Shown: in pieces, positions 1 to 64,000 of the stretch
How positions within the stretch are numbered: the first letter of the stretch is position 1
Layout: each line of letters begins with the position of its first letter
From: Macrolepiota albuminosa
Taxonomy: Eukaryota; Basidiomycota; Agaricomycetes; Agaricales; Agaricaceae
Reading direction: 5' to 3'
Assembly (NCBI GenBank): GCA_027475525.1
Contig: JAMWFC010000117.1
Coordinates: forward strand, 4,636,183-4,700,182
DNA length: 64,000 bases
The notes under the pieces: model-generated
The model's input: the letters and a program-made list of their open reading frames with translations, nothing else
The model's database searches: none
Told to the model about the DNA's origin: nothing
Translations under genes and position numbers: made by a program

Positions 1-54
1 GAATTATATTAAGAGTGAGCAGACCCATATAATTCTAAGTCAATTTAGAGTCAC

Positions 55-348
55 TGTTGGTTGTCATGGGGCATAATGCCATTGGTTGCTGTCATCCATG
101 TGCTATGGGTTGCTGTTAACAGGTCACTGTTAGAGGGAACCATGAGAAGAGGCACTAAGAGGTAGCACTGCAGATGGACTTATACAAAGTAGCACATAGT
201 ATATAAGATAGCTACTTTACATATACAAAACAACAAATCATAACTCCTTGAGCATCCAGTTACACTTAGCATTCAAATTGCGCTAGCTCTGCCTGACTTC
301 ATCACTAAGTTAGACACTAGCTTAGTCTATCTTGTCTTTGTCGTTACA
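55..348 (+). repeat. Possible LTR (solo or 5' end), unassigned family
   Basis: A 294-bp stretch begins TGTTGG and ends TTACA, so it has the TG..CA ends of an LTR. A TATA-like stretch (agtatataag) lies near 199-208, which would suit an LTR promoter. The flanking five bases (GTCAC and GTGCC) do not match, so a simple solo insertion is not shown. No partner LTR is visible in the window. Confidence 0.25.
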
Positions 349-2060
349 GTGCCACCTATGAGCACATTATGCTGCACTACTCATCTTTTTCTCTTTATCT
401 TTGCTTAAGCTATGGTGCTTACCGTTTGCTAGGTAGCACCCAAAGCGCTATCATCTAGTGCATTGTTCTATCACATCTGCTTGAGCACACCAGAACCTTG
501 TCAGGACTCCTCACAACCTTGCATGCCAGGCACTGGAGATGGTGTTGTACTGCGTATACGTCCAGTGCACCCAACCACAGTTGGCATCATCACTGTTGAG
601 AAGATGGGTTTGTGTCCTGAATTCTATGTGAGTCCCCTTTTATTTAGAAACACTCAACTCACTTGTTCTATTAGGAAAAATGTCATTATTTTTCTGCCCT
701 CTGCCCCTATTCTTCAAGTGGCTGTTTCGAGCCAAAGCAACATCTTAAAAAAATTGAATTCCAAGCCTTTTCAACCTAAGGATGGTCTGACATCAGCTCA
801 GTATATCAATCATGTTTATTCTCGTATATCATCTTATGTCATGATTTTAGAAATCTTTTTGCCATCAACTATCTTATGTCGCACCCTAATGCTACTGAAT
901 CCAAATTTGCAAATGTGTGCAAGACATATGAGTCTGATGTCAAAAAAGTAAATTTCATTGATTTTTGTAACATATTCATTCTAAAACATGTTTGGCTTCT
1001 AGAGACACAGTATTTTGTTGAAACAATAAATGAAAGCTAAAAAAAAAAATCGAAATTCAGCTTACTCAAATCCAAACCGATGCTACATCAAACAACAATT
1101 GAGTCAATTTTCAGGTAAGTGTTATGCTTTTGATACTTTGCCAACTTTTTGATATCTTTTTCACTATGTGCAATGTCATGATAACTTTAAATCCACTTTA
1201 CTTTATGAGTCGTTTTGTTACATATCTGTAGAATTTGGACTACCTCAGATTATACATGTAGTACTATAAGCAATATATTTTCTATACATTTCAGACCTAC
1301 AAGGATGTGTACAGATAAGTAACAGAATTTATCAAAAATCAGTTGGGCCACCACAGAATCCTTCAAAAATCTCCACAAATATTTCTGAATTTGTAGTCAA
1401 TTTCTGGGTATGTCCAATCTGGATAAAATTTGGCTTACTCAAATGCTTTCAGATGATTCCAGAGCCAGTTTTCACTGGGAATTGGAGACTATCTACGGCA
1501 ATGAAGAACATGGAGGAAAGGAGCAAAAGGAAAAGAGAAGTACGGAAATCTGAATAAGCAGTCTGAAAGATGATTGGAGGATTAAGAGAGGGAGGAAATA
1601 AGGTTTTGAAATTACAAGACCAATTGATGGTCTGAACTCAAATATGAGCAGAAATTGCTGATTTGAATTGTTTGAGAGAGGAATTGGCAATCCTGACTAT
1701 TTGTAAAATATATATAAAAGATAGTAAAAATATAGAAATAAGCAGGTTCTGACACCCCACAATTTTTAGATTTAGACTAAGCTTGTTTCTATGCACATTG
1801 TCTTATTAGTCTCGTATTGTCTGGTCTTGTCTGTTTAGCACTGTTCTGAGTTGGTCAATGTCTGTATTTGCTGTCTTTGGCAGTGTCTCTGGGTTCTTTC
1901 AGCTTCTCAGCAATTCTAATTCTGCTTCTCTATCTCAGCTCTGTTCTGAATTGATTGAATCAGCATATCTCTGCCTCTATTCAGTGTTCTGGTATCATGA
2001 CCATTCTGGATTATTTTCTGCTAGTTGGCATTGTTGACTTTGTTGCTTTCATTGATACTT
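349..2060. other. Unassigned sequence, no supported gene
   Basis: An open frame of 162 codons lies at 463-951 on the plus strand, but it resembles no family I recognise and contains intron-like GT..AG stretches, so it is not called. Around 1761, reading leftward on the minus strand, a TGTGGGGTGTCAGAACC start resembles the sequence beginning at 27654. This may be the edge of an LTR family. I see nothing else. Confidence 0.4.
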
Positions 2061-2102
2061 GTAACACTTCCAGAGGATTGAACCAACAACCTCAGAAAAA
2101 CT

Positions 2103-2155
2103 GAAACTAGCAGGGCTTGAACCTGCATCGCATGTTACCATTACACTATAGTCTC
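2103..2155 (-). tRNA. tRNA-like sequence lacking the anticodon arm (pseudogene or SINE-like head)
   Basis: On the minus strand, 53 nt fold as a tRNA without an anticodon arm. The 7-bp acceptor stem GAGACTA/TAGTTTC has one G.U pair. The D arm GTGT-AATGGTA-ACAT is paired. A short CGAT follows where a variable loop would be, then a perfect T arm GCAGG-TTCAAGC-CCTGC. The A box TAGTGTAATGG and B box GGTTCAAGCCC fit the Pol III consensus, and a TTTTT run starts two bases after the acceptor stem. The layout resembles a bacterial or organellar tRNA-Gly with 17 nt removed. It cannot decode as drawn; a SINE head or tRNA pseudogene is likely. It lies in otherwise unassigned DNA. Confidence 0.5.
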
Positions 2156-3230
2156 ATGTTACTACTTGCTTTTTCTTGTCAACTAGTACCATTCTAGCTC
2201 CAGTCAATAGGGGCTTATGCATAACCCCAGGCTTTAACTAAGGTGTATTGACTCACCCTTACAATACTGTAGCTTCTTGTTGTTGACTTTTTTGCTTTCA
2301 TCAATACTGTGGCTTCTCATTCTACTTGTCTTATTTTGAGACTACACTGTGACTGCTCTCTCTTTTTTATCATGAGGCTGTACTGCAACTGCTCCCTCTA
2401 ACTGGTATTTGCCTCTTACTGGACTATGACCATTTGTTTCATTATAATGAACAATACTCTACTCTTACCCTGTGTTCTTGCATTCATCTATCTAAACTGA
2501 CTTCCACCCTTATGCTTATCAACTGATTCAATCAACTTTGTTTCCATTCCATCAACTAGCTTGTCCCATATTCATAACAGAACCAGGGTTTGTGGAATAA
2601 GGTTGAACAACAGAGGCAGTAGATCTTACAGAAGAAACAAGATATGGAAAGCATAATTGGTGAAACATAATGTCTATCCTGACCATTGGAAGTAACAGCC
2701 TGTATTGTTGTAAATCAAGTAAGTGCAAATAGTACTATTCAAAGAGAGACCTAGTATGTATCATATATATAGTAGTATGGTTGTGACCATGGCTAAAAAC
2801 TGTCATTGGCAACCAGCCAAAGTGGGTACTAAAAATACATCACAAATTAGAAAATCTCTGGGATTTCTTGAGAAAACAAAGACAAAGACAAAATATATTC
2901 CCAGCTACATTATATAATGCAATTCAGGTACGTACTTTGCTGAGAAAGTAGTATAAAGTTGATGTTATAGAATGGTGGTAATGTTATTTATATAGAAAGG
3001 ATGTCTCAAATGATATTAGGAATAACCTGTTAGAAACATGTTATATAATTTCTAAATTGTTTTTTTCAAGTATTATCTAACATCTATTTTTTTTTTAAAA
3101 AAAAAGAAAACAGAAAAAAAAGTTAAAGTTTCTTAATAATTTCTTTTAAGATAAAGGAAAATTTTTTCTTTCAATTATTTCTGAGATACAGATATATGAA
3201 ATTAATTGTGTTTCTAGTGTTTTTCTTGAG
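2156..3230. other. AT-rich sequence, no supported gene
   Basis: No convincing coding frame. From about 2930 the sequence becomes very AT-rich with long A and T runs and repeated fragments of the type GAAACA/TGTTTCT. The same style recurs at 56760-57130. Confidence 0.4.
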
Positions 3231-3384
3231 AAGAAAATGATGTTTACATTATTAATATTGTGTTCCTTTGTAAACACTTGTTGTATTTCTTTCAAGTGTT
3301 TTCAAGAAAGAAAATGATGTTTACATTATTAATATTGTGTTCCTTTGTAAACACTTGTTGTATTTCTTTCAAGTGTTTTCAAGA
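3231..3384. repeat. 77-bp tandem duplication (assembly scar)
   Basis: Units 3231-3307 and 3308-3384 are identical and exactly 77 bp long; identity stops at both outer edges. It belongs to the window-wide set of 77-bp duplications and is interpreted as an untrimmed k-mer overlap. Confidence 0.9.
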
Positions 3385-4067
3385 GAAAATTCTTTGTTTC
3401 TATGACCAAAAACATATTAGAAACACCTATCACATTGATGAGCATGTTGTGCATCATACAATGTGACACACTCATTAAAATTTACATTTAAATCAAAAAA
3501 AAAGTGAGTAAATTAATATAATGGAATATATGAAATGAAATTGTATATATGTAATGTAAAAAAAAATAAGGCATTCAGTCAGAAAACAATAAACAGCAAA
3601 TAAAAAAATACAATTGCTAGCAGAAAAATGATAATAAAGAGAATTACAATATAAAAAAATGATGATAGACAGAATGACAATGCATCCAGAGCAAAAAGCT
3701 AAGGTTATAGATATAGCTATGAACAAGATGATAATTTTTGAGACTTCAGAGACCTAGTCGAGTAACACAGCATAAGCTCTTGAAAGATCAAACTGAGGAA
3801 ATGTGAGTAAATTTTCAGAAAACCTCAAATGTTCTTTAAAATACCCTCAAAACCTCTCAGTTGGGATATTTACTGGGATTGCCCTATTTTACCATCAATA
3901 CCCTCAAGTTCTCCTGCATAGAATACCCTTAAATTATACTGTACAGATAATTTGACCCGCAAATAAATCTATACTGCTACTTTTTGCACGTCCCAGATGT
4001 CAACGAATAAGAGAGGAAACAAAATGTATAGAGCACATAAAGCTAGCATACCAACACTGCTACGAGC
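3385..4067. other. AT-rich sequence, no supported gene
   Basis: Short A/T-rich repeats only. No coding frame with recognisable content. Confidence 0.4.
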
Positions 4068-5838
4068 ATGAGTACCCCCTATAGCTATCCAACATTCAAT
4101 TTTCCTACTAGTTCCTCAACTCTTGGCTGTGAAAATATCTCGCAATTGATGCCTGTCCAACCCACAATATCAATGCCAGTTATTGATCCGGTTCTACTTT
4201 TGCCTATTGATGTTCCTCCGTTGCATGAGAAGGTGTTGAGAAGTGCAGTAGTAAGTCAAGTAACAACATTGAAGATGAGAGTTGCAGTGCTGGAAAAAGA
4301 TATCAAAACATTGAGGGCCAAAAATAAATACTTGAAGGAGTGCAACAAAAAGACTATCACCGAGGAAAAGAGCACAAACAAGAAGATATTTCAGGAGCTT
4401 GATGGGCTGAAAAAAGAGAAGATGGAAGTTACATACTCGATGGAGAAGGAAAATAGTGGTATTGAGTTTGAGAATGAACTTGAAGACAATGGTTATAATC
4501 AAGAAGGCAGACTTGTGATGGAGTTGAGTATGGCACATGCCAACAGCAATATCTTCAAGGTGAGTATATGTATTCATTTGAAAAATAAATAGCTTACCTA
4601 TCATCAATGCATTGTATTCAGGCACTTATTTGAGCTCAGTTCATTGAGGCAATGGGTTGTCTAGGCAAACTCACAGCAGATGTCTTGCCACTTTATCCTA
4701 AATTAAATGATGAATGGCCAGTGAGACCTGGAACAGAAGTGAAAGCCATACATTTCCACTGGGACCAGCCACACACTGATTCTGATAGCTGGGCTAATCT
4801 TATGCTGATTAGCCATGAAGTGCTTGAAAATGGAAAACAGACCATACCCTCCACTACTGCTGCCATTGAACATATCAGTAAAGATGATTGTGAAGCTTAC
4901 ATAATTCAGAAATTCAAAGACCTTGCAAAAGAGTTCAAATGAGCCCAATGCAAGAAGACGATCTCATCAAATATTGACATGGTCCAAGTTATGGAGATAG
5001 CTGATAATAATGGTCAGAAAGGTGTACAGAATAGCATGGAAATTACTGAAACAGCTAGATCTAGTTGTCACTCATGACAGCAAGGAGTAAGTCAATTTTC
5101 AACATTCATAAACTATTGATCCCTGTCAAAAATTAGAAATTGAAAGTGCGTATCAAGAAACGTGACAAACTTCCACATGATAGCAAATGGCAGGACCCAA
5201 AGTATAATGCCGCTATGACTTCAACTCTAATGTCAGACAATGAAGACTGTTACGATGACAATGGAAAGCTTGTTCCAGGTTGATATATCTCACATCCTCT
5301 TGTTTACCAAACTGATATTGTGAGTTAATTTCCCCTAAGCATTGCATATAAGTTACTCACTAGCATTCAGCTGAATGAATTCTACCAAGCACTCAATGCT
5401 GTATCTGACCCTGACCAGTCAATCAAATATACACTGAGGGTCCAAGGAGAAGCTAAAGACTACAAACCGCCACATGCAAACTCAATCAAAAACAAAGCCC
5501 AACAATAGATAGTTTATCAGGAATGGTTAGACTCAAATCCAGCTAACAAAGCTTGTGATAAACTTCTTGCTGACAACAGCAGACTTTGGGGTGATGCAAT
5601 CAATCCAGCGGAACTTGAAGAAAAGCAAAAAAGAGCATGAGAAGAAAAGAGCAAAGTTTGGCGTAAGAAATTAAAAGTTGAAGAAGTTGAGGCAAAGAGG
5701 GTCAAGGTCAAAGAGAAAAAGAAGAAGGGAAAAGGAAAAGCAAAGATGCAGGATCTGGAGGTAGAGAAGGACTCCAATGAATTTACAGAGATGATAGATG
5801 AAGAAGGCTATCTGGCTATTTCAGCTTGTGCTTGTTAG
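4068..5838 (+). pseudogene. Degraded multi-exon gene, coiled coil plus conserved HFHWDQPHT segment; function unknown
   Basis: Exon 1 (4068-4559) starts at ATG with a Pro-rich head, then a charged, coiled-coil-like stretch (about residues 70-125). A 62-nt intron (4560-4621) leads to exon 2, which holds a conserved-looking core with HFHWDQPHTDSDSWANLM and IEHISKDD. Later exons continue from about 5133 and from about 5373 after a second intron; the tail is Lys-rich. The reading is broken by TGA near 4631 (ALI-stop-AQF, an expected Arg codon), a frameshift near 4942, TAG near 5507 and TGA near 5637. I recall similar proteins as multicopy genes in repeat-rich Agaricomycete genomes but know no function. 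Exon order and splice sites are seen; the family resemblance is from memory. Confidence 0.55.
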
Positions 5839-6389
5839 TTTATGTCAAAATCGTAATCTTCACGTTCAGCACTCATCTATAAATTGAAATGTAGTAAAGT
5901 CAGAGATGAGAACTATAGCACATACATGATCAAATGAAATTGATACCCAGAGATCCTGTTTGATGACCTGAAAATAAATAGGAATCAATGCAAGGGGTGC
6001 CTCAATTTGGGAGACTGGAATGACTTTGAATGGCAAGAATTCATCAGCAAATGTCACCTGAATTCCAAGGGTTGATGCGCTAAGAAGATAATTATTTGCT
6101 AATATGGGATAGTATTCAAAATTTGACTTAATACATATCTCAAGGAAATGGAGGAATGTTTGCCCCACCTTGCAAGTGCCTAATCAATCCACATACATGT
6201 GGTTCCTGGTTTGAGTTTGGAACTTGAATCACAAAGAGATTTTGAATCTCGATGGCTACTCATGGATCATCTTCATTTGGAGTTGACATAAAAGCCAGGC
6301 TGTCTGCTTGAGTATGTTTATTATAAGTACATCCATATTGGATTCCATCCTTTCCAATATAAGGGATCAATCTGGCATAGGTGTTGGAA
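5839..6389. other. Unassigned; possible degraded 5' part of Copia-1
   Basis: Frames here are full of stops. The sequence runs straight into recognisable Copia coding sequence at about 6415, so the gag/protease part of Copia-1 may lie here beyond recognition. Confidence 0.35.
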
Positions 6390-9375
6390 ACATCTGACTC
6401 CATATAGCCAAAGGTGCTGATATTATCCTATGTGATGCCCTCTATATCCCAAATGCTACTATTTGTCTAATCTTCAGTAGCTCCTTAGCAACCTGCTCAG
6501 GTCTAGACACTATATTTGACTATACCTTCATCAAAATTGTTGACCAATCCACATGTACACTCATTGCATGAGGCACACTTGCTTCAGATCAACACCTTTA
6601 TACTCTCCATCTTGGCCCTGTCACCTCTGAACATCACACTTTCTTGCTCTAGCATGCTAGCAATCCTGGAAACTTGGCACTGCCATCTCAGGCATGCCAA
6701 CTATCAGACCATTCTAGACATGGCTAAAATGGAAATGATCCAAGATATGCTCTCTGTCTTCTCCTCAAAGCTGCCCAAATATAACTTATGTATCCTTGGT
6801 AAACAGATGAGAAACGTGGTTTCAAAGGTGTGGAAGGAAGGACAAAAAATGATGCAGAAGTTAGAGATAGTATAAATTGATCTTACAGGCCCTCAGGCCA
6901 TTGTTCCTTGTGGAGGCTACAAATATATAATGAACATAGTTGATGACTTCACAAGCAAACACTGGTCAATACTATTGAGAACCAAGATGGAAGCTTTTAC
7001 TCACTTCTAGGCATGGCATTTAGCCTAAGGGAATAAGGCTCAGACAAAAGTTGACATGTACAGGACAGATCATGATGAAGAACTTGATAGATATGGTATG
7101 CAAGCATGGCTTCTTTTTCAGAGGACTGAACAACAGTATGAAGTGGCCTATATATCAGCACATATAGGTCATATCAAACAAATACATTGTACTTTAATGG
7201 GGAAAAGCATGTGCTATGAGAATAGCAACAGGGTGCCCTCCTAATATATGGGATGAGTTCTATATAACAGCCTCTCATCTGCATAAAAGAATGCTCACCA
7301 AGTCTCTAAGGAACATTACTCTATATGAAGCATGGACAAGGTGGTGACCCAGTTATATCTACATGCAGGAGATAGAATGTAAGGCCTTTGTTCTTATTCT
7401 AGCTGAGCATAATTCAAAAATTTATGCATGATTAATTGAATGCATTCTGATTGGTTATGCTAATGGCTTTAAAGCATATAGGTGCTATGAAAAGGCTATT
7501 AGTAAAATATACAAAACATACTACATTATATTCTGCAAAAGTTATGAAGAGCCAAATCAACCTCCTATCTCCACCTCAAACTCTGCTACTCTGGACCAGC
7601 CAATTTTACAAAATCAAGTTGATCCCATTATTTTTGACAACATCAATTCTATTGCCTCAGGAAAAGTATTTCTCTCTGACTCTCAGCCTCAACTCAGACA
7701 AGCTGATCCTATCAACATGCCAATACCAGTTACTCTACCTCATCAATCTGCTTGCATACCTGTACTGACAGCCAGGGCAGACCCAGATAATGCTCAGCAA
7801 ACTCATACCCAGAAGGCAGTACAAGACTCTATTGAAGCTGAAGAACAAGTACAGACAAAGCATGAGTTAGCCAGGTCAGCCAACCTATGATTGGAAACAC
7901 CTGATTAAGGAACTGAGAGCACAGGTCCAATCCCTGATCAGGACCTACTCAAGCCTGATCTTGCCAATGTTGGATCTCTACAGGATATTGAGTATCTATT
8001 AAGTGCTATACATGAGCTCAAAAGTTATCCTTCAGCACCAGATTTCAATACCTAGGCAGAAGCAAAGCAATTTGGCTAATGCCTGCAACTGTTCTGATTG
8101 GACAGAAGGTTTGAACTGGGTGACCTGTTTTTAAAATCAAATGTGATGAGCAAGAGAACATGGTCAGATTTAAAGTTAGACTAGTGTTCTGAGGTCATAA
8201 ACAAGTATATGGATGAGACTACACTAAAACAACATCACCCACAGCATGCATAGAGTCATGGCAAATACTGCTCCACCTAGCAGCTGCAAGAGGCTGGGAC
8301 ACGATACAGATCAATGTAAAAACCACTTTTCTCTATGGCATTCTTCCCAAGAATGAGATTTAGTACATGAAACAACCCAATGGATTTGAAGAGGAGGGTA
8401 AGGAAGATTGGGTATGGATGCTGGTAAAGGGACTTTACAGCATGAAGCAAGTAGGGAGGATCTGGAATCAAGCAGTGAATGACAACATGGCATCTTAGAG
8501 ATTCATGTGCTTGACATATGAATCCTGCATCTTTTATCATGTTACTGAACATAGTACTATTATAGCAGCTCTTCACATAGATGATTTCCTCTCTATTGCA
8601 AGTAGCAAGAAGGAAAACAAATGCTTCAAGGCACAGATGTGCCAGACTTGGACTATTTCTGATCTTGGAACCCCCAGATTTGTTGTAGGAATTGTGGTAG
8701 AATGGGACCACCCCAACTGTTCTGTCAAGTTGTTGCAGACAGCTCTCATCAACAAGATAGTCAATCAATCTGGTCAGAAAGATGCTTCACCCTTGTCTCT
8801 TCACATGGATCTCAATACAAAGCTAAGGCACATCAATAAGGATTTGATGTCTCAGAAAGAGCACTGCATAATGGACAGGACTCTATATTGTCAACTAGTT
8901 GGATGCTTACTATATGTTGTCATATCTACTCAACTGGATATTGCATTCAGTGTACAACAGCTTACACAATATCTAGACTGCTGCATGACTCCTCACTAGA
9001 ATGTAGCTATACATTTTGTTTGTTACTTAAAAGGCACAAACAACCTACAACTTCATCTTGGTGGTTCTGACCTTGCTGAAAGGCCTATTGGCTATACTGA
9101 CTCCAATTGGGCAAGTTGCCCTGACACCTATCAAAGTGTTGGCAGATACATATGGAGCCTTGGATTGGGAGTACTGTCCTGGGCAGTTAGAAAGAGAGAA
9201 TAGTGGCAGCTTCTTCTTGCAAGGCTAAATACATAGCAGCCTTCGAGAATATGCAAGAATGCATCTGGCTTAGAGCCCTATGAAAGAGTATCAGACTGGA
9301 TCTCACTAGTCAACCAACCAAGATCTTCTGCAATAATGACTTGATGATTGCTCTTTCTGAAGATTCTCTTCTACA
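6390..9375 (+). pseudogene. Copia-1 polyprotein, left part (pre-integrase, integrase, RT, start of RNase H), degraded
   Basis: Ty1/Copia-type pol read in pieces across frames. A DALYIPNA segment stands near 6440. The GAG-pre-integrase motif WHCHLRHANY (about 6670-6710) is followed by an integrase core remnant (IDLTGPQ, NIVDDFTSKHWS, about 6875-6980). RT follows with LHIDDFLSIASS near 8570, the catalytic x-DD box still having both Asp. The connection QLVGCLLYVV..DIAFSVQQLTQYL lies near 8890-8980, and the RNase H start YTDSNWA near 9095. Many stops and frameshifts make it non-functional. The coding sequence breaks off at about 9375 (LHA) and resumes at about 15165 (KHVDIKYH), the gap being the tyrosine-recombinase element. 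Confidence 0.85.
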
Positions 9376-9739
9376 CGCATATAGCACCCTTCCAAATGGA
9401 GGCACGTCATGCAGGAGGGGTGTATTTTGACGTGTGACCTTAGCGTGACCGCAAGTCGTTTGTCTCTCTCCCTCTAATTAGTCGTTCAAACAGAATTCTT
9501 GCCTTGCGGTTCATTCTGCGAGACGGTTTTTTATTTACTGCCTTCATAGTTGCAGTTTTTATTTCGTATCGTACTGTACTCGCACTACTCGCATAGGCAC
9601 TCTGTTCAATTCGTTTTCGTTCTCCCCCCCAGTCACTCGTGTCCGGTTTTTGCTTGCTCTGTTGTTTTTCTCCACTTCCAGGACACGCGGGGGAAAGTCG
9701 GGCGCTGCCTCTGCAGCTCATACCCTTAGGCCTTCCTCT

Positions 9740-11762
9740 ATGATTCTGCGTGAGGTATCCGGGCCAGTAGTCACGCCCACTCCTTTGGAGTCGGCAAGTG
9801 CTGTTGCTGACAGCGCGGCGACAGACCACGATGGTCCTGCTCCGGACACGGGCCTGGCCTCCCAAAGGGAGAGATCTCCTTCGCCCTTGTTTGCGCCCGC
9901 TGTTCCTCCTTCGAAGCACGCAAAGCGCCGTGCATCGCATGACGAGGACGATGAGGTAGAAATCATTGTGTCGCCTTCAGCGGCCGACGCATATAGGCGC
10001 GATTCCGTTCCTGTTTTTGTTGAAAGTGGCGCAGTTCGCACTCCTGGGCCTGCCCCTCGTGGATGCGCCCCCGCCCTGGGCGATGTCTTGTCTCCCGGGG
10101 ATGACGTTTATCGGCAACCGTCCCTGGGTTCGGGGGCACCCCCCGCCGCTGATTCGGATGAGGAACGCGTAATTACTCTCACGGACTCGGGGTTGTTGCA
10201 GCTTTTTTGCGCACATGGTCTTGATCTCAATCGCAGAGGTATGTTCCTGCATCCTTTGTATTTTTCCCCATGTATGCGCTGTTTTTGTGGCTGGGGATGT
10301 CTGCGCTGCGTGCCTTTTTGACCTTTATTGGCCATTTTGACTTTTATTGGCCTGCTGGCACGGCCGTTCCTTTCTTATTTGTCGGGCGCTTTGCTTGCTC
10401 TATGTCTGCAGATGACCGCACATTTTTATCTTACTCGCCCTGTGCCTTCATACTCATGTGCATTTCGATGCCTACTTTTGTCTTACTTGCAGTTGCACTT
10501 TGATGCCTTTCCAATAATCTTTGTGGGTTGATTTGGGGACGACGTTGTCGTTTTTTAGTAGCCTTTCTTTTGTAACTCGTTTTTGTGTGTTTTTGACATC
10601 GTATTTTGGCCGTGTATGCGCCGGCAATGCTGATTCAACCCTCGTAGTGTTGCTGCAGCATTTACATGTCGTGCATGATCGTCTAGGCAATGGTACTGCT
10701 TCTCCCACCTTTCCGTCTGCAGGCAATAATCTTGCTCCTGAGCCTGCTTCGAGCGCTGTGCCGGCGGACTCTGTTCCGGTGCCCTCGCAGGATCCTGTTG
10801 AGCAGGTGTTGCCCAATAGGCGAGCTCCAGGCCTGCTGGTGGGAAATTCTGGACGTCTTGCACCCCCTATCTCCCCGCCACCTGCTGTCCCTTCTCGCAT
10901 GCTGCATGGTATGCCTCCCAAGGTAGGCCGCCTGTTGTCATCGGCGGACAAAGTATATCCCCACAAAGTGGTAAAAGCTTTGGAGCAGGGAATGTTCGAG
11001 TATATCCCTCTTGATCTGTTGACGGATGATGCGTGTCGGCGTGCTGCTCGTGAACCGCCTCCACCGGAGTCATCCTTCGTTATTGCGAATGGAAAACTTC
11101 GGCTTCCTAGTGCCTCGTTCGATACATCGCATGAGTCCAGGTTGACCTTTGATGAGTGGTCAGCTGCTTCGGACAACCTTGTAGGCGCTATGCGTGTCCA
11201 TTTACGTGCTGACTTGGACGAGGGCTCAGGGGGCCACGTCGCCAATGCCATTGCCGATTCGTTTGCTGCTCACTTTCGACGCCTGAAATCGCGCCCAAAC
11301 GCCCATCTGGATTTTGGCCTAATCTTGGATTACGATCAGCGTTTGCGTGCATTGTATTTACGCGAATCCCATTCCTTTTGGATGGACACGTTCCAACTGG
11401 ATATCTGGCAGGAGTGCGTGGCGACGTTACATGCCAGTAGGGTCAAAACCCTGGACGGTAGGCTCGCAGAAATGGAGTCCTTTCTTGCACGTGGGAAATC
11501 CTCCACATCCAGGTCTCGTGATGCGGCGCCGCGTTCCAAATGTTTGTCTTGTGGATCCCTCGACCACAAGCTCTCGGGCTGCCGTGCGCTCCCGCGGTTT
11601 CTCAAGTGGGAGGGACGCTCATACCGAGCTCCAGCTGGAGGCTCAGTCTGCTTCACCTTCAACGGATTCTCCTCCTGTGATCGAGGCACGAAGTGTGTGC
11701 ATGCCCATGTTTGCTCCCTGTGCGGCAATACAGGCCATGGGGTGCAAACCTGTTCCGCTTGA
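9740..11762 (+). CDS. Gag-like protein of the YR retrotransposon (CCHC-CCCH-CCHC zinc array)
   Basis: Nucleocapsid-like protein. The second half (10648-11762) is an open frame ending in three zinc modules: C-x2-C-x4-H-x4-C (CLSCGSLDHKLSGC), then C-x8-C-x5-C-x3-H, then C-x2-C-x4-H-x4-C (CSLCGNTGHGVQTC). The middle part is globular with a charged Leu-rich stretch. The first half (ATG at 9740, or upstream at 9650) is Ser/Pro/Ala-rich and acidic. The two halves join in frame if a 409-nt intron (10239 GTATGT to 10647 TAG) is removed; the intron is inferred and unusually long for this window. The alternative is a separate upstream ORF. The end overlaps the pol start by 62 nt in another frame. Confidence 0.7.
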
Positions 11763-13416
11763 ATACGTCTTCCCTGTTTCCACGCTCCTGATTGCCAATC
11801 GTTGGGAAAGTGCCTTGCGCGCGGCTGGGGTGTTGGATCGCTTCGCGGAGGTGCCAAAAGGCCTTCGCACCGGTTTTGATGTCGGCATCAATTCTTTGTT
11901 TCTCTCTCGATCTTTTTCTCCGCGTAATCACTATAGAACTGTTGAGGCTCATGACTTCGTTATCTCCAAGTATAGTTCAGAGGTTGCCTTGGGCAGGGTC
12001 TCACCTGGCTTTGACCCGGTTTTTGTTGAAAATTTCTTCGGTCCTTTCAGAACAGCTCCTCTGAACGTCATTTCAAATTCTTCCGGAAAGTTGCGCGTTA
12101 CTCTAGACTTGTCCTTCCCTCACAATGATCCCGACTACCCCTCCATAAATTCCTTTATTAACTCCGATGATTTTCCTTGCGATTGGGGGACCTTCGCAGC
12201 TTGTTGGCTGCTTGTCGCAAACTCCCCATCAGGTACCGAAGTCGCCATCTTTGATGTTGACTCCACTTTCCGAAACATCCCCACTCGCCCTCAAGACTGG
12301 TTGAAACTCGCAGTCTCCATTGACGGCATGATTCATTTCGATTTCCGCTTGAATTTTGGTGCAGCCTCATCTCCTGGCGTCTTCGGTCACGTTGCTGATG
12401 CCATCGTTGCAATATACTATCATCGAGGAGTGGATGATGTTCTCAAATGGGTTGATGATTTTATTTTCTTCCGTTATCCCCGGTTTCAAGAATCTGCTCC
12501 TGTGTATTCCTATGATGAAACTCTCATTTGCGACATCGCGGATGATCTCGGTTGGCCATGGTCCCCGGATAAGCATTCACCTTTTGCATCCACCTTTATG
12601 TATATTGGATTCTTGTGGTCACTTGAGGCCAAAACGGTGGAGTTGCCTGATAAGAAACGCACTAAATACCTTGCAAAGCTACGTGAATGGTCCCACTCTT
12701 CGAAAGTTTCCCTTAAGACGACAGAATCCCTCATCAGTACTTTAAATCATATTTGTCTTGTTGTGCCTACTGGCCGCTCGCACCTCCCCTCTCTCTTTGC
12801 TTTCCGTGCTCGTTTTCCCACAAATTGCAGTTGGTTCGTTTCTCTTTTTCCTTCCAATGCCGCCATGGAAGATATAAGTTGGTGGAAAGATACCTTGGAA
12901 CATTGTTGGTGCGGTTCCCACGTAATTCGGCCCCCAGACCCCATCAACCTCGATGTTTACATCAACGCATCTATGACATGGGGCGTTGGTTTCATTGCCG
13001 GCGATAAGTGGCTAGCCTGGAAATTACGCCCAGGTTGGAAGTCGGACGGTCGTGATATTGGATGGGCGGAAATGGTTGCGGTTGACCTATCTCTATGGGC
13101 CCTTGTCACAGCTGGTTTCCACAATTGTCACGTCGTCCTCAAATCTGATAACTCGGGCATCGTGGGAGCGTTGGCCGCCGGCAGATCTAAGAGTGTGCAA
13201 CAGAATGCCATTCTTCGTCGCATCACCGACAGCTTCCAATCAAACTCGATCTGGCTCACCATAACTTGGGTACCGTCGGCGGCGAACAAAGCTGACGCTC
13301 CTTCTCGTGGAGTTTTTCCCTCGAAACACATGTTGTTTCCTTTCCCACCGCGTGTTCCCCCCTATTTAACGCCCTTTGTCCGCGGCTCAACAAAGCATTC
13401 TGAACTCGTCAATTGA
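11701..13416 (+). CDS. Reverse transcriptase-RNase H of the YR retrotransposon
   Basis: Uninterrupted frame (open from 11347; ATG 11701 chosen because upstream codons overlap the gag zinc fingers), 571 aa. RT motifs in order: LRVTLDLSFPHND, the A-box FDVDSTFRNI, the B-box FRLNFGAASSPGVFG and the catalytic C-box KWVDDFIFFR (VDD), then YIGFLW. RNase H follows with DVYINASMTWGVGF, an acidic WAEMVAVD, LKSDNSG and the final WVPSAANKADAPSRG. Both catalytic Asp of the RT are present, so the protein could be active. It would copy the element RNA; YR elements then integrate via a circular DNA and the recombinase. The +1-frame overlap with gag suggests frameshifting or re-initiation. Confidence 0.88.
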   Translation: MPMFAPCAAIQAMGCKPVPLEYVFPVSTLLIANRWESALRAAGVLDRFAEVPKGLRTGFDVGINSLFLSRSFSPRNHYRTVEAHDFVISKYSSEVALGRVSPGFDPVFVENFFGPFRTAPLNVISNSSGKLRVTLDLSFPHNDPDYPSINSFINSDDFPCDWGTFAACWLLVANSPSGTEVAIFDVDSTFRNIPTRPQDWLKLAVSIDGMIHFDFRLNFGAASSPGVFGHVADAIVAIYYHRGVDDVLKWVDDFIFFRYPRFQESAPVYSYDETLICDIADDLGWPWSPDKHSPFASTFMYIGFLWSLEAKTVELPDKKRTKYLAKLREWSHSSKVSLKTTESLISTLNHICLVVPTGRSHLPSLFAFRARFPTNCSWFVSLFPSNAAMEDISWWKDTLEHCWCGSHVIRPPDPINLDVYINASMTWGVGFIAGDKWLAWKLRPGWKSDGRDIGWAEMVAVDLSLWALVTAGFHNCHVVLKSDNSGIVGALAAGRSKSVQQNAILRRITDSFQSNSIWLTITWVPSAANKADAPSRGVFPSKHMLFPFPPRVPPYLTPFVRGSTKHSELVN

Positions 13417-13673
13417 TCACACTCCCTCTGTCTCACTGTCTGGCGACTGAATATCTGGACAGTCCTTACAACCTTTTTTCGTGTCTTGAGCCTTTAGCGA
13501 CCTTTGGTGCTGCATTCATATGCGTCCACAAAGTCTTCTGTGTGCAATAATAGAATTTCTTAACAGCGTTTGCAATTGTATGCGGCCTCAGTGTTTTATA
13601 ATACAATAATAGACAGATTTGTCAATGTTTACGAGGATAGCAGGTTTGTGATTTGATTTAGGGATGGCTTAAC
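13417..13673. other. Spacer between pol and recombinase
   Basis: About 260 nt without a coding frame in the element. Promoter or internal-repeat functions are possible, but no repeat with the element ends was seen. Confidence 0.4.
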
Positions 13674-14856
13674 TTGGTTGACTCTACCTTACAAATGCCC
13701 ATTTACTTGTCCTTGCTACCGGGAGATACAGCGACCCCTTCTTCAAGTAGTCTGCTTCCCACAAATCACTTGGTCTCTCCCTCCGTGACACGGGCTCGCA
13801 ACACTGTTCGTTCTCAAAACGCAGTGCGTTCGACGACGAACCCTCAGGTTCCGAGCACTGGCATTGACTTGCGTGCAAGATCAAGAAGGGCGGTTGTCGA
13901 TAGAGTTATTGCGCACTCGTGGGCCCCCTCCACAGTTAAAAGATACTCATCAGCGGTAGCGGATTTTGTCAAGTTTTGCAACCTTCATGCCATCCTGCGC
14001 AATTCCATTTGGCCGGCTTCTGATGATTTACTCTGCTTCTATGCAGCTTCAATGGCCGGAACGGTTGTGGGTAGCACCGTGTCGAATAAAATCTCTGGTT
14101 TGTGCTCCTTTCACATTCAGCATGGCATGCCTTGGCAAGACTCTATGAGACTTAAACATACGGTAAAAGGGGTTGAAAAATCTTCGGCCGGAATCATCCT
14201 TCCAGAAAGAACGACCTCCCGTGACTTTGGAGATGCTGCAGGCCATTAGGACGAACCTTGAGCTGTCTAATCCGCGTGACGCTTGTATCTGGGCGATGGT
14301 TACTACCGCATTCTGGGGCCAGATCCGCATGGGTGAATTTCTGCCCATGCGGGAACAAAACTTCGATCCAACCATTCTGCCGGCATGGTGCAACTTTGGT
14401 CTACCTAATGACACAGGTACTAGATCTTTGTTTCTACCGTGGACAAAGAAGGCTGGTAGGAAAGGTGAAACGGTGGTCATTACACGTCAGGCCAATGGTT
14501 GCGACCCTATAGCGGCACTCACTAATCACGCTCGTGTGAATAAGGTTGCTTCGGATATGCCCGTTTGCTGCTATTTCAACGGAAAAGGACACGTCGTTGC
14601 GCTAACCACGCGCAAATTACTCCTGGTTATCAACCCGATTTTGGAACGTCACTCTTTACCAACCGTCAGTGGGCATTGTCTTTGCATTGGAGGAACGACG
14701 GCCTTGCTGCTTAAAGGAGTGCCGCCTGATGTTGTCAAGGCCATGGGTCGTTGGACTTCTGACGCCTTTCTACGATATTGGCAAAATTTGCAACTGATTG
14801 CTCCAATCTACGTGGAACTGCTTCGTCCTGTAATGTCATATCTGGATAGACGATAG
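13674..14856 (+). pseudogene. Tyrosine recombinase of the YR retrotransposon, frameshifted and lacking a catalytic Arg
   Basis: The N-terminal core-binding part (13674 to about 14190) contains WAPSTVKRYSSAVADFVKFC. The catalytic part (about 14190-14856) is in another frame, so there is a frameshift near 14170-14235. Catalytic region: FWGQIRMGEFL carries the first Arg; GHCLCIGGTTALLLKGVPPDVV should carry His-x-x-Arg but reads H-C-L-C, the codon TGC suggesting CGC to TGC; GRWTSD and FLRYW carry the last box and the nucleophile Tyr. In this family the enzyme cuts and rejoins DNA to integrate the circular cDNA. Frameshift plus Arg loss predict inactivity. The DUF-like fungal crypton recombinases are the nearest alternative, but the adjacent RT argues for a retrotransposon. 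Confidence 0.85.
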
Positions 14857-15164
14857 TCTTCGGCGGGGGATTCATCAACTGCATCCTGAGCTACCTTCGT
14901 CTCTCGGGGTGGGGTCAGTTTTCCTTGCACTGACTCGTGGATGTATCCCAGTCCTCCTGTTTGAGTGTACTCCCTCTCGTCTCTGACTCCTATTTCTAAG
15001 TGGAATACCTTTCAAGCAGTGAGACTCTCGCCCATCGTACGGACATTGTGTTTAGGAAGTTTAGAGCTCCGCCTTATACCTTATACCTTATCCCAGTTTA
15101 CCCCTGTAGTTTCTTATCATTATTGCCATGCGCTCAGTTTAGGCCACGCCCGGAACTAACGCGA
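14857..15164. other. 3' end of the YR retrotransposon, non-coding
   Basis: No coding frame. A short triple repeat of ttatacc lies near 15075-15095. The end should hold the element terminal repeats, which I could not identify. Confidence 0.4.
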
Positions 15165-15329
15165 AATGTAAAACATGTTGACATTAAGTATCACTTTCTC
15201 TGTGAATGTGTACAATCTGACAAGTTGGTTGTATTATGTATCTCATTGAAAGAAAACATGGTGGACATATTCACTAAAGCTCTTTCTATTCTGGCATTCA
15301 CATACCTCTGCCCACAATTGGAACTTTAA
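15165..15329 (+). pseudogene. Copia-1 polyprotein, 3' end of RNase H
   Basis: Continues the Copia-1 frame interrupted at 9375: HVDIKYHFLCECVQ, VDIFTKALS and a final CPQLEL followed by TAA (15327-15329). The Copia-2 equivalent at 23190-23340 has the same order (KYHFLCECVQ, PDIFTKALPNP, CPQLGLM), which confirms the reading and fixes the position of the YR insertion. Confidence 0.85.
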
Positions 15330-15374
15330 TAGATTACCATGACACCATGTGAGGAGGAGCATCCAGGTAAGGAG

Positions 15375-15484
15375 TGTTGGCATTCCACTATTTTACAATA
15401 TCACACCAGTCACTCATCAAGCAGGGCCACTGGTCACCATTGCTACTCCTTTATACTATACTCTCCTTTCTCTTAACTGACTTC
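15375..15484 (+). repeat. Copia-1 3' LTR, first part
   Basis: Begins TGTTGGCATTCC right after a purine tract (aggtaagga), as expected downstream of a polypurine tract. It is interrupted after ACTTC (15480-15484) by the next LTR and continues at 19407. Confidence 0.65.
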
Positions 15485-15704
15485 TGTAAGGGTGACCTCT
15501 AGAGGCTGTGGCTCAGTCACACAACTGGCAGAGGGAGATCCAAAGTGTATTAGAATATATGCTGACAATATCATGATAGCTACTCACCTGGCAGAGGGAG
15601 ATCCAAAGAGAACAAGTCTAGAGATTCCCTATGCCAGGTTGGACCCTTCTGGGGCCTCTGAAGCATGGGAAACAACTGTACAGTACAACAAAACCTTAAA
15701 AACT
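15485..15704 (-). repeat. 518-bp-family LTR on minus strand, first part
   Basis: Starts TGTAAGGGTGACC and matches the solo LTR at 28070-28587 up to 15704. The other half is at 19120-19401. The target duplication ACTTC (15480-15484 and 19402-19406) proves that both halves were one insertion into the Copia-1 LTR. Confidence 0.8.
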
Positions 15705-15855
15705 TGCTTGTATGGGCCGTTGCTAGCACGGCGTGACCGAGATCTACCTGCCAAATTTGATCAAAACATCAACGAGACCAAGGCCTACAGCATAGGGTGT
15801 TGAATACGTGATGTGGCAGTGTCAATGTGACCACATTAGTGTGACTTGCCAGCGT

Positions 15856-16009
15856 GGCGCGACATGGTAGCGCAGAAGGGAGAAATACCGGCAACGTTTG
15901 TATAATATTCAATGTTTGAATCGTATATAACAGGCGCGACATGGTAGCGCAGAAGGGAGAAATACCGGCAACGTTTGTATAATATTCAATGTTCGAATCG
16001 TATATAACA
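15856..16009. repeat. 77-bp tandem duplication (assembly scar)
   Basis: Units 15856-15932 and 15933-16009 differ at one base, TpG versus CpG (gtttgaatc / gttcgaatc). Period exactly 77. Confidence 0.85.
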
Positions 16010-16028
16010 GTATCCGTAATCATAACAT

Positions 16029-16050
16029 AAAAAAAAAAAAAAAAAAAAAA
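16029..16050 (+). repeat. Poly-A tract (22 nt)
   Basis: Twenty-two consecutive A, followed within 40 bases by two further A runs. It could mark a retroposed 3' end or be simple low complexity. Confidence 0.6.
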
Positions 16051-16619
16051 GGCATAAATGTTTCAAAAAAAGCAAAAAAAAAAACATTCAGTTGTCAACA
16101 ACGTCCCTGTATGCGTAGAACGTGTTGGCGTCAACACGACCGCCGTACAATAATAAGTACATCCCTGTACGACGCGGCTTCGTATTTGTGGCCTGTAAAG
16201 GGGTGTTATTAGACGAATTACGTCGAAAACTGGCAACTCACCTGTTCCTTGTTACCATTTAGTTCCTTGACCCTCCCTGTAACCCCTTTGATGCGCTCGA
16301 ATGCTCGAATAACATACGCGTGCGTGTATCTGGTCATCTGTGAGTTTAACAGAGCCAAAAAAACGGGCAAAAACTACGTACTTGATGCCCTGAACCACAC
16401 TGGTCCTTCTGCTTTCCTTTTTTCCGATTTTATACGACGAATTACCGTCGATAGGTCAGGAAACCACGTAGGATGATTGTTCAGAACTCAACAAGCAAAT
16501 CATGGACATTATAAGATGGAAATGGACGTTCAAAGCAGCACTCAGGTTGAGCAATGTCCAGGACACCGTGACGCGTCGAATACATGCGTGACAGTAACAT
16601 ATACGCATAAGTGTGGCTC

Positions 16620-16905
16620 CTGCTAGCTTTAAACAGCCAACGTTAACCCCCACGTCGTCTTTGGAGCGTCCGCATGCAGCTAGAGGCTTTGCTGCTCATC
16701 CTAAAATCGAAATAAAATAGTTCGAAGTACAATCAATAAGTCCGACGTACCAAGTTATTACAAATACCTGCCCGCGTCTCTCTTGTTAGCTTCAAACAAA
16801 CGCGTGCCCCTTCGTCGTCCTTGGAGCGTCCACACGCAGACGGAGGCTTTGCTGTACGTCCTAAAAAAAATACTAGTAATAATAATAATAAAATTGTTCG
16901 ATCCA
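16620..16905. repeat. Imperfect direct repeat, period about 165 bp
   Basis: Two diverged copies (about 16620-16725 and 16783-16905) share the order TAGCTT..AAACA, cgtcgtc.ttggagcgtcc, gaggctttgctg, and an A-rich run ending in ttcga. The divergence shows that it is natural, unlike the exact 77-bp repeats. Confidence 0.6.
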
Positions 16906-17657
16906 CTACTGACCAGCCATTATGACACGTATTCGGCTGCTGCCTGGAGCTAATATAATGCAACGTTGTAAGACAAATCTTCACCAGTGTGAGTACGAAC
17001 GCCGACGGTATGGTTGGGATGATGCGAAGCAACGAACTATACAAGCTCTGGCATAGAGTCAGCATCAAGATAACGGTTCTGGCTATACCCAAGGCTTATG
17101 CGCGGATGAACAAAGGTACTGCCTGAGACGTGTAGAGTGTTTGGCGAGGGACTATCTGTTGGTAAAGGAAGGCAGACAGTCTTTTGCAGCCTTGGCTGCG
17201 TGTAGATTGGTTTATTGTCATATGTTGCCAACACCGAGTAGAAGCCAACTTGTGGAATGATTTTGGAGGGGCAACAAATAGAAGCAATGAAGTCGATGCC
17301 TTGATATATAGCAGAATAACGAAACAGAGCTTTCCGGTTTCGCCTGAATCAGGTTCGATGACACACTGTTGATTTGCATCGTAGTCCTAGAGACACGTAT
17401 AGCCCTTCAACTATCTGCCGACTTTACCCACATTTGGTTTTGGCTGTATGTGATCCACTCGTGTGGCTATATAAATTTTTTAGAACATATAGCCATGCGG
17501 TTGGGTGGAGACATACCTAGCACTTTGAATGCTAGCAGCGGATGCTGACAACCAAACTGCTCAGGAGTTGCACGGAGATTGCCGTATATCTAGCAGGTCA
17601 CGTTATATAAAATATTCCACTTCATTCTAGAATAAACCGCTGGTTCCAGAAACATGT

Positions 17658-17811
17658 TCCATCAGAAAGCCTGCTTGCCTATTTAAGGCGCTTGCACGTG
17701 TGATAAGTAAACAGGCCGTCCAACCGAACGCTTATCCATCAGAAAGCCTGCTTGCCTATTTAAGGCGCTTGCACGTGTGATAAGTAAACAGGCCGTCCAA
17801 CCGAACGCTTA
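17658..17811. repeat. 77-bp tandem duplication (assembly scar)
   Basis: Units 17658-17734 and 17735-17811 are identical, and identity ends at both outer edges. Confidence 0.9.
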
Positions 17812-17814
17812 CAT

Positions 17815-17962
17815 AACATTTATTATTTATTTATTACTTTTATTTATTTATTTATTTATTACTTTTATTTATTTATTTATTTATTACTTTTATTTATTTA
17901 TTTATTACTTTCTATTTGTTTATTTATTTATTTATTGCTTTTATTTATTTATTTATTTTAAC
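17815..17962. repeat. (TTTA)n microsatellite
   Basis: Long run of TTTA/TTAT units broken every 20-30 bases by a TTAC or CTTT variant. Confidence 0.85.
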
Positions 17963-18057
17963 GTGATTTTAAATATTCCTAATTTTAAATATGATGTATA
18001 TACACGTACGTCGATAGATGAATACACTTCGTATTTACTAGAATAAAATGTTAAAAT

Positions 18058-18211
18058 ACATTGCGCTGATACTACAATAAAACATATGAATTATCTGTGA
18101 AACTTATAAGGACCAGTAAGCGTTAAAATTAAACACATTGCGCTGATACTACAATAAAACATATGAATTATCTGTGAAACTTATAAGGACCAGTAAGCGT
18201 TAAAATTAAAC
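18058..18211. repeat. 77-bp tandem duplication (assembly scar)
   Basis: Units 18058-18134 and 18135-18211 are identical. Confidence 0.9.
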
Positions 18212-18280
18212 TGACTTACATGAAAAAAATACAGACGGAATTTATACGTTCCGCTCATGTGAGGTCTGTAATGTGCCCGC

Positions 18281-18434
18281 ACTAATAAAATTAGACGATG
18301 AAATACCGGACGACTGAATACTCACGATTTCTCTCGAAGAGGCGTTGAAAACGTGATACTAATAAAATTAGACGATGAAATACCGGACGACTGAATACTC
18401 ATGATTTCTCTCGAAGAGGCGTTGAAAACGTGAT
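18281..18434. repeat. 77-bp tandem duplication (assembly scar)
   Basis: Units 18281-18357 and 18358-18434 differ at one base, CpG versus TpG (ctcacgat / ctcatgat). Confidence 0.88.
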
Positions 18435-18946
18435 GACGAGTTATGCTAGTCAGAACGATGTGCGTTACTGTTATGGCCCGAGCCGTCCAGCTGTACGATG
18501 CACCGGCATACGAATAAATGTATGCTTCATCTAAGTGTCGCTCATCGTCGCTCAGGTATAAGTGAAAAGCCGCAACGAGATGACTTTCTCGGTCGAATTC
18601 CTTTATCGTGAGATGTCGCGCATTATGGTCTCTATGAGCATAAGTGCTGATGGTAATATATAAATTCGACGTCATAAAACTGCGTATAAACACTAAAATG
18701 TCCAGAAAAACTCACCAGAACACTAGATCGGCAACGTTCACCCACGTCAATACATCGAAGTACTGACTGGATACTGTAGATAAGGCAACATCCGCCATTT
18801 CCCTCATCCGTCTGCCACGCGATGATGTAGTGGAAGTGCGGGGGCGCCAACACTGAATACTAGCTATGAGGAGCGCGGACATGATGTTATGTGAGTGGAA
18901 TAACAAATGTAAACGTATATGAAGATATATTGAGAGGACACATCGA

Positions 18947-19046
18947 NNNNNNNNNNNNNNNNNNNNNNNNNNNNNNNNNNNNNNNNNNNNNNNNNNNNNN
19001 NNNNNNNNNNNNNNNNNNNNNNNNNNNNNNNNNNNNNNNNNNNNNN
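18947..19046. other. Assembly gap, exactly 100 N
   Basis: 100 N. All three gaps in the window are 100 N, so the length is a placeholder. Confidence 0.99.
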
Positions 19047-19119
19047 GGCAAAAATCGAAGACATTTTTCCCACACATAGTCCGCTGCACAGAAAAACCTC
19101 GATCTATTCTAGATCTCGG

Positions 19120-19401
19120 AACTCAAGAATTGCCTACAAAAACAATTGCACAAATAAGAGGCAAACTCTGGCAAACTCTGGCTTATATAAGCGGTCTAGA
19201 AGCAGTGCTGAGGGGCCCACACTTGTCTGAATAGTAGCTAAAGAACCAGAGCACCTCAAAGGCTGAGAGTAGTACTAACAGATAGTGTTAAAAGAATAGA
19301 AACAGTAAAATGAAATAATGTTAGAAGAAATAAGAGAATGAATGAAGGGAGAGTGAAGAGATAAGGAGTGAGAAAAGGAAGAAATGAGGAGTCCCCTGAC
19401 A
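19120..19401 (-). repeat. 518-bp-family LTR on minus strand, second part
   Basis: Resumes the LTR split at 15704 and ends GTCCCCTGACA; the target duplication ACTTC follows at 19402-19406. Confidence 0.8.
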
Positions 19402-19406
19402 ACTTC

Positions 19407-19477
19407 CATTGTTCTATAATATTTATATATACAGTTACATTAGACAAACCCCTCAGTCATTTATACTAGACTGAGGG
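19407..19477 (+). repeat. Copia-1 3' LTR, second part
   Basis: Contains cctcagtcatttatactagactgaggg, which matches the equivalent hairpin-forming stretch in the Copia-2 LTR (ccctcagtcatttgtac..., near 23555). It is cut at 19477 by another LTR. Confidence 0.65.
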
Positions 19478-19933
19478 TGTCAGGGGACTCCTCATTTCTT
19501 CCTTCTTTCACTCCTTATTCCTTCACTCTCCTTTCATTCATTTCCTTATTTCTTCTATCATTCTCTCATTTTGCTGTTTCTATTCTCTCAACACTATCTG
19601 TTAGTACTATTCTCAACCTTTGAGGTGCTCTGGTTCTTTAGCTATCATTCAGACAAGTGTGGGCCCTTCAGCACCGCTTCCAGACTGCTTATATAAGCCA
19701 GAGTTTGCCTTTCTGACTTCCAAAGTCCAGAGTTTTCCTGCCTTGTTTGCACAGTTGTTTGTTTAGGCAATTTTTGAGTTTTTAAGGTTTTGTTGTACTG
19801 TACAGTTGCTTCCCATACTTCAGAAGCCCCAAAAGTGTTCAACCTGGCATAGGGAGTCCCTAGACTTGTTCTCTTTGGATCTCCCTCTGCCAGCTGTGTG
19901 ACTAAGCCACAGCCTCCAGAGGTCACCCTTACA
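19478..19933 (+). repeat. 518-bp-family LTR, chimeric (unmatched flanks)
   Basis: TGTCAGGGG...CCTTACA, 456 bp, with the TATA box gcttatataagcc near 19690. It lacks one of two copies of a 60-bp internal repeat found in the 518-bp members. The left five bases are GAGGG and the right ATCTG, so it is not a simple insertion: the left flank is Copia-1 LTR, the right flank is Copia-2 coding sequence. Recombination between two LTRs, or a misjoin, explains this. Confidence 0.75.
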
Positions 19934-22900
19934 ATCTGCCAATGTTGCTTCTGTACCACAATCCAAGTGTAACCCAATCATGTCCATTGACAGTATCCCC
20001 TTCCTGGTTGACTCAGGCACAACCATACACATCTCACCATGTTGCAACAATTTCACAATCCTATGTCCTATTCTGCCTTGACTTGTTAAAGGCCTTGGTG
20101 GCTCATTTGTCACAGTGATAGGAGTAGGAACCATTCATCTCTACATCACAAAAGAGGTGGACATCCTGCTGGAAGATGCCCTATACATTTTTAATGCTAT
20201 CATTTGCCTTGTATCTGTCAGTTTGCTTGCAAATTACTCAGGTTTAGCTTGCACATTCAACAACTCATTTGTTAGGATCATCAACTGTTCCACTCATGCC
20301 CTTGTAGCACAAGGACCCCTTATCTCCCCATCAGCAACTTCACTCTCTCAGACTCAACACTGCACTCACTGGACATCACACCCTCATATTTCAGAATGTT
20401 GCTGACCTAGAAACCTGGCATCACTGACTCATGCATTCACTGACTCATGCATGCCAGCTATCAAACGGTCATAGAGATGGCAAGAACTAGACTAGTTTCA
20501 GGTATGCCCTCTATCTTTGCCTCCAAACCACCTAAATGTGACTCATGCATTTTTGGTAAAGAGACCAGAAATGCAGTTCCAAAGATACAGGAGGAGGGGC
20601 AAAGGGCAACATATAAATTAGAGATAGTCTGGGCAGACTTAACAGGGCTGCAGGCAGTTGTATCATGTATGTTGATGATTTTACAGATGAGCACTGGACT
20701 ATTCTTCTGAGATGAAAGGTGGACTTGTTGGCACACCTCAAAGCCTGGCAGATCACTAGAGAGACCGAGATTCAAGGGAAGCTTGGGGTATACCAAACAG
20801 GGCATGATGGAGAGCTTACCAGGCATAAAATAGAAGCCTGGCTCAAATCACAAGGGTCCAAACAGCAATTCAGAGCTGCATACATGTTGGCACACATAGG
20901 CCAAGTTGAGTGGAAGCACTGAATGCTCATGGGTAAGGCCAGGACCATGTCCATAGCAACAGGGTGCCCACTTAATATGTGGGATGAATTCTATCTCACT
21001 GCCTCACATCTCCACAAAAGGACCCTCTCAAAGTTGACTTAAGTGATGACACTGCATGAAGCATGCACTGGTCATAAGCCAAACTACTTATATATGTGAG
21101 AATTTGGCTGCAGAGTGTTTGTACTGATATTAAATTCCCACAATCCCAAAATCTATGCACACTCCATCAAATGAATTTTATAAGATACAGCCAAAACTCC
21201 AAAGCCTACAGGTGCTACAAATGAAGCACTGGAAAGATCTACAAGACATATCATGTTAAGTTCTGCAAAAGTTTTGATGATGCCACTCAACTTCCCTTAC
21301 CTGAACATGAGAGCAACCCACCTCCTGATCACCAGCTTAAGAGACCCAATATGTCAACCTATGACAATGACATCAGCATGCCATCACTGCATCCTCAGCC
21401 CAGAGCTAACAAGTGAGATGACCAGTATCAGCTACTGCCTCCATTGCACAGATCAAATTGTGTTCCAGTTCTGACAGCCAGAGCAGATCTGGAGAACATG
21501 CTGTCATGAGTTCAGAAGGCAGTACAAGAATTTATTAAGGCAGGTGAATGCTTGAGAGCTGCTAGAGTAAGTTGGAGGGACAATGGGGTCATGGACACAT
21601 TGACCAATCCTGCCCAACAGGGAGTCAATCAGGAACTGGGCATGCACAATTGTGGGACTGGAGATATGGACTCAGATCCAGCCATCCCAAACCTAGCCAA
21701 TGTTGTCTCAGATGACAGACAATCTTGACCAGCTTCTTGCTGCCATGAGTGAAATTGATAGTGACCACACTACATCACAAATCAGTGATGAGCCCTGGAC
21801 CTGGCAGGAGGCCAAGGAGCCAGGGGACAATGCAAAATGAGGAAGTGTGTACAGGGATGAACTCAAGTCCTTACAGGACTCATCCCACGCTCTGCAGTCC
21901 CCATTGGTCAGAAGGTCAGGTCTGGCAGACCAGTCTTCAAAATTAAATAAGACAAGCATGAAAACATAGTCAGATTCAAGGTGAGAATTGTGTTCTGCAG
22001 ATATGAGCAAATACAGAGGTGGAATTACACAAAAACAACCTCACCAACAGCGCATATGGAGTCATGGCACATCTTGTTGCACCTCATGGCCACAAAAGGA
22101 TGGGACATGACACAAATCAACAAATCAACATCAAAACAGCTTTTCTATACAGCATCCTCCCAGATGACAAGGTCCAATACATGCGGCAGCCTGAAGGCTT
22201 TGAAGAAAAGAGGAAAGAAGACTGGGTATGAATGCTGGTAAAAAGGCTTTATGGAATGAAGCAGACAGGCTGGATATGGAACAAGATGGTCAATGATAGA
22301 ATGATCTCTTGGGGCTTCAGCAGACTGCCATGTGAGTCCTGTATTTATTATTGTTCCACTGACAAGGGTACAGTCATAGCAGCACTTCATGCCAATGACT
22401 TCCTGTCAACTGCCAGCTCTAAAGCAGAAAACAACCGCTTCAAGGACCAGATGAGACAGGCCTGGACTATCTCCAATCCTGGAACCCTGCAATATGTTGT
22501 TGGCATCACTATGGAATGGGATTGCCCTAACCACACCATGCACAAACAGCACTCATAGACAAGATTATTTGTCAATTTGGTCAAAAGGATGCTCACCCTC
22601 TTTCCTTGCCAATGGACCCCAATTCTAAATTGTGACATGTCAATTGCAGCACTTTATCACAGGAGGAACAACACGCACTTGAGAAGACTCCATATTGCCA
22701 GCTGGTCAGATGCCTTCTATATCTCATTATCTCCACGTACCCAGATATTGCATTTGCAGTACAGCAGTTAACACAATACCTCAATTCCTATGCATCTGTC
22801 TACTGGAATGCCACTATCTGCTTGGTTCATTATTTCAAGGGCTCCTGCCATCTCTGCCTCCACCTTGGAGGAAAGGAGGAGCGCATAAGTCTCACTGGCT

Positions 22901-23343
22901 TCATGGATTTGGACTGGGCCAGTTGTTTAGATACCAGGTGCAGTGTCAGCAGATATGTGTGAAATCTTGGCTCTAATGCAATCTCATGGGCAGTCAGAAA
23001 ACAATGCACAGTTGCAGTGTCCTCATGCAAAGCCAAATACATGACGGCCTTCAAATGTGCACAGGAGTGTACTTGGCTCTGAGCGCTGTTCAAAGACATT
23101 GGTCATGATTTCACATCTCAGCCTACATGTATGTACTGCAACAACAACTCTGCCATTGCGCTATCTGAAGACCCCCTACATGCAAGGGTCAAGCATAAAG
23201 TATCATTTCCTCTGTGAGTGCGTCCAGACACATGAGATAGCCTTACACCAAGTTCCTTCAAAAGACAACACTCCAGATATATTCACAAAAGCGCTGCCTA
23301 ACCCTGCATTCCAGTCCCTTTGCCCTCAACTTGGCCTCATGTA
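19934..23343 (+). pseudogene. Copia-2 polyprotein (protease to RNase H), degraded
   Basis: Aspartic protease SIDSIPFLVDSGTTIHIS near 19978-20030. The pre-integrase and integrase remnants are stop-ridden. RT contains INIKTAFLYSILPDDKV (about 22125), LYGMKQTGWIWN (about 22245) and the catalytic box as HANDFLSTASS near 22388, where the first Asp of the DD pair is Asn. RNase H contains MDLDWASC, AVSSCKAKYM and CNNNSAIALSEDPLHARVKH (about 23140). The last frame ends CPQLGLM with TAG at 23341. Many stops; inactive. Gag and the 5' LTR are missing, replaced by the chimeric LTR. Confidence 0.88.
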
Positions 23344-23390
23344 GCACCATGTCCATACATGAGGAGGAACATATCTGTGGTAAGGAGGAG

Positions 23391-23686
23391 TGTTAGGAAT
23401 CAATCCATCGATCAAACACCACATCACACTCTCCCTCGTTCAATATCACACTCCTTTGTATCTGGCCCTGGCCACTAGTGACATACAAGACATTCACAAT
23501 GGCCACTGTCCACACACGGTACATATATATACAGGATAGAACATACAGCACCCTCAGTCATTTGTACAGGACTGAGGGTGAGTAACCATAATAACCTTAT
23601 TTATGCACTATACTTACCACTCCAGTAGATCTATAACTAATACTGATCTACTTAGTTGTGACATCCACCTGTCTGGAATTCTAACA
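23391..23686 (+). repeat. Copia-2 3' LTR
   Basis: TGTTAGGAAT...GGAATTCTAACA, 296 bp, ends are short inverted repeats. It follows the purine tract taaggaggag (polypurine tract). An internal palindromic ccctcagtc...gactgaggg stretch lies near 23552-23579. Confidence 0.8.
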
Positions 23687-24689
23687 ATATTTATTAAAGG
23701 GGAGCTTGTCTCCCCTTTACTACATGTGCTCTTTTACTTTATTTACTGAGGCATTGCTGTTAATTATTATGTGTTCAGATTTGCAGTGCACATGTTCAAA
23801 TCTCAATATTGTAGTGTTTTAGTAATTCTTTTCTTTCCTTACTAATGCATTAATTGCGCCATGTAAGTTTCACTAGATATTGCATTACTATTCTACTGTA
23901 ATTCTACCACATTATGCATCACGATGTCAGGGTCGACTGGTTCTTAGGTACAGTCAATAGAGTCGTTTATAGCGGACGGAGGGAATAAACTAACACTTGT
24001 TCTTAATGGTCCGAATTCTAACAGATTCATATCTTTTAGAATAGGTTCCGGGAAGGGATCTACAATCCAAAGAACTCGTTGTTATACCCACAATTTCTGG
24101 CTGTCGTGTTCGGTTCATTACTCTTGGTACCGGTCTTTTTCCTTGCATCAAGCAATCTCGACAATTTGTCATCACTCCCGGGCTTTCCCTCCTTAGAGTC
24201 TCGTCGGCTTGTTCTTCAAATATTTTGCTTCCGTGATCCGTCGTCTCGATCAGGTATCGACAAGTCGATTTACCAACGCACCCCTCGCCAATTAGGTACC
24301 ACTGTCAACAACAACAACTGTTTCCTCTGCTTCTTCCGTTAAAATAATATCTCGATATTGTACTACGACTTCTGCAGACTTCTGGAGAACTACTTCTGGG
24401 TCTACCTACTACTGATTCTTCCTACTCGTACAGTGCTTCTGAGGAACACCCAACCAATCGTGTCAATCCCTCTTAGAGACCAACTCCCTGCCACATCGGA
24501 CATTACAATTAGGTTCATTAAAACTCCCTCTAAGTGCCTTGATACTTTATACATATATTTAGGGCCCTTCGTTGTGGGCGTAGATTGTCATCCACGGTCG
24601 GTGTTCTAATTCTTTATTGCCAGACACGTAACGACTTTCTTTGTTCGACTATCCTTAAAAGCATCCTTAAAAGCATCCTACTCAGGATC
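23687..24689. other. Upstream region of kinase K1, nothing recognised
   Basis: No supported gene. A TATA-like stretch (tttatacatatattta) at about 24546-24561 lies 130 bp before the kinase ATG and could be promoter sequence. Confidence 0.4.
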
Positions 24690-26240
24690 ATGTTCCTTCG
24701 TCACACAAAACATTTCATCAGATCCTTTAAATTTGGATGTTTTCGTGCCTTTGCTCAATCCCACTCTCGAGCTGCAGTTCCCCGTCAATTTCCAACCACT
24801 GGCTTCGAGAATATCCCTATTTCAGAGAAGATCGAGGAAGAGTGTTGGCCTTGGTACACGCCTCAATCGTTCTATCCAGTTCGAATTGGTGATGTGATTC
24901 GTTCAAGATACCAAGTTCTCTACAAAGTTGGTTATGGTACCACGTCTACCATTTGGATGTGTCGGGATCTCCAGTTAGTTCTCCTTCTCGTTACTTGTTT
25001 TATGGCCAAACCAATCAAAGATCCACAGTACCTCTGAATATGTCTGTATGAAGGCTATGGTCTGCGACTATCCTTTCGTCGAAAGAGAGGTTAAGGCATA
25101 CGAAGCTTTATCCAAAGCTGCAGCAACCAGTACGATGAGAGGACAGCACTTCATCCGGAACGCATTGGACCACTTTGAACTAGAAATCGAAGACCGGAAT
25201 TACCTTTTCCTCATGCATAAGCCTCTTGGTATCACTATGGAGTTGCTTATTGATATACATCCAGGCAATCTTCCCACTGCATACATTAGATGGTTAATTC
25301 GAGATATGTTGAGCGCTCTAGAATTCATTCACAGCGCCCAGGTAGTCCATGGAGGTGAAAATGTCTTTCTCTTTCTCTTTCTCCTCTAACCTGTCCCTGA
25401 CGCCAGACATACAAGTGAAGAATATTCTCCTCCGTATTGCCGACGGCTCGGTTCTCAAGGACACTGAGGAAGACGAGTTCAAGCTTCCTAGCCGCAGGAG
25501 GGTTACTGAACATACTGCCATCTTCGAATCGCGAGGTTATTTAAGACCTGCGCGTCGTTGGTTAAGTAACATAGACCCGTTCGTTCTATGTGTGCCATCT
25601 TCGAATCGCGAGGTTATTTAAGACCTGCGCGTCGTTGGTTAAGTAACATAGACCCGTTCGTTCTATGTGATCTCGGCGAAGCACGTACCGGGAGCGATTC
25701 TTATATAGAGCTTATCCAGCCTGCTCCTTTTCGAGCACCAGAGGTCTTTCTTTGTGTCCCATGGGGGACACCTGTGGATATTTGGAACTTGGGCTGCATG
25801 GTTTGTTACACCAGAGTTATCCATAATTACGGTCTAATTTGTTGGCACAGGTTTGGAGCCTGATGTTCGGAAACTTCCTCTTCTCGCGAAGAAGCAGTTC
25901 AGGCGAGAAGACTGACAAGGAGACTGGTGACAAGAACCAGCTTGCTCGTATGGTTGCGTTCCTCGGACCCCCTCCTCGAGAACTCCTGGACCAGTCGGGC
26001 TCACGTGCGCACGAGTTTTTTCATGAGGATGGGACGCCCAAAGGGGAAATTACAAATGAGACTCTTGAGTCGTTCCTTGCGTTGTCTATGAATAAGAAAG
26101 GACGAGAAATGACTCCCGAAGATGCAGAAATGTTCCTTGCCTTTGTTAGAAAGACATTAACGTGGACGCAAGAGACGCGAGCCTCTGCGTCGGACCTGCT
26201 TTCTGATCCTTGGATTTCGAAGACAGGGGTTAACTCTTAG
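24690..26240 (+). CDS. SRPK-like serine/threonine protein kinase (K1)
   Basis: Four exons: 24690-24973, 25029-25354, 25407-25800, 25851-26240. Introns of 55, 52 and 50 nt have GT..AG ends. The N-terminus (MFLRHTKHFIRSFKFGCFRAF) is basic, possibly a mitochondrial presequence. Kinase signs: KVGYGTTST glycine loop, EYVCMKAM with the ATP-binding Lys, HGDIQVKN catalytic loop with Asp and Asn, DLGEAR in place of DFG, RAPEVF, DIWNLGCM. The Gln after HGDI and the DLG box recall SRPKs, which phosphorylate SR splicing factors in yeast and animals; the target here is unknown. A 77-bp scar in exon 3 shifts the frame. Without one unit the exons sum to 1317 nt (438 codons plus stop). K2 lacks the scar. Confidence 0.85.
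25516..25669. repeat. 77-bp tandem duplication inside kinase exon 3 (assembly scar)
   Basis: Units 25516-25592 and 25593-25669 are identical. The duplication repeats the coding stretch from AIFESRG to DPFVLC and shifts the frame. Confidence 0.93.
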
Positions 26241-26810
26241 TAATGTTTGTGTAACGTTTGCGTCTAAGACGGTGTGGCAGTGGGATGAACTAACTGATGG
26301 ATCTGGAACGAAGTCGAAAGAGCGAAATGGTAAGTGTAGGCGTAGAAGTCGGGTTAGGTAGGAAAAATATGAGGATGCGGTGTAGGCGTGAGATATCGTC
26401 CGTCGTGACGCAAAGAAAGTTTGTAAGACCAGTGACAGACGAGCACCAGTAAGAATAAAGAGTCGCTCAGTAACAGACAGATACCAGTAAGAAAGAGTAG
26501 CCGTAGTATTCGTCCCAGGATAAGACGAGACAAGCACCAGTAAGAGAGAGCAGTCGCAATAAGGATCCGAAATAAGACGAAAAGAACGATATCGATTAAA
26601 AAGACGGTCAAGATATCAAGATGCTGGTAAGCCGAAACGGAAGCAGAGATGCCGAGTCAATTGATCAATCCGACAACAGAGCCGGGACAGACGAGAACAG
26701 AGCTGAGACAGAGAAGCAAGATCACCGAGAAGCCGAGAGGATTCAAATACGCTGCTGAAGACAGCGAGCACGCGGCGTTTGACGTCGGATCAAACATCGC
26801 CCAACTCAGA
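26241..26810. other. Kinase K1 3' region, non-coding
   Basis: Purine-rich sequence with three degenerate copies of ACCAGTAAGAa..agag (about 26435-26560). No gene seen. Confidence 0.4.
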
Positions 26811-26900
26811 ACACGAGCTACGATTCGTGCCTTCGGCACGAATTTTGCAGCTCGTTGGGGGCTTCACCCCCAAACCCCCCCCCCAACTAAGCCTCCACCC
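26811..26900 (+). repeat. Hairpin repeat downstream of K1
   Basis: Nested palindromes: ACGAGCT/AGCTCGT (26813-26819, 26849-26855) enclose ATTCGTGCC/GGCACGAAT (26823-26831, 26835-26843) around a TTC loop; then GGGGG-cttca-CCCCC (26857-26871) and a C-run. A CpG-decayed relative lies at 62560-62730 in the same orientation relative to kinase K2. It may be the end of a mobile unit or part of an old duplicated block. Confidence 0.7.
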
Positions 26901-26901
26901 T

Positions 26902-27066
26902 AACCTCACTTCATTCGGTTAAGGCCTCAGTAATCACAACTCAATGCTTAATCCCAGCCTCAAACTCACTTTGTTTGGTCAAGGCCTCAGTAATTGCAAC
27001 TCAATGCTTAATCCCAGCCTCAACCTCACTTTGTTTGGTCAAGGCCTCAGTAATTGCAACTCAGTC
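26902..27066 (+). repeat. Minisatellite, 60-bp unit, 2.7 copies
   Basis: Units start at 26902, 26962 and 27022 (AACCTCACTT..GGTYAAGGCCTCAGTAAT..). Copies differ at several bases, so it is a natural tandem array. Confidence 0.85.
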
Positions 27067-27199
27067 CCTTTCACAACTCTCAAAGCATTATTGTAGGCTA
27101 TGTTGAATTGAATTTTTCAGTTTTTTTAAGCATTTATCAATCTTTAAAAAATACTAAAAAGTAGTGTATCAGTAGCCTCTGAATTTCTCCTGATTTTTG

Positions 27200-27353
27200 A
27201 GTGATTTTCCTGGAATCTGTGAGCATTCTACTAACACCTTCTGAAAAACAGACCAATTGAGCTTTTCTGGAATGTTAGTGATTTTCCTGGAATCTGTGAG
27301 CATTCTACTAACACCTTCTGAAAAACAGACCAATTGAGCTTTTCTGGAATGTT
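27200..27353. repeat. 77-bp tandem duplication (assembly scar)
   Basis: Units 27200-27276 and 27277-27353 are identical. Confidence 0.9.
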
Positions 27354-27899
27354 TCACACTTCCTGAGCATTTTATAAATCTCAAAAAACCTTAACTTGGT
27401 GTATCATTGGTTCTTGAATTTTTTCTAATTTTTTAGTGATTTTCTTGGAATTTTCTAAGCATTTCTAATACTGAAATGAGCCAACTCTTATGTTATTACC
27501 CTAAAAGGAAGGTTCTTGGTCAGCCTTGGTCAGCATTAAATTTTCCCAGGCATTGTCCCATATATTATAGATTGTCAAACAAGCAGGACTCAGACAAGAC
27601 GTAACTAATGAAACCGAAGCACATGAAAACAAGCACAGTTCGAGTCCAGGAATTGTGGGGTGTGAAAACCTTTCTATTTCTCTATTCTTACACCATTTTT
27701 TACCTATTGTACAGTCTCAACATCGCCGATCTCTATCTCAAATGCTCCAGATTGTTGATTTCTCCCTGCATTTGTTTTCCGACTAACGGTCAGTCTCATA
27801 ATCCTTGAACTTTATTTTTCTTCTGCCTTATCTGTTCAGTTGATTTCCTAATTTGTATGCCCTGTTGCTGTCTCTGCCCTTTGTGCATGACTTTTTGCT

Positions 27900-28053
27900 G
27901 TCCTTGTGCATCTTTGCAATTCTCTGAATCCTTTACATGTTACCCTTCCAACCTTCCTTGCAGCTCATTTCTATCAGTCCTTGTGCATCTTTGCAATTCT
28001 CTGAATCCTTTACATGTTACCCTTCCAACCTTCCTTGCAGCTCATTTCTATCA
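27900..28053. repeat. 77-bp tandem duplication (assembly scar)
   Basis: Units 27900-27976 and 27977-28053 are identical. Confidence 0.9.
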
Positions 28054-28069
28054 GCAGGTCTCTCCCTTC

Positions 28070-28587
28070 TGTAAGGGCGACCTCTAGAGGCTGTGGCTCA
28101 GTCACACAGCTGGCAGAGGGAGATCCAAAGTGTATTAGAATATATACTGACAATATCAAGGTAGCTACTCACCTGGCAGAGGGAGATCCAAAGAGAACAA
28201 GTCTGGGGATTCCCTATGCCAGGTTGGACGCTTCTGGGGCCTCTGAAGCATGGGAAACAACTGTACAGTACAACAAAACCTTAAAAACTCGAAAATTGAC
28301 TAACCAAACAAGTGTGCAAACAAGGGAGGAAAACTCCGGACTTTAGAAGTCAGAAAGGCAAACTCTGGCTTATCTAAGCAGCCTGGAGTGGTGCTGAAGG
28401 GCCCACACTTGTCTGAGTGATAGCTAAAGAACCAGAGCACCTCAAAGGTTGAGAATAGTACTAACAGATAGTGTTGAAAAAGTAGTAACAGCAAGATGAG
28501 AGAATGATAGAAGAAATAAGGAAGTGAATGAAAGGAGAGTGAAGAAATAAAGAGTGAAAGAAGAAAGGAATGAGGAGTCCCCTGACA
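28070..28587 (-). repeat. Solo LTR, 518-bp family
   Basis: 518 bp, TGTAAGGGCG...CCCCTGACA as read on the plus strand; the target duplication CCTTC flanks it (28065-28069 and 28588-28592). Same family as 15485, 19478 and 32078. No internal region remains. Confidence 0.9.
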
Positions 28588-29291
28588 CCTTCTACCACAA
28601 CGGTAATGTCACAAGTGGGTTGATGGAAAGAGTCTTCACTAGAACAGTTGTAAATCCTAGTATTCAAAGAACTGCCATCTACAATACATTTGGGGCCTTA
28701 TATACTGGTAGATAGATAGTATGTAAGATCCAACTGAATTTGCTATGGCACGCAAAGCTATGATAACGTATGTTACATGTACAGTCACAGTTGCCCCCGA
28801 TGTTGTGACTCGGACTGTGACTACTTCGCTTGTTTATGAGACTACTATGTCCACTGTCCCTCATATAGGATCAGTTGTGCATCAGCCGGTTGAGGAAACA
28901 TCGACCAGCAGCACTGCTAGAAGTGAAGGCTCTGATTCCTCTGAGGCTGCGGAAGTTCATCTCGTACCAGTTTTATTGTAATTTTCGGAATACAAGATCC
29001 AGTATTTGTGTCCCAAGCTTCCGCATTCCAAGATGCTTGACATACCTCTTCCCTCTCCGATTTTATATCATTTCAGACTCTGCTTAGAAACAGTGTATAT
29101 GGAATATGCCTTGCAAGCTGCGCCCTGATGCGCCAGACAAACAGGGTGTGAAGCAGCATTTTTTATGGAGTGATTATAATCTCCCAAATTGTTACGTGAG
29201 ATCAATGATCTTGCGTGTGTTTGATATCTGAAGAAATCATTTTCTGCGCCTTGTCCTTTGTCCCCCCATCCCATCTCATTCTCCCTCAATC
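28588..29291. other. Region upstream of the Tnp2 gene
   Basis: An open frame of 78 codons at 28745-28981 (Thr/Ser/Val-rich) may be a leftover exon or chance. Nothing recognised. Confidence 0.35.
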
Positions 29292-32200
29292 ATGAAAGAC
29301 GCAGACGACAATGACAAGAAGCTCATTTTATGCCAGTGTACCTTCGCACAGTGTAAGGAAGAGATGATCTCAGACACTCAATGAGGGCGTTTTGTTAACC
29401 TTCACACTTATAAAAAACATCAATCGAACGATAATACTGAGAAGATTCAATCAATGGTATCCGCTAATCAGGCAGCTCAGGCAGCTCATGACGCTGAATT
29501 GTCAAGAGCAATTGATAATCTCCCAATTGGCAACCTCAATTTGCACCCTGCTGTGATACAGCCATCGATTGCTGCTCCTGTGCTAGACTCTCGTTTTACT
29601 AAAATGAAAAAATTGGTCTCTCTACTTCACGAAATCGAGGATGGTCTCAAAACTCTGCATTCAGATATCAAGGCTGTTGGGAATGCCCCGACCGGAGCCA
29701 GCAACATTAAGCTGGCAGGCAATATCAAGGAACTAGGCAACATCAAACAAGCTCTGGCAGAGGAATCAGCCAAGCTTCTTCCAATGGCAATGTCAAAGAT
29801 TCCGGCTGTGGTCGAAACTTACGAAACAGTACGGTCGTTGCGGGATACGGTCCACAGCCTTTTCGAAGTCACGATGCAGACATGGCAAGATGCCTTGGCG
29901 AGACGCATTGCTCAGGAGGATGCTTTAGCTGGGAGTAAGTTCGACACCGGTCAGTACCAGCAGATTCATGTGTTTCCTGATTATTGATGATTCCTCATAG
30001 GGGCACATTTCTTGCCCAGTCTTGTTGGAGTGGCGGCGTTTCTACAGGTGGTGATACTCATGGTTGCTGTTTGCCACATCACTCTCCACCTTCCTCGTCG
30101 AGGCACATACTGGTTATTCCAAATGTGCGAAAAGCTTTTGGACATTGTCATGGAAGCTCTCCCTCATGCGTTGACCGCTCTGGGTTTGCACTTTTACAAA
30201 ACGTTCCCTCATGACATTCGTGTTGCGATCAAGACTTTGCGCCTGGAAGGGAAATCTGAGGTATATGCGGCCTGCCCAGCATGTCACTCGATTTACAGAG
30301 CAATCAAGGGCAAGAGTGGCGAAGACGATGGAAAGGATATATATGATGACATTCCGGTGTATCCAGAGCGTTGTAGTGCCAGGCGTCATGGCAAGAAGTG
30401 TAAGGAGCTGCTTGTTCGCCCAAAATCTGTTGGGCAACTGAATCTCACTATATACGTCCCCATACGGCCCTATGTTGTTTTCGACTTCAAAGATTGGTTT
30501 GCAGGTTTACTGTCCCGACATGGTTACAAGAAAAAGATGGACCAAGCTTGGGAGAAGATGCGCGCTTCTGAAGGTGGGAAAATAACAGATATCTTTCAGG
30601 GCTCTGCAATTCGGGAGTTCATGGGGCCCAATGGCAAAACTCACTTTAGTCTCTCTGGCAACATGAATGCTGGTCGTTATTTATTTTCGATCGGAGTGGA
30701 TTTCTTCAATCCGCTGGGCAATAAGCAAGCTGGAAAGAAGATCTCTGTTGGAATGATTTCCATTGCATGTCTTAATCTACCTATAGAAGAATGGCACAAG
30801 CCCGAGAATCTCTACGTTCAGCTGATTCCTGGTCCGCACGAGCCTTCTGTGGAGGTGGACGGTATCAACCCCTACCTGAAACCGATCGTCGACGCCTTTC
30901 TTGTGTTTTGGGAAGGTGTTTGGTTTAGCCAGACTGCAGACTATCTCTATGGGCGGTTGATTTTTTGTGCCATTATCCTTGTTGTCTGCAACCTCCCAAT
31001 GGTGCGGAAAGTTGGAGGCTTTACTACAATCAACCACAAATTGTTCTGTTCCCGATGCGAATGCTGCAGGTCTTTTCATTCCTACAATAATTTTGAACAC
31101 AATGTTTGGGTTTCGTGTATCAATGCCAACTGTAGGCAAAAGGCGGAGAAATACATATCTGCTCTCTCTACAGAAGCGGCCAAAAAATTGGTAGAAAAAT
31201 ATGGTATATGATGGACTGAACTTCTCAGGTTGCCCTATTACAAGCCATGGTCCTATCTCGTCATCAAGCCCCATGCATAACTTGTTTCTCGGTCTCATCA
31301 AGGAGCATTTTCAGAGCATTCTTGGTTACAACCCCGAAGGTAAAAAGAGTAGACGGAAAGAAGTTGTTCCACATAAAGCATTAATTGTAAAGATACCATT
31401 CACTTTTGATAACCCTGAGCTGCAGGCAAAATTGTCTATGAAAGCTGCGCGGTCACTCCTTCGTTGGCTATTGGAACATATGGAATTCAGCGACAAGGAT
31501 ACTGTGTTTGAAAATGCGGTGAAAAAATGGGCTAAAATTGCTTTACCGGCCTTGGTTTACGTCGCCAGAGGTCTTCAATGTGAAATGCAATCTGGCGCGA
31601 AGAGACTTACAAGAGAGGAGTACTCATGAGCTATCGTAACTTGGGCACGCGCTGACATTTTTCTTATTGAATGCAACTAACATCCTTTCACAGAGAATGA
31701 AACAAGTTGAAACCAACACATATATAGAACCTGGAAATGTGTTAACAGACAAAGAGATGCATAGCATCAGAGATGATATGGATTATATCGTAAAGCCCTC
31801 CTGGGTAACTTCAGTTCCTCTTCTGTCAGGATCGAAACTCAAGGCCGATGAATGGCGCACACTCGGTTGCTTAAATTTGCCGATCTCCTTGGTTCGGAAA
31901 TGGTCAGATACCGAATGCGCGGAATTGCTGCATCTTACCATGCTACTCATGACCGCAATTACCTTGGCAACCTCTCAAGTCACCAGTGAAGCACACTCCA
32001 TACTATACATAAATTGCATGGTTGAATATCGGCGAGAACTCCAGAGAATATTTCTGTTCTATGAGTGTGTCCCTAATTGTCAGGAGACTCCTCATTCCTT
32101 TCTTCTTTCACTCTTTATTTCTTCACTCTCCTTTCATTCACTTCCTTATTTCTTCTATCATTCTCTCATTTTGCTGTTACTACTTTTTCAACACTATCTG

Positions 32201-33491
32201 TTAGTACTATTCTCAACCTTTGAGGTGCTCTGGTTCTTTAGCTATCACTCAGACAAGTGTGGGCCCTTCAGCACCACTCCAGGCTGCTTAGATAAGCCGG
32301 AGTTTGCCTTTCTGACTTCTAAAGTCCGGAGTTTTCCTCCCTTGTTTGCACACTTGTTTGGTTAGTCAATTTTCGAGTTTTTAAGGTTTTGTTGTACTAT
32401 ACAGTTGTTTCCCATGCTTCAGAGGCCCCAGAAGCGTCCAACCTGGCATAGGGAATCCCCAGACTTGTTCTCTTTGGATCTCCCTCTGCCAGGTGAGTAG
32501 CTACCTTGATATTGTCAGTATATATTCTAATACACTTTGGATCTCCCTCTGCCAGCTGTGTGACTGAGCCACAGCCTCTAGAGGTCGCCCTTACACTAAT
32601 CACCACATGGCTTTTCACATTTCAGAGTTCATAAAGCTCTATGGTCCTGTCCATTGGTGGTGGGCCTTCCTATTTGAATGCACGATCAGTCAGTTGCAAC
32701 GGCTTTCAACCAATTATAAGAAATGTAAATCCTCTGCCTATTCTAGGTTGAGCTGATTCTGACTTGAGAAAACTAGATGAATATGAAGAAACGATACTTC
32801 GATCCTGGCATAAAGCTGCCAACTTGAGAGGCCTATTTTTCAAGGAAAGTTGTCTGCGGGTTGTTAAGGAGTGCCTCAAATTCTTTCAAGTTCTAGTTCA
32901 ACCTCAAGCTCGTGGCATACTTGCAACCGAGCATGATGACGCAGCTACCTTTCAGGATTTGGAAAATGAGGTCCAGTCTTTCAATGAGGATTTAGGCGTC
33001 AAAGGGAAAACTGCTTCCATCTCCCTTGAAAGTATAGATGCAATCAAATGTGCTGACCCGCATGCACTCGTCCCATCGGATGCAATCACACAATCTCAAG
33101 TTTGGCACCATGGTCTATCTTTCACAACTCAGACGAGGCACCATGGCAACAGCTCCATAACATTACATGGTACACCTGCTCCGTTTACCATTAAACAGAT
33201 CATCGAGTTTTCCAAAGTGTCTCGAGAGAGTAGGCATTTACAAGGAGTCTGGATTGTCAGGGTACATCATCAGCCATCTGATATCCCCCACGACCCGTAC
33301 CAGGAGTATCCTGAGCTTGGAGCGAGCATCTGGAGCACTTGGACACATTCACAACTCAAAGCGGCGCCAGTCGCTGAGATTGAAGCCCATTGCGCAAGGT
33401 TCGAGTGGGATGAAATCATGGTAGTTGTTTCATTGAAACGTGTACGTGTTAGCAATCTCCGTCGTTTCAAAGCAGAGGTAATGGTTTATTA
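29292..33491 (+). pseudogene. Tnp2-type (CACTA/EnSpm-like) transposase pseudogene
   Basis: Cut-and-paste transposase. The N-terminal Cys/His motif CQCTFAQC..THxH-like (from ATG 29292) and the order of later motifs fit fungal Tnp2 proteins: YAACPACHSIY, DWFAGLLSR, VVCNLPMVRKVGGF, LFCSRCECC, then MHNLFLGLIKEHF, KADEWRTLGCLNLPISLVRKW, YGPVHWWWAF and KAANLRGLFF. An intron at 29935-30000 (GTAAGT..TAG) joins in frame. Damage: TGA in the N-terminal motif, TGA at 31209-31211 (expected Arg), a one-base frameshift before MHNLFLG where a Pro-preceding Asp is expected, and the solo LTR at 32078-32595. DDE residues cannot be fixed by eye. Rejected alternative: KDZ transposase. Confidence 0.8.
32078..32595 (+). 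repeat. Solo LTR, 518-bp family, inside Tnp2
   Basis: TGTCAGGAG...CCCTTACA, 518 bp. The target duplication CTAAT (32073-32077, 32596-32600) is perfect, and Tnp2 coding continues on both sides (ECVPN / HHMAF). Opposite orientation to the 28070 copy. Confidence 0.92.
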
Positions 33492-34962
33492 GTCTTGCAA
33501 TGCTTGAAAAACTTCAAGAAAAAAATTTTGTTTGTGAAATGTTATATGACAAGGGGAACGCATTGTTTTTTTTTACACTTTTACTTATTTCCGAATTTTT
33601 CAAACACACGATTTGCAGTTACCCTGCTACATTCCCTTCCTCTCCAAAGCACAAAGCGTTAATTTCGATCAATATTTTCTAGAAGATGCAATACAACATA
33701 CGCAGATCTTTGATCAGGAAGAATTTGCACACGTCCGGCCATTCCAACGCTGGATGCTTAATTTTGTCCTCACATATACATGTGCTGGTATGACAGAGTT
33801 AGTTGATTGTTGACTTTTTCTCCCATATCCGGGATATACTTTTCTTTCTTGGTTAAAATGAAATGTATGTATCCATCATAACCATGTCAATATTGGAGCT
33901 AAAATTTTTCCATGTTTTAAGTTTTGTTGAACACTTTTGGGCAGAAATGTGACCTGGTCACCAATCCTTGGGCACTTGTGACAATGTATTGGCTCCCTTA
34001 CTCACTGATACACATCTATTCTACATTAGTTGTGTTGCACCATGGCTTATTTTGAGGACTATGATGAGTTTTCTGCTCCTCTCAAAGGCTCAATGATGAG
34101 AAGCGTTAATGGAGGTCGATGGTCAGTCTTTATTACATTAAAACTTATACAGAGGTCTTGTCTGAAAAGTTCCATCACATAACGTGCTTGTTCTTCATGA
34201 GGACAAGTAGTATTATCCATCTTATACAGAGGTCTTGTCTGAAAAGTTCCATCACATAACATGCTTGTTCTTCATGAGGACAAGTAGTATTATCCATTGT
34301 GTGGGCCCATTGTCGCTCCAGTCAAAGTAGAAATGGACGGTGGAAGAGAAAGATGCCAGAAACACGGTTTTCTATGTTACGACTAACGAGCACATTCTTT
34401 CAGATGCGTTATACTGCTTACGTCCTATCTAGAGAATGCAAAATACTTGTTGACGGCATCCTACTTGTAGTCGACCTTGTTGAGGGGGTCAGTGAATATC
34501 ATTTGTACTTGATGGCCTATCTGGATGTTGATGTGTTTGCAGTTAATGGTCGCCACAATGAGTCTATTATTTGCTACGCTCTACAAGAGGGAGTAAAAAT
34601 CACATTAAGGTCACTATCTAGGAGATTAACCATCAGGTTAGTGTTGTGTGCACCATCGACCCAGACCAAGAAGTGCAGTTGAGCCCTGAAAATAGAAATG
34701 TTGCCTTTGCAAGCATAAATGAACTGTTGCTTTACACTTCGTTCCGGGGTTGAGCTTCAGCATCGGTTTTCACTGTGATATTGGTGTCTAGATATCTGCG
34801 TCGAAAGAGAAATGGTTGACATATGATTGCTGCCGGTTAAATTTTAATTCATCATCATTGCCTTTGTGTTCGCCTGGGTGCCTTGTGGCCGTCATTCAAA
34901 TTCTCTCAAAAAGAAAAACAGAAAGAAACTAGAATGGGTACCCTCTATTCATCTTGCATCCC
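33492..34962. other. Unassigned region between Tnp2 and the RING gene
   Basis: Exon-like frames occur at 33613-33813 (66 codons; contains EEFAHVRPFQRWMLNFVLTY), 34042-34130 (starts MAYFEDYDEF) and 34299-34682 (127 codons). They are on the plus strand with possible GT..AG borders, so a multi-exon gene or a Tnp2 tail may be present, but I recognise no family. Confidence 0.35.
34144..34297. repeat. 77-bp tandem duplication (assembly scar)
   Basis: Units 34144-34220 and 34221-34297 differ at one base, CpG versus CpA (ataacgtg / ataacatg). Confidence 0.88.
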
Positions 34963-35935
34963 ATGCCTGCAGATCGACCCAACAAGTCTTGCGCCCAGGA
35001 TCTGTGCCTCTCTCTTCCCTGTAGCGCTGCTGCTCGAACTCGGAAAAAGAAGACGTTGATCATCCCTAAGGGGGAGCTTTTTTTCTCAGACGAAGAATCA
35101 GATTTCAAGGATGTCAAAAGTCAGACGGTATAATAATTTCTCTTCTTCAATGCTCTTGACCTCATCATGAGCTCACAGGCAACCTTGCCAGAGGTTGGAA
35201 CCAGGAACCATGACTCTCAGTATATCGACTGTTTCTCAGAACAGACACAGCCCGGAAATGCCGTCAAAATGGAACGTTCTCGAGCAGCTAAGAAATTCAA
35301 GGAGGACAAAAATCAAGTAAGGTTCTTATTATCGGCATCCCTCTTCTTTTTGAGAAACAATCTCAGGAGATTTCTCGGCTAAATTCTCTGTTGAATTGTG
35401 CAAAGGAAGAAGTTTTGGTGCTCCAGAAGCAAAGAGATGAAGCTTTGCTCATTTGTGTCTTCTTATAAACAAGATTTCATTGTAACTGTTGATCCGCCAG
35501 AATTGCGACACTCTCAGAGCCCAATTTCTGAATGAGCAAAATCGACTCGTGGTGACCACAGATGAACTTACAGCTGTCACAGCTGAGAGGGATCGTCTGG
35601 CACCAGTATGATGTTGTATTTGATCCCTCACATTCCGCATTGAATAACAATCACCGTAGATTGTTTCGAAACTACGGGAGATTGCCATCTGTCCTATCTG
35701 CTATAAGCCGATCACAGGTCTATTACTGCAAGTCAAAACCATTATCTATTTTGTCATTTTGTTTACTTTACCATGCAGTCTTTACTGCGGTCACACACTC
35801 TGTTCAGAATGTGGTCTCAAGTGGTGGGGTGAAAAGTTCTTCCAATCATGCCCAGTGTGTCGAGCCAGTTCGCCCCTTCCTGATCCTCTTCATATAAGAA
35901 ATTTGGAAGAGGTATTTGCAATGGTGGAAACTTGA
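34963..35935 (+). CDS. RING-finger (C3HC4) protein with coiled coil
   Basis: Likely E3 ubiquitin ligase type. Exons: 34963-35127, 35179-35316, 35367-35456, 35501-35605, 35660-about 35713 and about 35779-35935; introns of 44-65 nt. The protein has a basic and acidic head (KKKTLIIPKGE, DEESDF), a coiled coil (SRLNSLLNCAKEEVLVLQKQ and following), then the RING: CPIC, C-G-H-TLC-SEC, GLKWWGEKFFQ, CPVC. The last acceptor (after ccatgcag) leaves the CGH half one base out of phase with the CPIC half, so there is a sequence error, an unusual splice or a frameshift. Same strand as Tnp2 and the next gene. Ligase activity is inferred from the domain only. Confidence 0.72.
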
Positions 35936-36881
35936 TCTTGTATTATAGACGCATTAGAAAACCGAAAGCCATTAGAATATGATAATTCTTCTAGACTCTG
36001 AACATACAGAAATAAATTGTCTTTTTATCTTTTTCCTTTTGTATAGGTAGAGAGTAATGGATATCTATGTCGCTGAATTTAATGGCATGAGAATGAGAAT
36101 GAATATTTTATTCCCAACTACGTTACATAAGAGATAAAGGCAATCAAGAGAAGTTGCTTAGTAATGTGGATGGGAGGAATCCCATGGGCATTATATAAAT
36201 CCAGTGTGTTTGACTCCTTGCGACCACACCACCACATGAGCTACCTCGAGTTCTGGGTTCACCCAAGCTCGTTCCTTTTCCTTGAGTTCTGGGTTCACCC
36301 AAACTCACTTTTTTCCCTCAAGGTTTGGGTTCACCAAGCTCACCTGTTTTCTCCCCGAGCTCTCTGGTTCTCTACTTATCTTTCTCTCTGCTACTCTGCT
36401 TTTCTCACAGACTTCTCGCCGAAAATTTTTTCTGTCCATTAGCCCAATATTTGGCAAAGCAACTTTTGGTCGTAGTATACAGCAGCCTCGTCGCCACGTG
36501 GGAGCAAGTCCTGTCGCTCTTGTACAAGTTCATTCACATGATAAATCCAACTTTAACAGCTTGGACACCACTTCCAGGGCACTGTCAATAAAGCCGCCAA
36601 CTCTTTAATTGCCGATTGATCCAGCCAGTTCTTTCATTTGGGAAAGCCTGTGCATGAGACATTGATTTTCACATTGTCAATCACTTAGCAGAACAGGCAA
36701 TGTTCCAAAGGGGGTGAGCGTGGTTGGAAGGCAATGAGCGTGCTGTTCGCAAGTTTGTAGTCGAAAGACAATCATATGACACCCTCAAACAAAGAATCGG
36801 AGTTCAGAATCTTGAGACGATTCATCCTTTGAGCTCGCTTCATCTTGCTCCAAATCATCGTCAATGCACAGAACGCACACT
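35936..36881. other. Spacer with a 36-bp minisatellite, no supported gene
   Basis: Overlapping open frames at 36164-36608 arise from the minisatellite and are not believed. Confidence 0.4.
36246..36360 (+). repeat. Minisatellite, 36-bp unit, about 3 copies
   Basis: GAGTTCTGGGTTCACCCAA-type units, aligned at ggg positions near 36255, 36291 and 36327, diverged from each other. Confidence 0.75.
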
Positions 36882-38134
36882 ATGAGCGACTTGCAGCTTC
36901 CCTCTTCTATCAACACTGTATGCCCTTTCATTCTAACGTCTTGATGCATGCTCTAACATTCCATCTCTTCTAGGTCACTGCCCTGCATAGTTCCGATTTT
37001 GCTCAGCCTGCCCATGGAGACAACATCAGAGGTGGTGCTCCCGATGATAACCAACATGACAAAGACAACGACAACTACCTGTTGAATACGGTCAGGAGAC
37101 TTGAAGAAGAAGTGGAAGAGCTACGGGACCAGATGAATGGACTCTGTACTCCCGCTTGGAGGAAGGTACTAGTTTCCAGGACATCCCCCTTCAAGGTCCC
37201 TCAGACACATGTCAATCGCACTAACTATCACAATACCCATATGCACATCGTTAGAGAGGAGATGAAATTTGTTTTAGGTACCAAGAAAGATGTCGACTTC
37301 TTCAAGGTTGTCAATGAGCGGCCAGAGCTTCTCACATCTGTTGTCGACATAGCGAATTTTGCCATGGATGACACTGCTCCAGGACCAAACATCAACAAAC
37401 CCCAAATCTGGATCCATTCCCCTCAGAATATATGGAATTTCGAACTTGCTGACCAGTTTGCAGCACGTGTCATAGAAAAGTATCCCCATAGGAATCTGGA
37501 TCCTACATGGGTCACTCAACACTTTATTGCCCATCTGGACACCCTGAGAAAGGCCTACAATAAACGGCGACCTCGAGAGAATGAGGATGCGGACAGTGCT
37601 GAAGTTTGGTTCAGCAAAGAATTTCAGAGAAGCTGCAAGGTTAAGCGTAGGAGGAGGAGACAGACAGAGGTATGTATCTCACATGAGTACAGATTCAAGT
37701 TGCTGATCATCTGGCAGCTGTATCACTCTCAGAAAGCCATTTGCAAAGAAATGATAGATGTTTTGGGCTGGGACATCTTGTTCCATATGATGGAGCTGCT
37801 CGGTGTGGATGGTCAAAGCTCAGACGAGTCTGATGGTGAGCCCTACGAGTACAGGGCAAAAATACAAACGTGGCGCAGTTCTCGTGTCACAAGCCTCCTC
37901 CGCTTCATCGATAGCCACAGGACTACAACAAACTCATATGGAAACCCGCGCGCTGGCACCAGACCACGAGTCCGACGTATCAGCAACAATGATCATACAT
38001 CGCGGTCGTTGAGCGACATTGTGGCTTGCCTTCCTCTCAACTTCTACAGTGATACCTGGTTTCAAAGCCTTGCCGCACAATTGCAAGTCACCCTCAACCC
38101 TCAACCTGAGATTCAGCTGCCTCATATTCGGTGA
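36882..38134 (+). CDS. Agaricomycete-type protein of unknown function, intact
   Basis: Three exons: 36882-36917 (MSDLQLPSSINT), 36974-37669 and 37718-38134, giving about 382 aa. The second intron (48 nt, GTATGT..GCAG) is a multiple of three, so the frame also reads through it. Features: acidic, Asp/Asn-rich stretch then a short coiled coil (RRLEEEVEELRDQMN); WNFELADQF; a basic cluster KVKRRRRRQTE; SSDESDGEP; WRSSRV..LLRFID; and a C-terminal LPLNFYSDTWFQSL. I recall a multicopy Agaricomycete family with the same order (SSDES, a W-R-S motif, then LPxNFYxxxW), function unknown. No stops, unlike Tnp2 nearby. Whether it belongs to the transposon or to the host cannot be told. Confidence 0.75.
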
Positions 38135-38770
38135 AATGGTTCGGCATAGTCTATTTGTACGCTTGTAATTCAACTTGACTATCTATCATATTGCAAAGTT
38201 TCAGTTTGTAGCCTCGTAGTGTGTGGCGGTGCTGTGTGGCGGTGCTGGCGCTCGACAAGTCGACTCGTGCACAGCCACGATCACGATCGCGTATGCACGT
38301 GTCTTGCAAAGTCGTCACCTCAACTTCAGCATACTCTATTGTAGGCTGGTAATTCAACTTGACCGTCTCCCATATTGCAAAGTTTCGGCTGCAGCCTCGT
38401 AGTCCTGTATGTGATGTTACTGTGATCTCTTTTCTTTGTTTCTTTGTGCTAAAAACAACAACACTCAAGTGAACTCGACATGTCTTCCTTTTCTAAAGAA
38501 TCAATCTTCAGCCTCAATTACTGCATCTCTAGGCCTCCAATAAAGCCTCAAAAAGTAAGATGTATCCACACAGCTCCATCATTATATCTGGTGAGTCAAC
38601 TAACATGCATACTAATTATAATTACTCCACTAAACCAATACATACAGACTACGGAAAACATTCAAAAAGTCGATTTCATTTCTTCAAACGTAAGTACTGG
38701 TGTCTCTCTTAGTGCATAAAACTAGACATTTCATTTATAGGTATCAGCCATGCAAGTACCAAAGACTTTA

Positions 38771-39466
38771 CTCAAAATGAAGCGATAGAGACCATCAGGG
38801 GTCAACGTCCAATGTTTGCGGTAAGATTGGCATAAGAAAGTGTCTGCTTCGTTTACTGAAAGTCCACAGATGATACCGTTTTGATCTTTTTGTAGCGGTA
38901 AGATTGGCATAAGAAAGTGTCTGCTTCGTTTACTGAAAGTCCACAGATGATACCGTTTTGATCTTTTTGTACATAGTCTTTTGAATTTGTATTTTTGGTA
39001 CGCGATGAAAGAATGTACATACTTCAAGGTTGCGATGTTCGGCTCTGCAGTTAGAGGGCGTTTTGTCGCTCTCCTGAATCATGCTCAACCTTCCAATTGA
39101 AGCATACCCAGATACCAGTCTTTCTCCAGACTACGTTGGTGTCAGTCCAGCTTCAGTCAACTCTCAGGTGCGGACCTAGTTCTAGGTGTTGAAATGGCTT
39201 CGACAGAAGAGGTGGCATGCTTTGGCCAAGGTCAAAATGAAGCGATAGAGACCATCAGGGGTCAACGTCCAATGTTTGCGGTAAGATTGGCATAAGAAAG
39301 TGTCTGCTTCGTTTACTGAAAGTCCACAGATGATACCGTTTTGATCTTTTTGTACATAATCTTTTGAATTTGTATTTTTGGTACGCGATGGAAGAATGTA
39401 CATACTTCAAGGTTGCAATGTTCAGCCCTGCAGTTAGAGGGCATTTTGTTGCTCTCCTGAATCTCC
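38771..39466. repeat. 230-bp direct repeat pair
   Basis: Copy A 38771-39080 contains a 77-bp scar; copy B 39233-39466 does not. Otherwise they differ at about seven bases, all transitions, four of them CpG to CpA/TpG in copy B. Confidence 0.88.
38818..38971. repeat. 77-bp tandem duplication (assembly scar)
   Basis: Units 38818-38894 and 38895-38971 are identical. The diverged direct repeat at 39233-39466 has the unit only once, an internal control against a natural duplication. Confidence 0.92.
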
Positions 39467-39867
39467 AGCCCCCGCCATGCATCCCAATGTACATTCATCA
39501 TCACTCTCCTTCCAGAAATGAAAGTTTGCAGAGTCAGATGGAGGATGGGTGGAGATTGACTGTCTGGGCACATGAGCCGATTGCACAGTACCTGGAAGAC
39601 AAAGGAACCAAGACTGACACTGATATGACGCGCTCTGTGCACATTGAGACAGAGACAGAGATGGAGCCTTCTTCAGCTTCCTCCACTACCTCTTTGATGG
39701 TATCAGTGTCTCTACTAGACGACTATACGCTTACGCTAAGAACTCAGCCCTCCCCGCCTCCCAGTGGTTTTCCAGACTGTGATATCACACGTTCTAGTTG
39801 TCTTCCCTGCACGTCTGCACATTCTGTTTGCCACCATGGAGGGTGAGAGAGGGCATTTGGTCCTTTC

Positions 39868-39967
39868 NNNNNNNNNNNNNNNNNNNNNNNNNNNNNNNNN
39901 NNNNNNNNNNNNNNNNNNNNNNNNNNNNNNNNNNNNNNNNNNNNNNNNNNNNNNNNNNNNNNNNNNN
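39868..39967. other. Assembly gap, exactly 100 N
   Basis: 100 N separating the two 14.4-kb copies. The base before it (39867) corresponds to 54397, the exact end of the first unit of a 77-bp scar. Confidence 0.99.
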
Positions 39968-40770
39968 TGCCGACGGCTCGGTTCTCAAGGACACTGAGGA
40001 AGACGAGTTCAAGCTTCCTAGCCGCAGGAGGGTTACTGAACATACTGCCATCTTCGAATCGCGAGGTTATTTAAGACCTGCGCGTCGTTGGTTAAGTAAC
40101 ATAGACCCGTTCGTTCTATGTGTGCCATCTTCGAATCGCGAGGTTATTTAAGACCTGCGCGTCGTTGGTTAAGTAACATAGACCCGTTCGTTCTATGTGA
40201 TCTCGGCGAAGCACGTACCGGGAGCGATTCTTATATAGAGCTTATCCAGCCTGCTCCTTTTCGAGCACCAGAGGTCTTTCTTTGTGTCCCATGGGGGACA
40301 CCTGTGGATATTTGGAACTTGGGCTGCATGGTTTGTTACACCAGAGTTATCCATAATTACGGTCTAATTTGTTGGCACAGGTTTGGAGCCTGATGTTCGG
40401 AAACTTCCTCTTCTCGCGAAGAAGCAGTTCAGGCGAGAAGACTGACAAGGAGACTGGTGACAAGAACCAGCTTGCTCGTATGGTTGCGTTCCTCGGACCC
40501 CCTCCTCGAGAACTCCTGGACCAGTCGGGCTCACGTGCGCACGAGTTTTTTCATGAGGATGGGACGCCCAAAGGGGAAATTACAAATGAGACTCTTGAGT
40601 CGTTCCTTGCGTTGTCTATGAATAAGAAAGGACGAGAAATGACTCCCGAAGATGCAGAAATGTTCCTTGCCTTTGTTAGAAAGACATTAACGTGGACGCA
40701 AGAGACGCGAGCCTCTGCGTCGGACCTGCTTTCTGATCCTTGGATTTCGAAGACAGGGGTTAACTCTTAG
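39968..40770 (+). pseudogene. Kinase K1 fragment, second copy (exons 3-4 only)
   Basis: Starts in the middle of exon 3 (ADGSVLKD) directly after the N gap, so the glycine loop, ATP Lys and catalytic Asp loop are absent. Otherwise equal to 25438-26240, with the same scar. Probably an assembly duplicate, not a real truncated gene. Confidence 0.85.
40046..40199. repeat. 77-bp scar, second copy of 25516
   Basis: Same unit as 25516-25669. Confidence 0.92.
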
Positions 40771-41340
40771 TAATGTTTGTGTAACGTTTGCGTCTAAGAC
40801 GGTGTGGCAGTGGGATGAACTAACTGATGGATCTGGAACGAAGTCGAAAGAGCGAAATGGTAAGTGTAGGCGTAGAAGTCGGGTTAGGTAGGAAAAATAT
40901 GAGGATGCGGTGTAGGCGTGAGATATCGTCCGTCGTGACGCAAAGAAAGTTTGTAAGACCAGTGACAGACGAGCACCAGTAAGAATAAAGAGTCGCTCAG
41001 TAACAGACAGATACCAGTAAGAAAGAGTAGCCGTAGTATTCGTCCCAGGATAAGACGAGACAAGCACCAGTAAGAGAGAGCAGTCGCAATAAGGATCCGA
41101 AATAAGACGAAAAGAACGATATCGATTAAAAAGACGGTCAAGATATCAAGATGCTGGTAAGCCGAAACGGAAGCAGAGATGCCGAGTCAATTGATCAATC
41201 CGACAACAGAGCCGGGACAGACGAGAACAGAGCTGAGACAGAGAAGCAAGATCACCGAGAAGCCGAGAGGATTCAAATACGCTGCTGAAGACAGCGAGCA
41301 CGCGGCGTTTGACGTCGGATCAAACATCGCCCAACTCAGA

Positions 41341-41430
41341 ACACGAGCTACGATTCGTGCCTTCGGCACGAATTTTGCAGCTCGTTGGGGGCTTCACCCC
41401 CAAACCCCCCCCCCAACTAAGCCTCCACCC
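41341..41430 (+). repeat. Hairpin repeat, second copy
   Basis: Equal to 26811-26900. Confidence 0.75.
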
Positions 41431-41431
41431 T

Positions 41432-41596
41432 AACCTCACTTCATTCGGTTAAGGCCTCAGTAATCACAACTCAATGCTTAATCCCAGCCTCAAACTCACT
41501 TTGTTTGGTCAAGGCCTCAGTAATTGCAACTCAATGCTTAATCCCAGCCTCAACCTCACTTTGTTTGGTCAAGGCCTCAGTAATTGCAACTCAGTC
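41432..41596 (+). repeat. 60-bp minisatellite, second copy
   Basis: Equal to 26902-27066. Confidence 0.85.
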
Positions 41597-41729
41597 CCTT
41601 TCACAACTCTCAAAGCATTATTGTAGGCTATGTTGAATTGAATTTTTCAGTTTTTTTAAGCATTTATCAATCTTTAAAAAATACTAAAAAGTAGTGTATC
41701 AGTAGCCTCTGAATTTCTCCTGATTTTTG

Positions 41730-41883
41730 AGTGATTTTCCTGGAATCTGTGAGCATTCTACTAACACCTTCTGAAAAACAGACCAATTGAGCTTTTCTGG
41801 AATGTTAGTGATTTTCCTGGAATCTGTGAGCATTCTACTAACACCTTCTGAAAAACAGACCAATTGAGCTTTTCTGGAATGTT
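41730..41883. repeat. 77-bp scar, second copy of 27200
   Basis: Same unit as 27200-27353. Confidence 0.9.
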
Positions 41884-42429
41884 TCACACTTCCTGAGCAT
41901 TTTATAAATCTCAAAAAACCTTAACTTGGTGTATCATTGGTTCTTGAATTTTTTCTAATTTTTTAGTGATTTTCTTGGAATTTTCTAAGCATTTCTAATA
42001 CTGAAATGAGCCAACTCTTATGTTATTACCCTAAAAGGAAGGTTCTTGGTCAGCCTTGGTCAGCATTAAATTTTCCCAGGCATTGTCCCATATATTATAG
42101 ATTGTCAAACAAGCAGGACTCAGACAAGACGTAACTAATGAAACCGAAGCACATGAAAACAAGCACAGTTCGAGTCCAGGAATTGTGGGGTGTGAAAACC
42201 TTTCTATTTCTCTATTCTTACACCATTTTTTACCTATTGTACAGTCTCAACATCGCCGATCTCTATCTCAAATGCTCCAGATTGTTGATTTCTCCCTGCA
42301 TTTGTTTTCCGACTAACGGTCAGTCTCATAATCCTTGAACTTTATTTTTCTTCTGCCTTATCTGTTCAGTTGATTTCCTAATTTGTATGCCCTGTTGCTG
42401 TCTCTGCCCTTTGTGCATGACTTTTTGCT

Positions 42430-42583
42430 GTCCTTGTGCATCTTTGCAATTCTCTGAATCCTTTACATGTTACCCTTCCAACCTTCCTTGCAGCTCATTT
42501 CTATCAGTCCTTGTGCATCTTTGCAATTCTCTGAATCCTTTACATGTTACCCTTCCAACCTTCCTTGCAGCTCATTTCTATCA
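42430..42583. repeat. 77-bp scar, second copy of 27900
   Basis: Same unit as 27900-28053. Confidence 0.9.
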
Positions 42584-42599
42584 GCAGGTCTCTCCCTTC

Positions 42600-43117
42600 T
42601 GTAAGGGCGACCTCTAGAGGCTGTGGCTCAGTCACACAGCTGGCAGAGGGAGATCCAAAGTGTATTAGAATATATACTGACAATATCAAGGTAGCTACTC
42701 ACCTGGCAGAGGGAGATCCAAAGAGAACAAGTCTGGGGATTCCCTATGCCAGGTTGGACGCTTCTGGGGCCTCTGAAGCATGGGAAACAACTGTACAGTA
42801 CAACAAAACCTTAAAAACTCGAAAATTGACTAACCAAACAAGTGTGCAAACAAGGGAGGAAAACTCCGGACTTTAGAAGTCAGAAAGGCAAACTCTGGCT
42901 TATCTAAGCAGCCTGGAGTGGTGCTGAAGGGCCCACACTTGTCTGAGTGATAGCTAAAGAACCAGAGCACCTCAAAGGTTGAGAATAGTACTAACAGATA
43001 GTGTTGAAAAAGTAGTAACAGCAAGATGAGAGAATGATAGAAGAAATAAGGAAGTGAATGAAAGGAGAGTGAAGAAATAAAGAGTGAAAGAAGAAAGGAA
43101 TGAGGAGTCCCCTGACA
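42600..43117 (-). repeat. Solo LTR (518-bp family), second copy
   Basis: Equal to 28070-28587, with the same CCTTC target duplication. Confidence 0.9.
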
Positions 43118-43821
43118 CCTTCTACCACAACGGTAATGTCACAAGTGGGTTGATGGAAAGAGTCTTCACTAGAACAGTTGTAAATCCTAGTATTCAAAGA
43201 ACTGCCATCTACAATACATTTGGGGCCTTATATACTGGTAGATAGATAGTATGTAAGATCCAACTGAATTTGCTATGGCACGCAAAGCTATGATAACGTA
43301 TGTTACATGTACAGTCACAGTTGCCCCCGATGTTGTGACTCGGACTGTGACTACTTCGCTTGTTTATGAGACTACTATGTCCACTGTCCCTCATATAGGA
43401 TCAGTTGTGCATCAGCCGGTTGAGGAAACATCGACCAGCAGCACTGCTAGAAGTGAAGGCTCTGATTCCTCTGAGGCTGCGGAAGTTCATCTCGTACCAG
43501 TTTTATTGTAATTTTCGGAATACAAGATCCAGTATTTGTGTCCCAAGCTTCCGCATTCCAAGATGCTTGACATACCTCTTCCCTCTCCGATTTTATATCA
43601 TTTCAGACTCTGCTTAGAAACAGTGTATATGGAATATGCCTTGCAAGCTGCGCCCTGATGCGCCAGACAAACAGGGTGTGAAGCAGCATTTTTTATGGAG
43701 TGATTATAATCTCCCAAATTGTTACGTGAGATCAATGATCTTGCGTGTGTTTGATATCTGAAGAAATCATTTTCTGCGCCTTGTCCTTTGTCCCCCCATC
43801 CCATCTCATTCTCCCTCAATC

Positions 43822-46800
43822 ATGAAAGACGCAGACGACAATGACAAGAAGCTCATTTTATGCCAGTGTACCTTCGCACAGTGTAAGGAAGAGATGATCT
43901 CAGACACTCAATGAGGGCGTTTTGTTAACCTTCACACTTATAAAAAACATCAATCGAACGATAATACTGAGAAGATTCAATCAATGGTATCCGCTAATCA
44001 GGCAGCTCAGGCAGCTCATGACGCTGAATTGTCAAGAGCAATTGATAATCTCCCAATTGGCAACCTCAATTTGCACCCTGCTGTGATACAGCCATCGATT
44101 GCTGCTCCTGTGCTAGACTCTCGTTTTACTAAAATGAAAAAATTGGTCTCTCTACTTCACGAAATCGAGGATGGTCTCAAAACTCTGCATTCAGATATCA
44201 AGGCTGTTGGGAATGCCCCGACCGGAGCCAGCAACATTAAGCTGGCAGGCAATATCAAGGAACTAGGCAACATCAAACAAGCTCTGGCAGAGGAATCAGC
44301 CAAGCTTCTTCCAATGGCAATGTCAAAGATTCCGGCTGTGGTCGAAACTTACGAAACAGTACGGTCGTTGCGGGATACGGTCCACAGCCTTTTCGAAGTC
44401 ACGATGCAGACATGGCAAGATGCCTTGGCGAGACGCATTGCTCAGGAGGATGCTTTAGCTGGGAGTAAGTTCGACACCGGTCAGTACCAGCAGATTCATG
44501 TGTTTCCTGATTATTGATGATTCCTCATAGGGGCACATTTCTTGCCCAGTCTTGTTGGAGTGGCGGCGTTTCTACAGGTGGTGATACTCATGGTTGCTGT
44601 TTGCCACATCACTCTCCACCTTCCTCGTCGAGGCACATACTGGTTATTCCAAATGTGCGAAAAGCTTTTGGACATTGTCATGGAAGCTCTCCCTCATGCG
44701 TTGACCGCTCTGGGTTTGCACTTTTACAAAACGTTCCCTCATGACATTCGTGTTGCGATCAAGACTTTGCGCCTGGAAGGGAAATCTGAGGTATATGCGG
44801 CCTGCCCAGCATGTCACTCGATTTACAGAGCAATCAAGGGCAAGAGTGGCGAAGACGATGGAAAGGATATATATGATGACATTCCGGTGTATCCAGAGCG
44901 TTGTAGTGCCAGGCGTCATGGCAAGAAGTGTAAGGAGCTGCTTGTTCGCCCAAAATCTGTTGGGCAACTGAATCTCACTATATACGTCCCCATACGGCCC
45001 TATGTTGTTTTCGACTTCAAAGATTGGTTTGCAGGTTTACTGTCCCGACATGGTTACAAGAAAAAGATGGACCAAGCTTGGGAGAAGATGCGCGCTTCTG
45101 AAGGTGGGAAAATAACAGATATCTTTCAGGGCTCTGCAATTCGGGAGTTCATGGGGCCCAATGGCAAAACTCACTTTAGTCTCTCTGGCAACATGAATGC
45201 TGGTCGTTATTTATTTTCGATCGGAGTGGATTTCTTCAATCCGCTGGGCAATAAGCAAGCTGGAAAGAAGATCTCTGTTGGAATGATTTCCATTGCATGT
45301 CTTAATCTACCTATAGAAGAATGGCACAAGCCCGAGAATCTCTACGTTCAGCTGATTCCTGGTCCGCACGAGCCTTCTGTGGAGGTGGACGGTATCAACC
45401 CCTACCTGAAACCGATCGTCGACGCCTTTCTTGTGTTTTGGGAAGGTGTTTGGTTTAGCCAGACTGCAGACTATCTCTATGGGCGGTTGATTTTTTGTGC
45501 CATTATCCTTGTTGTCTGCAACCTCCCAATGGTGCGGAAAGTTGGAGGCTTTACTACAATCAACCACAAATTGTTCTGTTCCCGATGCGAATGCTGCAGG
45601 TCTTTTCATTCCTACAATAATTTTGAACACAATGTTTGGGTTTCGTGTATCAATGCCAACTGTAGGCAAAAGGCGGAGAAATACATATCTGCTCTCTCTA
45701 CAGAAGCGGCCAAAAAATTGGTAGAAAAATATGGTATATGATGGACTGAACTTCTCAGGTTGCCCTATTACAAGCCATGGTCCTATCTCGTCATCAAGCC
45801 CCATGCATAACTTGTTTCTCGGTCTCATCAAGGAGCATTTTCAGAGCATTCTTGGTTACAACCCCGAAGGTAAAAAGAGTAGACGGAAAGAAGTTGTTCC
45901 ACATAAAGCATTAATTGTAAAGATACCATTCACTTTTGATAACCCTGAGCTGCAGGCAAAATTGTCTATGAAAGCTGCGCGGTCACTCCTTCGTTGGCTA
46001 TTGGAACATATGGAATTCAGCGACAAGGATACTGTGTTTGAAAATGCGGTGAAAAAATGGGCTAAAATTGCTTTACCGGCCTTGGTTTACGTCGCCAGAG
46101 GTCTTCAATGTGAAATGCAATCTGGCGCGAAGAGACTTACAAGAGAGGAGTACTCATGAGCTATCGTAACTTGGGCACGCGCTGACATTTTTCTTATTGA
46201 ATGCAACTAACATCCTTTCACAGAGAATGAAACAAGTTGAAACCAACACATATATAGAACCTGGAAATGTGTTAACAGACAAAGAGATGCATAGCATCAG
46301 AGATGATATGGATTATATCGTAAAGCCCTCCTGGGTAACTTCAGTTCCTCTTCTGTCAGGATCGAAACTCAAGGCCGATGAATGGCGCACACTCGGTTGC
46401 TTAAATTTGCCGATCTCCTTGGTTCGGAAATGGTCAGATACCGAATGCGCGGAATTGCTGCATCTTACCATGCTACTCATGACCGCAATTACCTTGGCAA
46501 CCTCTCAAGTCACCAGTGAAGCACACTCCATACTATACATAAATTGCATGGTTGAATATCGGCGAGAACTCCAGAGAATATTTCTGTTCTATGAGTGTGT
46601 CCCTAATTGTCAGGAGACTCCTCATTCCTTTCTTCTTTCACTCTTTATTTCTTCACTCTCCTTTCATTCACTTCCTTATTTCTTCTATCATTCTCTCATT
46701 TTGCTGTTACTACTTTTTCAACACTATCTGTTAGTACTATTCTCAACCTTTGAGGTGCTCTGGTTCTTTAGCTATCACTCAGACAAGTGTGGGCCCTTCA

Positions 46801-48021
46801 GCACCACTCCAGGCTGCTTAGATAAGCCGGAGTTTGCCTTTCTGACTTCTAAAGTCCGGAGTTTTCCTCCCTTGTTTGCACACTTGTTTGGTTAGTCAAT
46901 TTTCGAGTTTTTAAGGTTTTGTTGTACTATACAGTTGTTTCCCATGCTTCAGAGGCCCCAGAAGCGTCCAACCTGGCATAGGGAATCCCCAGACTTGTTC
47001 TCTTTGGATCTCCCTCTGCCAGGTGAGTAGCTACCTTGATATTGTCAGTATATATTCTAATACACTTTGGATCTCCCTCTGCCAGCTGTGTGACTGAGCC
47101 ACAGCCTCTAGAGGTCGCCCTTACACTAATCACCACATGGCTTTTCACATTTCAGAGTTCATAAAGCTCTATGGTCCTGTCCATTGGTGGTGGGCCTTCC
47201 TATTTGAATGCACGATCAGTCAGTTGCAACGGCTTTCAACCAATTATAAGAAATGTAAATCCTCTGCCTATTCTAGGTTGAGCTGATTCTGACTTGAGAA
47301 AACTAGATGAATATGAAGAAACGATACTTCGATCCTGGCATAAAGCTGCCAACTTGAGAGGCCTATTTTTCAAGGAAAGTTGTCTGCGGGTTGTTAAGGA
47401 GTGCCTCAAATTCTTTCAAGTTCTAGTTCAACCTCAAGCTCGTGGCATACTTGCAACCGAGCATGATGACGCAGCTACCTTTCAGGATTTGGAAAATGAG
47501 GTCCAGTCTTTCAATGAGGATTTAGGCGTCAAAGGGAAAACTGCTTCCATCTCCCTTGAAAGTATAGATGCAATCAAATGTGCTGACCCGCATGCACTCG
47601 TCCCATCGGATGCAATCACACAATCTCAAGTTTGGCACCATGGTCTATCTTTCACAACTCAGACGAGGCACCATGGCAACAGCTCCATAACATTACATGG
47701 TACACCTGCTCCGTTTACCATTAAACAGATCATCGAGTTTTCCAAAGTGTCTCGAGAGAGTAGGCATTTACAAGGAGTCTGGATTGTCAGGGTACATCAT
47801 CAGCCATCTGATATCCCCCACGACCCGTACCAGGAGTATCCTGAGCTTGGAGCGAGCATCTGGAGCACTTGGACACATTCACAACTCAAAGCGGCGCCAG
47901 TCGCTGAGATTGAAGCCCATTGCGCAAGGTTCGAGTGGGATGAAATCATGGTAGTTGTTTCATTGAAACGTGTACGTGTTAGCAATCTCCGTCGTTTCAA
48001 AGCAGAGGTAATGGTTTATTA
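43822..48021 (+). pseudogene. Tnp2-type transposase pseudogene, second copy
   Basis: Equal to 29292-33491 with the same stops, frameshift and internal LTR. Shared disabling lesions mean that it is not an independent gene copy. Confidence 0.8.
46608..47125 (+). repeat. Solo LTR inside Tnp2, second copy
   Basis: Equal to 32078-32595, CTAAT on both sides. Confidence 0.92.
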
Positions 48022-48673
48022 GTCTTGCAATGCTTGAAAAACTTCAAGAAAAAAATTTTGTTTGTGAAATGTTATATGACAAGGGGAACGCATTGTTTTT
48101 TTTTACACTTTTACTTATTTCCGAATTTTTCAAACACACGATTTGCAGTTACCCTGCTACATTCCCTTCCTCTCCAAAGCACAAAGCGTTAATTTCGATC
48201 AATATTTTCTAGAAGATGCAATACAACATACGCAGATCTTTGATCAGGAAGAATTTGCACACGTCCGGCCATTCCAACGCTGGATGCTTAATTTTGTCCT
48301 CACATATACATGTGCTGGTATGACAGAGTTAGTTGATTGTTGACTTTTTCTCCCATATCCGGGATATACTTTTCTTTCTTGGTTAAAATGAAATGTATGT
48401 ATCCATCATAACCATGTCAATATTGGAGCTAAAATTTTTCCATGTTTTAAGTTTTGTTGAACACTTTTGGGCAGAAATGTGACCTGGTCACCAATCCTTG
48501 GGCACTTGTGACAATGTATTGGCTCCCTTACTCACTGATACACATCTATTCTACATTAGTTGTGTTGCACCATGGCTTATTTTGAGGACTATGATGAGTT
48601 TTCTGCTCCTCTCAAAGGCTCAATGATGAGAAGCGTTAATGGAGGTCGATGGTCAGTCTTTATTACATTAAAA

Positions 48674-48827
48674 CTTATACAGAGGTCTTGTCTGAAAAGT
48701 TCCATCACATAACGTGCTTGTTCTTCATGAGGACAAGTAGTATTATCCATCTTATACAGAGGTCTTGTCTGAAAAGTTCCATCACATAACATGCTTGTTC
48801 TTCATGAGGACAAGTAGTATTATCCAT
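48674..48827. repeat. 77-bp scar, second copy of 34144
   Basis: Same unit as 34144-34297, including the CpG/CpA mismatch. Confidence 0.88.
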
Positions 48828-49492
48828 TGTGTGGGCCCATTGTCGCTCCAGTCAAAGTAGAAATGGACGGTGGAAGAGAAAGATGCCAGAAACACGGTTT
48901 TCTATGTTACGACTAACGAGCACATTCTTTCAGATGCGTTATACTGCTTACGTCCTATCTAGAGAATGCAAAATACTTGTTGACGGCATCCTACTTGTAG
49001 TCGACCTTGTTGAGGGGGTCAGTGAATATCATTTGTACTTGATGGCCTATCTGGATGTTGATGTGTTTGCAGTTAATGGTCGCCACAATGAGTCTATTAT
49101 TTGCTACGCTCTACAAGAGGGAGTAAAAATCACATTAAGGTCACTATCTAGGAGATTAACCATCAGGTTAGTGTTGTGTGCACCATCGACCCAGACCAAG
49201 AAGTGCAGTTGAGCCCTGAAAATAGAAATGTTGCCTTTGCAAGCATAAATGAACTGTTGCTTTACACTTCGTTCCGGGGTTGAGCTTCAGCATCGGTTTT
49301 CACTGTGATATTGGTGTCTAGATATCTGCGTCGAAAGAGAAATGGTTGACATATGATTGCTGCCGGTTAAATTTTAATTCATCATCATTGCCTTTGTGTT
49401 CGCCTGGGTGCCTTGTGGCCGTCATTCAAATTCTCTCAAAAAGAAAAACAGAAAGAAACTAGAATGGGTACCCTCTATTCATCTTGCATCCC

Positions 49493-50465
49493 ATGCCTGC
49501 AGATCGACCCAACAAGTCTTGCGCCCAGGATCTGTGCCTCTCTCTTCCCTGTAGCGCTGCTGCTCGAACTCGGAAAAAGAAGACGTTGATCATCCCTAAG
49601 GGGGAGCTTTTTTTCTCAGACGAAGAATCAGATTTCAAGGATGTCAAAAGTCAGACGGTATAATAATTTCTCTTCTTCAATGCTCTTGACCTCATCATGA
49701 GCTCACAGGCAACCTTGCCAGAGGTTGGAACCAGGAACCATGACTCTCAGTATATCGACTGTTTCTCAGAACAGACACAGCCCGGAAATGCCGTCAAAAT
49801 GGAACGTTCTCGAGCAGCTAAGAAATTCAAGGAGGACAAAAATCAAGTAAGGTTCTTATTATCGGCATCCCTCTTCTTTTTGAGAAACAATCTCAGGAGA
49901 TTTCTCGGCTAAATTCTCTGTTGAATTGTGCAAAGGAAGAAGTTTTGGTGCTCCAGAAGCAAAGAGATGAAGCTTTGCTCATTTGTGTCTTCTTATAAAC
50001 AAGATTTCATTGTAACTGTTGATCCGCCAGAATTGCGACACTCTCAGAGCCCAATTTCTGAATGAGCAAAATCGACTCGTGGTGACCACAGATGAACTTA
50101 CAGCTGTCACAGCTGAGAGGGATCGTCTGGCACCAGTATGATGTTGTATTTGATCCCTCACATTCCGCATTGAATAACAATCACCGTAGATTGTTTCGAA
50201 ACTACGGGAGATTGCCATCTGTCCTATCTGCTATAAGCCGATCACAGGTCTATTACTGCAAGTCAAAACCATTATCTATTTTGTCATTTTGTTTACTTTA
50301 CCATGCAGTCTTTACTGCGGTCACACACTCTGTTCAGAATGTGGTCTCAAGTGGTGGGGTGAAAAGTTCTTCCAATCATGCCCAGTGTGTCGAGCCAGTT
50401 CGCCCCTTCCTGATCCTCTTCATATAAGAAATTTGGAAGAGGTATTTGCAATGGTGGAAACTTGA
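49493..50465 (+). CDS. RING-finger protein, second copy
   Basis: Equal to 34963-35935, including the one-base phase problem at the last exon junction. See that entry for domains. Confidence 0.7.
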
Positions 50466-51411
50466 TCTTGTATTATAGACGCATTAGAAAACCGAAAGCC
50501 ATTAGAATATGATAATTCTTCTAGACTCTGAACATACAGAAATAAATTGTCTTTTTATCTTTTTCCTTTTGTATAGGTAGAGAGTAATGGATATCTATGT
50601 CGCTGAATTTAATGGCATGAGAATGAGAATGAATATTTTATTCCCAACTACGTTACATAAGAGATAAAGGCAATCAAGAGAAGTTGCTTAGTAATGTGGA
50701 TGGGAGGAATCCCATGGGCATTATATAAATCCAGTGTGTTTGACTCCTTGCGACCACACCACCACATGAGCTACCTCGAGTTCTGGGTTCACCCAAGCTC
50801 GTTCCTTTTCCTTGAGTTCTGGGTTCACCCAAACTCACTTTTTTCCCTCAAGGTTTGGGTTCACCAAGCTCACCTGTTTTCTCCCCGAGCTCTCTGGTTC
50901 TCTACTTATCTTTCTCTCTGCTACTCTGCTTTTCTCACAGACTTCTCGCCGAAAATTTTTTCTGTCCATTAGCCCAATATTTGGCAAAGCAACTTTTGGT
51001 CGTAGTATACAGCAGCCTCGTCGCCACGTGGGAGCAAGTCCTGTCGCTCTTGTACAAGTTCATTCACATGATAAATCCAACTTTAACAGCTTGGACACCA
51101 CTTCCAGGGCACTGTCAATAAAGCCGCCAACTCTTTAATTGCCGATTGATCCAGCCAGTTCTTTCATTTGGGAAAGCCTGTGCATGAGACATTGATTTTC
51201 ACATTGTCAATCACTTAGCAGAACAGGCAATGTTCCAAAGGGGGTGAGCGTGGTTGGAAGGCAATGAGCGTGCTGTTCGCAAGTTTGTAGTCGAAAGACA
51301 ATCATATGACACCCTCAAACAAAGAATCGGAGTTCAGAATCTTGAGACGATTCATCCTTTGAGCTCGCTTCATCTTGCTCCAAATCATCGTCAATGCACA
51401 GAACGCACACT

Positions 51412-52664
51412 ATGAGCGACTTGCAGCTTCCCTCTTCTATCAACACTGTATGCCCTTTCATTCTAACGTCTTGATGCATGCTCTAACATTCCATCTCTTC
51501 TAGGTCACTGCCCTGCATAGTTCCGATTTTGCTCAGCCTGCCCATGGAGACAACATCAGAGGTGGTGCTCCCGATGATAACCAACATGACAAAGACAACG
51601 ACAACTACCTGTTGAATACGGTCAGGAGACTTGAAGAAGAAGTGGAAGAGCTACGGGACCAGATGAATGGACTCTGTACTCCCGCTTGGAGGAAGGTACT
51701 AGTTTCCAGGACATCCCCCTTCAAGGTCCCTCAGACACATGTCAATCGCACTAACTATCACAATACCCATATGCACATCGTTAGAGAGGAGATGAAATTT
51801 GTTTTAGGTACCAAGAAAGATGTCGACTTCTTCAAGGTTGTCAATGAGCGGCCAGAGCTTCTCACATCTGTTGTCGACATAGCGAATTTTGCCATGGATG
51901 ACACTGCTCCAGGACCAAACATCAACAAACCCCAAATCTGGATCCATTCCCCTCAGAATATATGGAATTTCGAACTTGCTGACCAGTTTGCAGCACGTGT
52001 CATAGAAAAGTATCCCCATAGGAATCTGGATCCTACATGGGTCACTCAACACTTTATTGCCCATCTGGACACCCTGAGAAAGGCCTACAATAAACGGCGA
52101 CCTCGAGAGAATGAGGATGCGGACAGTGCTGAAGTTTGGTTCAGCAAAGAATTTCAGAGAAGCTGCAAGGTTAAGCGTAGGAGGAGGAGACAGACAGAGG
52201 TATGTATCTCACATGAGTACAGATTCAAGTTGCTGATCATCTGGCAGCTGTATCACTCTCAGAAAGCCATTTGCAAAGAAATGATAGATGTTTTGGGCTG
52301 GGACATCTTGTTCCATATGATGGAGCTGCTCGGTGTGGATGGTCAAAGCTCAGACGAGTCTGATGGTGAGCCCTACGAGTACAGGGCAAAAATACAAACG
52401 TGGCGCAGTTCTCGTGTCACAAGCCTCCTCCGCTTCATCGATAGCCACAGGACTACAACAAACTCATATGGAAACCCGCGCGCTGGCACCAGACCACGAG
52501 TCCGACGTATCAGCAACAATGATCATACATCGCGGTCGTTGAGCGACATTGTGGCTTGCCTTCCTCTCAACTTCTACAGTGATACCTGGTTTCAAAGCCT
52601 TGCCGCACAATTGCAAGTCACCCTCAACCCTCAACCTGAGATTCAGCTGCCTCATATTCGGTGA
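51412..52664 (+). CDS. Agaricomycete-type protein of unknown function, second copy
   Basis: Equal to 36882-38134; exons 51412-51447, 51504-52199, 52248-52664. Confidence 0.75.
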
Positions 52665-53347
52665 AATGGTTCGGCATAGTCTATTTGTACGCTTGTAATT
52701 CAACTTGACTATCTATCATATTGCAAAGTTTCAGTTTGTAGCCTCGTAGTGTGTGGCGGTGCTGTGTGGCGGTGCTGGCGCTCGACAAGTCGACTCGTGC
52801 ACAGCCACGATCACGATCGCGTATGCACGTGTCTTGCAAAGTCGTCACCTCAACTTCAGCATACTCTATTGTAGGCTGGTAATTCAACTTGACCGTCTCC
52901 CATATTGCAAAGTTTCGGCTGCAGCCTCGTAGTCCTGTATGTGATGTTACTGTGATCTCTTTTCTTTGTTTCTTTGTGCTAAAAACAACAACACTCAAGT
53001 GAACTCGACATGTCTTCCTTTTCTAAAGAATCAATCTTCAGCCTCAATTACTGCATCTCTAGGCCTCCAATAAAGCCTCAAAAAGTAAGATGTATCCACA
53101 CAGCTCCATCATTATATCTGGTGAGTCAACTAACATGCATACTAATTATAATTACTCCACTAAACCAATACATACAGACTACGGAAAACATTCAAAAAGT
53201 CGATTTCATTTCTTCAAACGTAAGTACTGGTGTCTCTCTTAGTGCATAAAACTAGACATTTCATTTATAGGTATCAGCCATGCAAGTACCAAAGACTTTA
53301 CTCAAAATGAAGCGATAGAGACCATCAGGGGTCAACGTCCAATGTTT

Positions 53348-53501
53348 GCGGTAAGATTGGCATAAGAAAGTGTCTGCTTCGTTTACTGAAAGTCCACAGA
53401 TGATACCGTTTTGATCTTTTTGTAGCGGTAAGATTGGCATAAGAAAGTGTCTGCTTCGTTTACTGAAAGTCCACAGATGATACCGTTTTGATCTTTTTGT
53501 A
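53348..53501. repeat. 77-bp scar, second copy of 38818
   Basis: Same unit as 38818-38971. Confidence 0.92.
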
Positions 53502-54320
53502 CATAGTCTTTTGAATTTGTATTTTTGGTACGCGATGAAAGAATGTACATACTTCAAGGTTGCGATGTTCGGCTCTGCAGTTAGAGGGCGTTTTGTCGCT
53601 CTCCTGAATCATGCTCAACCTTCCAATTGAAGCATACCCAGATACCAGTCTTTCTCCAGACTACGTTGGTGTCAGTCCAGCTTCAGTCAACTCTCAGGTG
53701 CGGACCTAGTTCTAGGTGTTGAAATGGCTTCGACAGAAGAGGTGGCATGCTTTGGCCAAGGTCAAAATGAAGCGATAGAGACCATCAGGGGTCAACGTCC
53801 AATGTTTGCGGTAAGATTGGCATAAGAAAGTGTCTGCTTCGTTTACTGAAAGTCCACAGATGATACCGTTTTGATCTTTTTGTACATAATCTTTTGAATT
53901 TGTATTTTTGGTACGCGATGGAAGAATGTACATACTTCAAGGTTGCAATGTTCAGCCCTGCAGTTAGAGGGCATTTTGTTGCTCTCCTGAATCTCCAGCC
54001 CCCGCCATGCATCCCAATGTACATTCATCATCACTCTCCTTCCAGAAATGAAAGTTTGCAGAGTCAGATGGAGGATGGGTGGAGATTGACTGTCTGGGCA
54101 CATGAGCCGATTGCACAGTACCTGGAAGACAAAGGAACCAAGACTGACACTGATATGACGCGCTCTGTGCACATTGAGACAGAGACAGAGATGGAGCCTT
54201 CTTCAGCTTCCTCCACTACCTCTTTGATGGTATCAGTGTCTCTACTAGACGACTATACGCTTACGCTAAGAACTCAGCCCTCCCCGCCTCCCAGTGGTTT
54301 TCCAGACTGTGATATCACAC

Positions 54321-54474
54321 GTTCTAGTTGTCTTCCCTGCACGTCTGCACATTCTGTTTGCCACCATGGAGGGTGAGAGAGGGCATTTGGTCCTTTCGTT
54401 CTAGTTGTCTTCCCTGCACGTCTGCACATTCTGTTTGCCACCATGGAGGGTGAGAGAGGGCATTTGGTCCTTTC
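54321..54474. repeat. 77-bp tandem duplication at the end of the 14-kb copy (assembly scar)
   Basis: Units 54321-54397 and 54398-54474 are identical. The first 14-kb copy stops exactly at the end of unit 1, so a contig ended here. Confidence 0.93.
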
Positions 54475-55418
54475 TGAGGAGCCCTGGGGCAGCTGAGGAT
54501 TGGATGAGGGAGGGTAAGGGCCGGTCAGAGTCGATCTGCCCCACGAGAACTAAGGATTAATACACACACGTCTTTAATTTCCTGCCTTCACACCACGCAA
54601 CCATCTTACATGCCTACTACCTCTCCCGTTTCGGCCTTGCTCCGCATCTGGAGCTTTACATCTCACTTGGAAAGACCAGAAATGGAGGATGAGCTACCTC
54701 TCCCATTTCGGCCTTGCTCTGCATCTGGAGCTTTACATCTCACTTGGAAAGACCAGAAATGGAGGATGAGCGGGTTAGGATTATGGATAAGTCCTGGGCC
54801 CACTGCGTCGAATACTTGCTTGTGGTTTGTTGCTGTCATTGTGCTGTTCTTTGTGCTGTTCTTACAATCTCCCTTGAAAAGTTAATTGCCTCGAGCACGT
54901 TAGTACTCACCTGAAGGAGTCTATTACCAAACTTTTAACGATGTTTCGCAGCTTAATGATGGCCGCCATGGCATTACCTCAAGGAAAATATGTTGTTAAC
55001 GGGTTTGCTACGTGTATGATCAAGTTATGCAGCGTGTCATCGTCTATTATCATGGCATTGGCCGTCACCCACATTGTGATGCTGGATATCCTCAAAATCT
55101 TATGCCCATCGACCATGCTGAACTTCTTGTCCCCAAGCTTTGTCTTTATTTTTCTTGTTACAGCCATCTTTACGACCTTCACTGTTTACACTAGCTGCAT
55201 TGCCATTCTTTCTGTTGTAATTGCTTCCCATCCCTATGTGATCATTCCCCTCGTCATCATTTTTGCGTTGGCTGTTCTTTCATTTTCAATGAAAGCTTTT
55301 CTTGATTTCACCTGCCGTTTAATTTTTTTTATGTGAGCGCCTTTTTTTGTCATTACTATTGCATTTCTTGTACTGCATAAACCAATATATTGTTGCCTAT
55401 CGCTACATTAGCTGCACG
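54475..55418. other. Unassigned; hydrophobic open frame at 54941-55336
   Basis: The 131-codon plus-strand frame (MFRSLMMAAMALPQG..) has three to four long hydrophobic stretches (for example MLDILKILC, FVFIFLVTAIF, VIIPLVIIFALAVL) that could be membrane helices. A second frame at 55012-55194 (MYDQVMQRVIVYYHGIGRHP) looks at least as coding-like. A donor/acceptor pair ending at ttcgcag (about 54950) would link either to an exon at about 54760-54816. No family recognised. Confidence 0.3.
54617..54770. repeat. 77-bp tandem duplication (assembly scar)
   Basis: Units 54617-54693 and 54694-54770 differ at two bases, both CpG transitions (cccgttt/cccattt and ctccgc/ctctgc). Confidence 0.85.
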
Positions 55419-55518
55419 NNNNNNNNNNNNNNNNNNNNNNNNNNNNNNNNNNNNNNNNNNNNNNNNNNNNNNNNNNNNNNNNNNNNNNNNNNNNNNNNNN
55501 NNNNNNNNNNNNNNNNNN
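55419..55518. other. Assembly gap, exactly 100 N
   Basis: 100 N placeholder. Confidence 0.99.
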
Positions 55519-56050
55519 GTATACGCAGTACAACGCCGTCTCCAGCGCCTGGCGTACGGGTTTGTGAGGAGTCCCGGCAGGGTCCCGGTGTGCTCGAGCA
55601 GAGGTGATAGGGCGATGCGCTAGACGATAGCGCCTCGGGTGCTACCTAGCAAGTGGTAAGCGTCGTAGTTTAGGAGAAGTTATAGAGAAAGAAACGAATA
55701 GCGCAGCGTAGTGTGCCCGTAGGTGGCACCGTAAACGACGAAGACGAGATAGACGAAGCTAGCGCCGAACTTGGTGACAAAGTCAGGCAACGCTAGCGCG
55801 ATTTGAACGCTAAGTGTAACTGGGTGTTTAAGAGGTTACGATTTGTTGTTATATACATGGCAAGTAGCTAGTTTTTATACTATGCGCTACATTATTTCCA
55901 AAATAAGTCCATTGACGGCGCTACCAATTAGCGCCTCTCTTCGTGACTGTAGCTAACGGCCACCTGTCAACAGCGACCTGCAGCACATGGGTGACGGCGA
56001 CCAACGGCGACTCTAAAACTACTTAGAAGTGGTACGAGTTTGCTCACTTT

Positions 56051-56204
56051 TTGATGTAATTTAATTGGCCATGCCATCCCGGGGTATGGTCGGGGAATCC
56101 TCAACAGACGCCGTGAGCGCTAATTCCTTGATGTAATTTAATTGGCCATGCCATCCCGGGGTATGGTCGGGGAATCCTCAACAGACGCCGTGAGCGCTAA
56201 TTCC
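56051..56204. repeat. 77-bp tandem duplication (assembly scar)
   Basis: Units 56051-56127 and 56128-56204 are identical. Confidence 0.92.
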
Positions 56205-56311
56205 GGTGCTAAACATTGTACCATCTTTTGATAGATTTAAATGTTGGGTCTGCGTGTATCCTGTCTCGTCGTCATTGATTCTTTTAGACTTCTGATTGAG
56301 GTGCCTCGGTG

Positions 56312-56465
56312 ATTGACAGCGCCAATTGCTAACTCCTTCCAGTACTGATCGGGGTTTGGTCAGAGTCACCTCCCGCCGTTATGCTAGCATTGACAGCGCC
56401 AATTGCTAACTCCTTCCAGTACTGATCGGGGTTTGGTCAGAGTCACCTCCCGCCGTTATGCTAGC
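56312..56465. repeat. 77-bp tandem duplication (assembly scar)
   Basis: Units 56312-56388 and 56389-56465 are identical. Confidence 0.92.
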
Positions 56466-56760
56466 GCTATGAGTTCTGAGTCTTCTTGGTCTTCAAAGTA
56501 ACTGAGTGGAGTGCGCTGAGGGGCTGATACTGGTGATTGAGATGAATGGATAAGTCTTGCCATAGAGCGCCCGCGCTAGGGCTGCTCTGTACCCAAGGCT
56601 GGTTGCTAGAGCCTTTAATGTGTCAAGTGTTGGTCGGCCTATAATGTCCCTTGATGCGCTCAGTCCGAGTAGAAGCCTATCAATGAGTATACGAGACTGA
56701 TGAGGAAGAAGATCAGCGTGCGCTTGTTGTGTGATCAGCGCCACGCTCATTGACGCAACA

Positions 56761-57589
56761 GTGTTTCTAATTGATCTTTCTTGAGAAACATTTAAAGAAT
56801 TTCTAATCGGTCTTTTTTTAGAAATACATCATGTTTTTACAATTTATTTTTCTAAAACAACACAAAGAAAGTTTATTGAAAAACATTTGATAAAAAAATT
56901 ACAAAGATAACTTTAGAAAAACCAAAAGATACATGTGCCATATTTTTCAAGAAACAGTCTAGAAACACAATTTGTGTTCCCCACGTATTTCTTGAGAAAT
57001 AGAGAAAGAAAATTTTTAAAAATAGCTCAAGAAACACACAAAAAACACAATAAGTGTTTTTTTTACTATTTCTCAATTTATACTTTTAGTTTTTCTGGAG
57101 AAACACTTGTTGGAAGTCACATGACCTGTTTCTAACGGATGTTTCTCCAGAAATCTCCACCATGCCCCGAAGTGACTTGAACCACTTAGAGATCTGATTG
57201 AGGTCAAATATTTCAGAAATTGACATTGTTTTGGGAGGATAATGCAATCAGAGGATCCAAGACATTGGTAGCTGCATCTACTGAATGGTCTGGGAAGTTG
57301 GGTTCTACTGGTTCCAGAGTCACTGCTACATCAGAGGGTTTTGCAGCTAAGATATCAGACAAATTTAAATCTGTGGAGTTAGGGTCAGCCAGGCTATCAA
57401 TCTGGGGTTGACCAGGACAACAATGTCTTGGTTGATAACAGGTAGTGTGATCTGGTTGGTCAAAAATTCCTTCAGGAAGAGTCAAATATGAGGATTGGAG
57501 AAAGTCATCCACTTCAGAAGCACAGCAATGTTGTTTGGCTTGATCAGCCCTAGGGGCCATGGCCAAGCTAGAGGGAAGTACTTCAGAGG
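56761..57589. other. AT-rich then unassigned sequence
   Basis: 56761-57130 is built of short TGTTTCT/AGAAACA and cttgagaaac fragments, similar in style to 2930-3480. A 117-codon minus-strand frame at 57213-57566 is unassigned. Confidence 0.35.
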
Positions 57590-58142
57590 CAGCTGTTTTG
57601 CACTATTCTATTTTACTGTGCTCCTGCCACTTCAGAAGCTTTATGGAACAAATTCAAACATTCTATCTGTGATGATCTTCAACACAGATTAGAACATTTA
57701 AGTCAGTACAGGGATCAAGTTTTTACCAATAAAGATGTATATGATTATGGCCTTTATCTCATCAATGACACCTTGATGAATTTTGGAAAAACTCTGAAAG
57801 ACTTTCCCACCATGTCAGAAGCTCAACAAAATTAGAATATAGTTCCAGGTAATTGGCATTTGCATAAAAGATTGACTTGAATACTGATCAAACTATTCTT
57901 CTAGACAATAGGCTTTTAGAAAATAAAACCAATTATGATGTTGAGGAATTAAAGCAAAGAGTGGAAGAAAACAAGGCCAAGTTCAATGTGGAACAACTGC
58001 AGACTTTTAATGCTATCATGGATTCTGTAAATAATAATTTGGCAGGATGTTATTCATTCACAGTGCTGGAGGATGTGGCAAAATCCTGGTCTGCAATACT
58101 CTGGCTCCTGCTATTTGTTCCAATGGAGATGTAGCATTATGT

Positions 58143-59064
58143 TGTAGTACTTGGTGGCAAGTATTACTGTAGTTCTGGGGCTTATTGGTAACTCAGAAAG
58201 TTTCCTCTAATCCACACTGTTGCTTGATGATAAACTTGGTGTATTGGGTGCTTCTCAGAATATCAAATACTCTGGTGGGCAGTAGAAGGTTCTCAGTCAA
58301 CTCCAGCCTAAGCAGTTCACTCCCTGGGAACTACCAAGCCTTTGTTTTCCAATAGACTTCCAAGAAGAGGTGCTCAATAAACTCTAGCCTAGGTGATTCA
58401 CTCCCTGGGAACCACTGAGCCTTTGCCTATCAATTGCCTGTCTATTCTCTACTAAACTTGGGCTATTTATACTGTTTTTCTGGTGCACAGACCACTATCT
58501 ACACATGACTCTTTTGTTGTCAACTCCCCAGCCTCCAGAACATATTTGATAGTCCAATTTCCCTTTTGGGAGGCATGTTTCGGTGCCACCAGTTCCACCA
58601 TTCCTCTGGATGTCTCTGATTGCCACTTCCCCATTTGCTTCAGCTCCATTTAGCACGATCCCATTTATAGATCCTTCTTTCCCCTTTTAGTGCTTCCCTG
58701 CATTCCATGCTTCTTTTGACATCCCTCCATGCTTCTTTTCCTTTCCCCTTTCAGTCATGTCAAATTGGGCATTGTCAGATCTGGTCTTGATCTAGATCAT
58801 CACAAATTGATCCCATTTTGTCACTTCCGCCAGCTCCCATGCTTCCCCTCCCCATTACAGTGGTTGGACTATTATTGAGTTGATAGCTTGAGCTGGTCCC
58901 TCCCCTTTGTTCTGTACTGTCTGTGTATTTATTGGGGTGTTTTTGGAGATATAATTTGTTGAGACTGCTACCAGGAGGCTTACAGTTTTCAGCCTTATGA
59001 TTAAATGTTTATTTTGACTTCTGATGCATGTTGTGTCCCTGACTGCTGGTACAGCATCGTATCA
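58143..59064 (+). repeat. Solo LTR (922 bp) inside the Helitron helicase
   Basis: TGTAGTACTTGG...GTATCA with ATGT on both sides (58139-58142 and 59065-59068). Removing one flank joins the helicase frame as A-L-C-V-A-S-S. The only four-base target duplication and the TG..CA ends support an LTR; no other copy lies in the window. Confidence 0.72.
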
Positions 59065-59927
59065 ATGTGTAGCATCATCTGAGATTGTTGCATTATTGTT
59101 GGAAGGAGATAGACTGCTTATTCAAAATTCAAAATTTCCATTCCTGCTTTTGACACATCTATTGCCAAGATCAAGAGAGAAACCCAGTTATCACAGCTTA
59201 TACTTCATACCAAAGTTGTCATTTGGAATGAAGTTCCAATGCAACACAAAAATGCCATTGATCTTGTGGATTATGGCTTCAGGGACATCTTTGATAACAA
59301 CATTTCCTTTGGTGGAGTTACTGTGGTTTTTGTAGAAGACTTCAGGCAAACCTCTTTTAGTGGTTCTACATGGACTCAGACAGCAAATGATTGCTGCTTC
59401 ACTCAAAAGGGGCCGACTTTGGAATCACATTTAAGTCCACTACTTGGTCCAAAATATGAGGTTGGATCAGACTGCAGAGAATATTGCTCATGCAGCTTGA
59501 TTGTTGGATGTTAGTGCAGGGACAAATTTGAGACCTGGAGAAACAGTCAAACTGCCTGAAAAGATAATCTGTAATGACAATTCTATCACTGGGTTGTTTT
59601 CTTCCACATATTCTGATATTGGTCATCCTCAAAATAATCAGTATTACCTTGACCAGACTATTCTCTCTGGCAAGAACTCTGATATAGAGAAGATCAATGC
59701 AGAAGTTTTAGAGAGGTATCCAGGGGAAGAAAGGATCTTACAGAGTGCAGATTCTGTTCTGTCTGATAACAGAAACCCTGATGGCCTTGCATTATATCCT
59801 GTGGAATATCGCAACTCTTTGAAAGCCAGTAGTTTGCTTTTGGCTAAACTGGCTTTGAAAATTGGAGCTCCTGTCATGCTCCTCAGGAATCTGGATACAA
59901 CCAAAGGACTTTGTAATGGAACAAGAA

Positions 59928-60081
59928 TGATTGTCACTCATATCAGCACCAGAGTCCTCAGATGTTGTATTATCAGTGGAGATGCCAAGTTTGCAGGTTC
60001 AACTTGATTGTCACTCATATCAGCACCAGAGTCCTCAGATGTTGTATTATCAGTGGAGATGCCAAGTTTGCAGGTTCAACT
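59928..60081. repeat. 77-bp tandem duplication in the helicase (assembly scar)
   Basis: Units 59928-60004 and 60005-60081 are identical; shifts the helicase frame. Confidence 0.92.
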
Positions 60082-60253
60082 ATTTTGATTCCAAGGATCA
60101 ATCTAGATGCCTCTGAAGAGGATATGCCAATACCATTATGCAGGAGAGAGTTTCCAATTCGATTGGCCTTTGCTATGACTATCAACAAGTCTCAAGGGCA
60201 ATCAGTCAAGCATGTTGCATTGAACCTTCAATCACCAGTTTTTATACATGGCC

Positions 60254-60407
60254 AACTTTATGTTGCACTTTCTCAATGCACATCAGGAGATCATATCAAG
60301 GTGATTTTGTCAGAAGAAAATACATCAAAAAACTTTATGTTGCACTTTCTCAATGCACATCAGGAGATCATATCAAGGTGATTTTGTCAGAAGAAAATAC
60401 ATCAAAA
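60254..60407. repeat. 77-bp tandem duplication in the helicase (assembly scar)
   Basis: Units 60254-60330 and 60331-60407 are identical; repeats the LYVALSQCTS segment out of frame. Confidence 0.92.
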
Positions 60408-60666
60408 CCAACTGCAAATATTGTATATCAAGAAGTCCTCAATGGTTTACAAATGTAAGTGTGATTGTTACAGTGGCTCAAAAAACTGTCCCAATGTTTC
60501 ATACTTTTTGAAAGATGACATTGGTATGAAGGAGGGGAGGTACCTAAAATCCTGGTTAAATCATGTAAAATACTATGACATTGTAGCTACAAAATAAACC
60601 TAGGCTTATGTAATTGAAATTAAAACTGATAGAGCAATAGCCATTTTAAAATATTCACTCATTGGG

Positions 60667-60820
60667 ACAGTTTTTTGAGCATCTCTAATTTTTCAGGTTT
60701 ATCTCTATTTTACTCAGAAATAAAGAGTAAGTTGCATGTGGAAACAGTTTTTTGAGCATCTCTAATTTTTCAGGTTTATCTCTATTTTACTCAGAAATAA
60801 AGAGTAAGTTGCATGTGGAA
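60667..60820. repeat. 77-bp tandem duplication in the mariner left repeat (assembly scar)
   Basis: Units 60667-60743 and 60744-60820 are identical. Confidence 0.92.
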
Positions 60821-60834
60821 ATATAAACAAAGTC

Positions 60835-61925
60835 ATGCAACCATGTTTAGATATATTTGGAAGTAGTTCAAGCTGGTTGAACCACATCTTGACCTTTAAC
60901 CACCATCATCAAACCTATTCCTCCTGCGCAATGCTTACTGTTGCTTCTTTTCTTGCTCAAGGGTATTCTTTGGGTCAGACTGAGGGCCAAACTGGTCTAA
61001 AGAAGTTTACTATTGGGAGGACTGGTAGAGAGTTGGAGATGGACAAGGAAAACCATTCTAGAAGCTATCTTACTAAGCTTACTCCACATGATAAATAGGC
61101 TATTGTTTGACAAATCTCAACTAGGAGACTTGATACAGCTGTCCAGGCCACCAATTTTATCAACAACATCATTTCCAACCATGTCTCTCCCTAGACTGTC
61201 TGGAATGTGTTGAAAAAGGAGGTGTATTGGTCTGCTACCAAGAGAAAAGTTCCTATGCTCAAAGCTAGACATTGACAACTATGGCTTAAATGGGCTCAGG
61301 AGCATCAGAACTGGACTATAGAGGACTGGAAAAGGGTGTTGTGGACAGATGAGACAAAAATTAACAGGATTGGGTCAGATGAGAAGCAGTATGTGTGGAA
61401 GCTATGAGGAGAAGGCATTTCAGACTAAACAACTACATTTACTGTGAAGCATGGAGGAGGGAATAATCTCATGGTATGGGGCTGTATGGGTTGGAATGGA
61501 GTAGAAAAGCTTGTGGAGGTGGTGAGGATCATGAATGCAGAGCAGTACTGTGAAATTTTGGATAATAGAGCAAAGAAGAGGTTTGAAAAGTTGGAGATGG
61601 AGGAGGGTACCTGCTATTTTCAACAGGACAATGACTCCAAATACAACTTCAAGAGGGCTGACAAGTGGTTTTAAGACAACAACTTTGATGTTCTTTGGTG
61701 GCTAGCCCAATCCCTTGATCTCAACTCTATTTAACATCTCTGGAAGTACCTCAAGGAGCAACTTAGGCAGTATGAAACACCTCTTCATGGTATGCATAAA
61801 TTATGGGAGAGGGTTGCAAAGAAGTGGGATGAAATACCACCAGAGGTATGCCAAAGACTAATAAAAAGCATGCCTAGAAGGATTCAAGCAGCTATCAAGG
61901 CAAATGGAGGACATACAAAGTACTA
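60835..61925 (+). pseudogene. Tc1-type DD34E transposase, catalytic Glu replaced by stop
   Basis: Decayed DDE transposase. The N-terminal DNA-binding part is poor. Catalytic region: VLWTDETKINRIG (Asp at 61348-61350), GGGNNLMVWGCMGWNG, CYFQQDNDSKYNFKRA (Asp at 61627-61629), SLDLNSI-stop-HLWKYLKEQL. The stop TAA at 61732-61734 falls exactly 34 codons after the second Asp, the place of the DD34E Glu (GAA to TAA). Other stops occur near 61100, 61275 and 61672. It would cut and paste the element at TA sites; it is dead here. Confidence 0.87.
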
Positions 61926-62031
61926 GATACTAAAATTAGAGATGCTCAAAAAACTGTCCCAATGAGTGAATATTTTAAAATGGCTATTGCTCCATCAGTT
62001 TTGATCTCAATTATATAAGGCTAGGTTTATT

Positions 62032-62185
62032 TTGTAGCTATGATGCCATAGTATTTTACATGATTTAATCAGAATTTTAGGTACTTCCCATCCTTCATGC
62101 CAATGTCATTGTAGCTATGATGCCATAGTATTTTACATGATTTAATCAGAATTTTAGGTACTTCCCATCCTTCATGCCAATGTCA
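62032..62185. repeat. 77-bp tandem duplication in the mariner right repeat (assembly scar)
   Basis: Units 62032-62108 and 62109-62185 are identical. Confidence 0.92.
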
Positions 62186-62230
62186 TTTCTCAAAAAGTAT
62201 GAAACATTGGGACAGTTTTTTGAGCCACTG

Positions 62231-62460
62231 TATTAGCTACTTATTACTGACTTTTATGTTTTAGCATCTAACTTGATATTTGTTGGTACTGTACATATAA
62301 CTTGGAATTGTAGCATTATTTCTTGGGTTTACAAATGTGAGTGTGATTGTTAATTACCTACTTATTACCCAACTTTTATATTTTAGCATCTGACTTGATA
62401 TTTGTTGATACTGTACTAATAGAATGTATATAACTTGGAATTGTAGCATCATTTTGTGAA
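62231..62460. repeat. Diverged tandem repeat (about 110 bp), first unit split by mariner
   Basis: The stretch ggtttacaaatgtaagtgtg (60443-60470) plus 62233-62325 forms unit 1; 62328-62455 is unit 2 with the same order (tttacaaatgtgagtg, ctacttattac, catctgacttgatatttgttg, acttggaattgtagcat). Mariner inserted into unit 1. Confidence 0.65.
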
Positions 62461-62559
62461 ACTCTCTATTCATTAACAACATATGCTAGAATCAGTAAGA
62501 CATTATAAAAGTAAGATCATGATAGAAGCTGAGTTACTAATATATATATTTGAAACCCC

Positions 62560-62730
62560 TAACCAAACAAAGTGAGGTTGGGGTGGAGACTGAGTTGCTC
62601 ATATACATACTTGGAGCCCTAACTGAACAAAGTGAGGTTAGGGAGGCTTAGTTGGGGGGTTTGAGGGCAAAGCCTCCAATGAGCTATGAAATTCATGTGG
62701 AAGGCATGAATTGTAGCTTGTAGAAGAGCT
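62560..62730 (-). repeat. Hairpin repeat downstream of kinase K2 (decayed)
   Basis: Reverse complement of the family at 26811-26960: attcatgccttccacatgaat, ctcattggagg, a C-run with aactaagcctcc and cctaacctcact. CpG positions of the K1 copy are TpG or CpA here. It lies on the 3' side of K2, as the other copy lies on the 3' side of K1. Confidence 0.65.
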
Positions 62731-63111
62731 ATTGTGTGACCTTTGAGTGGTGACTATTGCATGGTAGATGATAGGTCTACCATAGCAGCTCTTCTTGACA
62801 TCGAGATGAGGACTGGATGAGGGTTGATGGGATTTGTTGATTATGCATGACCCTATGACCTACTCAAACTTGTCCAAACTCATGTGACAGACAAGAAGAT
62901 GAAATATCCAATGGGAACCATGACCATTATTCTGAGACAATTCATCTGAGACAGCGTTGGCAATACAGTACCAAGTGCCAATCATAAGTACTGCATAAGT
63001 ACTAGACCTCGGTATCGCCGTGCATCGCAGCGGCCTATCCCTATTGATGACATTTACATGTTGAAACGATTGTAATGACGAGTAAATATATCCTGCTACA
63101 TATCTCAAACA
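62731..63111. other. Kinase K2 3' region, nothing recognised
   Basis: No gene seen. Confidence 0.4.
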
Positions 63112-63114
63112 GCA

Positions 63115-64000
63115 CTAAGAGTGGACCGTTTCTTTCAGAATCCAAGGATCAGAAAGCAGTTCCGACGCAGAGGATCGACTTTCCTGCGTCCATGTCATCG
63201 TCTTTCTCAGAAATGCAAGGAACAGTTCTGCATCTTGGGGAGTCATTTCCCGTCCTTTCTTGTCCATAGACGACGCCAAGAACGACTCGAGGGTCTCATT
63301 CGGAATCTCCACTTTGGGCGTCCCATCCTTATGAAAGAATTTGAGCGCGTGTGAGCCTGACTGGTCCAGGAGTTCTTGAGGAGGGGGTCCGAGAAATGCA
63401 ACCATCCAGGCAAGCTGGTTGTTGTCACCCGTCTCCTCACCAGTCTCCTCGCGAGAATAACTTGTTGGGGGGAATAGGATGTTGCGGAACATCAGGTTCC
63501 AAACCTACGCCGACAGATCATAAAGTAGCCATGAAGGACTATGACGAAACAAACCATGCAGCCCAAGTTCCAGATATCAACCGGTGTACTCCACGGGATA
63601 CGAAGAAGGACCTCGGGTGCTCGAAAAGGAGCAGGCTGAAAAAGCCCTGTATAGGAATCTCTCCCAACACGTGCTTGGCCGAAATCACATAGAACAAACG
63701 GGTCTCTTTTACTTAACCAACGACTCGCAGGTACCATAAACCCTCGTGTTTCAAAGATAGCAGTATTTTCAGCCATCTTCCGGCGGCTCGGATGTTTAAT
63801 TTCGTCTTCCTCTGTGTCATTGAGGACTGAGGCGTCTGCAATGCGGATGAGAATATTACTGGGTAGTATGTCTGGCCGTCAAAGACACGTTAGTGGACCA
63901 ACGGGAGGGTAAATATATTTTCACCTCCATGGACTATCCGAGCACTGTGAATGAATTCCAGGGCCTTCAACATAACCCTAGCTGACCATCTAATGTATGA
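63115..64000 (-). CDS. SRPK-like serine/threonine protein kinase (K2), cut by the window end
   Basis: Paralog of K1 on the minus strand, 5' part beyond the window. Exons: 63925-64000 (partial), 63555-63871 and 63115-63504; introns of 53 and 50 nt at the same places as in K1. Catalytic loop HGD|ILPSN, DFGQAR (a standard DFG, unlike DLG in K1), RAPEVL, DIWNLGCM, then a C-terminal lobe with MVAFLGPPPQELLDQSG and LLSDPWILKETVHS. No stops in the visible part, so it may be functional. The middle exon has no 77-bp duplication where K1 has one. Substrate unknown. Confidence 0.85.

Follow-up and report, generated by a model that had tools for sequence, protein, structure and literature searches.

The 64,000-nt stretch of the Macrolepiota albuminosa assembly analysed here (the window) raises the question of why a series of unrelated sites should carry tandem duplications of exactly the same length. 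A preliminary description had named 18 two-unit duplications of 77 bp, plus five repeats of them in the second copy of a 14-kb piece, and had traced them to contigs of a k=77 de Bruijn graph that were joined without trimming.

Duplications of a single length

Adjacent-repeat scans of the window (periods 10–2999 and 20–2999) recovered all 23 sites: a two-unit repeat of period 77 starts at each of the 18 coordinates, and five more lie in the second copy of the 14.43-kb piece (Table 1). The unit pairs are perfect at 14 of the 18, and at 54321 a start at 54320 is equally valid. At all 18, the units abut directly with no element between them. Identity was said to end within one or two bases of the unit edge, and this is borne out by perfect runs of 77–79 bases at the perfect sites of the window. 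The scan of periods 20–2999 otherwise returned only periods of 21, 25, 60, 383 and 460. A similarity search with the sites at 27200 and 27900 gave many repeat matches. Searches of the window for RNA families and tRNAs gave no match at default thresholds. A sulfite reductase reading frame has its best protein matches in Termitomyces sp. T32_za158 (94%) and T. cryptogamus (92%), which points to Termitomyces or a near relation as the host.

Table 1. Period-77 duplications and placements of the repeated piece in the window.
Feature	Positions	Strand	Remarks
Doubled overlap	3231..3384	.	perfect
Doubled overlap	15856..16009	.	one T/C mismatch
Doubled overlap	17658..17811	.	perfect; paired paralogues single 9/9, excluding 9 further copies that align straight through
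Doubled overlap	18058..18211	.	perfect; 16/17 paired paralogues overlap by 77, one by 69, excluding 8 further copies that align straight through
Doubled overlap	18281..18434	.	one C/T mismatch
14,430-bp piece, first placement	25438..39867	.	ends at N gap 39868-39967
Doubled overlap	25516..25669	.	perfect; 6/6 paired paralogues one-unit
Doubled overlap	27200..27353	.	perfect
Doubled overlap	27900..28053	.	perfect, run 78
Doubled overlap	34144..34297	.	one G/A mismatch
Doubled overlap	38818..38971	.	perfect; 19/20 paired paralogues overlap by exactly 77, one by 74
14,430-bp piece, second placement	39968..54397	.	starts at N gap 39868-39967, ends at unit 1 edge of 54321
Second copy of site 25516	40046..40199	.	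window repeat scan
Second copy of site 27200	41730..41883	.	window repeat scan
Second copy of site 27900	42430..42583	.	window repeat scan
Second copy of site 34144	48674..48827	.	one mismatch
Second copy of site 38818	53348..53501	.	window repeat scan
Doubled overlap	54321..54474	.	unit 1 = 54321-54397, final 77 bases of 14,430-bp piece
Doubled overlap	54617..54770	.	two mismatches
Doubled overlap	56051..56204	.	perfect
Doubled overlap	56312..56465	.	perfect
Doubled overlap in Pif1-type helicase reading frame, repeated element	59928..60081	.	
Doubled overlap, same Pif1 element as 59928	60254..60407	.	perfect
Doubled overlap	60667..60820	.	perfect, run 78
Doubled overlap	62032..62185	.	perfect, run 79

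The length spectrum was extended to 25 samples of 10 kb from the same 100-Mb assembly (250 kb on 15 contigs; 314 kb with the window). Among the adjacent duplications with an identity of at least 97% and a period of 30–999, 75 of 78 have period 77; of the remaining three, a pair with period 60 stems from a single window site and its copy, and the third has period 70. The samples contributed 52 further period-77 sites, with none in nine of the 25; they were cut at round coordinates from contigs found in a prior search. The spike at 77 predicted beyond the window is thus present, in place of the broad length distribution that was to count against the untrimmed-join reading, and a single fixed length is what such joins of K-mers would leave. 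Chance does not account for so dense a set of exact adjacent duplications that share one length.

The units are identical at 64 of the 75 period-77 sites, while ten sites have one mismatch and one has two; over the ten distinct imperfect sites, the changes are 10 transitions and 1 transversion. At the 64 perfect sites (window and samples, including four second copies in the window), perfect runs of 77, 78, 79, 80, 81, 82 and 83 bases were observed 36, 19, 4, 3, 0, 1 and 1 times, against 35.9, 18.0, 6.8, 2.3, 0.7, 0.2 and 0.1 expected by chance. The run-on past the unit edge (0–2 bases at the perfect sites of the window) fits chance, and the edges are free of microhomology, as expected of untrimmed K-mer joins.

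Paralogues, divergence points and a contig end

Pooled over sites 25516, 38818, 59928, 17658 and 18058, a single unit that runs straight on was seen in 76 of the 78 paralogues that could be paired (Table 1); at 59928, all 26 are single and six further copies align straight through. At site 3231, six repeat copies (L003-L008) align as overlapping halves, as if single-unit, and site 18281 has no pairable paralogue. Because the paired paralogues run on in this way, the joins at the five pooled sites look right, as far as paralogous sequence can tell, and their local order is supported.

Site 54321 behaves differently. None of its eight paired paralogues has the simple single-unit pattern: five have 74 bases of extra sequence and three have 225–303, and a 151-bp repeat is present in paralogues L036 and L037. 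The first unit of this duplication also lies at a contig end. Positions 25438-39867 are identical to 39968-54397 over 14,430 bases, and the 77 bases of unit 1 also end at 39867, directly before the N gap, so that unit edge and contig end coincide at this one site (39867/54397). As none of these paralogues is simple and this contig end also occurs immediately ahead of an N gap, the join at 54321 is doubtful. The caution that local order across the duplications is not proven therefore holds at 54321 and was too strong for the other five sites. The two flanks of each of the three N gaps, compared over 300 bases on either side, share no exact match of more than 9 bases.

The Pif1 element offers a comparison among copies of one sequence. 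Of 12 stretches of this element, nine have a full or nearly full (75/77) 77-bp duplication, one has a broken run of 39 and two have none, and the duplications are mostly at differing places. One copy, L038, is doubled exactly at the place of 60254 and two bases from that of 59928. Such recurrent places, of which the pair L014/L020 is another example, would be given by homologous branch points or by a site preference. The helicase frame at 59928 ends right at the start of unit 2, whose three opening bases are its stop codon; in L047 and L048, the Pif1 frame reads on past this position.

Eleven duplicated units have an exact copy in another examined locus, and in nine of them, a copy departs from the unit precisely at its edge. 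L014 and L020, which have one 77-mer in common, form a circular, reciprocal pair; without them, divergence falls at the unit edge in 7/9, although the units tested come largely from two repeat families and are not independent. Control 77-mers diverge likewise in only 443 of 16,089 cases (2.8%), and most of the non-circular units thus behave as branching K-mers. The other two of the nine lie away from any visible divergence point, as does the copy that the 38818 unit has at another place in the window.

Untrimmed joins and the alternatives

Taken together, the sequence evidence indicates that the 77-bp duplications are almost certainly an assembly artefact, in which the shared overlaps of neighbouring pieces were written twice. 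The proposal of untrimmed k=77 joins is backed, indirectly, by the length spike, the single-unit paralogues, the shifting places of the Pif1 duplications, the contig end and the divergence points. Such an artefact is compatible with some wrong joins, and the standing of this reading is therefore unchanged by site 54321.

In the mechanism envisaged, the pieces yielded by a de Bruijn graph of short reads at K=77 would be bounded by branching 77-mers, leaving the same 77 bases on both neighbours. At a later step, the pieces would be chained with the shared bases written twice, in an order that is plausible at five of the six sites with pairable paralogues. Later still, the chained pieces would be laid out with 100-N gaps, the 14,430-bp piece being placed twice. 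That a graph assembler was used, that its K was 77, that a joining program followed and that the steps came in this order is inferred; chaining would precede the gapped layout because the doubled piece has scars in both placements.

In a toy graph, untrimmed joins gave period-77 duplications with K=77 and period-65 duplications with K=65. The toy graph also contained many 155-base pieces. It counts against the graph reading that no scars in the window and samples are spaced by 155 (2K+1, the size of a SNP bubble), the minimum spacing being 209, and that the left edge of the lone 155-base candidate, 25438-25592, carries no duplication. Bubble popping would remove SNP-bubble pieces. The value K=77 fits SPAdes as the assembler: a passage in PMC7379835 states that adjacent edges overlap by K bp in most de Bruijn assemblers and that SPAdes graphs of k-mer size 77 come from '-k 21,33,55,77', a series whose last K is 77. 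Overlaps in a graph should, however, be identical, and the 11 sites with mismatched units stand against this; polishing or haplotype mixing could explain them.

Another kind of technical artefact would dispense with the K=77 graph: the tool at work (gap filler, polisher or long-read merger) might have doubled an anchor of fixed length, 77 bases. This is improbable. It would likewise produce a uniform length wherever a sample has duplications, and mismatched units would arise easily when two independently called ends are joined, but it does not predict that units should lie where 77-mers diverge. The contig end at a unit edge is neutral in this respect.

It is far less probable that the duplications are real, made by an unknown process such as fixed-length repair synthesis or target-site duplication. 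Near-identical units missing from most paired paralogues at the five sites would suit a recent event, and the place of doubling is common to a few copies. Such a process would nevertheless need to break off at a contig end and at the divergence points of repeated 77-mers, and the unit edges run on as in random sequence, so there is no microhomology. Target-site duplication by a mobile element was rejected, since abutting units leave no inserted element between the copies. A living process that duplicates exactly 77 bp where repeats diverge, for instance repair or recombination machinery that copies a set length where homology ends, is scarcely credible. Minisatellites or microhomology-mediated tandem duplications are next to impossible as the source: ordinary duplications do occur here (one of 60 bp, one of 70 bp and the 151-bp repeat mentioned above), but they should vary widely in unit length, which the spectrum of the 314 kb refutes.

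Consequences and known systems

A rough extrapolation from 52 sites in 250 kb leads us to expect about 20,000 false 77-bp insertions, or some 1.6 Mb, in the 100-Mb assembly. Since 77 is not a multiple of three, each scar in an exon gives a false frameshift, as exemplified by the Pif1 frame at 59928. The assembly's gene models are affected, as are pseudogene counts and tandem-repeat statistics drawn from it. The length spectrum provides a simple screen for other assemblies.

Among the matches listed, by title and opening of abstract, there was no published description of a doubled-overlap artefact. The duplications resemble the overlaps of SPAdes-type K=77 contigs, which share ends of exactly K and end at branching K-mers. 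However, the overlap is here doubled in the final scaffold rather than merged, and about one site in seven (11/75) differs by one or two bases. They also resemble known false duplications, in that sequence found once in the organism occurs in two copies in the assembly. The usual false duplications are haplotype copies of kilobases, whereas here a fixed 77 bases is repeated at many joins. It is the double placement of the 14,430-bp piece, at 25438 and 39968, that looks like a false duplication of the usual kind.

Duplications of 77 bp in the window and the assembly

Two directly abutting units of 77 bp are found at all 18 window positions named in the preliminary description, which had claimed these sites plus five repeats of them in the second copy of a 14-kb stretch; with the five counterparts, the window holds 23 sites. 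Here, a site is numbered by the window start of unit 1, and the place where the 77 bp stand doubled is called a scar. Fourteen of the 18 have identical units, another three differ at a single base and the last at two, and the run of identity at the perfect window sites is 77 to 79 bases long.

The spike at 77 that had been anticipated beyond the window was also found. The assembly comprises 100.1 Mb in 129 contigs, with the window at 4636183–4700182 of C110. Twenty-five samples of 10 kb, taken at round coordinates on 15 contigs that were matches in an earlier search, contain 52 further sites, for a total of 75 in 314 kb (64 perfect, ten with one mismatch and one with two). A count limited to adjacent duplications of ≥97% identity and period 30–999 gives 78, of which 75 have a period of 77, two of 60 and one of 70; both period-60 cases come from a single window site that is itself present twice. 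The density is uneven, as nine of the 25 samples lack any period-77 site.

Identity runs on past a unit by chance with a probability of 0.251 per base per side, and unrelated flanks are therefore expected to give 35.9, 18.0, 6.8 and 2.3 runs of 77, 78, 79 and 80 bases. The counts observed at the 64 perfect sites, four of which are second copies in the window, are 36, 19, 4 and 3; two runs extend further, to 82 and 83. Since this is close to chance, the unit edges of these 64 sites give no indication of microhomology.

Eleven mismatches are spread over the ten distinct imperfect sites, and the excess of transitions (ten, versus one transversion) suggests genuine variation and not random error. 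Such mismatches do not fit exact overlaps, whose units should be identical. They could come from polishing after the join or from reads of the other nucleus.

Single-unit paralogues and the Pif1 element

Left-half and right-half matches to a site were paired within the same genome, and an overlap of 77 bases was read as one unit. A single unit is present in all pairs at sites 25516 (6/6), 59928 (26/26) and 17658 (9/9), in 19 of 20 at 38818 (the remaining overlap being 74) and in 16 of 17 at 18058 (the remaining overlap being 69), or 76 of 78 pairs overall. Unbroken alignments (six at 59928, nine at 17658, eight at 18058) are outside this tally, and site 18281 has no pairable match halves in the same genome. 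Because paralogues run straight across the scar at these five sites, the sequence order there is supported, with a single false unit.

The six unbroken copies at 59928, which belong to an element with a Pif1-type helicase frame, at first sight resemble an inherited duplication. They were compared with six other stretches of the element (L038–L049; Table). All six unbroken copies (L038–L043) turn out to have their own 77-bp duplication, at positions to be set against 129 in the window. The duplication in L038 lies at most two bases from site 59928, and its run at 455 corresponds to site 60254; in the remaining copies, the duplications are at places other than the window sites, and L047 and L048 have no 77-bp duplication in the stretch compared. 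At both places, the two units of L038 are identical to each other, yet differ by 4–6 bases from those of the window, which makes a duplication inherited in common unlikely. The frame of the Pif1 2B domain (PF21530) ends in a stop codon at 60005–60007, with which unit 2 begins, and its continuation lies in a different frame after unit 2. In two single-unit copies, L047 and L048, it stays open as far as the compared sequence goes.

Table. Duplications and other features in the window and in other stretches (L-numbers) of the same assembly
Stretch	Position	Feature	Remark
Window	15856, 18281, 34144, 54617	Imperfect 77-bp duplications	Six more in samples
Window	26898–27016, 41428–41546	60-bp tandem repeat	
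Window	38760–39084, 53290–53614	Direct repeat inside, period 383	Near 38818; period 460 where the scar is included (383 plus 77)
Window	30012–31208, 44542–45738	Transposase_21 (tnp2) type protein	Weak (below cut-off) Pfam match; protein relatives
L027	1878	70-bp tandem duplication	Sole non-77 of period 30–999 counted in the 250 kb sampled
L038	127	77-bp duplication	Window: 129
L038	455, 564	Two more overlapping runs	
L039	237	77-bp duplication	Opposite strand
L040	88	77-bp duplication	
L041	171	77-bp duplication	
L042	92	Duplication	Run of 75
L043	11	77-bp duplication	
L044	410	One duplication	
L045	80	One duplication	Opposite strand
L046	383	One duplication	
L049		Broken run of 39	

The 14,430-bp piece and its surroundings

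Positions 25438–39867 and 39968–54397 are identical over 14,430 bases, with a 100-N gap between them, and are probably a single contig with two placements and not a genuine segmental duplication. The first placement stops at the gap and the second at 54397, exactly where site 54321 passes from unit 1 to unit 2. One 77-mer is present three times in the window, at 39791 (directly before the gap), 54321 and 54398. Its position at the gap edge and on both sides of the join indicates that the piece ends, and the next begins, with those 77 bases. Both placements are scarred internally, so the doubling would have preceded the insertion of the N gaps. The stretch 25438–25592, which runs from the piece start through unit 1 of site 25516, is exactly 155 bases long, as a bubble edge for a single-base difference would be at K = 77; its left edge has no 77-bp duplication.

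The warning that local order across the scars is unproven holds for 54321, but not for the five sites with single-unit paralogues. None of eight paired paralogues at 54321 has the single-unit pattern: the halves are separated by 74 additional bases in five and by 225–303 in three. Two copies align straight through. The paralogues L036 and L037 have a period-151 repeat at the matching place, so the join may have shortened a real tandem array. The join itself is doubtful.

The Transposase_21 match, from a scan of the first copy, scored 25 bits, under the cut-off of 28.6, and a protein search gave 51 relatives, the best-scoring with 49% identity. Long frames at 10521–14856 resemble, on visual inspection, those of a retroelement with reverse transcriptase and recombinase; the three frames from 11347 on have no Pfam match at E 0.001. 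A sulfite reductase frame on another contig (C107, L033) shares 94% identity with Termitomyces sp. T32_za158 and 92% with T. cryptogamus, so the host is a mushroom farmed by termites that belongs to Termitomyces or is closely related to it.

Branch points and the likely K

A piece in a 77-mer graph ends at a 77-mer with two or more neighbors. Eleven duplicated units have an exact copy in another examined locus, and in nine of them a copy diverges at the first outside base. Two of the nine are a reciprocal pair (L014/L020), both doubled at one 77-mer and thus circular; without them, divergence is at the edge in seven of nine units, mostly from two repeat families and with run-78 units tried in both phases. 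This compares with 443 of 16,089 (2.8%) control 77-mers, which lie away from duplications, recur exactly in another locus and are not independent where they neighbor each other. The 38818 unit has a further copy in the window whose identity continues past the edge, by 46 and 4 bases.

In a toy graph that served as positive control, sampled DNA with random point differences at 0.04% of bases was cut at branching K-mers and joined untrimmed. At K = 77 (362 cuts), exact period-77 duplications rose from 46 to 266, plus 46 of period 154; at K = 65 (444 cuts), there were 439 of period 65. The toy graph also yields 84 pieces of 155 bases, the single-base bubble size. Among the real scars, no spacing of 155 is found, the minimum being 209.

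Given the dominance of period 77, the single-unit pairs and the divergence at unit edges, the preliminary description was almost certainly right to read the scars as k = 77 contig overlaps joined untrimmed. An overlap by K fits 77 better than one by k-1, since the latter would make 77 mean k = 78, and the k of an assembly is normally odd. PMC9215042 describes graphs with nodes overlapping by k-1. PMC7379835 describes SPAdes graphs with a k-mer size of 77 and states that neighboring edges overlap by K in most de Bruijn assemblers.
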